64,000 nucleotides of DNA, taken from Microglena sp. YARC. Lineage: Eukaryota; Chlorophyta; Chlorophyceae; Chlamydomonadales; Chlamydomonadaceae. The notes beneath the pieces are model-generated. The model was not told the DNA's origin. It did no database searches and saw nothing but the letters and a program-made list of their open reading frames with translations. A program made the translations under genes and the position numbers. The stretch spans positions 1 to 64,000 of the forward strand of contig JAJSRW010000604.1 in the NCBI GenBank assembly GCA_022414725.1, read 5' to 3'. Positions 1 through 64,000 of the stretch are shown here, piece after piece. Positions within the stretch are counted from its first letter, which is position 1; each line of letters starts with the position of its first letter.

Positions 1-1424
1 AGAGGGAGAGTGATAATGTGAGTGTGTGAGTACTTAGATGTGCGCTCTACCTCGTGTGTCCTGATATGTGTGTGTCGCTCGTGCGTGTGGGGTGTGCAGT
101 GTGTGTGGATATGATGAGTGCTGTGAGTATGTGTGAGTATGTGTGTGTGTGTGTGTGTGTGCGTGTGGGGTGTGAGTGTGTGGATATGTGAGTGGTGTGA
201 GTATGTGTGAGTATGTGTGTGTATGTGTGTTGTGGTGGTGCTGTGGGGTGTGAGTTGTGTGGTATGTAGTGTGTGAGTATGTGGTGGAGTATGTTGTGTG
301 TGTGTTGTGTGTGTGTGTGTGTGGTGGGGTGTGAGTGTGTGGATAGTGTGAAGTGTGTGAGTATGTGTGAGTATGTGTGTGTATGTGTGTGTGTGTGTGT
401 GCGTGTGGGGTGTGAGTGTGTGGATATGTGAGTGTGTGAGTATGTGTTTGTGTGTGTGTGTGTGTGTGTGTTGCGCTGTGGGGTGTGAGTGTGTGGATAT
501 GTGAGTGTGTGAGTATGTGTGAGTGTGGTCGTATGTGTAGCCTGTGTCGTGTGTGCGTTGGAGTGTGAGTGTGTGGATCCTGTCTCGTATCCGTTGATGA
601 AGCTATCGTGTGAGTATGTGTCCGCTTAAGTGTCGTGTAGTGTGTGTGCGTGTGGGGTGTGAGTGTGTGGATATGTGAGTGTGTGAGTATGTGTGAGTGT
701 GTGTAGTGATGCTATTGTGTGTGTGTGTGCGTGGTGGGGTGTGAGTGTGTGGATATGTGAGTGTGTGAGTATGTGTGAGTATGTGTGTGTGTGTGTGTGT
801 GTGTGCGTGTGGGTGTGAGTGTGTGGATTGTGAGTGGTGAGTATGTGTGAGTATGTGTGTGTATGTGTGTGTGTGTGTGTGTGTGGGGTGTGAGTGTGTG
901 TGTATATGTTGAGATGTGGTGAGTATGTGTGAAGTATGTGTGTGTGTGTGTGTGTGTGTGTTGCATGTGGGGTGTGAGTGTGTAGATATGTAGTTGTGTG
1001 AATGTGTGAGTATGTGTATGTGTATGTTGTGTGTGTGTGTGCGTGTGGGGTGTGAGTGTGTGGATATGTGAGTGGTGTGAGTATGTGTGAGTGTGTGTTG
1101 TGTGTGTGTGTGTGGTGCGACTGTGGGGTGTGAGTGTGTGGATATGTGAGTGTGTGAGTATGTGTGAAGTGTGTGTGTGTGTGTGTGTGTGTGTGTAGTT
1201 GTGGTGTGTGCGTGGTGGAGGTGTGAGTGTGTGGATATGTGAGTGTGTGAGTATGTGTGAGTATGTGTGTGTGTGTGTGTGTGCGTGTGGGGTGTGGAGT
1301 GTGTGGATATGTGAGTGTGTGAGGTATGTGATGAGTAAGTGTCGTTGTGTGGTGTGTGTGTGGTGTGCGTGGTGGGGTGTGGAGGGGTGTGGAATATGTG
1401 AGGTGGTGTGAGTATGTGTGAGTA

Positions 1425-1455
<31 letters not shown>

Positions 1456-4400
1456 GGGGTGTGAGTGTGTGGATAATGTGAGTGTGTGATATGTGTGAGT
1501 GTTGTGTATGTGTATGTGTGTGTGTGTGTGCGTGGGGGGGTGGTGGAGTGTGTGGAATATGTGAGTGGTGGAGTATGTGTGAGTATGTGTGTGATGTGTG
1601 GTGTGTGTGTGCGTGTGGGGTGTGAGTGTGTGGATATGTGTGTGTGTGAGTAATGTTGTGTGTGGTGTGTGTGTGTGTGTGTGTGTGTGTGTTGTGCGTG
1701 TGGAGGTGTGAGTGTGGATATGTGAGTGTGTGAAGTATGTGTTGAGTATGTGTGTGTGTGTGTGTGTGTGTGCGTGTGGGGTGTGAGTGTGTGGATATGT
1801 GAGTTGTGCAGTAGTGTGAGATTGGTGTGTGTGTGTGTGTGGTGTGTGTGCGTGGTGGGGTGTGAGTGTGTTGATATGTAGTGTGGTGGAGTATGTGTGA
1901 GTATGTGGTGTTGTGTCTGTGTGTGTGTGTGTGCGTGTGGGGTGTGAGTGTGTGGGATAATGTGAGTTGTGTGTATTTGTGAGTATGTGTATGTGTAATG
2001 TGTGTGTTGTGTGCGTGTGGGGTTGTGAGTGGTGTGGATATGTGAAGTGTGTGAGTATGTTGTGAGTATGTGTGTGTGTGGTGTGTGTGTGCGTGTGGGG
2101 TGTGAAGTGTGTGGATATGTGAGTGTGTGAGTTGTGTGAGTAGTGTGTGTATGTGTGTGTGTGTGTGCGTGTGGGGTGTGAAGTGTGTGGATATGTGAGT
2201 GTGTGAGTAATGGATGGTGAGTATGTGTGGTGTGTGTGTGTGTGTGTGTGCGTGTGGGGTGTGAGTGTGTGGATATGTGAGTGTGTGAGTATGTTGTGAG
2301 TATGTGTGTGTGTGTGTGTGTTGTGTGTGCGTGTGGGGGTGAAGTTGTGTGGATATGTTGAGTGGTGTGAGTAAAATGTGTGGTATGTGTGTGCCTACTA
2401 CTCCGCTAGGTGCTGTGTGTGTTCCGCTACGACCCTGTAGGGCGTCGTGCAGCTTGACCGTGGCTAGTGGATAGGTCAAGAGTAGCAGTATACTAACTGT
2501 GTGCGTATGTAGAGAGATGTGTGTGCCTTGTAATGGTCGCTGTGCCGTCAACGCCCTATGCGGGTGCTTGCTACTGAGTGCTATTGAGCGCCATATGCAT
2601 CCACCGCTTAGATATTCGACTAATCATGTGTTTAGACATGTAAACTCGCCTGTGTGTGTGTGTGTGTGTGCCCTACGTTCCGCTAGTGCGCTGTCCGACG
2701 CGGTGTAGTAGTCGTGTGGACATGTGAGGCTTGAATGCTAGAGTATGTGTGAGTATCCCAGCTGTTGTGCTGGTGTGTGTCGTCGCTGATCTCGTATTAC
2801 GGTAGGTGTGAGCTGTGCTCGCGACTTGTGATAGACCTGTGTGAGTATGTGTGACTCAATGCTGGTGCGTGTGTGTGTGTGTGTGGTGTGTAGCCTGTGC
2901 CGAGTGTACTCTGAGCTCGCCTACTCGGATATGTGAGTGTGTGAGTATGTGTGAGTATGTGTGCCTCGATCGCTGTGTGTGCTCGTCGTGTGCCCGTGTT
3001 GGGTCTCTGTATGACGCTTAGTCGTGGACTTATTAGTGGCTGTGTGAGACTGCCATCGCTGAGTCATGTGTGTGTGCTCGCTGTCGCTGATGCTAGGGGT
3101 GTGAGTGTGTGGATTTAGCGTGAGTGTAGAATCGAGTATCATCTGCTGTGAAGTAACTGTTGTGTGCTGTGTGTGCTGCTGTGTGTGTGCCCGCCGACCT
3201 GTGGGGAGTGAGTGTTGGATATGTTGAGTGGTGTGAGTATGTGTGAGTATGTGTCGTGTGTGTGTGTGTGTGCAGTGTGGGGTGTGAGTGTGGTGGATAT
3301 GTGAGTGTGTGAGTAATGTGTGAGTATGTGTGTGTTAATGTGTGTGTGTGCTGTGCGTGTGGCGGTGCTGAGTGTGGTGGCTAATCGCCTGATCGTAGTG
3401 TATGCAGCTATGTGTGAGTAATGTCGCTCGCTGTATTAACCGGTGTGTGCTCGTCAGTGTGCGTGTCGGGGTGTGCACGTACGTTGTGTGGAAAACTATG
3501 TGTACCTGATCCTGATCGTGCAGTATGTGTGAGCCTATCGTGTGTGTGTGTGTGTGTGTGTTGCTGTCGCTGCGTGCCGGGTGTTGAGTGTAGATCGGTC
3601 ATGTCGTAATCCGAGTGTAGTCGAGTATGGTGTCCGCATATGTGTAGTGCCTGCTGTCTAGTTTGCTGCTGTGTGTGCCTCGTGCGCTCGTGGGTGTGAG
3701 TGTGTTGGATATGTGAAGTGTGTGAGCTAACTTGCCTTACCTGTGTTGAGCCTGAATCGCTCCTGTCGTCGTGGCTGTTATCGCTGGTGCGTTCCTGAGC
3801 CGGGTGTTTGAATCCGTGTGGTCATGTCGGCTATAGCTGAGTATGTGTGCACACGTACTGTGTTGTTGTATGCGCTCTAGTTCCTAGCTTGCCGCTCTAG
3901 CCTGTGTGTCGCGCCGCGTGATCGAGTGTGTGGATACCCTTAGCTCCGAGCTGCTGTTGAAGTACTGCCTGCTGCAGTATGTACCGTTGTAAAATCGTCG
4001 TGTTAGTCGTCGCTGCTGTGCTTAGAGAGTGTCCGGGGTGTGAGTGTGTGGATATCGCTACGAGGTGTTGAGTATCGCTGTTGAGTATCCGTGTTGTCTA
4101 GTCATGTGTGTGTTGTGTGCTTTCGTGTGCCTGTAGTGCGGGTCGTGAGTGTGTGGATATGTGAGTGGTGTGATATTGTGTGGAGTTAATTGTGTGTGGT
4201 GTGTGTGTTGTTGCGTGTGGGGTGTGAGTGTGGATATGTGAGTGTGTGAGTATGTGTGAGTATTGGTCGCTCGTCGTGTGTATCGGCTGCTGTGTCTGCT
4301 GTGTGTCGCGTGTGGGGTGTGAGTGTGTGGATATTGAGTGTGGTGAGTAGTGCTCTGTACATCACTGTGTGTGTGTGTGTGTGATCGCCTCTGCTGCGTG

Positions 4401-7400
4401 TGGGGTGTGGTAGGTGCGCATAATGTGAGTGTCGAGCTGAGTACTCGTGTGAGTATCGCTGTGTCGTTGAGGTCGTGTTGATCGTGTCGCGTCCGTCGGT
4501 GGAGTGTGAGTCGTGTGGATATGTTGAGTGTGTGAGTATCGCTGTGAAGATATCCGTGTGGTGTGTGTGTGTGCTCGCGTGCGTACGGTTGGTGTGAGTG
4601 TGGTGGTATCACTGCTGATGTGTGGTCGCAGTATGTGTGAGTATGTGGTGGTGTGTGTGTGTGTGCGTGTGGGGTGGTGAGTGTGTGGATATGTTGAGTG
4701 TGTGGAGTATGGTTGTGAGTAATTGTGTGTGTGTGTGTGTGTGTGGTTGCGTGTTGGGAGTGAGTGTGTGGATATGTGAGTGTGTGAGTATGTGTGTAAG
4801 TACTCCCGTCGTTTATGTGCCTGCTCGTGTGTGTGGTGTGCGTGTGGGGTGTGAGTGTGTGGATATGTGAAGTGTGTGAGTATGTGTTGAGTATGTGTGT
4901 GTACCTGAGTGTGGGAGTGTGCCCCGTTGGGGTCGCTGAAGTTGTGTGGATATGTGAGTGTGAGTATGTTCTCGTTGCACGCTATGTATAGTGTCAGTGT
5001 CGTGTGGTGTGTGCATTAGTGGCGGTGTGAGTCGTGCTGCGCATGTGTGATAACTCCTGCTCGCTGACCGTATGATCGTGGAGTATGTTGTCCTGTATGT
5101 CGTGTGTGTGGTGTGTGATAGCGTCGTGGGGTGTGAGTTCGTGTGGACCTCATGTGATGATGTGTGATGTAATCGTGTGAGTAATGTGTGTTTGTGTGTG
5201 TCGCTGGTCGATAGCTGCGTGTGGGGTGTGAGTGTGTGGATATGTGAGTGTGTGAGTATGTGTGAGTATGTGTGTGTATGTGTGTGTGTGTGTGTGTGGG
5301 GTTGTGAGGTGTGGATATTGAGTGTGTGAGTATGTGTGAGTATGAGTGTGTGTGTGTGTGTGTGTCGTGTCGCGTGATGCGGGTGTGAGCTCGTGTGATA
5401 TTGCTGAGTGCTGTGAGTATTGAGTGTCAGTATTGTTTTAGTGCTATGTGTGTGTGTTGTGTGTGCGTGATGGGTGTGAGTTGTGTGGGATATGTGAGTG
5501 TGTGAGTATGTGGTGGGAGTATGTGACTCGCTGTGTGATAGATGTGTGTGCGTGTGGGGTGTAGGTGTGGATATGTGAGTGTGTGAGTATGTGTGAGTAT
5601 GTGTCGTAGACTGTGCGTGGTGTGTGTGTGTGTGTGTGCGGTCGCGTGTGAGATAGCTCGGAGTGTGACGCTATGTGTGAATGATATCCCTAGTGTCGTC
5701 GTGTGTGGTGTGTGTGGTGTGTCGTGCCGCTGCAGGGTGGTGAGTGTGTCGGCTATGTGAGTGGTTAGTGACGTCATGTGTGAGTATTGCTCGCTGTGTG
5801 TGCTGTGTGTGACGCTGTCGGGGTGTGAGTGTGTGGAATATGTCGGAGCTAGTCCGCGTCACTCTGCTGAGTACTGTGTGTGTGTGTGGTGAGTGTGTGG
5901 TCGCGCTGTTGGGTTAGATAGGAGTCGTGTGGCATATGAGAGTGTGTTCTGCATAGTATGTCGCTGAGTATGTGTGGTGTGTGTGTGTTTGCGTCCGTGG
6001 GGTGTGAGTGTGTGGATATCCGTGAGTATGTGTGAGTATGTCGCTGAGTAAGTGTGTGGTGTGTGTGTGTGGTGCGTGTGGGGAGTGATGTGTGGACTAT
6101 GCTGAGCCTGTGTCGAGTATGTGGTGAGTTAATGTGTGTGTGTGTGTGCTGTGTGCGTGTAGGGGGTGTGGAGTGCTGGTGGATATGTGAGTGTGTGAGT
6201 AATGTGTGAGTATGTGTGTGTATGCATGATGTGTGTGCCTTAACTGTCGCGTGTGGGGTGTGAGCTCGCGTGGAATATGTGAGTTGTGAGCTCAGTGTGA
6301 GTTGTGTGTGTATGTGTGTGTGGTGTGTGCATGTGGGGTGTGAGTGTGTGGATATGTGATGTGTGAGTAATGTGGTGGCACTCCGTAGCTGTGTGTGTGT
6401 GCTGTGCGTGCTGTAGCGTGTGCGTCGTGAGTGGTGTGGAACTCGTGTGAAGTGCTGGATGTATGTGTGCGTATGTGTGTGTGTGTGTGTGTGCTGTCGT
6501 GTCGAGTGGCCGTCGTGGGGTGTGAGTGCTCGTGACTCATTGATAGTGTGTGTAGTAATCGTCGCAGTATTGTGAGTTCTGTGTGGCTGTGTGTGCGCTG
6601 TGTGGGGAGTGTGAGTGTGCTGGACTCATTGATCGACTGTGGTGAGTATCGTGTGAGTAATGCTTGAACTGCTGTATGCTCGTGTCGTGTATCGCTGCGT
6701 GTGGGTGTGCGTGTGTCGTGGCATATGTGAGTGTGTGAGTATGTGTGAGCTCAATGTGTCGTGTCGTGTGTGTGTGTGTGTGCGTGTGGGTGTGAGTGGT
6801 GTAGATATGTGATGTGTTCGAGTAATCGTGTGTGAGTATGTGTGTGTGTGGTGGTGTGTGTGTGTGCGTGTGGGTGTGAGTGTGTGAATGTGAGTGTAGT
6901 GGAGTATGTGTAGTAATTGTGTGTGTGTGTGTGTGCGTAGTGGTGGGAGGCTCGTGTATGATGTGTCGGACTATGTGAGTGTTCTGACTAAGGTGGCCGT
7001 ATGTCGCGCTGACCGTTGTGTCTGTGTGTACGTCTCTCCTACCGTGGGGTGTGAGTGTTGTATAGCGATATCCCCTGATGGTGGTGTGACGTAGTGTGCA
7101 CGTACTGCTGTTGTGTGTGTGTGTGGTGCGGGTGCGCCGGATAGTGTGTGGATCATGTGAGTTGTGTGAGTAGTGTCTGCTAGTATCGTGTGTTATCCAT
7201 CCCGATATGTCTGTGTTGAGTGCATGCTCGCGGTGTGAGCTGGTCTGGATCACCTGTGAGAAGAGTCGTGAGTCACTGGCTGTGAGTATGTGTGTTTAAT
7301 ACTGTGGGCTCGCATAGGTGGGTGCGTCCGTGGGCCGTGTCGCAGCTCGCTGTGGAATATGTGTACGTGTGTGAGTACATGTGTGAGTATTGCTCTGATG

Positions 7401-9590
7401 CGCTTAACAGTGTGGTAGTCGCCCTGTGTGAGCGCTTGGGGTGTGAGTGTGTGATATGTGAGTGGTGAGTACTGTGTGAGCTATGTGGCTGTGTCAATCG
7501 TGTATGTGTGTGCTATGTGCGTGTGGGGGTGTGCAAGCTGCTGTGGAATATGTGAGGTGTGAGTAATTGTGATGACGTCATCGTCTGTGGTTTTGTGGTG
7601 TGTGAGTGTGTGCGTCGTGGGGCTCGTGAAGTATAGATGCTGGATTATGTGAGTCGCGACGTTTAGAGTCCTGTGATGCAGTATCGCCTGTGTACTCGCT
7701 CGTGCTGTGATGGTGTGCGCTGTGGGTGTGGTGTGTGTGCGCACTCTATATGATGAGCTGTTGCTGACGTTATCGTGTCGAGTATGTGTGTTAGTGTCGT
7801 CGTGTGTGGTGTGTGTGTGCGTCGTGGGGTGTGGAGTGTGTACTAATGTGAGAATGGTGTGTAGTATGTGTGAGTTATGTGGTGTGTGTGTGTGTGTGTG
7901 CGTGTGGGGGCTGTGAGTGTGTGGATATGTGAGTAGTCGTGACTATGTGGTGAGTATGTGTGTGTGTTGTGTGTTGTGACGTGTGGGCTGCTGACGCTGT
8001 GTGGATATGTGATGTGCTGGAGTTACTCGGTTGCGTATGTGCCTATCGTATGTGTGTTGTGTGTAGCGCTGTGGGGTGGAAGTGTGGGATACTCGTGAGT
8101 GCTGTGAGTATGCTCGTGGCTATCTGTGAGATGCTCCCCCTGTGTTGCTGTTGTCTAGTGCTCGTCGCGTGTGAGAGGCGCTGTGAGCCTGTGTGGATTA
8201 ATGATTCGAAGCGTGGACGCTACTCCGTGTGACTAACCCCTATCCGTGGTGTGTATGTGATACTAGTGTGTGTGCGCTGCGTGTGGGAGGTGTGAGTGTG
8301 TGGCATATGTGAGTGTGTGAGTATGCCTGCTGCAGATCATCCGTGCTGTGTGTGTGTGTGTGCGTGTTGGGGTGTGAGTGTGTGGATAGTGTGAGTGTGT
8401 GAGTAAATGTGTGAGTATGTGTGTTGTGTGTGTGTTGTGTGTGTGTGGCGTGTGGGGCCTGTATGAGTGTGTGGATATTCTCGAGGTTGGCTGTGACGTA
8501 TGTGTGAAGTATGTGTTGTGTGATCTGTCGTGTGTGCTCGATGGTGAGTGGGGCTGTGATGCGCTGCGCATATCTGAGTGTGTGAGATGTGTGAGTATTG
8601 TCGCTGGTGTGTTAGTGTGCTGCTGTGTGGCGTGTCTCGACGGTGTGCGAGTAGTGGTGTGTATGACCCGTGTGTGTGCGTGTCTCTATCGTTTATCGCT
8701 GTGTGTGTTGTGTCATCGTCGATCGTGTGCCATGTGGGTGTGAGTGTGTGGTATCCGGTGTGTGTGTGTGTGAGTGTAGTGCCTTCGCTCTGATGCGGGT
8801 GTGAGTGTGTGTATGTGTGTGATGTGTGTGAGGTGTGTGTGTGTGGGTTTGGTGAGTGAGGAGTGAGTGCGTGTGTGTGGTGCTGTGTGTGTGAGTGTGG
8901 AGAATGTGCGTGTCGCTCAGTGTGTGAATGTTGTGTGTGTGTGTGTGAGTGTGTGAGTGTGTGTCGTGTGTGTGTGTGAGTTGTCGTGTGTGCTGTGTAT
9001 CAATGTGTGTTCGCACTGCTTGTGTGAGCTGTGCTCGTGTGGGAGTATGTGTGGGTATGTGTGTGTGTGTGTGTGTGTAGGAGTATTACGTGTCGGGCCT
9101 CATGCTGTGTGTTGTAAGAATACGCTGTCGGGTCCTGCAGTGTGAGTGTGTGGGGTATGCTCGTGTTGTTGTACTGTTGTGTCTCGCGCTTATTGCTGTG
9201 TGTGTGTGGGGGGGGGTACCCCGGCGTAAGGGGGGGGGGGGCCTGCTGCTGCTGGGGGCGTGCTCGAGTAGTCGTGCTGTGTGTGTGTGTGTCGTGTTGT
9301 GTACTGTGTGTGCTTGACCTTGTGTGGGGGGTATGCTGCATGTGGGGGGTAAATGAAGTGCTCGTAGGGCGTACTGGTGTGTGGCGTGTGTTGGTATGTG
9401 CTGTGGGGTGGGTTGTGTGTGGGTGGTGGGTGGTGTGTGTGGTGTGTCGGTGGGGGTTCTCCTGATATACTCTACTATCTACTAATCGTGCGTGGGGTGT
9501 GATTGTGTCGTGTAATCGCTGTGCTGTGGGGGGTGGGGGGGGCGCGGTAGGGGGGGGGGAGGTGATGTGTGTGTGAGCATTTGTCGCCAC
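1..9590. repeat. TG-rich degenerate satellite array
   Basis: The whole stretch is built from a loosely repeated unit of roughly 70-90 bp: a (TG)n run, then GCGTGTGGGGTGTGAG, then TGTGGATATGTGAG, then GAGTATGTG blocks. Up to about 2.4 kb the units are clean. From about 2.4 to 9.1 kb they are broken by short CTCG, CGCT and CCTA-type insertions. The apparent long frames on both strands (His/Thr-rich on minus, Cys/Val-rich on plus) are a by-product of the dinucleotide repeat, and I call no gene here. The irregular insertions could be real decay or consensus error in a long-read assembly. Confidence 0.9.
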
Positions 9591-9712
9591 AAGGGTGAGT
9601 TGGTGTCCTGGTTATGTGATGTTCTCTATTTATTTATTTCTATTTTATTTTTTGCTTGATGAAACGTGCTGTGTCCAATAAATCAAATCAAGTTTTGAGA
9701 AGTCACACATAC
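9591..9712. other. AT-rich junction, no gene seen
   Basis: A short T/A-rich stretch separates the TG satellite from minus-strand gene-like sequence. It includes a run of TATTTATTT-type repeats. I see no coding or RNA feature in it. Confidence 0.5.
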
Positions 9713-10936
9713 CTGTCACTAACCTTCATCTGCATCATGGTTCGTGATCTTCACCCTCAGGGTTTGTGATCTCCATATCAGGCTTTGAGATCTCTACATC
9801 AGGGTTTTGAATTTCAAGATCATAGCTTGATACTCTGACACTTGTGCTGAGCTCAATATATCTAATGAATTTGAAGGTACACATACCTGTACTTCATCTG
9901 TGTCATGGTTTGTGATCCTCCACATCAGGTTGTGCATCTCCATGGTCAGGGTTTTTGAATCTCCATATCAGGGTTTGTGATCCCCACGTCAGGGTTTGTG
10001 ATCTCCACATCAGGGTTTTTTATTTCAAGATCATGGCTTGATACTTTCTGACACTTGTGCTGTGCTGCGTTGCAGGGCTGAGGCTCTGCAGTACGCTTGT
10101 GCGATGTACAACTACTGTTGGAGGAAGTTGCCAGGCTGTCTTGGATTTACGATATTGTGAGCGGCCCACTGTCGGGATCGTATTTTTCACCAGCAGCAGG
10201 TCTTGTGCCAGATCGTTATCAGCCAGCATCAGCAGCAGCACCATCAGCATCAGAACTATCCTCAGCACAGCAGTAGCAGCACCATCAATCATCAGAATCC
10301 TCAGCACCATTCAGCAGCAGCACCATCATCAGCAGCAGCAAGCCCAGCAGTACCATCAGCATCAGAATTCCTCAGCAACCAGCAGTACCATCAGCATCAG
10401 AATCCTCAGCACCAGCAGTAGTTTTGGGTTCCTCAAGCACCGATGACATGTCCGGCTGTCTTGAGTTTGTGATGTTGTCAGCAACAGGCATTGGCTTGGC
10501 TTGGTTGGCAACATTGTCAGCATCAGGCATTGGCTTGGCTTGATTGCTTTCATCAGCAGGCATTGGCTTGGCTTGGTTGCTATCAGCAGCAGGCATTGGC
10601 TTGGCTTGATTGCTTTCAGCAACAGGCATTGGCTTGGCTTGGTTGCTATCAGCAGCAGGCATTGGCTTGGCTGATTTGCTTTCAGCAGCAGGCATTGGCT
10701 TGGCTTGGTTTGCTATCCCAGCAGCAGGCATTGGCTTGGGCTTGGTTGCTATCAGCAGCAGGCATGGCAATTGGCTTGGCTGATTGCTTTTCAGCAGCAG
10801 GCATTGGCTTGGCTTGGTTGCTATCAGCAGCAGGCATTGGCTTGGCTTGGTTGCTATCAGCAGCAGGCATTGGCTTGGCTTGGTTGGGGGTATCAGAGAT
10901 GTGAGAGGTCTGAAGCCGCATAAACCACTGGGTCAC
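9713..10936 (-). CDS. Putative repeat-coding minus-strand gene remnant
   Basis: I do not recognise a family. From the right, a frame beginning near 10,936 enters about a dozen 33-bp repeats (10,490-10,890) encoding the 11-residue unit NQAKPMPAADS. It continues into an acidic segment (EDSDADGTAG, about 10,370-10,460). A further open segment at 10,020-10,310 contains KSKTAWQLPPTVVVH. Leftwards, a 24-bp repeat encodes (NPDVEIT)n and ends at AG/GTATGTG donor-like sites at 9,713 and 9,887, duplicated 174 bp apart. Several frame changes are needed to join these pieces, so this is either an intron-containing gene with assembly errors or a decayed one. Confidence 0.35.
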
Positions 10937-11012
10937 CCAAGCTCACACTTACAATACCATTCCTGATTGCATTGGGGAAGAAGTTGAGAGCGAGATAAGT
11001 GAGAACGCACAA

Positions 11013-11062
11013 AAGGTAATGATAACGCCCCTGGTGGGGCGTGGTGTTAAGGAAGCCCGTCG
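11013..11062 (-). mobile_element. SINE-like 3' core fragment
   Basis: The reverse strand carries the motif TTAACACCACGCCCCACC followed by GCGTTATCATTACCTTTT. The same core ends the longer tRNA-headed elements near 18.1-18.3 and 32.9-33.06 kb. No tRNA-like head is visible here, so this is a truncated copy. Confidence 0.6.
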
Positions 11063-11075
11063 TAACCAGCGGTGT

Positions 11076-12290
11076 GGGGAGCGGGGATACACAAAAAGCG
11101 GTGAGTGAGAAACCACAAAAAAGCGGTTAGGTGAGGTGGGTTGGAGCGGTTGGGTGGAGTGGAGCAGTTGCGGTGGGGTGGAGAGAGGTGAGGTGGACGC
11201 ATGGAGCCAAGGTGAGGTAGGGGTGGAGAGGGAGTTGAGTGTGAGGATAAGGTGGAGCGAAGGGGTGAGCGAATAACGACGATAGAAGAAACAAAAATAG
11301 GTGGAGAGGCGAGGTGCGGTGGGGTGTGAGAGGTGAGGTGGAGCAAAGAAGTGAGCAAGAAAGTGATTAGCGCACAAAAGAGGTGGAGAGGTGAGGTGGA
11401 GCGAATAGGTAAGCGAATAAAAGTGAGATACGGCCCCAAAGAGTGAGAACCACAAGAGTGTGAAACAAAAATAAGTGAGAAACATGTTTTTAGTGAGATA
11501 CACAAAAACAAGTGAGACCTGGTGAGAGATACAAAAAATGAGTGAGAAAACCCGGAGAACGCATAAAGTAATAAAATATAAAGAGGTGGAGCAGAATAAG
11601 CGAGAAACACAAAATGAGTGAGGAACACAAAAAATAATAAATAAATAAAGAGGTGAGCGAGATAAGTGAGAAACACAAAAATGAGTGAGAAAAAAGAAAA
11701 AAAAAGAGGTGAGCAAGATAAGTGAGAAACACAAAAATAAGTGAGAAACACAAAAACATGAAGAGGTGAGCGAAATAAATTAGAAGCACAAAAATAAGTG
11801 AGAAACACAAAAATATAAAGAGGTGGGCGAAATAAATTAGAAACACAAAAATAAGTGAGAAACACACAAATATAATGAGGTGGGCGAAATAAATTAGAAA
11901 CACAAAAATAAGTGAGAAATACAAATATAATGAGGTGGGGCGAAACTAAATTAGAAACACAAAAATTAAGTGAAGAAAATACAAATATATAAAAGAGGTG
12001 GGCGAAATAAATTAGAAACGCAAAAATATAATGAGGTGGGCGAAATAAATTAGAAACACAAAAATATAATGAGGTGGGCGAAATAAATTAGAAACACAAA
12101 AATATAATGAGGAGGGCGAAATAAATTAGAAACACAAAAATTATAGTGAGGTGGCGAAATTAAAATTAGAACACACAAAAAATATAAAGAGGTGAGCGGA
12201 ATAAGTTAGAAAACACTAAAAATAAGAGAGAAACCCGGAGAAATACAAACATGTAAAGAGGTGAGCGAGATGAGTGAGAAACTCAAAATA
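11076..12290. repeat. AAACACAAAAATAAGTGAG minisatellite
   Basis: A tandem array with a unit of about 57-58 bp: GAGGTGGGCGAAATAAATTAG, AAACACAAAAATAAGTGAG, AAACACAAAAATATAA. The left part (11.08-11.45 kb) is more GC-rich and divergent. Every unit carries a plus-strand GAG/GTGAGC or GAG/GTGGGC, which matches a 5' splice-site consensus. The Phe/Leu-rich minus-strand frames across it are repeat artefacts. Confidence 0.85.
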
Positions 12291-12499
12291 TAGCGTGTAT
12301 AATTAAAGCTAAAATAATATTATAGAGAGTGTGTTAACTAAGAGCTAAGTTATAAAATAAAAATAATAGATGGTGTATTAACTAATATAAAGTAAAATAA
12401 TAGTGTGTATAGCTAAATATAATATAAATAGTGTGTAAAGCTAAATAGAAAATAAATATAGTTTGCATAACGTTAAGCTATACACACTACATGTTTTAC
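12291..12499. other. AT-rich spacer, no gene seen
   Basis: This is a TATAAAATAATA-type stretch with several diverged AGCTAAATATAA repeats. No coding, RNA or transposon feature was recognised. Confidence 0.5.
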
Positions 12500-12640
12500 A
12501 CTTTATAGGTGGTTGGCCCCAGTGCAAGCGTACGGGAAGCAAAACGGGAAAGCAAAACCCATAGTAACCATTCCCCAGTGGACGCGAACGGGAAGGTCCC
12601 TTCAACCTCACACCCCGTGGCAAGGCGTAACAATTTTCAT
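12500..12640 (+). mobile_element. Diverged SINE-like tail
   Basis: The right part (CCCTTCAACCTCACACCCCG followed by GGCAAGGCGTAACAATTTTC) aligns with the 3' core of the SINE-like family (CCCTTAACACCACGCCCCAC ... GGCGTTATCATTACC). The left part has internal GGGAAGCAAAACGGGAAAGC repeats and no clear tRNA boxes. It is an old or rearranged copy. Confidence 0.4.
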
Positions 12641-12714
12641 TGTTTGTTTGGAAGCCTCTAAGTGTGATTGATTGGCTGAGTGATTTATGCTGTCTATAAT
12701 ATACAGATGTGTGT

Positions 12715-12848
12715 AATGATGCATAGGGTGGAATCCCATTACAAATCCTAAACCCTAAACCCTAATGATGTACAGGGTGGAATCCCGTTACAAACCCTAA
12801 ATCCTGAACACTAAACCCTAATGATTTTTAGGGTGGAATCTCGTTACG
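12715..12848. repeat. Telomere-like CCCTAAA repeats in a tandem unit
   Basis: About three units of roughly 60 bp each combine AGGGTGGAATCCCGTTACAA with one to three CCCTAAA or CCCTAA blocks. CCCTAAA is the plant and green-algal type telomere motif. Here it is short, interrupted and interstitial, so it is not a chromosome end. A second small cluster lies at 21,120-21,137. Confidence 0.6.
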
Positions 12849-12917
12849 ACGAATGGCTCAATGGTAGAGCTTGTTGGAATGATGAAGGTGCGTGGTTTGA
12901 ATCCCTACAGATGCACA
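12849..12917 (+). mobile_element. tRNA-like Pol III promoter element
   Basis: An A-box-like TGGCTCAATGGTAGAGC and a B-box-like GGTTTGAATCC sit at tRNA-like spacing. The acceptor-stem ends do not pair convincingly, and the sequence runs straight into the 12.93-kb satellite. This is more likely a SINE head or tRNA pseudogene than a functional tRNA. Confidence 0.45.
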
Positions 12918-12924
12918 TTAGTGC

Positions 12925-13915
12925 ATACCTCAAATCGTGCTAAGTATGTTGTGTGTCTAGCATGACGCCAAGACATAGAAGCGTACCTCAGAGCTTGCTA
13001 AGTATGTTGTGTGTTAAGCATGACGCCAAGACATACAAGCGTACCTCAGAGCATAAAAGCGCACCTCAGAGCTTGCTAAGTATGTGGTGCGTCTAGCATG
13101 AAGCCAAGCCAGGAAAGGGTACCTCAGAGCATACGAGCGTACCTCAGAGCGTGCTAAGTATGTTGTGTGCCTAGCATGAAGCCAAGCCAGAAAAGCGTAC
13201 CTCAGAGCATACGAGCGTACCTCAGAGCGTGCTAAGTATGTTGTGTGTCTAGCATGAAGCCAAGCCATACAAGCGTACCTCAGAGCATACAAGCGTACCT
13301 CAGAGCATACAAGCGTACCTCAGAGCGTGCTAGTATGTTGTGTGTCTAGCATGAAGCCAAGCCATACAAGCGTACCTCAGAGCTTGCTAAGTATGTTGTG
13401 TGCCTAGCATGAAGCCAAGCCAGAAAAGCGTACCTCAGAGCAAACAAGCGTACCTCAGAGCGTGCTAAGTATGTTGTGTGCCTAGCATGAAGCCAAGCCA
13501 GAAAAGCGTACCTCAGAGCATACGAGCGTACCTCAGAGCGTGCTAAGTATGTTGTGTGTCTAGCATGAAGCCAAGCCATACAAGCGTACCTCAGAGCATA
13601 CAAGCGTACCTCAGAGCATACAAGCGTACCTCAGAGCGTGCTAGTATGTTGTGTGTCTAGCATGAAGCCAAGCCATACAAGCGTACCTCAGAGCTTGCTA
13701 AGTATGTTGTGTGCCTAGCATGAAGCCAAGCCAGAAAAGCGTACCTCAGAGCAAACAAGCGTACCTCAGAGCGTGCTAAGTATGTTGTGTGCCTAGCATG
13801 AAGCCAAGCCAGAAAAGCGTACCTCAGAGCATACAAGCGTACCTCATAGCGTGCTAAGTATGTTGTGTGCCTAGCATGAAGCCAAGCCATACAAGCGTAC
13901 CTCAAAGCGCGCTAA
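12925..13915. repeat. GCGTACCTCAGAGC satellite with 311-bp higher order
   Basis: The basic unit is GCGTACCTCAGAGC, GTGCTAAGTATGTTGTGTG, TCTAGCATGAAGCCAAGCCA, with extra short GCATACAA insertions. A distinctive deleted form (GTGCTAGTATG) recurs at 13,331 and 13,642, giving a 311-bp higher-order period. Read on the minus strand, each unit contains CTGAG/GTACGC, a donor-like motif. Minus-strand frames (AWLHARHTTYLARSEVR) are repeat artefacts. Confidence 0.85.
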
Positions 13916-13937
13916 GTCCACATGTCTTGCTATCCCC

Positions 13938-14460
13938 TCCCCAGGACGGTACAGGTTGACAATCATCTGGTCAAAGAGGGGGCTCCGCCCAAGTATCTGA
14001 AGCGGTACAGGTTGGCAATCATTTGGTCAAAGATGGGGATCTGCCCAAGTATCTGAAGCAGTACATGATGTGGTTTAACAGCATCCAAAGCAGTACAGGT
14101 CAAGGACTGAGGCAATCTGAAGCAGTACATGATGTGGTTTAACAGCATCCAAAGCAGTACAGGTCAAGGACTGAGGCAATCTGAAGCAGTACATGATGTG
14201 GTTTAACATCATCCAAAGCAGTACAGGTCAAGGACTGAGGCAATCTGAAGCAGTACATGATGTGGAGTAACATCATCCAAAGCAGTACAGGTCAAGGACT
14301 GAGGCAATCTGAAGCAGTACATGATGTGGTTTAACAGCATCCAAAGCAGTACAGGTCAAGGACTGAGGCAATCTGAAGCAGTACATGATGTGGAGTACCA
14401 GCATCCAAAGCAGTACAGGTCAAGGACTGAGGCAATCTGAAGCAGTTCAGGATTTGGTTT
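13938..14460. repeat. 64-bp tandem repeat array
   Basis: Two starter units near 13.94-14.05 kb (GGTACAGGTTGGCAATCAT, TGGTCAAAGA) are followed by about seven 64-bp units. Each contains GCAGTACATGATGTGG, AACAGCATCCAAAGCAGTAC and AGGTCAAGGACTGAGGCAAT. Units start at 14,058, 14,122, 14,186 and so on. Confidence 0.85.
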
Positions 14461-14900
14461 ATGTACAGATGATTGTTTCAACAAACTAGTATGGGCAGCT
14501 TCGTATTTTTAATTTATTGTACTTGTAATTGACTTGTATTCATGTTGTATTTTTGTGTTTTCAACAAACTTTCAACAAACATTTTTCAACAAATTAGTAT
14601 GGGCAGTCTTGTACTAGTATTTGTAATTTATTGTACTTGCATTTGTAATTGATTTTTATTTGTAATATATTTTGCTTGGATTTTGATTTTGCTATGGCTT
14701 GGGTTTGGATTTTGACTTTGGATATTTGATTTGGCTTGGATTTATACTTTGACTTTGGCTTGGCTTTGGGTTTTGCATTGGCTTAGCTTTGGATATTGAC
14801 TTAGGCTTGGCTTTGGCTTTGGCTTTGGCTTGGCTTTGGATTTTTCTTTAGCTTGGCTTTGACTTTTGGCTTTTGCTTTGGCTTTGCTTTGGAGATTGGA
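14461..14900. repeat. TTTGGCTTGG simple-sequence tract and flank
   Basis: 14,461-14,670 is AT-rich with repeated ATTTGTAATTTATTGTACTTG and CAACAAACT motifs. 14,670-14,890 is a compound (TTGGCTTTGG)n tract; its minus-strand frame encodes Lys/Ser/Gln/Pro-rich runs. No gene is called. Confidence 0.7.
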
Positions 14901-15300
14901 TACACACAGGAGTGTAAACAAGCAGTACATGAATCAATCACTACATGAAAAAGGAAGTACATGAAACCGGCAGTACATGAAACAAGCAGTACACAAAACA
15001 AGCAGTGCTACGAAAGACATGCGAAGGAGCTACTTGCTAAACCACCTCATTACAAACCACCGCTACATTGAGGGCGGTAACTAACCAAATCAACTAACCA
15101 AATCAACTAACCAAACCAGCTAACCACATCAACTTACCAAATCAACTGACCAAATCAACTAACCAAACCAATTAACCAAATCGACAATCCCCATGGAACC
15201 TGATACACTACGTATTGATCAGTACAGCAGCACTGTTTACTGCTGAACTGTGCACTACTGTACTGTAGTACTGTACACTGCTGTGCTATCGTGCACAACC
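14901..15300. other. Short-repeat region without a gene
   Basis: It contains CAGTACATGAAA repeats (14.92-15.01 kb), CAACTAACCAAAT repeats (15.08-15.19 kb) and a CTGTACTGTAGTACTGTAC palindromic cluster near 15.23-15.29 kb. The motif GGAGTGTAA..CAGTACATGAAA recurs near 16.53 and 16.86 kb, indicating an old interspersed repeat. Confidence 0.5.
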
Positions 15301-15309
15301 CTTCTCAGG

Positions 15310-15630
15310 TTGCAGCACTACGACTCACATATGGCGGTGCTAGCTGCTCCAAGGTCAGCACTTGGCTGACTTGATTACGCTTTTTCGTTTTTGGGCTACG
15401 CACAGCAGCTTCTAGGCAGCTCCTTTCACCCACCCTTGGGCCAAACCTGGAGCTATTTAGTGTGTCTGAAAGCTGGCACGACAGGTATACCAATGCAGCT
15501 GTCATCTTTGGGCTTGGCTCAGTCGCTGGTCAATGGAGCTGGGTGGAAGCTGCTACGCGTCGCCCCCAAAATAAACAGTGCTGCTATCTGCTGCGAGGTC
15601 AGCACTTGGCTGACTTTCTGTCAGAGGTTG
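15310..15630. repeat. Interspersed repeat with inverted GGGAGCTGCC-type ends
   Basis: An inward AGCAGCTTCTAGGCAGCTCC at 15,403 and an outward GGAGCTGGGTGGAAGCTGCT at 15,536 resemble the ends of the MITEs at 17.63 and 17.87 kb, but diverged and with a longer interior. The flanking GGCGGTGCTAGCTGCT / GTCAGCACTTGGCTGAC block is repeated near 15.6 and 16.92-16.96 kb. Confidence 0.4.
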
Positions 15631-15645
15631 TAGAATCGTAGAATT

Positions 15646-15836
15646 AAATAAGTAAATAAACAAATAAATGAGGGGGCCAGCCCGTATCGTATAATTAAAT
15701 AAACAAATAAATAAGGGGGGCAGCCCGTATCGTTGAATTAAATAAACAAATAAATGAGGGGGCCAGCCCGTATCGTTGAATTAAATAAACAAATAAATGA
15801 GGGGGCCAGCCCGTATCATTGAATTAAATTACTTGC
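15646..15836. repeat. 43-bp tandem repeat
   Basis: Four to five copies of a unit made of GAATTAAATAAACAAATAAA, TGAGGGGGCCAGCCCGTATC and GTT. The CAGCCCG block recurs at 15,678, 15,721, 15,764 and 15,807, exactly 43 bp apart. Confidence 0.9.
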
Positions 15837-15837
15837 A

Positions 15838-15945
15838 TAATTGAATTACCACTGTAGCACGAACGCAGGGAGCCCGTTGAAAAAACAATTGTTTGGGGTT
15901 CAGTTCAACAGTGTTCTTTTCGTTTCAGCTCCTCCTGATATCATG
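15838..15945. repeat. Interspersed repeat copy (pair with 39.91 kb)
   Basis: CACTGTAGCACGAACGCAGG, GAGCCCGTTG, GGGGTTCAGTTCAACAGTG and TTTCAGCTCCTCCT align in order with 39,912-40,013. The family is unknown; it could be a short SINE or MITE. Confidence 0.5.
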
Positions 15946-15959
15946 GTTGGGCGAGTCCC

Positions 15960-16004
15960 CTTAGCCTATTTGGCTACCCCTGGATTGTAACAACATACAG
16001 ACAC

Positions 16005-16059
<55 letters not shown>

Positions 16060-16208
16060 ACACACTACCAACCTCATATTTGGCTACCCCTGGACTGTAA
16101 CAACATACAGAGGTGCACAGACACACACACCGCACACCACACACCACACACTACCAACCTCCTATTTGGCTACCCCTGGATTGTAACAACATACAATCTT
16201 CCTCCTAG

Positions 16209-16244
<36 letters not shown>

Positions 16245-16445
16245 CTTTCCCCTCCACCCCCCTCCACCCACCCACTCAGCCCACCACACCTTCCACCATT
16301 ACACACACAAACACACACACACACACACACACACCACACACCACACCCACTCACCACCACACACCACACACCACACACCACTCACCACACACCACACACC
16401 ACACACTACCAACCTCCTATTCGGCTACCCCTGGATTGTAGCAAC
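15960..16445. repeat. CA/C-rich tract with four TTTGGCTACCCCTGGATTG copies
   Basis: TTTGGCTACCCCTGGATTG followed by TAACAACATACAG occurs at about 15,968, 16,078, 16,164 and 16,422. Copies are separated by (CA)n runs, CACCACACACC runs and a poly-C tract near 16,210-16,241. Confidence 0.8.
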
Positions 16446-16945
16446 ATACAGAGGTGCACAGCCCAGGGAGGGGGAGGCCCTAACGCCCTAATATTACAAC
16501 ATCAAAACGCAAGCTCGTCTCATCTGCTACCATCCACAGGAGTGTGACCATGCAGTACATGAAAAAAGAAGCACTACAGAGGTGCACAGCCGAGGGGGGG
16601 GGGAGGCCCTAACGCCCTCGGGTGGTCACATCTGCTTGATGTTAGCAAAGCAGTTGTGTGGGGGGAAATATTCAAGAAACGGGAAGGAGCTCTGTGGGAA
16701 GTAAACGAACGAGCTCCCGGGTGGCCAGATTCGCCTGGTGATACCAGTTTCTTGGGAGGAAATGTTCAGGTAAAGGAAAAGGGGCATGGCAGGGGGGAGG
16801 CCCTGACGCCCTAATTTCAAAACGTCAAAACGCATGCTCTTCTCATTTGCTACCATGCACAGGAGTGTAACTATGCAATACATAAAACCAGAAGCATTAC
16901 ACACCAGTGACTTACATGTGGCGGTGCTAGCTGCTGCATGGTCAG
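16446..16945. repeat. Diverged direct repeats, GGCCCTAACGCCCT family
   Basis: AGGTGCACAGCC, GGAGGCCCTAACGCCCT, CATCAAAACGCAAGCTC and ACAGGAGTGTGACCATGCA occur at 16.45-16.62 kb and again, diverged, at 16.79-16.89 kb. No coding sequence is supported. Confidence 0.5.
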
Positions 16946-17570
16946 CACTTGGCTGACTCGCTGACCGAGGAGCAAAGCCCAAGGAGGAAGGTCACCAAAG
17001 CGCATGCTTTGGTTAAACCCTGCTTTGAACCATGGCTCTTGCTCTATGAGCGACCTCAGGTGGCGCTGCTTGTCGGGTGGCAGGAATCCTTTAACTTGGT
17101 GCAGACCTGGGAGGATCTGTACTGCTTCTTGCAAACCTGGGAGGGGCTGTACCAGGCAATACATCAGTACACGAGTGGATAAGGTGATGTGGGGGGTGGA
17201 GTTTGGTTTGGATTGTCGGCGGGAGCCCCCCCCAGAGTCGCATCGTTGTCTGTCTGTCCAACTGACCGACCGACCGACAGGCCGGCCGACCAACCGACCA
17301 ACCAGAGGGACAATACATACATGTGTTGAACTTGAGCACATGGTGTTTCAGCCTTCAGGCTGCTCGTCGTCTGCGGGCGGAGTAAACATGGGTAGTATAA
17401 ACACTACTACATCTCACCCCTGAGAAAAGAAAAGAGTTACATAGGTTTCTACCAGGATTCTTTACTTGATCACTTGGTGCTTCAGCCTTCAGGCTGCTCA
17501 CCGTCTGCGGGCGCAGTAAACATGGGTAGTATAAACACTACTAGCAGCTTATAGGCCAGCCACTGGTGCA
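16946..17570. repeat. No gene; 128-bp spaced duplication at 17.34-17.55 kb
   Basis: 16.95-17.33 kb shows only short overlapping frames without domains and a (CCGA)n-like tract near 17.26-17.31 kb. TTCAGCCTTCAGGCTGCTC, TCTGCGGGCG and AGTAAACATGGGTAGTATAA occur twice, near 17,345 and 17,480. A (GCCAA)n run follows at 17,577-17,611. Confidence 0.6.
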
Positions 17571-17629
17571 GCAGTGCCAAGCCAAGCCAAGCCAAGCCAA
17601 GCCAAGCCAAGTCATGCAAAGCCAGTCAA

Positions 17630-17758
17630 GGGAGCTGCCTAGAAGCTGCTGCTTGTAGCTGGAATTAAAAGCACTGTGGTGTACGTATGTTTCAGTCCAG
17701 GGGTAGCCGACAATAGATGTTCTTGTCAGCTACAAGCAGCAGCTTCTAGGCAGCTCCC
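17630..17758. mobile_element. MITE copy 1, 31-bp terminal inverted repeats
   Basis: The left end GGGAGCTGCCTAGAAGCTGC, continuing TGCTTGTAGCT, is perfectly inverted at the right end (AGCTACAAGCAGCAGCTTCT, AGGCAGCTCCC). The interior is about 67 bp and has no coding capacity. A nearly identical element lies at 17,865. The CAGGGAGC-type end is compatible with a hAT-like MITE, but I could not find a clean target duplication. Confidence 0.75.
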
Positions 17759-17864
17759 TGATTCAGCCACTGGGCTAAGCCCCAATATTTCATAAGTATT
17801 GGAAAGATGATTCTATCTGTTTCCAGATGCTCTATGCTTCTATATGTTTGGCTGGGTGGCCAGT

Positions 17865-17998
17865 CAGGGGAGCTGCCTAGAAGCTGCTGCTCGTAGCTGA
17901 AATAAAAAGCACTGTGGATTACGTACGTTTCAGTCCAGGGGTAGCCAACCATGGTTGTTCTTTTCAGCTACGAGCAGCAGCTTCTAGGCAGCTACCTG
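17865..17998. mobile_element. MITE copy 2, same family
   Basis: It has the same ends as the 17,630 element, with CTCGTAGCT replacing CTTGTAGCT on both arms. The compensating change keeps the hairpin paired. The interior shares GTTTCAGTCCAGGGGTAGCC with copy 1. Single-ended fragments of the family lie near 18,335 and 22,455. Confidence 0.75.
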
Positions 17999-18084
17999 GG
18001 CCCTGTCTACATCCAAACCTATAGCAACCTAGGCATCTGTAAGCTCATATCTTCAGCTTCCCAGTGCTCATAGCCCCTTTCAGT

Positions 18085-18290
18085 GATACACATTGGTCTA
18101 GTGGCAGACCAAATCTCTGTGAGGATGAAGAGTCGGGGGTTCGATTCCCCCTTCGGTCGCTCTTAGCGTTGCAGGTCGTTGTAAACCGTGATGGTAGCTT
18201 GTCCAGTTGAGGTAGAAGACCGCTCCCTACCCGCGAACGACGGGTTCCCTTAACACCACGCCCCACCAGGCGTTATCATTACCTTTTTCC
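18085..18290 (+). mobile_element. tRNA-derived SINE, nearly complete
   Basis: The head has an A-box-like TGGTCTAGTGGC near 18,092 and an exact B-box GGTTCGATTCC near 18,139 inside a G5/C5 stem like a T-arm. A body without coding capacity follows. The element ends in the core CCCTTAACACCACGCCCCAC, CAGGCGTTATCATTACC and a T-run, which could act as a Pol III terminator. Other copies or pieces are at 11.01, 12.5, 32.89 and 43.87 kb. Confidence 0.7.
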
Positions 18291-18484
18291 CAGTGCTCCT
18301 GAAATCTTTGGGTTTGGCCCAGTGGCAGTCTCAGGGAGCTGCCTAGAAGCTGGTGCTGGTAGCAGAAAGTAAAACAGAGTAGCCAATTTAGGCTGCTGTT
18401 GGTACTACAGCAGCGAATCAGGAAACATAAAACAGAAATGTCATGCGCAGCCCTTCATGCTGACTGGCGCTTTCGCTCTGTCGA

Positions 18485-19025
18485 GCTGGCAATTCACCCA
18501 CAAGCCACCCACAATTCACCCACAAGCCAATTCACCCACAAGCCAATTCACCCACAACCCAATTCACCCACAAGCCAATTCACCCACAACCCAATTCAAC
18601 CACAACCCAATTCACCCACAAGCCAATTCACCCACAAGCCAATTCACCCACAAGCCAATTCACCCACAACCCAATTCACCCACAAGCCAATTCACCCACA
18701 AGCCAATTCACCCACAAGCCAATTCACCCACAACCCAATTCACCCACAACCCAATTCACCCACAAGCCAATTCACCCACAAGCCAATTCACTCACAAGCC
18801 GATTCACCCACAAGCCAATTCACCCACAAGCCAATTCACCCACAAGCCAATTCACCCCACAAGCCAATTCACCCACAAGCCAATTCACCCACAAGCCAAT
18901 TCACCACAAGCCAATTCACCCACAAGCCAATTCACCCACAAGCCAATTCACCCACAACCCAATTCACCCACAACCCAATTCACCCACAACCCAATTCACC
19001 CACAACCCAATTCACCCACAAGCCA
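18485..19025 (+). repeat. 16-bp minisatellite AATTCACCCACAAGCC
   Basis: About 33 tandem copies, with the main variant AATTCACCCACAACCC. Because 16 is not a multiple of 3, every plus-strand frame reads the same 16-residue repeat (ANSPTSQFTHKPIHPQ) and indels cannot close it. A plus-strand frame from 18,399 to 19,049 is open throughout, but I see no flanking domain and do not call a gene. On the minus strand TGA occurs in every frame. Confidence 0.9.
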
Positions 19026-19456
19026 GGGTATAGGCACGTGGGTGCCTAGGTTTGGGCATTGGGGGTGCTACTGTACCGATCGCTGTCCAAACAGAAACAG
19101 GCTCCGAGTTCTCCCCACTCACCTCATCTCTTTTGTGTGAGTGCAAGCTGGATGATGGCCCATCCTCACCATCATCCCCTTTGTGTGGGTGCAAACTGGA
19201 TTATGGTCAGACCTCATCATCATCCCCAAACATTGAACCAAGTCATAGATGAAGCAGAAAACAGTATATCAGTTTTTGAGGTTTCTCCACTCACTTCATC
19301 CCCTTCGTGTAGGAGCAAGCTGGATGATGGTCTATCCTCCTCCTCATCCCCTTTGTGTGGGTGCAAGCTGGATGATGGTCCGTCCTCATCATCATCCCCA
19401 AACAAGTCATGGATCAAATCTTCCAGGCTGTCATCATCATGAGAGGGCACCGCCAT
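19012..19456 (-). CDS. Acidic repeat-containing ORF, unknown function
   Basis: A minus-strand frame starting with ATG at 19,456 reads MAVPSHDDDSLEDLIHDLFG, then two or three copies of a DDEDGPSSSLHPHKGDE unit. It loses frame near 19.22 kb and resumes as a second set of the same repeats (19,012-19,194). The N-terminus is acidic, with no signal peptide or known domain. I do not recognise the family. The tandem duplication of the coding unit and the frame break suggest a decayed or intron-interrupted gene. Confidence that it is expressed is low. Confidence 0.3.
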
Positions 19457-20000
19457 TTTTTGTTATATTAGCCAGGCTGGCAACTGTCAGCATGAATTGA
19501 GGTGCTCTCACGCGTTTTATGACTTGGTGACTAACTATGTACTTCCTTGGAACTATCGGCTCTGCCAGTACTGTGCCAGCTTCCCGTAGTGACAGCTTCC
19601 CGTAGACTGAGTCATCCTTGAGTGACTCAGTGACAGCTTCCTGTTAGCTGCGTCGCCGGTCTAGCCTGTACCCTGTTAGGTTCCTGGCTGCCGCCCCCCT
19701 TTCACCACTGGTGCCCCTTGATGGGTCTCCTGTGCTTGTACCGTTATTCTCGTCTCCGTGTATAGATTGGTGCGTCTGTTCCGCTGCTTTCATCTCTGTC
19801 TACTCTACGGAGTGCATACAAGCTGATAGCAACATCAAGGCAGCGCGACACCATGAAGCCATGTATGGGTTAGTATGGGATGGATGTACAATGGGCGTAG
19901 GTCGAGGAGTGTGAGTGTATGTACGGGGGGGGGGGGGGGGAGGGGGGGAGGGGGGGTAAGTTTGTGTGTGTGTGTGATATGGTGGTTGTTTAGTGTGTGT
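19457..20000. other. No gene seen; poly-G tract
   Basis: A pair of GACAGCTTCCCGTAG repeats lies near 19.58-19.61 kb and a homopolymer-rich G tract at 19,926-19,957. Only short overlapping frames are present. Confidence 0.5.
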
Positions 20001-20480
20001 GAGCGTATGTGCGTGTGTGCACTATGCCGCTACTACGCGATCTAAATGTGTTAAATCCGATAGTCGCAACCGTAATTCTGAAGGGACACGCAGGTATCCA
20101 CAACGAACAGGGCAAGGCAAAAGATGCGCGCACGAATACGGCATCCGAGGGGGGGGGGCATAACCACCTCGCCCCCCAGGTACCGAATTCCCCGAATTCC
20201 CCGAATCTCAGTCCCCGAAGTGCTGACCAACCAACCACTTCCGCCCGCCCGGCAAGCTTCCGTTCTTCTGCTGCCCTACCTCTCTTCTCTCCCTGCCACC
20301 TCTCTTCTTCTGCTACCTCTCTTCTTCTGCTACCTCTCTTCTTCTCCGTCCATCCTTCCTTCCTTCCCACCATTCATACAGCCCTTGTTACTCTCGAATT
20401 GCCTACTCTGTTCCTCTCCATGGGCGGATTGAAGTTTTCTCGACTTCTCGGTCGCCTAGTACGCGAACTTCTTTCGTGAT
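20001..20480 (+). other. Possible 5' region and first exon, unresolved
   Basis: A CT-rich stretch (20.25-20.37 kb, repeated TCTCTTCTTCTGCTACC) resembles a 5' UTR. It precedes ATG at 20,420, which opens MGGLKFSRLLGRLVRELLS before a stop. The Gly2 and basic amphipathic start are reminiscent of ARF-family N-termini. No GTPase motif follows in the next kilobase, so this is a weak lead only. Confidence 0.15.
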
Positions 20481-20573
20481 CCACATGGTGTGTGCTAATG
20501 GGTGCATGCATAGTGCATGACTGCATGTGCATAGTGGATGTGTATGCTGCACGTGCCAGGGCGAAATGTTGTC

Positions 20574-20828
20574 GAGGCTGTGCCTCCCTTGAGTATAGAT
20601 CATGGTGTCAAGGATGTTGCTGCGTTCGTAGTTGATTACCAAGGCTATACAGTGGGGAATGCTGCCTGCTATCCACAGGGGCTGTCCACGTGGGCAGCAG
20701 GCAGCAACCCATGTCGGCAGCCCCTATGGACAGCATGTAGCATTCTCCAATGTATAGCCTTGGTACTCAATTACGAACGCAGCAACATCCTTGACAACAG
20801 GATCTATACTCAAGGGAGGCACAGCCTG
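20574..20828. repeat. Large inverted repeat, 111-bp arms
   Basis: The left arm (20,574-20,684) and right arm (20,718-20,828) are reverse complements with a few mismatches. The left arm begins GAGGCTGTGCCTCCC and the right arm ends GGGAGGCACAGCCTG. The loop is 33 bp. The structure would form a long hairpin, and it could be a fold-back element, a MITE or a small-RNA precursor. No target duplication was recognised. Confidence 0.85.
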
Positions 20829-21780
20829 TCAGCCTCAACTATCATGGCATCAGTCTATTCATTTCCTCATGATAGAAGGAACCAGGTTCACGTTCGATTT
20901 CAGGTAGAATTTCATGTTCCACTGTGACTATGCCACTCATGGACTCTTCTAGGAGGTTCTCAGGGGGCTCCTCCCCTTCACTTATGCCTGCCTCTATGGA
21001 CAGCCCCTGTTGTTGCTATAGGGGTTGTGTTGGGGATGAACTCTTACACTCTAGTTGAGCTCCTGGTTGGGACAATATTGGGGGATGATGTAGTCCACGG
21101 TTATGGGTTTAGAGTTCATCCTAAACCCTAAACCCTGATGTAGTCGCTCCTTGCCTTTTATTGCTGTTCATAGATGTAGGTGGCACTTGAGGCAGAGCTA
21201 TGTCCAACCAGGCAGCCGTGCTCCATGGCCTGAAACCCGTTGAGTCCGACAGAGGGACAAGTGGGCTACCCATAGAGGGCAGTGAAGGGGAGGAGCCCCT
21301 TAAGAACCAACTCCTCCACCAGCAAGCAGCCGTAGCCGGTAGCTTAAAGCCCGGTAGAGGAAAGGGAGGCACCTGATTTGCTAATACTAGGTACAAGGTA
21401 CGTCTCTTTGTAGAGGGTGTCTTGAGCCTTGCAGTGTTGGTAGCATGCACGTAAGTTGGGTGATTGAATGTGGGATGCGGGTGTTTCATGATGTTGCAGT
21501 GTTGACTAAGTCTGGAACTGTGAATGGCAAGTGGTAGAACCAGATCTGGAGTTCAAGAGGCAGCAAGGAATGCTTAAGTTCAACAAGTAGCAGAGGGTCA
21601 AGTGGCCGGCAATGTAGTTGGGATGGGCGACTGCACGCGACAGAACCAGGCTGTATGACTTACAGTTAAGAAGTGTTTGCTGACCAACAATGGCACGTGT
21701 TGAGTCCATGACAATTAGGCGCCAAGAGCAATAATGCCCTATAGTTCCTTGCACTCAGAAGTCCGCCAAGCGCAGCAGCA
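20829..21780. other. No clear gene; telomere-like pair at 21.1 kb
   Basis: GGGTTTAG at 21,106 and CTAAACCCTAAACCC at 21,123 form an inverted telomere-like pair. Minus-strand frames at 21,121-21,489 and 21,506-21,754 lack domains I recognise and show no splice structure I can support. Confidence 0.4.
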
Positions 21781-22416
21781 GAAGAGGGAGGGGGAGGAGG
21801 AAAAGGGCGGGTAGGGGAAGGGGGAGAAGGGGGAGGGGGAGGAGCTGCTACGAGAGGCTACGGCAGGGTACCGACACCACCTAGTCGCTTCAACAAACGT
21901 GAAGAGCTAGTGAAGCATGAGTGAGAAATCAAGTGTGCATGCCATTAAATACCCACGCTTTCATTTTAAATTTCCGTGGCGATTAGAGCCCGAAGCAAAA
22001 CTGTTAGGGGGGCGGAGGATGACAAACGGGAAATATCTGGTACCCAGTCCAAAAAGTTGGAATAGTCAAAAAGGGGGGGGGGGGGGGGGGGGCAGACCCT
22101 GCCATTTTCGATGAAACCTAGCCCTTGTTGTGGCAAATCATCTCCTTTAGTACCCTGCATTTTTAAAACCCTGAGAATGTTAGTGGAATATTTGTAAACA
22201 CGGCCCGACCACGAATACAAATTATTCGAGTTTGCAACCTAGATATCTCAATATTTCAGCTTCCTAGAGCCTCCTTTTAGTTCCTTCCCTTCCTTCAAGA
22301 TCCTTTATAACTAACTTGCCCAGTATAGGCATGGAAACTGCATGGGCTTGCTACATGAAGCCCACCAAAAGGTCCAAATGTAACGCCCACCTGCGCCCAC
22401 CATCATTATGTCAGCT
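21781..22416. other. Purine-rich tract and poly-G element, no gene
   Basis: 21.78-21.85 kb is an AGGGGGAGG purine run. A poly-G block followed by CAGACCCTGCCATTTTC lies at 22,072-22,111 and resembles the block at 23,356-23,400 (poly-G, CACCCTGCCC). These may be one G-rich interspersed element. Confidence 0.4.
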
Positions 22417-23153
22417 TTAAGGTGCGCCAGCTCGCTTTAGTTTGGGCTGAATTGCCAGCCAGGGGAGCTGCCTAGAAGCTGCTGCCTGTAGCCGGCTGTA
22501 GCACAAGGCATCCCCGGGCAAGTAGTACAATTTGCAAGCATCTGAGACCAAGAAACCCTTTGTAGTAGCACTCCAATACACCTGGGTTACACGATGGGCC
22601 TCGGTAGGACTGTGAACCTGGAAGGGGTAGCTCTTACAGAAAGGTTGAGGCCACTCCACAGCCTTCCAACCTTGGCAAATAGTTCGCTCGGGCTCAGCAT
22701 TTGAAATTGCATCATCTCCATCAAGGGGCTGTGTTTGGGGCTCAGCACTTGCAGTTGCGTCATCTCCATCAAGGGGCTGCAGCTGTGGCTTCGGCTGGGC
22801 ATGTTTGACTCCAAAGAAGTGGCTGATTTTCAGCTGTCCAGGAAGGGGTTCAAGGGCTTTGTACACAAAGCAAGATGCTCTGTTCCCCTCAACATCATCA
22901 GCAGCTGTCCAGACTGACATGCAGGGATTTTCGCCTGAGTACCTCGGCATCACTTCTTGTGCAGCTCGAACTGTTGCGGCCTCGCGAATTCAGTTGCCGA
23001 CCGAGCACAAACAGGACATGTGTCGTCGACCTCGTCCAGGCGGCCATCAGTCAGGTCCACATGCTCCACATGCTGCCTCTTGGACGGACTTTCGTCGCGA
23101 ATAGTCTCTTCAATGGTCGCATTCGACTCTTCAGTTATATTGGATGTATCCAT
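22417..23153 (-). pseudogene. Frameshifted ORF with UBZ-like Cys pair and PIP-box-like motif
   Basis: The first frame (ATG at 23,153, stop at 22,950) is acidic and reaches CPVCARSATEFARPQQFELH, then KK, stop, C. If the TGA is ignored this gives C-x2-C-x15-H-x3-C, loosely like a ubiquitin-binding UBZ4 finger. A second frame offset by one base (22,953-22,417) continues with QLKISHFF, which fits the PCNA-interacting pattern Q-x-x-I-x-x-F-F. It then has two 16-residue PLDGDDA.ASAEPQTQ repeats and an unrecognised Trp/Cys-rich segment. It ends in a MITE fragment near 22,455. UBZ plus PIP is typical of DNA-damage proteins, but both motifs are short and the identification is tentative. The break may be mutation, intron or sequencing error. 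Confidence 0.35.
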
Positions 23154-24179
23154 GCCAAACTCGAACCAGGATAAGCAGGAGATCACAGGTGACACAAGGT
23201 TTCGAACTTGAACTTGAACTCGAACTTGAATTACATAGCAGGTGTCTGAAAACTATGGAATCAGCACGCTTGCATCCAGACGAAGTCGTTGCACTTATCC
23301 AGAGGCGAAATGGAGCAGGGAGAAAAAAGTTAGGAAAAAGTTCATATGGGCCGAGAGGGGGGGGGGGGGGGGGGGGGCACCCTGCCCTAAATTCCTCAGA
23401 ATGGCACCGGACCCGGGGGTATCGATAGATCACGTGATCCCCTAACGGAAACAACTTCCCGATACCCTGACATGGACCGTGCCGGACTTTCTATGGCTCC
23501 TGTCATCCTCCTGGGGGGGGATACAAAAAGAGGGAAGTGCTTTCATCTTCCTCTTCCTCGAAGGGCAGGTGTTGGGAAGGTCAAGGAAGATGAAGTTCCA
23601 AGTGTTCAGAAACTAATGGGCACGAGTCACCATGAAAGCTACACAGCTACTCAGCTACAAAGCTGAGTCGGAAACCCATGTCAGATTCCGGTCGGTCTTA
23701 CCGGAACTCGCCGTCAGAATTGGCCGGTGCATTCCGGAAGGGACTCGCAGAAAGTTCCTGACAAACCAACATTGTTTTTTTTGGCTGCGGTATACTGACC
23801 ATCAAATACCCCAATACTGGAATACCGACCGGTTTGTTCTACCCTAGCTGGGTAGTGCCCTTTCATGGGTGAACAAGGGCGTGACCGCCCTTGACTTGGA
23901 AATGGAGATCCGCAGGGGATGGGGATGAGGATGGGGAGCCCCGCTGTGACTAGGGTTATTTTGTGTGCGGTGTGAGGTGTGCGGTGTGTCTAACCTTGTT
24001 GCTGCCCTCGTGGCTGTTCTTGCGGAAAGTGATTATCGTACACCGCGCTTTGGTACACAGTTGCGCAGTTGCCTCATACACTGGGGCTGTGCACCCACCG
24101 GCTGTGACTAAGCAATCTCCTTCGAGTTGACTGGACTGCCGAATCGAATGCAAGTCGTTTCAGACGCACGCTCCTATCT
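23154..24179. other. No clear gene; poly-G element and small ORF
   Basis: A poly-G block lies at 23,356-23,378 and a (GAACTTGAACTC)n tract near 23,203-23,232. A minus-strand frame (24,153-23,956) reads CTAPVYEATAQLCTKARC and could be an exon fragment, since an AAG/GTTAGA donor-like site follows at about 23,992. I do not recognise it. Confidence 0.35.
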
Positions 24180-24271
24180 AGGTGATGCGACTGCGTTTGC
24201 GAATTCTGTCACAAATGCCACGCATGGGACGTCAAGTGACTGCTACTTTGAAAGAGAAAGCTGGCGTGGGG
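24180..24271. repeat. Left unit of tandem repeat interrupted by the LTR element
   Basis: GGTGATGCGACTGCGTTTGC, GAATTCTGTCACAAATGCC and GGCGTGGGG align in order with 29,678-29,772 on the other side of the retrotransposon. The element therefore inserted into a pre-existing array with a unit of about 92-95 bp. The last five bases (24,267-24,271, TGGGG) are the left target-site duplication. Confidence 0.75.
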
Positions 24272-24616
24272 TGTGACAGATAACGATCCGTCACCGGGCG
24301 ACGCTACCACGAGGTGGCGACGACTTCCCCGAGGAAGGTGAACTGACGTGACTCGACGTGCCCTGACGTCGAAGGTTGAACCGATAAACAGGTCCGCGAC
24401 CTTCGCGCGCCTTACGTCCGCGCCCTTCACGCGACCTTCAGACTATTCGAGTATTCTGGCAGTCGAATTCGAATACACGGGTTTATCGCCAAACCGCGGG
24501 AGGATGTAGGAGATTTAAGCTTGACGCTTAACTCTCTAAGGCCAGAAAATAGAGAGGTTCAATTCCTTTCCCTCCTGATACTTTATCTCAAGATAAGACG
24601 TCTTTCCAACGTCACA
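24272..24616 (+). repeat. 5' LTR
   Basis: It begins TGTGACAGATAACG and ends AACGTCACA. It differs from the 3' LTR by a GGCG insertion near 24,297 and six substitutions. The sequence just inside (24,617-24,634, TTTGATTTCGGAGCCTG) is where a primer-binding site should lie, but it matches no tRNA 3' end that I can identify with confidence. Confidence 0.95.
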
Positions 24617-24668
24617 TTTGATTTCGGAGCCTGTTCCTTTTCCCCTCGTTTTTTTTTCTTCTTTCACG

Positions 24669-25289
24669 ATGGACATGGACCATGACGCTGCCAACTCCTC
24701 CGACCTCGGGTCGGGTTCCTCGTCCGAAGTCGTCCGCGCAGCTCAGGCCGCTCGGCTTGCTGAGGCGCACGACCTCATCCGCCAACACAAGGAGGCCCTT
24801 ACCTCCTCCAGGAAGAGCTACCCTGCTACGACCCTCATCGCCCATCAGGAGGCGCTGGAGATCATCCGCCTCGACGAGGAGGCAAAGGCTGCCGCTGCCA
24901 CTGCTGCTCTCCAAGCTGACCTCGCCGCAGCCCTGGCCAAGGCCGCTGAGCCTACGCCCCTGCAGGCTATGGAGGCTATGATGGCCCAGTTGGCCTCCGT
25001 CATTGCGACACACGCCAAGAGGCCTGGACCGCCCCAATCGGGGGACTCCAAGAGACCACGGACTCCTACCTCTGAGTACCGACCCGCCCTCACTGATGAG
25101 GAGAAATCCGCCCGTAGCCTGGCGCTCGCCATCAAGCGTGGATGGAAGCAGAGCAACGGCGCTCCCTGGGACCTGGCGTCCATCACCGCTGCTCGAGCAC
25201 AGAACCTCTGCTACAAATGTGGCACGGTCCGCAGTTTTTCGCCTGGCACCCCGCCCAAGTGCCCCACTTGCCCTGCTGAAAGGAAGTGA
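24669..25289 (+). CDS. Short Gag-like protein with C-terminal Cys4 motif
   Basis: The ATG at 24,669 gives 206 residues. The N-terminal half is Ala/Glu-rich and predicted helical or coiled-coil (about residues 20-115), followed by a basic KRPGPPQSGDSKRPR segment. The C-terminus carries CYKC-x13-CPTC, that is C-x2-C-x13-C-x2-C. Chromoviral Gags usually have a longer capsid domain and a CCHC knuckle, so this looks like a zinc-ribbon variant or a shortened Gag. It ends at TGA (25,287-25,289), and the protease frame continues directly in phase. Its position between LTR and protease supports Gag; the fold itself is not recognised. Confidence 0.7.
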   Translation: MDMDHDAANSSDLGSGSSSEVVRAAQAARLAEAHDLIRQHKEALTSSRKSYPATTLIAHQEALEIIRLDEEAKAAAATAALQADLAAALAKAAEPTPLQAMEAMMAQLASVIATHAKRPGPPQSGDSKRPRTPTSEYRPALTDEEKSARSLALAIKRGWKQSNGAPWDLASITAARAQNLCYKCGTVRSFSPGTPPKCPTCPAERK

Positions 25290-26240
25290 TGGTTAGGTCC
25301 GCCAACTCGATGTTTAACACCTACTGTTACCGATATACCTGGCCCCGTTTGTGTAACGCTGACGCCCAGACCACCCCTCTTGTCCCTTCGACTCTCGGTC
25401 CTAGTGGAGTGCCAACGATGGCCTTCCCGACTGCCTTCACCACCGGAACCGATTGCACCCGATTGCACCCGATTGCACCCGATTGCATACACGACCCCCT
25501 CGTCCTCAAGGATTATACTCACCCGAACACCCCACCACCCCCGCACATACCTTGCATCTCGGCTTGCGCAACCTCCGGTCCACGCTGACCAAGACACGGC
25601 CCTATTCGATGCGACCCTCTCGGGTGTCAAGGGTAAGGTCCTCATCGACAGCGGCGCTGACGCTGTTTTTGTCTCCGCCACATTCCTCGCTACCGAAGGT
25701 TTCGGCACCTACGTCGGTGAACCTGTCTACGTACGGGTCGCAGATGGTACCACGGTACTTACCTCGACTCGGGCTGATTTTACCCTCGACCTCGGTAAAC
25801 ACAGATCGAAAATCAAGGGCGCGTACGTCCTCCCTACCCTCGGTCCGAGTACGACAGCGCTCCTTGGCCGCTCTTGGATGTTGCAATCACGAGTGTGCCT
25901 AAGTTTCGAAACGACTCGTATGAAAGCCACCCTTCGAACCCCTCGCAAGTCTGACCAGACCACGGTGGAATTATATTCCACTCGCCTCGAATCTACACCG
26001 TACTCGATCCCTGAGCTCGTGGCCTATACCCTCGCCAAAATCGAACTCTTTGACGCCGCAGTCTGCAAGAGTCCAGGATTGATGTCCAACCAGACACTCA
26101 AACGATGGGTCCGCAAACAGAAGACTAACCTCTCGTGCTTCGAGGTGGTGGTTACTCATCTTGACGAAAACGACGAGGCCTTTGTCCTTAACGCACACGC
26201 AGCACAGGTCGAATGGGTCGTCGCGACCAAATTGTCCTGA
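25290..26240 (+). CDS. Retrotransposon aspartic protease region
   Basis: This is the same frame as Gag, open from the codon after the Gag TGA to 26,240. It contains LIDSGADAVFVS (the catalytic D-S-G of retropepsins, near 25,645) and LLGRSWM, the conserved ILG-type strand. There is no in-frame ATG before the catalytic core, so expression would need readthrough of the TGA, or the stop is a mutation. A GATTGCACCC tandem (25,455-25,488) lies in the linker. The frame ends 28 bases inside the RT frame. Confidence 0.8.
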   Translation, partial: WLGPPTRCLTPTVTDIPGPVCVTLTPRPPLLSLRLSVLVECQRWPSRLPSPPEPIAPDCTRLHPIAYTTPSSSRIILTRTPHHPRTYLASRLAQPPVHADQDTALFDATLSGVKGKVLIDSGADAVFVSATFLATEGFGTYVGEPVYVRVADGTTVLTSTRADFTLDLGKHRSKIKGAYVLPTLGPSTTALLGRSWMLQSRVCLSFETTRMKATLRTPRKSDQTTVELYSTRLESTPYSIPELVAYTLAKIELFDAAVCKSPGLMSNQTLKRWVRKQKTNLSCFEVVVTHLDENDEAFVLNAHAAQVEWVVATKLS

Positions 26241-29008
26241 ACTGTGAGAAGGATTTCGCCAAAGCCTTTTCCACGGCAGACTCGGTCTCTGCATTACGTC
26301 CCGATACGCCCCTCGTCTGTCCCCTCATCGACCCCCAGACCACACCGAAATTCTCACGCGGACATCGCTTGTCCCCTGCCGAACTCCTCGAAGTCCAACA
26401 GCAAGTAAAGGACCTCCTCGCGAAAGGCTTCATCAACCCTAGCTCGAGTCCTTGGGGATCCCCCATCCTTTTCATCGCTAAGCCTGATGGCACATGGCGC
26501 ATGGCCATCGACTATCGCAAACTGAACAAGGTCACGATACCTAACCGATACCCGTTACCTCGTATCGACGACCTCTTCGACCAGGTTCGAGGTGCTAAGG
26601 TCTTCTCCAACCTAGACCTCCGAAATGCGTACCACAACATCCGCTTACACGATTCTGACGTACCGAAAACTGCCTTCATCACCCCCATGGGGCTCTACGA
26701 ATTCAAAGTCCTGCCTTTCGGACTCGCCAACGCCCCCTCCGCATTTACGAAGGTCATGAACACGGTGTTCCGCGACCTCATCGGCAAGTTTGTCGTTATC
26801 TACTTGGACGATATTCTGATTTTCAGTAGCAACGACGAAGAGCACGAACGCCACCTTCGGATTGTTCTCCAGCGCTTGGAGGATAATCACCTCTTTATCA
26901 AACGGGAGAAATGCAGTTTTTTTCAGCCTGAGGTCAAGTACCTAGGTCACGTGCTATCGGGGGATGGCATTCGAGTCAACGCAACGAAGGTCAAAGCAGT
27001 CGCTGACTGGCCTACTCCGACCTGCTCGAAGCACGTACAACAGTTCCTTGGACTCGCTAACTTTTTCCGCAAATTTATCCAAGGTTACTCCTCGCTCGCT
27101 GCCCCTCTGACCGCTATCGCTAACAAACACAACCCTGGGGTTGGTTCGACACCACCGCCGGCAGGCAAACCCCTCGGTAAACGGAACGCCGGACTGCGGG
27201 GATCAGGTTTTGCGGCGGCCTGGACCCAAGACTGTCAAAGTGCCTTCAACGCTATTAAAGAAAGCCTCACCAACGCTCCTCTGCTTGCCCACCCCGATCC
27301 AACGAAAGACTTTCGAGCTGTCACGGACGCTTCCATCGAGGGCACGGGGGGCGTTCTCCTTCAGGAGGGTCGGCCGATAGCTTACCATTCCCACAAGTTC
27401 TCGAAAGCCGAACGCAATTACACCACCGGCGAACAAGAATTGCTCGCGGTGTACCTCGCGCTTAAAGAATGGCGATGCTATCTCGAAGGATGTACAGGAA
27501 AATTCGAACTCGATACTGATCACGAACCACTCGTCTATCTCGCCAATCAACCGATGCTTTCGCGAAAGCAAGCCCGTTACATGGAATTTTTCTCGCGCTT
27601 CTCGAACATGAAGTGGAACCACATCGCTGGCCGTGCCAATGTGGCTGATCCCTTGAGCCGAAACCCGAGTTTCACGTCAGCGCTCACGGTGGAACGTCTC
27701 GACCCCTCCGATCCCATCCACTCGCGTGAAATTTTCCCCGATATCTTGCTCGCGTACGAACGTGACTCGTGGTTCCGGTGTCCTCGAAACACGCAACACC
27801 TTACCCTCCGCCCCGATGGCTATTGGGTTGGTACAGGCCGCAATAACCGTTCAGCATCCGAGACGCAGATCGTGGTCCCAAATGGCAACGCCCTAAAGAG
27901 TCGCATCTTGTTCGCCTTCCATGATACCCAGCGTAGCGGGCACCCGGGGTTCGAACGTACGTTCAACTCTATCGGCCGTTATTACTGGTGGCCTGCGATG
28001 CGCCTCGATGTTAACGATTACGTTCGATCCTGTCATTCGTGCCAATCGGTGAAGGCTTCACACCGGCGATGCCAAGGCACGCTCCAACCGCTCCCTATTC
28101 CTAAAGCTCCGTTCGATTCGCTCAGCATGGACTTTATCGTGGGACTCCCCAAGTCAGAGGGGTACGACATGATCTTCGTTATTGTTGATCGTCTTACGAA
28201 AATGGTCAAGCTAGCGCCTTGCAAAACCACCGATGGCGCAGAAGAGATTGCCAAAATCTTTCACCGAATTATCCTTAGCGAACAGGGTACCCCGACTTCC
28301 CTTATCACCGATCGCGACGTCAAATTCACGAGTACGTTCTGGAAGACCCTCCAGTCTCTCTGCTCCATCGAACCCGGGATGTCCACGGCGTTTCATCCAC
28401 AGACAGACGGTCAGACCGAGCGTATGGACAGTGTTCTCGAGGACACTCTTCGTCACTTTACTTCGACAACTCAGAAAAACTGGTCGCAGCTCCTCCCGAA
28501 CGCGCAGTTTGCGATCAACAACTCGTACAACAGTAGTATTCGGGATTTCCCGTTCCGCCTCCTCTATGGACGATACCCACGAGTCGCTCTACAGCCTCCT
28601 GACACGATCCTCCTCGATGCCAGTCCGACGGCCGTTTCTTGGGTCGAACACATGACCACCGCTTTGGACTGTGCGAAAAAGGCCCTCCGCGCGGCCCAGG
28701 ATCGACAACGCACGTACGCTAACCTCCATCGACGGCCGGTTACCTTCCTTCTCGGCCAGGAAGTCATGCTCTCCACGAAAAATCTGAAGTATTGGCCAGG
28801 ACGGGCTCGCAAGCTCCTCCCTCGGTTCGTGGGACCGTTCCCCATCACTCGAGTTTACGATAAACACGGTGAGTCCCTCGCTGCGACACTCGCCCTTCCC
28901 GATGGCTGGCGGATTCATCCTACGTTCCACGTATCCTTGCTCAAGGCTTACGTCCCCGATTGGGTCTCCGATGATCCGCCCCAACCCAGACCATTTCAGG
29001 ACTACTGA
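26213..29008 (+). CDS. Pol: reverse transcriptase, RNase H, integrase
   Basis: The ATG at 26,213 gives 931 residues. RT: AKPDGTWRMAIDYRKLNKV, LPFGLANAPSAF and the YLDD catalytic box at residues 197-200. RNase H: TDAS (Asp about 372), the GEQELLAVY Glu and the DTDHEPL Asp. An unusual Gly/Pro/Lys-rich insert of about 25 residues separates the two. Integrase: an HHCC finger (HDTQRSGHPGF...CHSCQ), Asp in SMDFIVGLP, Asp in ITDRDVKF and Glu in TDGQTERMDSVLEDTL. A GPF motif (RFVGPFPITRVY) and HPTFHVSLLK follow. All catalytic residues appear intact. It is offset by -1 relative to the protease frame, with a 28-base overlap; no obvious slippery heptamer was found. It stops just before the chromodomain, which lies in another frame. 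Confidence 0.95.
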   Translation: MGRRDQIVLNCEKDFAKAFSTADSVSALRPDTPLVCPLIDPQTTPKFSRGHRLSPAELLEVQQQVKDLLAKGFINPSSSPWGSPILFIAKPDGTWRMAIDYRKLNKVTIPNRYPLPRIDDLFDQVRGAKVFSNLDLRNAYHNIRLHDSDVPKTAFITPMGLYEFKVLPFGLANAPSAFTKVMNTVFRDLIGKFVVIYLDDILIFSSNDEEHERHLRIVLQRLEDNHLFIKREKCSFFQPEVKYLGHVLSGDGIRVNATKVKAVADWPTPTCSKHVQQFLGLANFFRKFIQGYSSLAAPLTAIANKHNPGVGSTPPPAGKPLGKRNAGLRGSGFAAAWTQDCQSAFNAIKESLTNAPLLAHPDPTKDFRAVTDASIEGTGGVLLQEGRPIAYHSHKFSKAERNYTTGEQELLAVYLALKEWRCYLEGCTGKFELDTDHEPLVYLANQPMLSRKQARYMEFFSRFSNMKWNHIAGRANVADPLSRNPSFTSALTVERLDPSDPIHSREIFPDILLAYERDSWFRCPRNTQHLTLRPDGYWVGTGRNNRSASETQIVVPNGNALKSRILFAFHDTQRSGHPGFERTFNSIGRYYWWPAMRLDVNDYVRSCHSCQSVKASHRRCQGTLQPLPIPKAPFDSLSMDFIVGLPKSEGYDMIFVIVDRLTKMVKLAPCKTTDGAEEIAKIFHRIILSEQGTPTSLITDRDVKFTSTFWKTLQSLCSIEPGMSTAFHPQTDGQTERMDSVLEDTLRHFTSTTQKNWSQLLPNAQFAINNSYNSSIRDFPFRLLYGRYPRVALQPPDTILLDASPTAVSWVEHMTTALDCAKKALRAAQDRQRTYANLHRRPVTFLLGQEVMLSTKNLKYWPGRARKLLPRFVGPFPITRVYDKHGESLAATLALPDGWRIHPTFHVSLLKAYVPDWVSDDPPQPRPFQDY

Positions 29009-29411
29009 AGAACCCGTCTATGAAATCGGCAAAGTGGTCGACCACAAAATCGAATCGGGACTCCTCCGCTACTACGTTCAGTGGCTGCACTCTGATCACG
29101 TTCATTCTTGGGAACTCGAAACCGACCTCGCTGGTCCTTGCGCTTCCGAAATCGATCTGTACTGGCGCCAGAACCCAGACCGCTCACGCCTTCTCGATCT
29201 CCCACCCGTCCCTGATCCGCACGCGCCGGTCCGCCCCCGCACTCGTCGCGAAGCCTCGACAGAAACCCCTGACGAGTACGTCCACCGAAAAAGCACACGA
29301 CTCCAGGAGAAGTTGCGAGCCACAGAGGGGGGAAATGTAACAGATAACGATCCGTCACCGACGCTACCACGAGGTGGCGACGACCTCCCCGAGGAAGGTG
29401 AACTGACGTGA
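29009..29411 (+). CDS. Chromodomain segment, out of frame with Pol
   Basis: In the +1 frame relative to Pol, TTEEPVYEIGKVVDHKIESG, LLRYYVQWLHSDHVHSWELE has the aromatic residues and spacing of a chromodomain (Y..I..I...........Y.V.W.......WE). It is normally fused to integrase and targets insertion to modified histones. The tail is basic (RPRTRREASTETP), and the stop lies inside the 3' LTR at 29,409-29,411. A one-base indel near 28,998-29,008 would explain the break; the frame itself is open upstream from about 28,869. Confidence 0.85.
29324..29335 (+). promoter_or_regulatory. Polypurine tract
   Basis: AGAGGGGGGAAA lies directly before the TG of the 3' LTR, where plus-strand DNA synthesis is primed. 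Confidence 0.85.
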
Positions 29412-29676
29412 CTCGACGTGCCCTGACGTCGAAGGTTGAACCGATAAACAGGTCCGCGACCTTCGCGCGCCTTACGTCTGCGCCCTTCACGCGACCTTCA
29501 GACTATTCGAGTATTCTGGCAGTCGAATTCGAATACACGGGTTTATCGCTAAACCGCGGGAGGATGTAGGAGATTTAAGCTCGACGCTTAACTCTCTAAG
29601 GCCAGAAAATAGAGAGGTTCAATTCCTTTCCCTCCTGATACTTTATCTCAAGTTAAGACGTCTTTCCAACGTCACA
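29336..29676 (+). repeat. 3' LTR
   Basis: It begins TGTAACAGATAACG and ends AACGTCACA, followed by the TGGGG target duplication (29,677-29,681). Confidence 0.95.
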
Positions 29677-29990
29677 TGGGGTGATGACAGTTTGCAGGGC
29701 GAATTCTGTCACAAATGCCTCGGATTGGACGTCTGCCACTGCTACTACAATCGATATACTTGGCGTGGGGCGATAGCACTTTGCAAGGTGAACCCTTAGG
29801 GCCACAAGCGCCTCCGTTTTGCTCGCCCGATTTGCGCACCCGTTTTGCTCTCCGGCTATGCTCGCCCGGCAGTACGCCTGATGTACCGAAGTCGCTACCC
29901 ATGGAGGGGCGGTAACAATTCTAGGTGAACGAACAAGAGAGAGCTTCCGTGTCATAGCGCGCAAGTTTAACAATTGTAGGTAGTTCAGGC
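29677..29990. repeat. Right units of the interrupted repeat and flank
   Basis: 29,678-29,772 repeats the 24,180-24,271 unit (GAATTCTGTCACAAATGCC at 29,701). A third partial unit (GGCGATAGCACTTTGCAAGG) starts at about 29,768. 29.80-29.98 kb shows only GCTCGCCCG-type short repeats. 29,983-29,990 (GTTCAGGC) is the left target duplication of the next MITE. Confidence 0.65.
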
Positions 29991-30173
29991 CAGGGTAATT
30001 CAAAGCGCGCGCTTTTGAGCGCTGACTTTTTGACCCCCTCGCTTTAAGCGCAGTTTTTTGCACCCCCAGTGGGCGCAGCAAGCAATTTTTGCGCTTTTTG
30101 CACTACAAATCGCAGTTTTTTTATTTTCAAGTGCGCTAAAGCGCTGGCCAATTTAGTTATTTGAAGTACCCTG
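29991..30173. mobile_element. hAT-type MITE, copy 1 (183 bp)
   Basis: The ends CAGGGTAATTCAAA and its inverted partner at 30,160-30,173 (TTTGAAGTACCCTG) match at 13 of 14 positions. The element is flanked by perfect 8-bp duplications GTTCAGGC (29,983-29,990 and 30,174-30,181). The CAGGG end and 8-bp duplication are characteristic of the hAT superfamily. The interior is non-coding with AGCGCGCGCTTTTGAGCGCT palindromes. Copy 2 lies inverted at 35,800. Confidence 0.9.
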
Positions 30174-30181
30174 GTTCAGGC

Positions 30182-30964
30182 TGTCTTGCGAGATAATTGG
30201 GCTCGCATTTCCACATGCCATATTATGGAACATAAATATAACTACACTTCGATCCTATATTGACGGTGTACCGTGCCTATAACTTACCTAACTCATGTGG
30301 AAACAAGCCCTTAATGTCACCCTCTACTTAGGATCTACGTATGGCCGAGGACCCTATGCTATTACTCAGCGTGGGCCTCGGGATGTAGATTCCTGGGCCT
30401 GCCATGTTGGAGACGAGAAATGGACTTAGTCGGGAGGAACCAGGGTCGTCGGTATGACAAGGAGAAGAGATTTACATTAGCAAGAAGATAGAAAAAAGGT
30501 TCCACACAACAAGCAAGGCAAGGGCCGTTATGTGGCTAGCGAAGGTCAAGTAGGCCTTACACTACTTCAGAAATGTGTACCCTTCTAATACTCAATGTTG
30601 GCTCGACAAGTGTCACAAAGCAAGAGCATTCAGTCATGGCAAAGCAAAAGGGAACATCGTAGGTTTGCAAGCATCGCCTGGGAGGCGCAAGATTTCTTGC
30701 TGCATGTAAAATTCAATATATGATGGCCTCTATCTACTACGTCATCATTGTAACATAAGATACGGGGCTGTGTGCGTAGGTTCTCGGCGCGCACTGGCTA
30801 CTGGTTACTTGCTACAACGTATGAGTTAAGAGCAATCACGGCCGACATAGCCAGGGGCGATTCCTACAGCCTACATGTCGGAGATCTCTATTAGCTTACG
30901 CCGATGGCTGAAGCAACCAGGGCCTAGGTATTACGAACAGCCCAGAATTTACTGAATAACCATG
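30182..30964. other. No gene seen
   Basis: Mixed-composition sequence without long frames, repeats or RNA-like elements that I can support. Confidence 0.5.
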
Positions 30965-30967
30965 TAA

Positions 30968-31187
30968 CAATTCCAATTACTGCATGCTATGAGGCCGACT
31001 CAGTGGTGTCTTGGGCACTGACTGGTTGATGTGGGCAAATTCATATTCAAGTTACTAAATGCTCAGAGGCTGGCTCTATGGTGTCTTGAGCACTGACTGG
31101 TTGACGTGGGCAAATTCAAATCAAGCTTCTACATGCTAAGAGGCTGGCTCTGTGATGTCTAGGCACTCATTGGTTGACATGGTCAAA
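30968..31187. repeat. Three-copy 72-76 bp tandem repeat
   Basis: Each unit contains TGCTAAGAGGCTGGCTCTG, GGTGTCTTGAGCACTGACTG and GTTGACGTGGGCAAATTCA with divergence. It lies 3' of gene K on its strand and may belong to its 3' flank. Confidence 0.75.
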
Positions 31188-31387
31188 TAAATGAATACAT
31201 GGAACGCCTTAGCTACAGACGATGAGGAGCTAGAAGGCTGACGTACAATGTAACCAAACCAAACAAACCTATCTAACGATGCGTCAGATGGCTGTGCTAT
31301 CTAGGTAGCTATCTTGCTATCTAACTCTGAACAAGGAGGCTGTATAAACTAAGCAGGAGGGGGAGCGAAAGGGGAGCTGTTTGGAAG

Positions 31388-32685
31388 CTACCCCCCCGAG
31401 GCCGACCTATAGTGTCCAAGCCTCCTCCTCCGCTGCTGCTGTTGCTGCAGCAACAACTGGTGTAGGTCTATCTCTGGGTTGGCAGCGCTAGCAGGCAAGG
31501 GCACCCAGCTTCCAAGCTCGTGGTCAGGGTCAGAGCCATAGGTGTCACTTCCGGCATGGATGGAACCCTGGGAGCTAGGGCGGTGGAGGGAGGGGGGAAT
31601 AGAGGCCCCCGACCCTAGATACAAGGGGGCCCGGGGGGGTAGGGGGGCGGGGGCCATGGGGATGCGTCCGTGGCCGCCGAGCTTAAATAGGTGGAAATCC
31701 GGGTCTAGGGCCGGTGGGGGTATGCCGTGTGGGTGGAGGAGGGGGTGGGATTGGGAGTCAATGTTGGCTTGCCACTGCTGTGAGGGGCGGGTTTCCATTT
31801 GTGTAACTTCGATGTTGACGACGTACTTCTCGTAGATCCAGCCGGCGTTGCTCTTCCACCACTTCTCGGCCTCTGTGGGGGCAACAGGTGATGAGGTGAG
31901 CTATTGCTTGTTCAAATGTGATGGTTTGCTTGTTTACTTGTCAAAGTGTGGACGTGTGGTGAGTGGTGGAGTGGGGCGATCGTCTTCGTTTGTTTGTTTG
32001 CCTCCTGGTTTCCTACTCCTATAGCTCCCCTCTCCCCTCCACCCGCAACCGATGCATGAGCTCATTGCACAACCCCCACCCCTACCACTAAAACAAATAC
32101 CCACCCCCACCCTTACACCACCACACTCACCTGACCCATTGAAGTGCTGCTTGGAGAAGCGGATCTTGACGAGCTCAGGCTTGCCACTGGGGTGCCTGTG
32201 TAGCCAGAAGTGGACCCCCATATGCACCTCCTCCTCCCAGCTCTCCGCCCCTACAAACTCCTGCTCTTGCCTCGCTCTATGCTCCACCGCAGCTTGGGCG
32301 TACCCCCCATAGGTCCTATGTCCTAGGCCCTCCTTGGGACCCACCTCCAAGGCCCCAGATTCTCCATTGAAGTGGCGGAGCAAATGACCGACACCGGCAA
32401 TGCTGCCAAGGCTGTAGGAAGCCACACTGGAGCCAGAGTCTGGGGTGGGGATTCCGGCGGACCCGCGCTTGAGGGGAGGGGGGGGGCAGGCCTTTGCCAT
32501 GCTAGGCTGCCATGCTGCCAGGCTGGTCAGCTGTTGGGGAGGGATATTCATCTGGGAGAAGTGGACAGGATGAACTGCAGAGGAGGGGTGGGGTGAGGGG
32601 GTTTGGTTTGGTAGGGGTGAGGTGGGATGCACTAGGGATTCCGGCGGATGCGCGCTTGAGGGCGGGGGGGAGCTCGGCTGGCAAG
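31388..32685 (-). CDS. Gene K last two exons: BRX domain and C-terminus
   Basis: Exon 32,685-32,131 is Pro/Ser-rich, then reads ESWEEEVHMGVHFWLHRHPS, GKPELVKIRFSKQHFNGS. It splices at GTGAGTG to exon 31,872-31,388, which begins EAEKWWKSNAGWIYEKYVV. This is the BRX signature (W-E..V......G..EL..IRFS...F....AE.WW......YEKY). BRX domains mediate dimerisation and partner binding in BRX and PRAF proteins. A poly-Gln tract and RRRRLGHYRSASGG end the protein. A diverged duplication of the exon start (GCGCGNRTCCGCCGGAATCC at 32,640 and 32,455) lies inside the longer exon. Confidence 0.9.
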
Positions 32686-35600
32686 CTGCAAGTGGGGTGG
32701 GGTGAGGTGGGGAGGGGCAAGGTGGGGTGGAGTGGAGTAGGTGTGTCCTAATCTTTGTCAATATCGCCATCCTCATTATTATCCTCATCCTTATCGTTAT
32801 TATCATCCCAACCACTAGCTTGATGATTCTCACAATCATCCTCATAATCATTCCCCGAAACATCATTACCCTCACCCTCATCATGATTATAGGGGCCCGA
32901 GCTCGTTGAAACAAGAAGGTTCGGGGTTCAAATCCCTTCGGGAGCACTTTAGTGTTCCGCCATGGTAGCTTTGTCTAGGTAAAATAGCAGCCTGTTATCT
33001 ACCGCCATATCTAAGACGGGGCTCCCTTAATACCACGCCCCACCCTGCGATATCATTACTTTAGGGGGGCGGCCACCCACCTCTTGTTGTGTCCATGGAG
33101 AACGCCCGCCGATGGCGTGAGGCCTTGCTCTTGGGTGGGCAGACCTGTGGCATGCCCGCCACTTGCACCCCTCCCCCTCCCCCCCCCACATTCAAATTCC
33201 CTGGGCTGCCACCACTGCCCATACCCATGGGCGGGGAACGGGGGGTGGCATCTGCTGAGAAGGACTGATTCTTGCTGATGGAGTGGGGATGGGGGATGGC
33301 AACTTTGCTCTGGACGCTGGCAGGGGTCATCCTGCCTATGCCAGTCACTGGGGACGAGCCACCCCGGGGGGTCAGGGGGGCAGCCCCTCCGCCCCCGGCC
33401 TGGCCAGAGGGGGCCCCGCCCACTCCGGGCGTGCCTCCGTAGAAGAAGGGAAGCATGCGAGGGATCTGGCCCACCTGGCGCTGGTTGGCAGCAGCCATCT
33501 GGGGTTGGGTTGCGCTGGAGTAGTCACCCCCGCCTCGACTACCCACACTGCCGGAGGGCCCCGCGCCTCCATTGGAGAAGGGGGAGGTGGAGGAGGAGGA
33601 GGGTTCCCCTGCCCTAGGAGTGAGCCCTACACCGAGGGAGGACTTCCCTGCGGAGTGGGGTAGAGGCTGCGACTGGCCATGATGGAGGTTTGGATGCTGA
33701 GGGTGAGGCTGGCTCTGCTGCTGCAGTGCCAGCGTTTCCATCAGCTGCCGTTGAAGCATTGCCACCTGCTGCTGCAGGGATGTGTTTTCTGCTGCTAGGC
33801 GGGCGAGGTTGGATGGGAGGTGGCCTGTGGGTTGGGTGGATTGGGTGGGGGGGATGTGGCGGGTTGGCTGGGATGATGCGATGTGATTTGGTAGGGGGTG
33901 GGCGTTTGCTACTCCGCGGCGGGAGGGTCGGATGGGGGGAGGCCTGTGGTTGGGTTGCAACAAGGCTTCCCTCTCTGGCACTACCTCACGAAGGCCAAAG
34001 GATCAAGGGAAGCAACCAAAAACAGACCAGACCCCCCCCCCCCACCACCACCACCACCACCACACACACACTTTAAAAGGCAAAATCAGTCCAGTCCAAA
34101 CTAAATTCCCTGCCCTGCCCTACCTTTCTCTATCAAACCAAACCCCTCCCCAGCTGTCCTCTCTTGGGTTTAGGAACGAACTACAACTTCAGCATGGACA
34201 CATAGATACGCCAATAACAACGACATAGGCAATACAACATTGCCACTATCCCTCTTCCTCCCGCACACCGTCCCTCAAGTCATTGCGCTCCAAATCATGT
34301 GCGTGCCAAAGCTACAGAGCTCAAACCTGCGCCCCCATGCTCCCGGCCACATACTTTAACTCAAGTCAAGAACAACACACGAGACCTAGGGCCAACTTCT
34401 AGGAGACCCACCAGTGCACCCTACTATTTGGTGTGGAATGGCTAGGTTGGTGCTGTTGCTCACCTTGGTCATCTGGCCCAGGTGAGGAAGTGGCGTAGGT
34501 GGGCATGTTGTAGTTGACTTGAGTCATGTGTATAAGGTTGGTTGTGGTTATGTTGGGTTGGGTAAGGTCGAGAGGTGTGGGGCTGGGTTGCATTGGCCTT
34601 GTCGAGATCCTTATGTACTATGTTTGTGTTGCTTACCTTGATCAGCTGGCGCAGGTGAGGAAGTGTCATAGAGAGGGCCCGGTGAGGGAGTGGCGTAGAG
34701 AGACATGGTGGAGTTGACTTACATCATGTGTGTAAGGTTGGTTGTGGTTAGGTTGGGTGGGGTAAGGTCGAGCGTGGGGCTTGGTTGCATTGGCCTTGTC
34801 GAGATCCCGGAACCCCAAAACTTTGATTTATCACAAGGTGCTGGCAGGGTCATCAATGAAAGACCTGCCAATCCCTACTCGGCATCGTTTATGGTCGAGA
34901 CTACGGTGTGGGGCTTGGTTGCATTGCCCTTGTCGAGATCCGTATGTAATATGGTTGTGTTGCTTACCTTGATCACCTGGCCCAGGTGAGGAAGTTTCAT
35001 AGAGAGGGCCCGGTGAGGGAGTGGCGTAGAGGGAGGACGTATTAGAGTCCATTTCTATCATGGAGGCCCCTGCAGGGGAGGTAGGGTCGCCCACACTGGG
35101 GCTGTTGGCGTCGCCATAGCGCCCCACCTGCAAGCAAAAAAGTGGTTGAGAGTGGTTGATTGTGGTTGATAGAGGTTGGTAGTGGTTGACAGTTGCTCTG
35201 AAGGCTTGGCCAGGCGAGTGGTTGTGAAGGCATGGTCAGACAAACCATAGAGTCCCTTGCATGCAAGCTAGGAAAGCCCACACAGGGGCTGTGAGCGTCA
35301 CCATAACGTCCCACCTGCAAGCAAAGGAGTGGTTGAGAGTTGTTGTGAAGGAATGGCCAGACAAGTGGTTACGAGTGGCTGAGAGTTGCTCTGAAGACAT
35401 GGCAGGTGGTTGCAAGTGGTTGAGAGTGGTTGAGAGTTGCTGTGAAGGAATGGCAAGGCAAGTGGTCGAGAGTGGTTGATAGTTGCTGTGAAGGCATGGC
35501 AAGGCAAGTGGTTGAGAGTGGTTGATAGTTGCTGTGAAGGCATGGCAAGGCAAGTGGTTGAGAGTGGTTGATAGTGGTTGATAGTTGCTGTGAAGGCATG

Positions 35601-38600
35601 GCAAGACAAGTGGTTGAGAGTGATTGAGAGTTGCTGTGAAGGCATGGCAAGGCAAGTGGTTGAGAGTGGTTGAGAGTTGCTGTGAAGGCATGGCAAGGCA
35701 AGTGGTTGAGAGTGGTTGTGAAGGCATAGGCAGAGAAGTGGATAAGAGAGGTTGAAAGTGGTTGTTGGGCACATACACGCAGTGAACTAGCACATCAACC
35801 AGGGTACTTCAAATGGCCAGATTGGCCAGCCCTATAGCGCACTTGAAAACAAAAAAACTGCGCTTTGTAGTGCAAAAAGCGCAAACATTGCTTGCTGCGC
35901 CCACAGGGGGTTGCAAAAAATGCGCGTAAAGGGGGTAAGAACTAAACTGCGCAGAGGGGGTCAATAAGTCAGCGCTCAAAAGCGCGCGCTTTGAATTTCC
36001 CTGATGTCAACACCTGTAACAACACCTAAACAATGCACAAACCAGCGTCCTACCACCATTGACCTCGACCCGCTGAGAAGTGGTCGAGTGGTTAAGAGTG
36101 GTTGGAAGTGGTTTGGCACACACAAACCATACACACACCTACAACCATGCATAAACTAGCATCCTACCTCCATTGATCCCAACCCGCAGAGAAGTGGTTA
36201 CGAGTGGTCAAGTCTGTGGTTGGAAGTGATTTGGCACACACAAACCACACACGCACGCCTACAACAAAACACAAACTAGCGCCCCACCTCCATTGACCTG
36301 GCCCCGCCGAGAGACTTAGGCACAATATGGACCATTCCAATCTCGCCCTCTCCAATATCCAAGAGATGTGATTTGCGGCGGCCTGCTTGTGGTGCTTGGC
36401 CTGATATGCTTGCTGCTGCATAGGACCCTTGGGGTCGACAGCTGAGAGAGGCCTGCAGGCCAAGAGAGGGTGAGCGTGGGGGGGTTGAGGGAAATGAGGG
36501 TGAGGGGGGTTGAGGGATATGAGGGAGGTGAGAGTGAGAGTGAGGGGGGTTGGGGGTTGGGGGGAGGGAGGTTGACGGTGAGGGGGGGGGTGGGGGGGAT
36601 GGTGAAGGATATGAGGGAGGTGAGAGTCAGAGTGAGGGGGGGTGATGGTTAGGGGGGGGGGGGGGGAGAGTAAGGGTCAGGGGGGTTGAGGGATATGAGG
36701 GAGGTGAGGGTGAGAGTGAGGGGGGCTGAGGGATGTTGAGTGTGAGGGGGTTGAGGGCACTACAAGACAGGCCTGCTAATGCTAGCCTCTGCATAGGACC
36801 CTTGGGGCCAACAGCTGATGGAGGCTCGCAGACAAATTGAGGGCGAGCGTCGAGAAGGTTGGGGTAGGTGAGAGTGAGGGGGTTGAGGGATATGAGGGAG
36901 GTGAGAGTACGAGGGAGGGGGGGTGAGGGAGGTTGAGTGTGAGGGGGTTGAGGGATATGAGGGAGGTGAGAGTAAGGAGGGAGGGGGGTGAGGGAGGTTG
37001 AGTGTGAGGGGGTTGAAGGATATGAGGGAGGTGAGAGTAAGAGGGAGGGGGGGTGAGGGAGGTTGAGTGTGAGGGGGTTGAGGGCACTTTCAAAACAGGC
37101 CTGTTATGCTAGCCTCTGCATAGGAACCTGGGGGCCGACAGCTGGGGGAGACCTGCAGACCAAGAGAGGGTGAGTGTGAGGGCACTCTTTGTTTTTGGCG
37201 GAGCCCCCCCCTCTGGGTCACCGCTTTGTCCAAGTGCCTGTCTGTCTGTCGGTCACGTTCCAACCCTGGGCCTCGTAAACCCACTCTCCACCCTTCAAGA
37301 CCTTGGACAGCTCAAACCTCGCTGTCAATTTCGAATCCACGCTCCGCCAATATTCTGCGTCACTTGCGATGCGCGTAGGACTTTAAAAGTTGGATTTTGA
37401 TTCGGTATCGGAAGGTCAATTTTCAGGTTGGGAGGTAGGATTGGGACTTTGGGGCGAACTCAAGTTTACTGCTTTACCAGTAGATTCAGAGGCTGAGGCT
37501 GAAGTGCAGCTTCAGACCCGTAGTAGTGGTCCGATAAGCCTTTCGTACCGTGGAAATTTCACTCAGGCAGATGCTCCCTGGTCTCTTTACTGCAACCAAT
37601 GGGTGCTTAGGGGAGTGGAAGGGGGGTGGTTGTGGTGGTACAGGTGGAGGAGTAGTTTGGAGAAGAGCAATAACAGGGTGGTGGAGGTTGAACTTACCAA
37701 TACCTCACCCCCAAAGCTAAACGTTTTTTTATTATGGGGTTTGACATTTTTTTTTTGAAACATACCGAAATGGCAGGCCCAAGCCTCAACCGCCCCAACT
37801 GACACCAACCTTGAAAGCTACACAACTCGTCGAAATCTGCGCCGCACGAGAAATTATATGGTTGTATGCGTTCGACTTTGCATGCGCTTGCATTGTTATC
37901 AAACTTGATTTTTTCCGTCGGGGGGTGGGGTCGAAATCCCTCCGAACCGCACTACAGGGGAAACTAGTAAGGGTTTTGACGTTTTTGTAAAGCTTACCGT
38001 AATTGGAGGGGAAACTGATATGGGCTGCTGCTGTTGATGAACTGGAGATTGGAGCGCCTGCTCAGCCTTCAGCACCCGAAGCACCTCAGCAGCGTTGGGG
38101 CGGAGGGACGGCTCCATGCTCCAACAGAGGCGTAGGCATGCTAGCAGGTTCTCGGACGGGATAAGCATGCTGGGATACATGACTGAGGCGTTTAGAGAGT
38201 AGGGGGACTGGCCTAACACCGTCAGCCTCCTGACCTCATCATCGTTACTGGCGTGCATGAATGGCCGACAGCCAGTGACCAGCTCGGCCAGCAAGGCGCC
38301 CAGGGAGTAGATATCGGAAGGCGGGCGGCGCGTCCTGTGGTGGTTGATCAACACCTCAGGCGCAGTGTAGCGCACAGTCTGTGTGTGGCCCTTGGATGGG
38401 CTGGCATGGGGCATGATGCTTGTAGTTCGCTGGAAGTTAGCAATGCCGAGGTCGCTGATCACACATGTCCTGCCGCCACCCGGATGATTCTCCGTCAACA
38501 CGTTACCTGGCTTGAGGTCGCCGTGCACCAGCGGGCGCAAGCCATGTGAATGCATGCGCAGCAGCCCCTGGACCACTTGCACGCCCATGTCTAGACGGTC

Positions 38601-41600
38601 GCTGTATGATAGCGGCGATCGAGAGCTGGAGGCAAGAATCAGAACAGAGTCGAGTGATCCCGTGTACCGTTTGTAGACTAGACCCATATTCTTGCCCATG
38701 ACCACTCCTAAAAAAACATTGTGAAATGGGGGGAGGGGGGTAAGGGATTGTTTTTTCAAATCTAGAAGTGGGGTTTTTCTAACTATATAGTTATAAGGTG
38801 ATGGCAGTACAACAAGCAAATATACCTGCGCTCGCACCATACTATGTTGTACTGCCATCTATGATAGATGTTTTCTCTCCGCGATATAGCTTTTCCTCCT
38901 ACTGACCCCGTCTTGGCCCCAATTGACGCTACAAAGATCCCAAATAGACGGCCCTAAATGACCCTAAAAAGCTGCCCCATAAAAGCAATTGCACTAAAAA
39001 GCTTTACAAATCTCTAAGGACACTATCCCTGGAGGAGGCCTAACCCCCCAAAGCTATAAAAAGCCCCACTTCCTGAACTGGAAAAATCCCTGACTCAGCC
39101 TGACTCGTACCTTTGAATTCAACGATGCCAGGTCCCTGCAATAGCAGCAACATGTTGGCCTCGCGCTCAATATCGCCTTGCATTTCCATTCTGACATTTT
39201 CATCATCTGACACCAGCTTTACTTGCTTGAAGGCCACTGGCTGGCCGGCGAGTGTGGCAGCCCACACCTGGCTGTTGCCCCTGCAGCCAAGCATGTGGTC
39301 GCTCACACTTAAACTGGCCTCCTCCAGCAGCATGCCCCGACCCTCCAGCTTGGCATGAAAGGCATTGAACACGTGAGGGCCAAGTTGATGGAGGTCATCA
39401 AGGGCGAGAAGCTGATTGTTTCGGCACAGGATTGTGGCCTCCTCCAGGTCAATGAATCCGTCAAGTATTAACTGCTTAACGTCCATCAGCAAGTTTCCGA
39501 AATGGGCGACGTCCTTACATCTGGCCTCTGCCTCCTCCCCGATCACATCCTCCATCTTTGCCAGCAGCTCATCGTCCTGCTGCTTGGCGGTCTGCAGGGT
39601 GGCCATCCTTACGCCATGAGTGCCGTTCTGGTCGCCGCAGTTAGCAACACCCATAGCATCTGTCAGGTCTCGCATTGCCTCCCCGATTTCATTTCTCAGC
39701 GTACGCATCGATTCCATGACAGAGGTACTAGCCACCAATAGCTGGATCTTCCCCATCCCAACCCGCGGGCGACTCCAATCCTGGATGGACTGCATGGCAT
39801 TGCTGAACACACCCTTCACCTTCATCACAGAGCTGACTAGGTTCTCGAGGTTCGCAGGCTTTGTCTTCTCAACGTTCCTGCGTACATATGTGATGATTTA
39901 ATTATAGTGTAGAATTGAATGATCACTGTAGCATAAACTCAGGGCGCCCGTCGGTAAAACGATTATTTAGGGTTCAGTTTACCAATGCTTTTTCTTTTTA
40001 AGCTCTTCCTATCACGTGTAGATTCTCAACGTTCGAAGGCTTTGTCTTCTCAACGTTCCTGCGTACATTTGGGTTGCAAACAAGATCAGGCAGTGCAACA
40101 GAATCCAGTGCAACAGAATCCAGTGCAACAGAATCCAGTGCAACAGAATCCACCAAGCAGGTGTACGCCCAAGGTGCTTGTATCAATGAGGCCTGGTTGT
40201 GTCATCTGCAGGCGTAGCGTACCGGTTCACCAACGGACAACAGCCTCAAAGACAACGCCCCAAGCGTCCTTGAGTTGATGCCGAAGAACCATGCAAATGC
40301 CAACGCACGTGCAAATGCAAACAAAAACAACATTCCTTCGTTCTCCCTTCCTTCCTGCATACATACATCCCAAACAGGTGTGGCCAAAGGCCAAACAGGC
40401 ACGGTACTATGATTGGGGTGTGGGAGGTTTGTCTTCGTGTGTGTAGGTGTGGCCACCGGCCACAATGGCTACCGTACTAGTACATGCATACATCTGTATA
40501 TATGTGAACATACAGGAATTTCAATATTGACTGACCCTGACCGGCCCTATTGCTCGCTGTGTCACCACACGGCGGACCACACACCTACCTGGAGTTCACC
40601 GGGGCAAACAACGGGGGCAAATTACGTAATGTCCCCCCCCCCCCCCCCTGCTGAATAACTTACTAACTGCTAACTAAAGTACAAACAAACAAACCGCTAA
40701 CTAACTATGACACGAACTTATCATTGCACTCTGACCCAAGACAAGCCAGCACACCACACCATCCGAGGGGGTCTACCATCCATCCTGTTTTAATCAGCAT
40801 AAATCATGAATCAGAAATCATCCATCAAAAAACAAATGATAAAATACCACTTTCAAAACAGAAAATAACCCCTGACTTGTACCTTTGAATCCCTGACTCA
40901 TACCTTTAAATTCGTACCTTTGAATCCCTGACTCGTACCTTTGATTTCGTACCTTTGAATCCCTAACTCGTACCTTTGAATTCGTACCTTTGAATCCCTG
41001 ACTCGTACCTTTGAATTCATACCTTTGAATCCCTGACTCGTACCTTTGAATTCATACCTTTGAATCCCTGACTCGTACCTTTTAATTCGCACCTTTGAAT
41101 CCCTGACTCGTACCTTTTAATTCGTACCTTTGAATCCCTGACTCGTACCTTTTAATTCGTACCTTTGAATCCCTGACTCGTACCTTTTAATTCGTACTTT
41201 TGAATCCCTGACTCGTACCTTTTAATTGGGACCTTTGAATCCCTGACTCGTACCTTTGAATTCGTACCTTTGATTTGGTACCTTTGAATCCCTGACTCGT
41301 ACCTTCGAATTTGTATCTTTGAATCCCTAACTCGTACCTTTGAATTCGTACCTTTGAACCCCTGACTCGTACCTTTGAATCCCTGACAAGTACCTTTGAA
41401 TCCCTGACTAGTACCTCTGAATCCCTGACTCGTACCTTTGATTTCGTACCTTTGAATCCCTGACTCGTACCTTTGAATTCGTACTTTTGAATCCCTGACT
41501 CGTACCTTTGAATTCGTACCTTTGATTTCGTACCTTTGAATCCCTGACTCGTACCTTCGAATTCGTATCTTTGAATCCCTGACTCGTACCTTTGAATTTG

Positions 41601-43339
41601 TACCTTTGAATCCCTGATTAGTACCTTTGAATCCCTGACTCGTACCTTTTAATTCGTAGCTTTGATTTCGTACCTTTGAATCCCTAACTCGTACCTTTGA
41701 ATTCGTGCCTTTGAATCCCTGACTCGTACCTTTTAATTCGTACTTTTGAATCCCTGACTCGTACCTTTTAATTGGGACCTTTGAATCCCTGACTCGTACC
41801 TTTGAATCCCTGACTCGTACCTTATAATTCGTACTTTTGAATCCCTGACTCGTACCTTTGAATTCATACCTTTGAATCCCTGACTCGTACCTTTGAATCC
41901 CTGACTCGTACCTTTTAATTCGTACTTTTGAATCCCTGACTCGTACCTTTGAATTCATACCTTTGAATCACTGACTCGTACCTTTGAATCCCTGACTCGT
42001 ACCTTTGAATTCATACCTTTGAATCCCTGACTCGTACCTTTGAATTCGTACCTTTGAATTCCTGACTCGTACCTTTTAATTCGTACTTTTGAATCCCTGA
42101 CTCGTACCTTTGAATTCATACCTTTGAATCCCTGACTCGTACCTTTGAATCCCTGACTTGTACCTTTTAATTCGTACTTTTGAATCCCTGACTCGTACCT
42201 TTGAATCCCTTAATTCGTACTTTTGAATCCCTGACTCATACCTTTTAATTCGTACTTCTGAATCCCTGACTCGTACCTTTGAATTCATACCTGTGAATCC
42301 CTGACTCGTACCTTTGAATCCCTGACTCGTACCTTTTAATTCGTACTTTTGAATCCCTTACTCATACCTTTGAATTCATACCTTTGAATCCCTGACTCGT
42401 ACCTTTGAATCTCTGACTCGTACCTTTGACTTCATACCTTTGAATCCCTGACTTGTACCTTTGACTTCGTACCTTTGAATTCCTGACTCGTACCTTTTAA
42501 TTAGTACTTTTGAATCCCTGACTCATACCTTTGAATTCATACCTTTTGAATCCCTGACTCGTACCTTTGAATCCCTGACTCGTACCTTTGAATCCCTGAC
42601 TCGTACCTTTGAATCCCTGACTCGCACCTTTGAATTCATACCTTTGAATCCCTGACTAGTACCTTTGAATCCCTGACTCGTACCTTTGAATTCGTACTTT
42701 TGAATCCCTGACTCGTACCTTTGAATTCATACTTTGAATCCCTGACTAAGTACCTTTGAAATCCCTGACTCGTACCTTTGACTTTATACCTTTGAATCCC
42801 TGACTCATACCTTTGACTTCGTACCTTTAAATTCATATCTTTGAATACCTGACTCGCACCTTCGAATTCGTACCTTTGAATCCCTGACTCGTACCTTTGA
42901 ATCCCTGACTTGTACCTTTGAATCCCTGACTCGTACCTCTGAAATCGTACCTTTTAATCCCTGACTCGTACCTTTGAATTTGTACATTTGAACCCCTGAC
43001 TTGTACCTTTGAATTCGAAGATGCTAGGGCCCTACAGCAGCTGCAACATGTTTGGACCTAATGAAATTGAAATTGTTGCATCCGTGTAATACATTCACTC
43101 ACAGGACGTGAAGTTAAGGACATCATAGCGTAAGCCGGAGCTAGCTATGTTTGGACATACCTCAGTTGGTCGTCAAGATGTCCAAGCAGCTGGGCAAGGT
43201 TTTGAACCCGCTCGGACAGCGTTGTACAGGCGATCTTGTTAAGCTTGGTTGCTGCGGCTAGATTCAAAACGGCGGTAGCAATGCTAGAGCAGAGCCGTAC
43301 AGTTGATCCAATGCCACCTAGATCCAATGCACCTGCAAT
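31388..43339 (-). CDS. Gene K: MLKL-like bundle, protein kinase, coiled coil, BRX domain
   Basis: Minus-strand exons: 43339-43161, 39877-39111, 38707-37998, 36452-36288, 35127-34968, 33974-33081, 32685-32131, 31872-31388. Each junction has GT/AG and all seven keep one reading frame (1,305 codons including the stop). The start is missing, because no ATG precedes the helical region in the first exon. Exons 1-2 encode a predicted four-helix N-terminus like MLKL/RPW8 bundles. Exons 2-3 encode the kinase, with VAFK (lysine), HGDLKPGN (catalytic loop), DLG instead of DFG, and APE. Exon 6 has a coiled coil (LARLAAENTSLQQQVAMLQRQL in part). Exons 7-8 form a BRX domain. The kinase keeps K, D, N and D, so it may be active; the HGD and DLG variants are atypical. 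I know of no described kinase with a C-terminal BRX domain. Confidence 0.8.
32891..33063 (+). mobile_element. SINE-like element inside a gene K intron
   Basis: It has a B-box-like GGTTCAAATCC near 32,933 in a short stem, then CCATGGTAGCTTTGTC and the family core CTCCCTTAATACCACGCCCC, ACC, GCGATATCATTAC. It lies antisense to gene K and ends 12 bp from the exon-6 donor at 33,080. The A-box is weak. Confidence 0.6.
33975..34457. other. Gene K intron sequence, no separate gene
   Basis: A poly-C and CCACCA tract lies at 34,030-34,071. The rest is unique intron-like sequence. The exon-6 acceptor chosen at 33,975 (TGCCAG) has a poor pyrimidine tract; CAACCACAG at 33,944 is a stronger site but gives the wrong phase. 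Confidence 0.5.
34458..34967 (-). repeat. Donor-edge copies of the 35.1-kb exon (x3 with the real one)
   Basis: The exon end (CCTCACCTGGGCCAGGTGAT, CAAG) followed by GTAAGC or GTGAGC recurs with donors at 34,967, 34,636 and 34,463. Each copy is followed by the same GTTGTGGTTAGGTTGGG-type intron start (as read on plus). Confidence 0.85.
35128..35320 (-). repeat. Acceptor-edge copy of the 35.1-kb exon
   Basis: GCTTGCAG/GTGGG and the first about 45 exon bases occur at the real site (AG at 35,128-35,129) and again, diverged, at 35,315-35,316. Confidence 0.85.
35321..35785. repeat. Intronic minisatellite GGCAAGGCAAGTGGTTGAGA
   Basis: Units of about 49-63 bp combine AGTGGTTGAGAGTGGTTGA and GTTGCTGTGAAGGCATGGCA. 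On the gene strand each unit contains CCTTCACAG/CAACT, which resembles a 3' splice site. Confidence 0.85.
35800..36003. mobile_element. hAT-type MITE, copy 2 (204 bp, inverted relative to copy 1)
   Basis: It begins CAGGGTACTTCAAA and ends TTTGAATTTCCCTG. Interior blocks (CAAAAAGCGCAAACATTGCT, AGCGCTCAAAAGCGCGCGCT) match the reverse complement of 29,991-30,173. The flanks ACATCAAC (35,792-35,799) and ATGTCAAC (36,004-36,011) agree at 6 of 8 positions, as expected for an older insertion. It lies inside the intron after the 36.4-kb exon of gene K. Confidence 0.85.
36040..36287 (-). repeat. Donor-edge copies of the 36.4-kb exon (x3)
   Basis: GGTCAATGGAG followed by GTGGGGCGCTAG, GTAGGATGCTAG or GTAGGACGCTGG recurs with donors at 36,287, 36,167 and about 36,053, at roughly 115-120 bp spacing. 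Confidence 0.85.
36453..37175 (-). repeat. Acceptor-edge copies of the 36.4-kb exon and intronic minisatellite
   Basis: TGCAG/GCCTCTCTCAGCTGTC and GTCCTATGCAG recur near 36,453, 36,830 and 37,153 (about 3 copies). Between them lies a GTGAGGGGGTTGAGGGATAT, GAGGGAGGTGAGAGT minisatellite. Confidence 0.85.
37176..37997. other. Gene K intron; unassigned plus-strand frame
   Basis: A plus-strand frame (37,390-37,758) contains GPISLSYRGNFTQADAPWSL and looks less repetitive than its surroundings. I recognise no family, it lies antisense within an intron, and no start context or splice structure supports it. Confidence 0.3.
37998..38707 (-). CDS. Gene K exon: kinase catalytic lobe
   Basis: It is 710 bp, entered after TTTTTTTAG. 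It carries HGDLKPGNVL (about 38.5 kb), ISDLGIA, YTAPEVL, SDIYSLGALLAELVTG and RPNAAEVLRVL, that is subdomains VI-XI. It ends PPIT before GTAAGC in phase 0. If the intron were retained, the frame would stop at 37,899. Confidence 0.9.
39111..39877 (-). CDS. Gene K exon: bundle end and kinase N-lobe
   Basis: It is 767 bp, entered after TACGCAG and ending AAAG/GTACGAG. It encodes the last helix of the bundle, a helical linker (about 39.3-39.6 kb), then the glycine-loop region LGCRGNSQVWAATLAGQPVA and FKQVKL with the ATP-binding lysine. It ends GIVEFKG. This exon end is the source of the 40.87-43.02 kb donor array. Confidence 0.9.
39878..40070 (-). repeat. Acceptor-edge copy of the kinase exon, with an inserted repeat
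   Basis: TGTACGCAG/GAACGTTGAGAAGACAAAG occurs at 39,877 and again near 40,059. The interspersed repeat shared with 15.84 kb (39,912-40,013) lies between them. Confidence 0.85.
40085..40865. other. Gene K intron, no separate gene
   Basis: A 15-bp GAATCCAGTGCAACA tandem lies at 40,095-40,151. A GGTGTGGCCAAAGGCCAAACA / GGTGTGGCCACCGGCCACAA pair follows at 40.38-40.46 kb, and a poly-C tract near 40,635. Confidence 0.5.
40866..43015 (-). repeat. 2.1-kb array of donor-like sites derived from the kinase exon edge
   Basis: Two modules alternate. The 21-bp module reads GATTCAAAGGTACGAGTCAGG on the minus strand, and a 14-bp module carries TTCAAAGGTACGAA; together they often form a 35-bp unit. Each carries AAAG/GTACGA, the same sequence as the true donor of the kinase exon at 39,110. 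A diverged copy of about 55 bp of that exon's 3' end lies just beyond the array (43,016-43,065). All minus-strand frames stay open over long stretches (KGTSQGFKGTN), which is a repeat effect. I estimate on the order of 100 sites, not counted exactly. Confidence 0.95.
43161..43339 (-). CDS. Gene K first recognised exon, helical N-terminus
   Basis: After CCGCAG it reads IAGALDLGGIGSTVRLCSSI and ends LLGHLDDQLR at AG/GTATGTC. The pattern C..L..RV..L..LL..L is typical of MLKL-type N-terminal bundles, which oligomerise and act at membranes. Phase at entry is 0, so an upstream exon with the ATG is expected between here and about 45.3 kb. Confidence 0.75.
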
Positions 43340-43720
43340 CTGCGGAAAGACAGCAGAAATACCCTTATGTCAGCTTGGGAAGAGGGTAGCCCGGTAGTTT
43401 TGATGGTTCAGGCTTTATATTGTTTATATATATATATATAAAGCAGAGCTGTACAGTCGATCCAATGCCACGTATATCCAATGCACCCACAATCTGCGGA
43501 GAGACAGTAACAATGACCTTGTCTCAGTTTGGAAAGAGGGTAGCCCGGTAGTTTTGATGGTTCAGGCTTTATATGGTCTACATATATATAAAGCAGAGCT
43601 GTACAGTCGATCCAATGCCACCTATATCCAATGCACCTGTAATCTGCGGAGAGACGGCAACAATGACCTTATGTCAGTTTGGGAAGTGAGTAGCCTGTAG
43701 TTTTGATGGTTCAGGCTCTA
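43340..43720 (-). repeat. Acceptor-edge copies of the first gene K exon (x3)
   Basis: CTCTCCGCAG/ATTRCAGGTGCATTGGAT, GGTGGCATTGGATC and the following CTGTACAGCTCTGC recur near 43,339, 43,492 and 43,640. (TATA)n runs lie between copies, and a longer TA tract follows to about 43,760. Confidence 0.85.
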
Positions 43721-43726
43721 TCTTAT

Positions 43727-43761
<35 letters not shown>

Positions 43762-43869
43762 TTATATGCACAAACACAATATACAATGTATATACAATAC
43801 ACAACACACAATATACGGTATATAATGATTTTTTGTTTAATTATATTATATAATAGTATATAAATAATA

Positions 43870-43945
43870 TACATTTATGTGGAAGACCGGGTAAGACAGG
43901 GCTCTTTAATACCACACCCCATTAGGCGTTATCATTCCTTCATTT
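43870..43945 (+). mobile_element. SINE-like 3' core fragment
   Basis: ACAGGGCTCTTTAATACCAC, ACCCCATTAGGCGTTATCAT matches the 3' core of the elements at 18.1 and 32.9 kb. No head is present. Confidence 0.55.
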
Positions 43946-45330
43946 ATGCCCCCCACCCCCCCGCCTTATGCCTCCCTCTCTCCCCCACCTCCCTTTCTCC
44001 CCACCACCACCACCCTACCCTTCATGCCTCCCTCCCTCTCCCCACACTTTCCATCCCCCGCCCCCCTCAGGCTCCTCCCTTTCTCCCCACCACCACACCC
44101 ACCCCTCATGCCTCCCTCCCTCTCACCACACACCCGTTCTCTCTCTTCTCCCTTCCTCATGCCTCCTTCTCTCCCCTCCTCTTCTCTCCCCACCTTTCTC
44201 CCTCCCTCCCTCCTTTCCTTCCCTCTCCCCATCCTCCCTTTCTCCCCCCCCCCCCCCCTCATTCCCCCCTCCTCTCTCCCACCCGATTCCTCTCTCCCCA
44301 CCCACCTTGCCTCGCGCCAACCGTGCGGCCTCATCCTAGGGGAAGCCTGTGGCGAGCCCGACTCCTTATACAGCCATCCGGCAACCTCGACAAAGTGATC
44401 ACTCATCTTACCAGGAACCCTTATCATCAACGCCACCCTCATGCCTTTCCTCTCCCCCCGCACCTTCCCTCTCCCTCACAGTCCCCCACCCCCCCCCTTT
44501 CCTCTCTCGCCATCACCCCCTCCCTCTCTCCCCTCTTCCTCGCTCCCTCCCTCCTCTCATCCCCTCCCCTCTCCCCCCAATCCCCCATTCTCTCTCCCAC
44601 CACGCGGAGGACCCACCTTGATCGCGCCATCCACTACCTAGGGGAAGCCTGTGGGCGAGCCCTGACTCCCTAATCACCGGTATCGCCATCCATCAGTTAA
44701 GGTCAGCTCCCCCCTCTCCTCCCTCATGCCTCCCTCTCTCCCCCCCCTCCTCTCCCCAACCGTCCCTTTCTCCCCCAAGCCTCCTCCCTCCTTTATAATC
44801 GGTGTACCCCATTCTCTCTCCCACCCACCTTGATCGCGCCATCGCGCTGCGGCCTCCTCCCTAGGGGAAGCCTGCGGCAAGCCTGACTCCCTAATCATCG
44901 CCAGCGGCAACCTCGACAGCATTATCATCTGCTCTCCTAGCAACCCCGCATCATCTCCCCCTCACGACTCCCTCTGCCACACAATAGTGGTCCTGCTTTC
45001 TCCCCCCCCCCCCTTAATCCCGGCTCCCCCCTCCCCCCCCCTGATGCCCACTCCTCTCCCTCTTCTCCACCCCCTTTCTCTCCCACCCAACCCCCTCCTT
45101 CTCTTCACACACCCATCATCTCTCTCCCAACCCACCTTGATGCACCCCGTCGCCATCCGCTGCGGTCTCATCTCTAGGGGAAGCCTGTGGCGAGCCCGAC
45201 TCCCTAATCACCGCCAGCGGCAACCTCGACAACGTGATCATATCCTCTTCCACCAACCGTTCATCCTCTCCCGCAAGCACCTGCTGCTGCTGCTGCAGCT
45301 GTCTCTGCTCCTCGCCCCACGCATGGTGGT
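43946..45330 (-). repeat. CT-rich spacers with four copies of an exon-like donor edge
   Basis: LSRLPLAVIRESGSPQASPR is encoded on the minus strand near 45.2 kb, with diverged copies near 44.9, 44.66 and 44.36 kb. Each ends in CAAG/GTGGGT or similar and is separated by CTCCC-rich tracts. The block lies between the gene R stop and the first recognised gene K exon, so it may be a 5' exon of gene K. The phase of the best copy (1) does not match gene K exon 1 (0), so at least one further exon would be needed. Confidence 0.6.
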
Positions 45331-45387
45331 GGGGGATCCCACCATCCACATGAGAGGCACCCACACACCAGCGTGATGGCTCCTCCC

Positions 45388-48300
45388 TCACTGCCCGACT
45401 TGCTCCTCTTCCCCAGAGGTGTTGTCCTGCTGACCGAACATAGGCTGCTGCATACCGCTGCTACCTGTGTGTGGGGGGGTGGTGGTTTGGTTTGGTTGCA
45501 GCATCCCGCTACTCTCTGTGAGTGTGTGTGTGTGGTGGGGGTTGGGGGTGTTGGCTGTGTGTGGTGTGTGTGTGATATCCCCATGCAGACAGAACATAGG
45601 CTGCTGCATCCCGCTGCTACCTGTGTGTGTGGGGGGGGTGGTTTGGTTTGGTTGCAGCATCCCACTACTCTCTGTGAGTGTGTGTGTGTGGTGGGGGTTG
45701 GGGGTGTTGGCTGTGTGTGGTGTGTGTGTGATATCCCCATGCAGACAGAACATAGGCTGCTGCATCCCGCTGCTACCTGTGTGTGTGTGGGGGGGGGTGG
45801 TTTGGTTTGGTTGCAGCATCCCGCTACTCTCTGTGAGTGTGTGTGTGTGGTGGGGGTTGGGGGTGTTGGCTGTGTGTGGGTGTGTGTGATATCCCCATGC
45901 AGACAGAACATAGGCTGCTGCATCCCGCTGCTACCTATGTTTTAGTGGGGTGGATTTGTTTGGTTTTGTTTGCATTGGTTTGGTTGCTGTATCCCAATAC
46001 TACCTGTGAGTGTGTGTGGTGTGGTGTGTGTGTGTGTGTGGATGGTGTGTGGTAAGTGGTGTGTGTGTGTTGTCCCCCTGCAGACCGAACTTAGGCTGCT
46101 GCATCCCGCTGCAACCTGTGTGTGGGGGGGTTGGTTTGCTTTGGTTGATGCATCTTGCTACTATCTGTGTGTGTGTGTGTGTGGTGTGTGGTGGGGGTGT
46201 TGGGTGTGTGTGGTGTGTGATATCCCCATGCAGACCGAACACAGGCTGCTGCATCCTGCTGCTACCTATGTTTTAGTGGGGTGGATTTGTTTGGTTTTGT
46301 TTGCATTGGTTTGGTTGCTGTATCCCGCTACTACCTGCGAGTGTGTGGTGGGGTTGGTGGGGTTAGTGCGTGTGTGTGTGTGTGCGTGTGTGTGGTGGTG
46401 GTGGTGGTGTGGGGGGGGGGGGGGTAGGGTGTGTGGTGGTGTGGTGTGTGGTGTGTGGTGTGTGGTGGGTTGGGTTGGGTTGGGTATGGTATAGTATTGG
46501 CCTTGGTGCCAAGCCACCTACCTTTGTGCCGAGCCACCCGCCTTTGTGCCAACATATCTACCTAGGTGCCAAGCCACATATCAAAGGGCCAAGCCACCTA
46601 CCTTTGTGCCGAGCCACCCGCCTTTGTGCCAACATATCTACCTAGGTGCCAAGCCACATATCAAAGGGCCAAGCCACCTACCTTTGTGCCGAGCCACCCG
46701 CCTTTGTGCCAACATATCTACCAAGGTGCCAAGCCACATATCAAAGGGCCAAGCCACCTGCCTTGGTGCCAAGCCACCTACCTTTGTGCTGAGCCACCTG
46801 CCTTTGTGCCAACATATATACCTAGGTGCCAAGCCACATATCAAAGGGCCAAGCCACCTGCCTTGGTGCCAAGCCACCTACCTTGGTGCCAAGCCACCTG
46901 CCTTGGTGCAAAAACACCTACCTTGGTGCCAAGCCAACGGAGCATCCTCCCCTCCTCGACCCCCATTGATACCGGGGAGTCCTCGTGCTCCTCCCAGTCC
47001 AGGTCCTTGTGTGAGGCCAACTTCTGATGTGGTGCCGCCACCTGCACCCGGGTGCCTCGTGTGGGTTGAGTACTGGGTGGAGTCTGAGGAGCCAGACCAG
47101 GGCATGCTGTTGGTGCGGCGGTGGGATATGGGGCGCTTGCGGGTGCGGGGCACGGAGCTTGTGGGTTGGAGGGGGCTGTGCCAGGCTTCTGGGTCCCAGC
47201 TGCAGAAGGGTGTGTGTGGGGGAGGTGGGGGGTGGGGGGGGGTGGGGGTGGGGGGGGGCCTTTGTGTGAGTTGAATACTGGGTGGAGTTCTGGAGGGGCC
47301 AGACCAGGGCATGCTGTTTGGTGCGGCGGTGGGATATGGGGCGCTTGCTGGTGCGGGGCACGGAGCTTGTGGGTTGGAGGGGGCTGTGCCAGGCCTCTGG
47401 TTCCCAACTGCAGAAGGGTAGGGGGAGGTGGCTTGACTTGGGTAAATTGTGCTTGGTTTGGCTAGGTTAGGATGCGGGCCATGGAGCTTGTGGGTTGGAG
47501 GGAGCTGAGCCAGGCCTCTAGGTCCCAACTACAGAAGGGTAGGGGTGGGATGGGGTGGTTTGGGTAAATTGTGCTTGGTTTGGTTAGGTTGGGATGCGGG
47601 CCATGGAGGTTGTGGGTTGGAGGGGGCTGTGACAGGCCTCTGGGTCCCAACTACAGAAGGGTAGGGGTGGGGTGGGGGTGGCTTGGGTAAATTGTGCTTA
47701 GTTTGGTTAGGTTAGGATGTGGGCCATGGAGGTTATGGGTTGGAGGGGGCTGTGACAGGCCTCTAGGTCCCAACCACAGAAGGGTAGGGGTGGGGTGGGG
47801 GTGGTTTGGGTAAATTGTGCTTAGTTTGGTTAGGTTAGGATGTGGGCCATGGAGGTTGTGGGTTGGAGGGGGCTGTGACAGGCCTCTGGGTCCCAACTGC
47901 AGAAGGGTAGGGGGGGGGGGGGGGGGGGGATTGTGCTAGGTTTGGCTAGGTATAGCTTGCGGTGCATGGAGCCTGTGGGTGGAAGAAGGGTAGGGGGGTT
48001 GGTTGGTTTGGTTTCATGCATTTGGCTTGGCTTAATGTGGCTTGGCGTGGCTTGGCTAAATGGTGATTGGTTAGGTTAGGTTGCGGTGCAAGGAGCTTGT
48101 GGGTGGGAGAATGGGCCTCTAGGTCAATTGCTGAAGGGTAGGGTGTGAGTGTGCGTGGGGTGGGGGTGGGGTGGGGGTGGGGTAATACAGACTGGCTTGG
48201 CTTGGTGTGGCTTGGGAGGGGGTGGGGATGGGGGTGGGGTGGAGGAGGGGAGAGGATTTAATACAGTTTGGCTTGGCTTGGTGTGGCTTGCCTCTGTCGC

Positions 48301-51300
48301 AGCAAGATCAAGCGGCCTAGCCCTTGGATGCCCTCTGCCCCCCCCCCCCTCCCACCCACCCACATACTCACACACAAATACCTTCACAAAAACGCATTCC
48401 ACCCCCGCACACACACTCACTTTTCAGGTGCTGGCGGGCTGCTGAAGTCCTGGATCCTCCCAAAGTCCATCGCACCCCCCATGCTCTCCCCCCTCCGTCG
48501 CTCCACCCCCCCGGCCGATATCTGTTGCAGGGAGATCAATCGGCCTGGCCCCTGGTTGACACCACCTAGGCTGAACCCCCTAGGGGGGGCCACGGGTGAA
48601 GCTGGGTGCCCAGTGCCAGCTAGCTCTGACTTGGAGTAGAGCCCGTTGCCAGCTAGCTCTGACTTGGAGTGGGGCCTGTTGCCAGCTAGCTCTGACTTGG
48701 AGTAAGGCCCGTTGCCAGCTAGCTCTGACTTGGAGTAGGGCCCGTTGCTAGCTGTGTCTGACACAGAGTAGGAGTGGAGAGCCCAGGTGGAGAAGGGTGG
48801 CAGTTCGTGGACTTCGTCGGTTGCGGCGGTTTGTCCCACTGCGTATGATGCGCTGTTGTCCATCCTGTGGGTTGGGGACCAAGCGTTCGTCAGTATCAAA
48901 TCATAATTACATATGACATTTTACACAAATGCATCCTGCACTCCCCTCTCCATCTCCTCCCTCCCCTCGCCTATCTCAACCCCTTCTCCTGCCAAAGGGC
49001 GACAAAAAAAACAAAGGGTAACCTTGGGGGCTCCCGCCCCCCAGAAGGGGGGGCTCAGCCATAAACAAAGGGGTAACCCTGGGGGCTCCCGCCCCCCAGA
49101 AGGGGGGGCTCAGCCATAAACAAAGGGGTAACCCTGGGGGCTCCCGCCCCCCAGAAGGGGGGGCTCAGCCATAAACAAAACATACAACTACGCTGTGTGT
49201 AAATCATCCTCGGAGACATCACTCTCGCTGCTGTCTTCGTCTCCTCCCTCTTAATCCTAAACCACCCCCCTAGTCTATTGCTTGCCTAGCCTACCTACCG
49301 CATGGTCCAATCTGCTTATGCCAAACACTTAGCTCTACAACCCATCAATGACCTTGTGTGTGTATCAGCCCCAGAGACATCACTACCCTATAAACCTACG
49401 CTGTTTGTGAATCATCCTCGAAGACATCACTCTCGCTGCCCATTCCATCTCCTCCCTATAAAGCCTACCTACCTCAAGGTCGAATCCACTTAAGCCAAAC
49501 ACTTCGCTCCACAACCCAACAATTACCCTATGTGTGTATCAGCCCCAGTGATATCCCTACCCTATACACCTACGCTGTGTGCGAATCAACCTCGGAGACA
49601 TCATTCTCGCTGCTCTCTTAGTCTCCTACCTACTAACCTTGAACTACCCCCCTGGTCTATTGCTAGCCTAGCCTACCTACCTCATGGTCGAGTCCACTCA
49701 TGCCAAACACGTAGCTCCACAACCCAACAATTACCCTATCTGCGTGCATCAGCCTCAGAGACATCACTACCCTATACACCTACACTGTTTGTGAATCATC
49801 CCCAAAGACATCGCTCTCGCTGCTCTCTCCATCTCCTCCCTCTGAAGCCTACCTACCTGAAGGTCGAATCCACTTATTCCAAGCACTTAGCTCCACAACC
49901 CAACAATGACACTGTGTGTGTATCAGCCCTAGAGACATCACTACCCTATACACCTACACTGTTTGTGAATCATCCTCGAAGACATCGCTCTCGCTGCTCT
50001 CTCCATCTCCTCCCTCTGAAACCTACCTACCTGAAGGTCGAATCCACTTATTCCAAACAATTAGCTCCACAACCCAACAATGACACTGTGTGTGTATCAG
50101 CCCCAGATACATCACTACCCTATACACCTACGCTGTTTGAGAGTCAACCTCAGAGACATCACTCTCGCTGCTCTCTTCGTCTCCTTCCTCTCCCCCCTCC
50201 ACATTGGTCCCGGACATGATGCTCTCCTCCTCCCCTAGGTCTCTTTCTAAAGCAGACAGCGCCTCGGTATCATCCAGCTCCACATTGCTTCCATCACACA
50301 GTCGTGATGGGGATAGCTGTGAAGGGATAGGGTTGGTATAATGATCAGGGTGGTCAAGGAGGATTGGGTGGATATGGAGGTCAGGGAGGTCAAGGAGGTT
50401 TGGGTGGATAGGGAGGTTAGGGTGGTTAGAAAGATAAGGGTGGTCAAGGAGGTCAGGGTGGATAGGGTAGATACGGTTCCCATTGGGTCCTGACATGATG
50501 CTCTCCTCCTCCCCTAGGTCTATTCGTAAAGCAGAGAGCGCCCCGGTATCATCCAGCTCCACGTTGCTTCCATCACACAGACGTGATGGGGATAGCTGTG
50601 GAGTGATAGGGTTGGTATAATGATCAGGGTGGTCAAGGAGGTTAGGGTGGTAAAGGAGGTTGGGGTTGTTAGACTGATTAGGGTGGTCAAGGAGGTTGGG
50701 GTGAATTGGGAGGTTAGGGTTGTCAGACTGATAAGGGTGGTCAAGGAGGTTGGGGTGAATTGGGAGGTTAGGGTTGTTAGACTGATAAGGGTGGTCAAGG
50801 AGGTTGGGGTGAATTGGGAGGTTAGGGTTGTTAGACTGATAAGGGTGGTCAAGGAGGTTGGGGTGAATTGGGAGGTTAGGGTTGTTAGACTGATAAGGGT
50901 GGTCAAGGAGGTTGGGGTGAATTGGGAGGTTAGGGTTGATAGACTGATAAGGGTGGTCAAGGAGGTTGGGGTGAAAAGGTTTTAGCAGCTGCAGCTGCGT
51001 GTGAGCTATGGCGTGCGCTGCATGGTCTTTATTGCTTCCCCCCCCCCCCCACACACACACCCACACCCACACACCCATACACACCTCTGAACATACTCTT
51101 GCACCCACCCCATCCCATCGTATATCTGTGCTCCCCCTTATGCATACCACTGGGTCGGTGTTGCCAGCAGACAAGCTGCGTGTGAGGCGTGGCGTGCGCT
51201 CCTTGGTCTTTATTGGCGTCCCAACGTCACTTTTTTTGCTTGTGCGCCTGACTGTCCTTAAAATACACACACCCAGACACTATTGAATTGCATACCACTG

Positions 51301-52666
51301 CATCCCCCCTTATGCATACCCCGGGGTCTGAGTTGCCAGCAGACAAGCTGCGTGTGAGGCGTGGCGTGTGCTCCTTGGTCTTTATTGGCGTCCCAACGTC
51401 ACTTTTTTCGCTTGTGCGCCTGCCTGTCCTTAAATGCACACACACAGACACTATTGAATTGCACACCGCTGCATCCCCCCTTATACATACCACGGGGTCC
51501 GAGTTGCCAACAGACAAGCTGCGTGTGAGGCGTGGAGTGCGCTCTTTGGTCTTTATTGGCGTCCCAACGTCGCTGTCAACACTCGTGCGCCAGCCTGTCC
51601 GTGAGGTGCACACACACACACTATTGAATTGCATACCCCTGCATCCCCCCTTATACATACCACGGGGTCCGAGTTGCCAACAGACAAGCTGCGTGTGAGC
51701 CGAGGCGTGCGCTGCTTGGTCTTTATTGGCGTCCCAATGTCGCTGTTGAGGCTTGTGCGCCTGCCTGTCCTACATGTACCGTCTGTTGCGTCCTCAGAGA
51801 CTACGGTGGATAGATTCCCATTGGCGGGGCTTGCCGCGCCGTTGAGTGAGTTGCGAGGGTTGAGTGAGAGGCGGAGGTTACTGAGGCCAGTGAACTTGGT
51901 CCAGACGGAGGTGAGGAGGCTGCTTGGCTGTGGCTGTGGAAGTGTGGGGGGGTTGGGGTTGGTTGGTGGGTTGGTGGGTATTGTGGGAGGAGGGGAGGGT
52001 GAGTTGGTACTGGGATTGAGTGAGATGCGAGTGGTGAGAGAGGCGGAGGTTACTGAGGACAGTGAACTTGGTCCAGATGGAGGTGAGGAGGCTGCTTGGC
52101 TGTGGCTGTGGAAGGGGGGGGGGGTGGGGGGGGGGGGGGGATGTGTGTGTATGTGTGTGTGTGTGTGTGTGGGGGGGGGGGGATAAGTTGGTACTGGATT
52201 GGCAAGACGTTGAGTGAGTTGCGAGTGGTGAGAGAGAGGCGAGGAGGTTGCTTGGCTGTGGGGAGGGGAGGGATGTGTGTGTGTGAGGCGGAGGCGGAGG
52301 GGGGGGGGGGGGTACAGGTGTTTGTGTTTGTGTTTGTGTTTGTGTGTGGGGGGGGGGAGGGTAAGTTGGTACTGGGATTCACAAGACGGTGAGTGAGTTG
52401 TGAGTGGTAAGGGAGAGGCGGAGATTACTGGGGCTGGTGAATTTGGTCCAGACGGATGAGAGGAGGTTGCTGGGCTGTGGAGAGGGGGGGGGGGATAATA
52501 TATTTATGTATGATAATGTAGGGTAACATAGATAATGTAGAAAATGTAGATAACGTAGATAATGTAGGGTAACGTAACCTTCATTCATTGCATCAAGTGA
52601 CCCCCAATCCTCAGGCTTCATGGTTGCTGTGGCTTGCACCTGCGGTATCCCTCCACCATCCCCCCC

Positions 52667-52705
<39 letters not shown>

Positions 52706-53158
52706 TTTGATAATGAAGAGTGACGTAGATTACCTTTCTCAATGCATCAGGTGATGGCCACCAATCTTCAGGGTTCATGGTTGGTGTGGCTTCCACCCGC
52801 AGTGTCACTTCCCCCCCCCCCCCCCCCCTTGATAATGTAGTGTCAAGTAGATCACCTTTCTCAATGCATCAGGTGATGACCCCAAATCCTCAGGGTTCAT
52901 GCGTTGGTGTGGCTTGCGCCCCGGTGTCACCCGCCCCCCCCCACCCCACCCTCCCCCACACACACCCCCTCCCCCCACACACACCCACCCCCCACACACA
53001 CATGATAATGTTGTGTAACGTAGATCACCTTTCTCAATGCATCAGGTGATGACCCCCAATCCTCAGGGTTCATTGTTGGTGAGGCTTGCGCCCGCGGTGT
53101 TGCTGCTCTCATCCTGGATGCTCCATAAGCTGCGTAGCGCCCTTGGGGACCAATATGC
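45388..53158 (-). CDS. Gene R tail exons
   Basis: Seven exons encode a low-complexity tail. 53.1 kb: HIGPQGRYAAYGASRMRAAT. 51.8 kb: LLTSVWTKFTGLSNLRLSLN and GTPIKTKQRTPRLTRSLSVG. 50.2 kb: an acidic run, DEESSESDVSEVDSQT. 48.6 kb: four NGPYSKSELA repeats. 47.1 kb: RTRKRPISHRRTNSMPWSGS. 45.4 kb: SSGMQQPMFGQQDNTSGEEE, then the stop. RxxS-type sites suggest phosphorylation, but this is inference. Confidence 0.8.
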
Positions 53159-56100
53159 CTATTGAGTGGGTTGGGATGGGTCGGGGTGGTTAGGTTGGAG
53201 TGGGTTGGAGTGGGTTGGAGTGGAGTGGAGTGGAGTAGGTTGGGATGGGTTTGGGTTGGAGTGGAGTGGGATGGGATGGGTGGGGTGGGGTGGATGGGTT
53301 GGGTTGGAGTGGAGTGGGTTAGGTTGTAATGGGTTGGGTTGGGTTGGGTTGGGTTGGGTTGGTTGGGTTGGGACGGGATGTGATATGATGTGAAGGGATA
53401 TGATGGTATGGGGTGTGATGTGATGTGATGGTGTGATGGGTGTGTGATGGATGTGTTGGTGTGGCTTGCCCCCGCGGTGTACCTGCTGTCCTCATGGATG
53501 CTCCATAAGCTGCGCAGCGCCCTTGGGGACCTACATGCCTATTGAGGGGGTAGAGATGGGTTGGGTTGGAGTGGATTGGGGAGGGGTGGAGTGGGTTGGG
53601 ATGGGATGGGGCGGAGTGGGTTGGAGTGGGTTGGAGTGGAGTGGGTTGGGGAGGGTTGGGTTGGCGCGGGGCGGGGCGGAGTGGGTTGCAGCAGAGTGGG
53701 TTAGGTCGAAGTGGGTTGGAGTGGGTTGGGATGGGATGGGGATGGGGTGGGATGGGTTGGAGTGGAGTGGTTGGGATGGGTTGGGTTGGGTTGGTTGGGT
53801 TGGGTTGGGTTGGGTTGGGTTGGTAGGGTGGGTGGGGTGGAGTGGGTTAGTTTGGTTTGGTTTGGTTTGGAACGGGATGTGATATGATGTGAAGGGATAT
53901 GATGGTAAGGGGTGTGATGGGATGTGTTGGTGTGGCTTGCACCCGCGGTGTACCTGCTGTCCTCCTGGATGCTCCATAAGCTGCATAGCGCCCTTGGGGA
54001 CCAATATGCCTATTGAGTGGGTTGGGATGGGTTGGGTTGGAGTGGGTTAGGTTGAAGTGGGTTGGAGTGGGTTGGAGTGGAGTGGAGTGGGTTAGGTTGG
54101 AGTGGGTTGGCGTGGGGCGGGGAGGAGTGGGTTGGAGTAGGTTGGAGTGGGTTGGGTTGGTTTGGGTTGGGTTGAGTACGATGTGATGTTGTATAATGGG
54201 ATGGGTTAGTTCATCCTCCTCATCCTCGTGATAATCACCGCCATCATCATCATCATAAACCCTGAACACATTATAAACCCTGAACACATCATCATAAACC
54301 CTGAACACATTATCATTATCCCTGAACAGATCATCATAAACCCTGAACGCATTATCATGAACCCTGAACACATCATTATAAACCCTGAACACATCATCAT
54401 AAACCCTGAACGCATTATCATAAACCCTGAAACCCACCTGGCCATGGAGGGCGAGTTAGGATTGACTCCTATGTACACCGGCCCATGCGCGTTGGGCCTA
54501 GCTACTGGAAAATTAGTGTTGGGGGCCACTGGGACCGCCGCGGGGGGGCCCTGCCACCCCTTGGTGATGTACGAGCCTGCGGCCCCCACCATGCCCATGG
54601 CAGCTGTTGTTGGGTACCATGCTGGGCCGTTGAACGAGGAGTGGGTGTTCTTTTTCTGGGGGACGTGCTCGCAGACTGCTAGGGTGTGACTGCCGCCGCA
54701 GGAGATGTGGAGGACTTTCCGGCCTTCCGTAGCTCCCACAACCTGTGTGTGTGTGTGTGTGTGTGCGTGTGTGTGTGTGCGTGTGTGTGTTCAGACAGCT
54801 AGGGTGTGACTGCCACCACAGGAGATGTGGAGGACTCGCCTGCCTTCTGTAGCTTCCACAACCTGTGTGTGGGGGGGGAGGGGGAGGGGGGGGGAGGTTT
54901 GAGTTGAATTTAGAGGTGTGTGTGTGTGTCCTTGCAGCTAGAGTGTAGGAAGGTAGGAAGGTAGGTAGGCAGGTAGGTAGGTAGGTAGGCAGGTAGGAAG
55001 GTAGGTAGGTAGGTAGGTAGGTAGGTAGGCAGGTAAGTAGGTAGGTAGGTAGGTAGGTAGGTAGGTAGGTAGGCAGGTAGGTAGGTAGGTAGGTAGGTAG
55101 GTAGGTAGTAGTAGGCAGGCAGGTAGGTAGGTAGGTAGGTAGTAGGCAGGCAGGTAGGCAGGTAGGCAGGTAGGTAGGTAGGTAGGTAGGTAGGTAGGTA
55201 GGTAGGTAGGTAGGTAGGTAGGTAGGTAGTAGGTAGGTAGGTAGGGCAGGTAGGTAGTAGGTAGGTAGGTAGGTAGCAGGTAGGTAGGTAGTAGGTAGGT
55301 AGGTAGGTAGGTAGGTAGGTAGGCAGGTAGGTAGGTAGGTAGGTAGGTAGGTAGGCAGGTAGGCAGGCAGGCAGGTAGGTAGGTAGGTAGGTAGGTAGGT
55401 AGGTAGGTAGGTAGGTTTTGAATTTAAAATAACACTGACCTGTGGCAGGTTGTAGTCCTTAGGCTACTTGGTACTGATGCCCAGCTGGCCGTGGCAGCCC
55501 CGCCCCCATGTCATCAGACCACTGCGCCGAGTTTTACCAGGCAGCAGCCCATTCCCCGCCCCATTCCCCACCACCCCAGCTTCGTTTTGGACTTGAATTT
55601 GAATTTGAATTTGAAATAAGACTGACAAGTGGCGGGTTGAAGTCCTTAGGCGAGTTTCCCTTTAGTGCTGATGCCAAGCTCGCCATGGGAGCCTCGCCCC
55701 CTTGTCAATAGCCCACAGCGCCGGGTTTTGCCATGCAGCTCACCATTACCTGCCCCATTCCCCACCACCTCAGCAACGTTTTGTACTTGAATTTGAATTT
55801 AAAATAACACTGACCTGTGGCAGGTTGAAGTCCTTAGGCGAGTTTCCCTTAGTGCTGATGCCCAGCTGGCCGTGGAAGCCTCGCCCCCATGTCAATAGCC
55901 CACAGCGCTGGTTTTTGCCATGCAGCTCCCCATTACCTGCCCCGTTCCCCACCACCTCAGCTACGTTTTGAACTTGAATTTGAATTTGAAATAACACTGA
56001 CCTGTGGCAGGTTGAAGTCCTTAGGCGAGTTTCCCTTAGTGCTGATGCCCAGCTGGCCGTGGGAGCCCCGCCCCCATGTCAATAGCCCACAGCGCCGGGT

Positions 56101-58458
56101 TTCGCCAGGCAGCTTCCCATTGCCCCCCAACTTGCTCGCCACCACAGCGACATGGTGCATGCCGCATGAAACCTCCTCGATGAACATACCAAACAAGTTG
56201 CCGTCCACCTGGGTTGGATGAAGACAGCCCTCCCAGGGGACTTCCTTCTTCTCCTCTGGGTTGTATGCGCCTGGGTGGGCAGGTGGCAGGTGGGCATTAA
56301 TCAGTTTGGTAGTTTTAGGTTGCCGTCCACCTGGGTTGTATGAAGACAGCCCTCCCAGGGGACTTCCTTCTTTTCTTCTGGGTTGTATGCGCCTGGGTGG
56401 GCAGGTGGGCAGGTGGCAGGTGGGCATTAGTCAGTTTGGTAGTTTTAGGTTGCCGTCCACCTGGGTTGGATGAAGACAGCCCTCCCAAGGGACCTCCTTC
56501 TTTTCTTCTAGGTTGTATGCGCCTGGGTGGGCAGGTGGGCAGGTGGGTAGGTGGCAGGTGGCTGGGTGGGGAAGGTGGGTAGGGGGGGGTAGGTGGGCAA
56601 GTGGGCAGGTGGGTAGGTGGGCAGGTGGGTAGATATGTAGGTGGGCAGGTGGGCAGTAGCAGATGTCAATTGGCAGGTTGGTGGTTTTTAGGTGGCTGTC
56701 CACCTGAGTTGGTTGCAGACGGCCTTCCCAGGCTACCTCCGTATTCTTATCTAGGTTGTATGTGCCTGGGAGGGCAGGTGGCAGGTTGATTTTAGCCAGT
56801 TTGGTGGTTTTAGGTCGCCCTCCACCTGGGTTGGATGCAGACAACCTTCCCAGCAACCTCCTTCTTTCCTTTTAGGGTGAATGGTGTAGGGTGGTGGGTG
56901 GGGGAAGGTGGGTGTGGGGAAAGGTGGAGGGCGGTGTAGGTGGGTGTGGGCGTGGGTGGGTGTGGGTGTAGGTGGTGTGGGCGTGGTGTAGGTGGGTGGG
57001 TGGGTGTAGGTTGGTGTGGTGGTGGTGGGTAGGTAGTGGGGAGGGGAAGGTCTGTATGTGTAATGCATGAGTGTTGATTCTGCTCACCTGTGGCGCCCAT
57101 CTGGAAGACATGGCCCTCGTGCGTGAGGGCAACCGTTAGGTTCCACCCACACGCCACCATAGCCACGTCCCTGCGTTCTAATACCCCCCTAACACGGGTG
57201 GGCAGCAGCCGACCAGCCTTGTCTCCGGTGCCCAGGCAGCCGTGGTGGTGATCAACCTTAGAGCTGAGAGAAGCTGCCTTGTCAGCGTTGCCGGAGGCAG
57301 TGGCTTGAGCGGCGCCGCGGATGTCGCCGGGCTCCTGCCAGCCTAGGTCACCGCCCCATGTGAAGAGCATGCCCCGGGCCACAACGGTGGGAGCTGTGGG
57401 GTGGAGGGGGGTGGGGGTTGGGTTGGGTTGGGTTGGGTTGGGTTGGGGGGTTTGGGGGAGGGATGGTGGCTCTGCCAGCCTAAGGTCACCGCCCCATGTG
57501 AAGAGCATGCCCCGGGCCACAACGGTGGGAGCTGTGAGGTGGAGGGGGGGTGGGGGTTGGGTGGGTTGGGTTGGTTGGGTTGGTTGGGTTGGGTTGGGTT
57601 GGGGGGGATGGGGGGCTCTTGCCAGCCTAGGTCACCGCCGCATTGTGAAGAGCATGCTCCGGGCTACAACAGTGGGAGCTGTGGGGTGGGGTGGGTGGGT
57701 GGGGTGGGGTGGGTTGGGGTTGGGTTGGGTTGGGTTGGGTCGGGTTGGGGGGGGGATGGGGGGCTCTTGCCAGCCTAGGTCACCGCCCCATGTGAAGAGC
57801 ATGCTCCGGGCTACAACAGTGGAGCTGTGGGGTGGGGTGGGGTGGGGTGGGGGGGGTTGGGTTGGGTTGGGTTGGGTTGGGTTGAGGGGGGGATGGGGGC
57901 TCTTGCCAGCCTAGGTCACCGCCCCATGTGTGAAGAGCATGCCCCGGGCCACAACAGTGGGAGCTGTGTGGGTGGGGGATGGGCGTGGGGGTGGGTGGGG
58001 TGGGGGCTGGGGGGAAATGGTTAAGTGGGGGGGAGGCAGGTGGCTTAAGCAGCGCCACGTATGTCGCCGGCGCTATTGCCAGCCGAAGTCGCCGCCCCAT
58101 GTGAAGAGCATGCCCCGGCCACAACAGTGATAGCTATGTGTGTGTGTGTGTGGGGTGGGTGGGTGGGGGGGGGGGGAGTGGTTAAGTGGGGTGGGGCAGG
58201 TGGGTTGAGCGGCGTCACCAATGTCGTTCAGCCTATTGCCTGCCAAGGTAACAACCCCATGTGAAGAGCATGCCGCGGGCCACAACGGTGTGGAGCTGTG
58301 GGGTGGGTGGGGGGGGGGGGGGGAAGTGGTTAAGTTGGTTAAGTTGGGGTGGGGCAGGTGGCATGGGCGGCATCGCCGACGCCGGGCTATTGCCTGCCAA
58401 GGTAACAACCCCATGTGAAGAGGCATGCCGCGGGCCACAACGGTGGGAAGCTGTGTGT

Positions 58459-58489
<31 letters not shown>

Positions 58490-59206
58490 GGGGGGGGATC
58501 TTGCCAGCCTAGGTCACCGCCCCATGTGAAGAGCATGCCCCGGGCCACAACGGTGGGAGCTGTGAGGTGGAGGGGGGTGGGGGTTGGGGTTGGGTTGTTG
58601 GTTGGGTTGGGTTGGGTTGGGTTGGGTTGAGTTGGTTGGGGGGGGGATGGGGCTCTTGCCAGCCTAGGTCACCGCCCCATGTGAAGAGCATGCTCCGGCT
58701 ACAACAGTGGAGCTGTGGGGTGGGGTGGGGTGGGTGGGGTGGGGGGGGGTTGGGTGGGTTGGGTTGGGTTGGGTTGGGTTGGGTTGGGGGGGGGGGGGGA
58801 TGGGGGGCTCTTGCCAGCCTAGGTCACCGCCCCATGTGAAGAGGCATGCTCCGGGCTACAACAGTGGAGCTGTGGGGTGGGGTGGGTGGGTTGGGGGGTT
58901 GGGTTGGGTTGGTTGGGTTGGGTTGGTTGGTTGGTTTGGGTTGGGTTGGGTTGGGGGGGATGAGGGCTCTTGCCAGCCTAGGTCACCGCCCCATGTGAAG
59001 AGCATGCCCCGGGCCACAACAGTGGGAGCTGTGGGGTGGGGGATGGGGCGTGGGGGGTGGGTGGGGGGTGGGGGAAATGGTTAAGTGGGGGGGAGGCAGG
59101 TGGCTTAAGCAGCGCCACGTATGTCGCCGGGCTATTGCCAGCCAAAGTCGCCGCCCCATGTGAAGAGCATGCCCCGGGCCACAAACAGTGATAGCTATGT
59201 GTGTGT

Positions 59207-59238
<32 letters not shown>

Positions 59239-59846
59239 GTGGTTAAGTGGGGTGGGGCAGGTGGTTGTGCGCGGCGTCACCAATGTCGTCAGCCTATTGC
59301 CTGCCAAGTAACAACCCATGTGAAGAGCATGCCGCGGGCCACAACGGTGGGAGCTGTGTGTGTGTGTGTGTGTGGGTGGTGGTGGGTGGGGGGGGGGGGG
59401 ATCTTGCCAGCCTAGTTTACCGCCCCATGTGAAGAGCGTCCCCCGGGCCACAGCGGTGCGAGTTGTGTGTGTGTGTGGGGTGGGGGGAGTGTGTGTGTGT
59501 GGGGTGGGGGGGTGGTGTGGGGGGGTCTTGCCAGGCCTACTTCACCGCCCCATGTGAAGAGCATGCCCCGGGCCCACAGCGGTGGGAGGTGTGTGTGTGT
59601 GTGTGAGGAGGCGTGTGTGTGTGTGGGGGGGGGGGGGGGGGGGGATCTTGCCAGCCTACTTCACCGCCCCATGTGAAGAGCATGCCTCGGGCCACAGCGG
59701 TGGGAGCTGTGGTGGGGTGGGGTAAGGAGGTGTTGTGTGGGGGGGGGTGGGGGGGAGGATCTTGCCAGCCTAGTTCACCGCCCCATGTGAAGAGCATGCC
59801 CCGGGCCACAGCGGTGGGAGCTGTGTGTGGGGGGGGGGGGAGGAGT

Positions 59847-59880
<34 letters not shown>

Positions 59881-62800
59881 TGGAGGGCACTTGCCAGCCG
59901 AAGTCGCCGCCCCATGTGAAGAGCATGCCGTGGGCCACATCGGTGGGAGCTGTGGGGTTGGGTTGGGTGGGGGGGTAGAGGAGGAGATGGGGGGAAGTTG
60001 GGAGGGGGGGGGGGGGGGAGTAATGGGTGGTTTGTTCTTGTCAGCCAATCCATTTGTCCCCATGCAAATAGCATTCCAAGAGGCCACGCAAGTGTGCTTG
60101 GGGGGGCGGACGGGCAGGGGCGCGTGTGTGGGTGGTGGGTGGTGGGTGTGTGTGTTTGTGTTGTGTGTGTGTGTGGGGGGGGGGGGGGGGTACAATTGTG
60201 TGTGTGTTGTAGGATATGTGTATTTTTTGTGTATGTGTTTTCTTGCCAGCCAGATCACTGCCATATAATGACCAGGTGTTCGAGGAAAGCCACGTTTGAA
60301 TCAATGGGAGGAAGCTCATTATCACAATAGCATAATTATCACAACTTAGTAGCTGTGGAGTGTGTGTGCTGCGTTGTGGTGGAGGTGGTACCGGGGGTAG
60401 CGGGGGGGCAGGGGGGGTATTTAGGGGGAGGGGGGGTGAAAGGGGTATAATTACATGTGGGTTGGTGGTGGGTGGGTGGGTGGTATTTACCAGGTGTTTG
60501 AGGAGCACATTAGAATCAGCGGAAGAGCTCATGATAACATTGGCTCGCTGACATGTCCCCAAGGCTGCGGCTTAGGCTAGGGGGCGGATCTGGGCGATAG
60601 GGGTATAATTACCTAGTGTGAGTGTGCGTGATGAATGCGTGTTGGGGGAGGGGAGGGGGGGGGGGGGGGGTATAATTACCAGGTGTTTGAGGGAGCACAT
60701 TTGAATCCACGGAAGAGCTCATGATGGCATTGGCTCCTGTCATGTCCCCAAGGCTGCGGCTAGGGTAGGGGGCGGAGGTCCGCGATTAGGGGTATAATTA
60801 CCTAGGTGTGAGTGTGAATGTGAAAGTGTGTTGGGAGGGGGAGGGGGAGGGGGGGGTATAATTACCAGGTGTTTGAGGGAGCACATTAGAATCAGCGGAA
60901 GAGCTCATGATGGCATTGGCTCCTGTCATGTCCCCAAGGCTGCGGCTAGGGTAGGGGGCGGAGGTCCGGGCGATAGGGTAAATTACCTAGGTGTGAGTGT
61001 GAATGTGAATGTGAATGTGTGTTGGGGTGGGAGGAGGGGAGGGGGGGGTATAATTACCAGTGTGTTTGATGGCGAGCACATTAGATCAGCGGAAGAGCTC
61101 ATGATGACATTGGCTCGTGACATGGATCCCCAGGCTGCGGCTTAGGTTAGGGCGGAGGTCCGGGCGATAGGGGTATATAATTACCTAGGTGTGAGTGTGA
61201 ATGTTGAATGTGTGTTGGGGGAGGGGGAGGGGTGTGTGGGGGGGGGTATTACCAGGACGTGTTTGAGGGAGCACATTTGAAATCCACGAAGAGCTCATGA
61301 TGGCATTTTGCTCCTGTCATGTCCCCAAGGCTGCGGCTAGGGTTGGGGGCGGAGGTCCGGGCCAGGTCTGCTCTAGGGGGAGGCCCAGAGAAGGCGTGAG
61401 AGGGAAGGGACCCCACCGTCGATCGCAGTGGTGGGTGTGGACCGCACAGGGTGGAGCCGGGTGGGATTTGAGGGAGTCCAGTCCAGGTGCTGACCTGGAA
61501 ACCACTGAATCCGAAACCGGCAGGGAAAGTACGCGGTGGGGCTGGAAGGTAGGTGTTTTCTGGGAAGACAGCGAGGCATGTACTGCTTGTTGTTAGTATG
61601 CTGGGGATCCAGCTCGGGGGCTGCCCACGCCCTCCCGTCGACGGGTGGTTGGAGTGTCGTGGGGGGGGGGACACTTGGAGAGGGGGAACTTACCTGTGTG
61701 TGTGTGTGTTGGGGGGGGGGGGGGGGGGATGAAAGTCTTATTTCCAGGCAGTGAGTATTGGGATTGGCGTTGAAATTTATCGAAATGAGAAACAAGCATT
61801 AAGAGAGGACCAAGAGAAAGGCGGACATGTGATTTCAAAAAAGCAGAAACTAATTTTTTCTGAATGCAGAAATCGATTTTCACAAATGAGAAATGAGTGA
61901 AAGAAATTTTTCGAATGGGAAATCCAGCATTGTGAGGAGTCGAAAATCAAGGGACAATGATTCTTTTCAAAAAGCAACAAATTAATTTTTTCCAAATGGA
62001 GAAATTCGGATTTTCAAAATGAGAATGAGGAGAAAATCATTTTTGTCAAAGTGAGAAATCATTTTTGTCAAAGTGAGAAATCATTTTTTTAAAGTGAGAA
62101 AGCAATATTAAGAGGGGAGATGAGAGAAAGGGACCAAGTGGTTACAAAAAAGCAGCAATTATTTTTTCGCTAATGAGAAATCAATTTTTCGAAGTGAGAA
62201 TCAGCATTAAGAGGAGATGAGAGAAAGGGAGGAGTGAAAGCAGCAATTAGTTTTTTTCGTTAATGAGAAAATCAATTTCGAAGTGAGGGAAATCACATTA
62301 AGAGGAGATAGAGAGAAAGGGCGGAGTGAAGCAGCAGCTTTGTCTCGTCCAAATACATATAATGCACTTTGCAACTAATAGTAGTGTTTTGAACAAGTTA
62401 AACATTAACTCAATATATTATAGTGTAACAATTAATATTAGGTTTATCAAAGTAAAATGGACCCGAAAACCAAACCTTACACCGTCGTTAGAGCAGCGCC
62501 GGTTCGAGAGATTGAGGGGAGGGGGCAACCTGTGGAGGGAGGGAGGGGAGGAATGGTGGATGGAGGGGGAGGAGGAGGAGAGAAAAGAGCGAGGGGGGAC
62601 AGTTTGAAATTGAGACAGAGGAAGGACCAGTGCACTATGGACACATACCTGGCCCTCAGTGGTAGCGCGACACGGTTTTGGGAGACTGAGGGGAGGTTGC
62701 TGTTATAGGAGGGGGAGGAAGGAGGGATGGAGGGAGGAGGAGGAGGAGGAGGGAGGAGGAGAAAGGGGGTGGGGGGAAGGGGGGGGGCACCAAGTTTTAA

Positions 62801-64000
62801 ATTGAGACAGAGAAGCACCAGTGCACTATTGGGACACATACCTGAGGCGTTAGTGTTTTAGGTAGAAGCGACACGGTTTTGGAGACTGGAGGGAGGTTGC
62901 GATATAGGAGGGGGGAGGAAAGGGATGGGAGGGAGGAGGAGGAGTGAGGAGGAGGAGAAGGGGGTGGCTGGGGGGAAAGGGAGGGGGGGCAAACAAGTTT
63001 TAAATTGAGACAGAGAAGCACCAGTGCACTATGACACATACCTTGGGCGTAGTTAGAGCGACACCGGTTTTGGAGACTGAGGGAGGTTGCGTATAGGAGG
63101 GGGGAGGAAGGAGGGATGGGAGGGAGGAGAGGGGAGAGGAGAGAAGGGGAGTGGGGGGAAGGGGGGGGGCACAAGTTTTAAATGAGACAGAGAAGAACCC
63201 CAGTGCACTATGGGACACATATCCTGGCGTAGAGCGGACAACGGTTTTTAGAGATGAGGGGAGGTGCGTATAGGAGCGGGGGAGGAGAGGATGCTGAGGG
63301 AGGAGAGGAGGAGGAGGAGGAGGAGGAGAAGGGGGGTTGGGGGAAGGGGGGGGGCACAAGCCGGAGGTTTAAATTGGAGACAGAAGAAGCAGCCAGTGCA
63401 CTATGGACACATTAACCTGGGCGTATAGAGAACGACACTGGTTTGAGACCTGAGGGGGGGTTTGCGTTATAGAGTAGGCGCGGGAGGAAGGAGGCATGGG
63501 ATGGAGGAGGAGGAGGAGAAGGGGGGTGGGAAAGGGGGGGGGGGGGGCACAAGTTTTAAGATTGAGACAGAAAAGCCACCCAGTGCACTATGTGCGACAC
63601 ATACCTGGGCGGTAGAGCTACACGGTTTTGGAGACTGAGGGGGAGGGGGCATGGAGGGGGAGAGTGGGAGAGAGGGGGGGGAGGGAAGGGAGGAGGAAGG
63701 AGGCAGGAGGTGACGGTGGCGGTGGGCGTGGGGTGGTGGTGGGGTTGGGGGGGGAGTCTTTTCATTGGAGACTGAGAAAGCACCAGAAGCTGTATGGAAA
63801 CATACCTTAGATTGATTACTAGTCAGCGCGTTTCGGAGAGTAGTGGGGAGCTTGAGCTATTCTAGGAGGGGGGAGGATGCACTGACTGGGCTGCCGACGC
63901 TGTGTGAGACGTCCGGGTCGCAGTCCATGACGTCTGTTGGCGGCGGACTCATGTTTGGCTCTCCCCTGCCATGGGTTAGGGGTGGGGTGATGTAGGAGGG
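45388..64000 (-). CDS. Gene R: RCC1-repeat protein with long Ser/Pro-rich tail (5' partial)
   Basis: Exons: about 61600-61253, then 57393-57088, 56270-56002, 54742-54438, 53158-53029, 51927-51661, 50316-50132, 48864-48421, 47199-46922, 45464-45388. A likely 5' exon lies near 63.95 kb. All junctions from 61,253 to the stop at 45,388 have GT/AG and keep one frame. RCC1 motifs: GMLFTWGGDLGWQ, DHHHGCLGTGDKAGRLLP, VACGWNLTVALTHEGHVFQM, VSCGMHHVAVV, LLTWGRGSHGQLGI, ISCGGSHTLAVC. RCC1 repeats form beta-propeller blades used in GTPase exchange or protein binding. The tail (53-45 kb) is disordered, with acidic and Arg/Ser clusters. No FYVE domain follows the propeller, unlike in PRAF proteins. Fewer than seven blades are visible, so blades may lie in unresolved 5' exons. 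Confidence 0.8.
45465..46300 (-). repeat. Acceptor-edge copies of the last gene R exon (about x6)
   Basis: ACACACAG/GTAGCAGCGGGATGC and AGCAGCCTATGTTC recur at about 45,464, 45,615, 45,780, 45,940, 46,120 and 46,265, spaced about 150-180 bp. The spacers are (TG)n. Each copy preserves AG and the first about 40 exon bases. Confidence 0.9.
46500..46921 (-). repeat. Donor-edge array of the 47.1-kb exon (about 20 units)
   Basis: The 19-20 bp unit GGCTTGGCACCAAGGTAGGT (or GGCAGGT) repeats the exon end TTGGCACCAAG/GTAGGT. Some units have GC in place of GT, and some carry TTTGATATGTGGC instead. Confidence 0.9.
47200..48150 (-). repeat. Acceptor-edge copies of the 47.1-kb exon (about x7)
   Basis: CCCTTCTGCAG/TTGGGACC, CAGAGGCCTGGCACAGCC and CTCCAACCCACAAGCTCC recur near 47,200, 47,412, 47,533, 47,650, 47,773, 47,896 and, weakly, 48,130. 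Spacing is mostly 117-123 bp. The copy at 47.27-47.41 kb extends further into the exon. Confidence 0.9.
48985..49185. repeat. 54-bp intronic repeat
   Basis: Three copies of AACAAAGGGGTAACCCTGGG, GGCTCCCGCCCCCCAGAAGG, GGGGGCTCAGCCAT. Internal GGGGGCTCCCGCCCCC is palindromic. Confidence 0.9.
49190..50131 (-). repeat. Donor-edge copies of the 50.2-kb exon (about x6)
   Basis: GAGAGYGATGTCTYYGAGG, TTGACTCTCAAACAGC and GTAGGTGTATAGGG recur at roughly 180-190 bp spacing, with donors near 50,131, 49,962, 49,782, 49,575, 49,400 and 49,190. Confidence 0.9.
50317..50985 (-). repeat. Acceptor-edge copy of the 50.2-kb exon and intronic minisatellite
   Basis: CACAG/CTATCCCCATCACG and the next roughly 120 exon bases are duplicated at 50,485-50,606. 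50,620-50,985 is a 60-63 bp minisatellite (GGTTAGGGTTGTTAGACTGA, TAAGGGTGGTCAAGGAGGT). Confidence 0.9.
51130..51660 (-). repeat. Donor-edge copies of the 51.8-kb exon (x4)
   Basis: GGCGCACAAGC, GACGTTGGGACGCCAATAAA, CGCAGCTTGTCTGC and GGTATGCATAAGGGGG recur about every 170 bp, with donors near 51,660, 51,485, 51,317 and 51,145. About 120 exon bases are included in each copy, and the coding frame GTPIKTKERTPRLTRSLSAG survives in all four. Confidence 0.9.
51928..52490 (-). repeat. Acceptor-edge copies of the 51.8-kb exon (x4)
   Basis: CCACAG/CCAAGCAGCC, CTCCGTCTGGACCAAGTTCA and AACTCACTCAACGTC recur near 51,927, 52,095, 52,255 and 52,475, with poly-C or (CA)n tracts (gene strand) upstream of each AG. 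Confidence 0.9.
52560..53028 (-). repeat. Donor-edge copies of the 53.1-kb exon (x4)
   Basis: ATGAACCCTGAGGATTGG, CCTGATGCATTGAGAAAG and GTGATCTACGTTACA recur near 53,028, 52,855, 52,730 and 52,578. A long poly-C (52,662-52,706) separates two copies. Confidence 0.9.
53159..54200 (-). repeat. Acceptor-edge copies of the 53.1-kb exon (x3) with (TGGGT)n spacers
   Basis: CTCAATAG/GCATRTTGGTCCCCAAGG, GCGCTACGCAGC and TTATGGAGCATCC recur near 53,158, 53,534 and 54,008. On the plus strand the spacers are long GGGTTGGAGTGGG repeats. Confidence 0.9.
54240..54437 (-). repeat. Donor-proximal 21-24 bp repeat
   Basis: About nine units of TTCAGGGTTTATGATGATGTG start directly at the donor of the 54.6-kb exon (GTGGGTTTCAGGGTTTATG), so the array was seeded from the first intron bases. 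Confidence 0.85.
54438..54742 (-). CDS. Gene R last RCC1 exon
   Basis: It is 305 bp and begins VVGATEGRKVLHISCGGSHT, LAVCEHV, closing the propeller. It then becomes Pro/Ala-rich and ends NSPSMA(R) at GTGGGTTT. Confidence 0.9.
54743..54945 (-). repeat. Acceptor-edge copies of the 54.6-kb exon (x2 to 3)
   Basis: CACACACAG/GTTGTGGRAGCTAC and GTCCTCCACATCTCCTG recur near 54,742 and 54,863. A short third remnant (TACACTCTAGCTGCAAGG) lies near 54,935. Confidence 0.8.
54946..55416. repeat. (GGTA)n tetranucleotide microsatellite
   Basis: About 470 bp of GTAG repeats with scattered GCAG and GTAGTAG variants lie within an intron of gene R. Confidence 0.95.
55430..56001 (-). repeat. Donor-edge copies of the 56.1-kb RCC1 exon (x4)
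   Basis: TGGGCTATTGACATGGGGGC, GGCCAGCTGGGCATCAGCAC, AACCTGCCACAG and GTCAGTGTTATTT recur with donors near 56,001, 55,814, 55,626 and 55,439, a constant 187-188 bp spacing. Confidence 0.95.
56002..56270 (-). CDS. Gene R RCC1 exon
   Basis: It is 269 bp and reads GAYNPEEKKEVPWEGCLHPT through VSCGMHHVAVVASK to LLTWGRGSHGQLGISTKGNS, PKDFNLPQ before GTCAGTG. The phase is consistent on both sides. Confidence 0.9.
56271..56880 (-). repeat. Acceptor-edge copies of the 56.1-kb RCC1 exon (about x5)
   Basis: CCCACCCAG/GCGCATACAACC, AAGAAGGAAGTCCCCTGGGA and GGCTGTCTTCATCCAACC recur near 56,270, 56,390, 56,521, 56,766 and, weaker, 56,870. The CACCTGCCCACC spacer repeats resemble a pyrimidine tract. Confidence 0.9.
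57088..57393 (-). CDS. Gene R RCC1 exon
   Basis: It is 306 bp. It enters PTVVARGMLFTWGGDLGWQE and ends VALTHEGHVFQMGAT before GTGAGC. It carries one full RCC1 repeat and the start of the next. The first roughly 50 bases are the source of the large acceptor array upstream. Confidence 0.9.
57394..59960 (-). repeat. Acceptor-edge array of the 57-kb RCC1 exon (about 19 copies)
   Basis: CACAG/CTCCCACCGTTGTGGCC, CGGGGCATGCTCTTCACATG and GGGCGGTGACCTAGGCTGGC recur about every 105-170 bp from 57,394 to 59,960. Copies near 58,080-58,440 and 59,150-59,310 vary (GGTTGTTACC in place of GGCGGTGACC). Degenerate traces continue to about 60,290. The spacers are, on plus, (GGGTT)n, (TG)n and poly-G. Confidence 0.95.
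60240..61252 (-). repeat. Donor-edge copies of the 61-kb exon (about x6)
   Basis: GACATGACAGGAGCCAATGC, CATCATGAGCTCTTCCG, TTCAAATGTGCTCC, AAACACCTG and GTAATTATACC recur with donors near 61,252, 61,060, 60,864, 60,678, 60,492 and 60,270. The copy joined to the exon has extra bases near 61,258 and 61,311 that break the frame seen in its siblings. Confidence 0.9.
61253..61600 (-). CDS. Gene R Pro/Ser-rich exon upstream of RCC1
   Basis: The frame reads VFPENTYLPAPPRTFPAGFG ... TSAPNPSRSLGDMTGA, then (from sibling copies) NAIMSSSVDSNVLPQTP before GTAATT. It joins the 57-kb exon in phase. The acceptor is not certain; CTTCCCAG near 61,567 or TTTCCAG near 61,499 are candidates. Confidence 0.6.
61740..62330. 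repeat. Diverged GAGAAATCATTTTT minisatellite
   Basis: Repeats of AGTGAGAAATCATTTTTGTC, ATTAAGAGGAGATGAGAGAA and AAAGCAGCAATTA occupy the intron. They resemble the 11-12 kb array in composition but not in exact unit. Confidence 0.7.
62331..62475. other. Unique AT-rich intron stretch
   Basis: No repeats or coding features were recognised. Confidence 0.4.
62476..63870 (-). repeat. Donor-edge copies, about 8 x 180 bp
   Basis: CCTCAGTCTCCAAAACCGTG, AG/GTATGTGTCCATAGTGCAC, TGGTGCTTCTCTGTCTC and a poly-C/CCTCC tract recur from 62.49 to 63.86 kb. The source exon is presumably the one near 63.87-63.95 kb. Indels change the frame from copy to copy. Confidence 0.85.
63860..63952 (-). CDS. Possible first or early exon of gene R
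   Basis: ATG at 63,952 opens MSPPPTDVMDCDPDVSHSVG, SPVSASSPLLE, then TAG. The sequence after it is homologous to the donor-edge copies, so a small indel may hide the true frame and donor (AAG/GTATGTTT near 63,797). The frame is also open upstream of the ATG towards the window end. Confidence 0.4.

Follow-up and report, generated by a model that had tools for sequence, protein, structure and literature searches.

The human interferon-induced 6-16 gene contains a minisatellite of splice donor sites, with a short unit and in one gene, and its tandem units, each with a donor site, resemble the donor-edge arrays described here. In the accessible text of PMC4974935 on the potato RdRp gene, a single tandem duplication across the acceptor edge is reported to have made a new intron, and the same text describes the Rogers model, in which introns are gained by AGGT duplication of exon sequence only. 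According to the available sections of a survey of plant and algal genomes (PMC3887541), C. reinhardtii and Volvox have an excess of tandem repeats close to their intron-exon junctions. Introners, which are elements inserting copies into many genes, change intron content genome-wide (PMC9860276, available portion).

The arrays that we describe in a chlamydomonadalean alga share features with each of these systems. As in potato RdRp, the acceptor units include the branch site, pyrimidine tract, AG and exon start. In contrast to one event in one gene, however, up to 18 copies were found in the alga, at donor edges and stop codons as well, and at nearly half of the sampled edges, and whereas a new intron was made in potato, the copies here seem to remain within the intron. 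With the Rogers model the alga shares a change of intron-exon structure by tandem duplication, but the units in the alga hold intron flank too, and one of 11 introns clearly shows the signature of that model. The alga resembles C. reinhardtii and Volvox, as those appear in the available sections of PMC3887541, in that its introns are rich in tandem repeats, more so towards their ends; the repeats there are described as short motifs, the main text has no word beginning with 'splice', and those sections mention no exon-edge copies of the kind found here. Intron content is altered genome-wide, as by introners, but each array is made of its own exon, matches to other edges amounting to 0/253 within the gene and 15/1368 across the loci of two families. 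The phenomenon therefore belongs to a known class, that of tandem duplications crossing exon edges, and what is new is that it is pervasive, multi-copy and two-sided. Among the titles and abstract openings listed in our literature search, which covered few subscription papers, none describes genome-wide exon-edge arrays.

Exon-edge copies in the RCC1/BRX gene

The window, by which we mean the whole stretch of 64,000 nucleotides that was analysed, makes up most of a small contig (C638, 64,309 bases) of the 568-Mb assembly. Frame analysis recognised 12 exons, coding for 1300 aa in total, of an RCC1/BRX gene on the minus strand (57393..31388), the exons being placed by frames and homologues as follows.

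57393-57088, 56270-56002, 54742-54438, 53158-53029, minus strand: exons 1-4
51927-51661, 50316-50132, 48864-48421, 36452-36288, minus strand: exons 5-8
35127-34968, 33824-33081, 32574-32131, 31872-31388 (stop), minus strand: exons 9-12

The RCC1 repeats and the BRX domain were each recovered across an exon join. The initial annotation had seen two minus-strand genes here, but because 5 of the 7 homologues found (among them proteins from Sanguina, Haematococcus, Gonium, Coccomyxa and Micractinium) have both domains, RCC1 and BRX are most likely parts of one gene. A same-species gene model for the second half was looked for and none was found. Exons 7 and 8 were translated apart, as their phases differ, and this mismatch means that at least one exon between them is still missing from the model. 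The 12-kb interval between these two exons contains a kinase-like sequence (37899-39897, minus strand, Pkinase E about 1e-22), which may be a nested gene or a pseudogene, and at 45261-45941 (minus strand) a repeated reading frame like GSSGMQQPMFC, which could represent edge copies of the missing exon. Exon 7 itself has an in-frame 33-base unit (NGPYSKSELAG) present four times; here, duplication within coding DNA survives where it is a multiple of three.

At each edge, 60 exon bases were compared with the adjacent intron, with a threshold set above 100 dinucleotide shuffles; in intron 7 (11968 bases), 4000 bases were scanned per side. Copies were found at 14 of the 23 edges, with 1-18 at each. 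With the addition of donor D0, for which the query was one of its own copies and a fixed threshold of 20 replaced the shuffles, 15 of 24 tested edges and 10 of 12 introns have copies. The arrays, all on the minus strand, are the following.

60273..61331, minus strand: D0 donor-edge array, real donor near 61253, four clear copies with splice points at 61058, 60866, 60680 and 60491 and one diverged at 60273
57472..59949, minus strand: A1 acceptor-edge array preceding the real acceptor (57393), 18 copies of a C-rich tract, AG and 58 exon bases
56333..56883, minus strand: A2 acceptor-edge array, 4 copies
55440..55874, minus strand: D2 donor-edge array, 3 copies
54803..54862, minus strand: A3 acceptor-edge copy, 1 copy
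53483..54009, minus strand: A4 acceptor-edge copies, 2 copies (54009-53954, 53538-53483)
52585..52916, minus strand: D4 donor-edge array, 3 copies
52040..52474, minus strand: A5 acceptor-edge array, 3 copies (1 weak)
50993..51550, minus strand: D5 donor-edge array, 4 copies
50537..50595, minus strand: A6 acceptor-edge copy, 1 copy
49192..50017, minus strand: D6 donor-edge array, 7 matches (5 full copies, 2 short)
36770..37150, minus strand: A8 acceptor-edge copies, 2 copies
35255..35314, minus strand: A9 acceptor-edge copy, 1 copy
34464..34696, minus strand: D9 donor-edge copies, 2 copies
33904..33943, minus strand: A10 acceptor-edge copy, the weakest (score 20 vs 15 in shuffles)
62662..63640, minus strand: exon-like edge array (...CCCAG|GTATGTG), 6 matches, upstream of the modelled exons and outside the 24 edges; its query was a consensus made by eye, used at a threshold of 14 without shuffles

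These results confirmed the observation of the initial annotation that introns contain copies of the adjacent exon edges. Its wording that almost every intron has them needs a correction, in that introns 10 and 11 (506 and 258 bp), the two shortest of the gene, have no edge copies. As a control, exon centres scored in 5 of 23 rows (D2, A4, D4, A6 and D9), where the exons are 130-269 bp long and are reached into by the unit, and none of 253 comparisons of window edges with the other introns of the same gene gave a match. In introns 1-6 and 8-11, 5715 of 10134 bases (56%) lie between the real edge and the farthest copy; copies scoring under 25 were left out of this share, and of the AG/GT tally for the window given below.

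Occurrence across the genome

Outside the window, we sampled the best 30 matches each of the CCT/cpn60 chaperonins and the kinesins, with 1.5 kb of flank on either side. One CCT-beta ORF of 528 aa is 100% identical to a EukProt protein, with Chlamydomonas eustigma (87%) next by identity, which makes the alga a chlamydomonadalean. The sample thus represents two gene families and not random genes, and some of its loci are paralogues or neighbours and not independent. The flank on the same side contained a further copy of the 40-base end piece of an exon match in 26 of 60 tests at the 5' end and in 24 of 60 at the 3' end, or 50 of 120 ends in all. In contrast, the end piece recurred in the opposite flank in 0/120 and in mononucleotide-shuffled flanks in 0/120, and the centre of the exon piece recurred in 3/120 tests. 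The initial annotation had proposed other genes of this genome as a check, and its observation was borne out in these two unrelated families. When splice sites were placed by a scoring rule, and not from RNA, copies were present at 51 of 116 edges (27 acceptors and 24 donors), with up to 8 within the flank; this count includes one stop edge (the donor side of L020) and one duplicate locus, and is 49/112 without those loci. The pattern was found on scaffolds C1-C6, five of which are 46-195 Mb long. Cross-locus edge matches numbered 15 of 1368, and the 12 listed were all between members of one gene family; L012, L025 and L028 look like paralogues from such matches. In the kinesin and HSP70 match tables, edge copies show up next to an exon as additional short pieces. 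At L069:2639-4018 (minus strand), a 459-aa open frame lies in a stretch with few local repeats (9/255 windows) and is possibly foreign DNA.

Some loci and copies were left out of particular analyses. The intronless L009 and L014 were omitted from the density, splice-edge, edge-versus-interior and cross-locus counts. L065, a duplicate of L051, was omitted from the spacing, AG/GT, unit, divergence, codon, edge-versus-interior, site-score, cross-locus and indel analyses, and the donor side of L020, being a stop edge, from the AG/GT, unit, divergence, codon, edge-versus-interior, site-score and indel analyses. Copies scoring under 28 or falling short of the edge were omitted from the AG/GT, unit, divergence, codon, site-score and indel analyses.

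Local duplication density was 0.29-0.44 in the outer 80 bp of exon pieces and fell to 0.03-0.07 deeper inside the exon, beyond about 160 bp. In the flank, it was 0.33-0.56 over the first 200 bp, with a peak of 0.46-0.56 at 80-160 bp from the edge, and 0.19-0.52 farther out, and six random 6-kb stretches gave 0.29 with wide variation. A copy was found nearby for 49 of 112 edges (44%), 107 of 290 windows in the flank interior (37%) and 29 of 89 random windows. The difference between edges and interior was not significant (p=0.21) in this comparison, in which interior windows were complexity-filtered and searched 0.7 kb each way, edges were unfiltered and searched about 1.5 kb one way, and the flank is not proven intron throughout. 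The initial annotation had made its reading depend on edge copies being commoner than ordinary intronic tandem repeats, and in the sampled loci they were not significantly so. The spacing between copies was commonest at 150-200 bp for edges and interior alike, with medians of 184 at edges, 164 in the interior (p=0.045) and 146 in random windows.

Copies were also found at 5 of the 18 ends judged to be true stop codons (28%). In L020, L083, L078 and L085 the alignment of the copy runs across the stop codon, and L010 is weak. These ends include two tubulin pairs with the same C-terminal sequence (L088/L089 and L090/L091). Six further ends were set aside as not surely stops (L080, L081, L084, L086, L087 and L092); five of the six had copies and are probably donor edges. 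The difference between splice edges (51/116) and stop ends (5/18) was not significant (p=0.30) in what is a small test with 60-base queries at stops and 50-base queries at splice edges. Duplication aimed at splice sites is thus not supported, and a moderate preference for them may exist.

Units, decay and splice signals of the copies

In all 44 families, the exon-edge unit, taken as the spacing to the nearest well-matched copy (in a few families not the nearest of all), holds both intron flank and an exon part. The exon-derived part has a median of 80 bp and a 90th percentile of 124, and its ratio to the unit is not clearly non-uniform in the 14 clean families (p=0.09). An acceptor needs a branch point and a pyrimidine tract upstream, whereas a donor needs only a few bases. 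The intronic part is at least 48 nt long in 23 of 23 acceptor families and shorter than 48 nt, down to 9 nt, in 5 of 21 donor families (p=0.019, at a cut chosen after the data were seen), while the whole distributions for acceptors and donors do not differ significantly (p=0.088). The longer intronic part at acceptors would be explained by the need of the exon-side acceptor to keep its branch point and pyrimidine tract, and the contrast runs in the direction predicted by survivorship.

The copies decay in a nearly neutral manner. In a pairwise count over 127 chromosomal copies, the exon-derived part has 90 indels, of which 83 are not a multiple of three; 31 of the 127 copies have a net frameshift over some 55 bases, and in-frame stops number 21 vs 25.4 expected. 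Divergence between copies is nearly flat by codon position (0.167/0.137/0.178), and that between copies and real exons is 0.110, 0.092 and 0.175, the pattern expected from free drift of the copy together with mainly silent change in the real exon. Exon-derived parts diverge less among copies (0.155) than intron-derived parts (0.258), and differences between real edges and copies are richer in synonymous changes than expected (521/347 vs 628/240; silent 347 vs 240). We read these two observations as reflecting a past as the real edge, a bias from anchoring and the low complexity of the intron, and some constraint or conversion may also act on the copies. Of 438 derived alleles, 148 are common to several copies, and therefore units copy units and are not each made afresh from the exon. 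The arrays thus have the properties of ordinary, minisatellite-like tandem repeats, with head-to-tail units, shared variants and no clear edge preference.

The initial annotation had described AG and GT as mostly preserved while the rest drifts, which is hardly true of these arrays. In the window, AG is kept at 0.97/0.87 vs 0.90 for the exon bases and GT at 0.94/1.00 vs 0.865; outside the window, the values are 0.949 for AG and 0.923 for GT vs 0.904 and 0.893 for neighbouring bases, with retention above neighbours in 19 of 24 and 16 of 22 families. As the excess is slight, we rejected the view of the splice dinucleotides as conserved islands. On a simple score in which a 2-base shift was allowed, 117 of 166 copies (68/91 acceptor, 49/75 donor) score within 0.5 of the real site or better, in agreement with the suggestion made earlier that duplicated edges provide decoy sites. 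The mean scores of copies are below those of real sites (1.93 vs 2.84 for acceptors and 3.59 vs 5.43 for donors), mainly where AG or GT has been lost. If the nearest copy were used, 52 of 57 edge families would suffer a frameshift or gain a stop, the other five, all acceptors, staying open in frame, and productive use of the alternative sites thus appears unlikely. The frame-breaking indels, the chance-level stops and the effect of the nearest copy on the frame led us to reject the copies as coding alternatives or alternative exons.

Origin of the arrays and choice of the splice site

The explanation that we prefer, with a probability of roughly 0.72, is that short tandem duplication is pervasive and is tolerated wherever the additional copies come to lie in non-coding DNA and the one on the exon side retains its full signals. 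Such duplication would be frequent in this chlamydomonadalean genome, with units commonly of about 150-200 bp, in introns and apparently elsewhere, and would presumably arise by slippage or unequal exchange. A duplication inside an exon would usually break the gene and be lost; one straddling an exon edge would place the surplus copies within the intron or beyond the stop codon and would be tolerated while the copy next to the exon body keeps a complete splice signal. Over roughly their outer 100 bp, exon edges would act as if they were intron and so collect arrays, introns would lengthen, and the copies would decay close to neutrally, provided that the spliceosome chooses the exon-proximal copy on both sides, as exon definition would. 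The proposal of the initial annotation that introns grow by tandem duplication of their own exon edges is supported, and edge arrays offer a concrete route for intron lengthening.

Alternatively, duplication could be linked to splice sites or splicing, for example by transcription-coupled breaks or R-loops at exon edges, so that edges are copied preferentially. The higher proportion of copies at edges than in interior windows (44% vs 37%) and at splice edges than at stop ends (51/116 vs 5/18), the highest flank density at 80-160 bp from the edge (0.46-0.56) and the enrichment of tandem repeats near junctions in Chlamydomonas and Volvox reported in the available sections of PMC3887541 would all fit such a link. 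However, neither of the two differences in proportion is significant (p=0.21 and p=0.30), interior units are of similar size, clear copies run across stop codons, and random stretches of the genome are nearly as duplicated, which makes this explanation rather improbable. It is much less probable that selection maintains the copies as decoy or alternative sites regulating splicing. Many of them do score close to the real site (117/166 within 0.5 or better), and AG and GT are slightly better kept than their neighbours, but the decay is near-neutral, the mean scores of copies lie below those of real sites, use of the nearest copy is disruptive in 52 of 57 families, and copy number and unit vary widely.

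We regard it as a shade less probable still that the introns were born when an exon stretch was tandemly duplicated across AGGT, as in the Rogers model, and that the arrays are the traces of this process. The first 11 bases of intron 8 are also those with which the next exon begins (score 22 vs at most 16 for other exons), but among the 11 introns the match is clear in this one alone, with intron 11 marginal (15 vs 14), and no intron end resembles the end of its upstream exon beyond the others; both signatures together (intron start like downstream exon start, intron end like upstream exon end) occur in 0 of 11. Furthermore, the copies hold intron flank and exon, not exon alone. Birth of this kind is rejected for at least 9 of the 11 introns by the start and end match test, and the earlier suggestion that introns here are born by edge duplication is thus not supported. 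The 11 bases shared by the start of intron 8 (36287) and the start of exon 9 (35127), GTGGGGCGCTA on the minus strand, could have been left by an insertion accompanied by short direct repeats. The least credible alternative is that the copies come from mis-assembled noisy long reads. The window does lie on a small contig (64,309 bases), and its homopolymers look noisy by eye; however, the same pattern is present on scaffolds C1-C6, the units are gene-specific, the copies differ by substitutions, many of which are shared between copies (148/438 derived alleles), deletion columns are rarer in the window copies (0.005) than in the others (0.024), and there is no reason to expect artefacts to fall at exon edges and on their own side alone.

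Two homologous proteins are contiguous across the joins D1/A2 and D2/A3, where A2 has 4 copies, D2 has 3 and A3 has 1, and therefore the exon-proximal edges must be those used at these joins. Frame and homologues in this one gene point to exon-proximal copies being joined on both sides, and we infer that the exon-proximal site is generally the one used. Pairing of sites across a short intron would favour the inner copies, and pairing across the exon the outer ones, so that the exon-proximal choice would fit exon definition in this alga. In the available text of PMC4378016, Volvox and Chlamydomonas were assigned intron definition because their introns are short, with averages of 373 bp in Chlamydomonas and 491 bp in Volvox. 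The median intron of this alga is 1030 bp (25 introns, measured roughly between matched exon pieces). A broader and more speculative reading, on which we would not bet at even odds, is that splice sites compete naturally throughout the genome, with the outermost copy always chosen on both sides, that the alga defines exons, and that a switch to exon definition let nucleosome-sized (150-200 bp) edge duplications accumulate, inflating introns to about 1 kb.

Duplicated edges are of use and also a hazard. Work on how duplicated sites are spliced has used hand-made constructs; should the sampled rate hold, this genome would provide natural tests in the thousands, with between one and eighteen copies in competition. 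Programs for gene finding and homology searching, on the other hand, can count edge copies as exons, as the additional short pieces in the kinesin table illustrate.

Other elements were noticed in the window. At 24597-29411 (plus strand), reverse transcriptase, RNase H and integrase domains lie in one 938-aa frame, which we take to be a Ty3/gypsy-like LTR retrotransposon, and one 24-base unit is found at both 24392 and 29452. A stretch of about 100 bases at 32899-33000, tRNA-like by eye, has at least 40 further matches in the genome and is perhaps a SINE.
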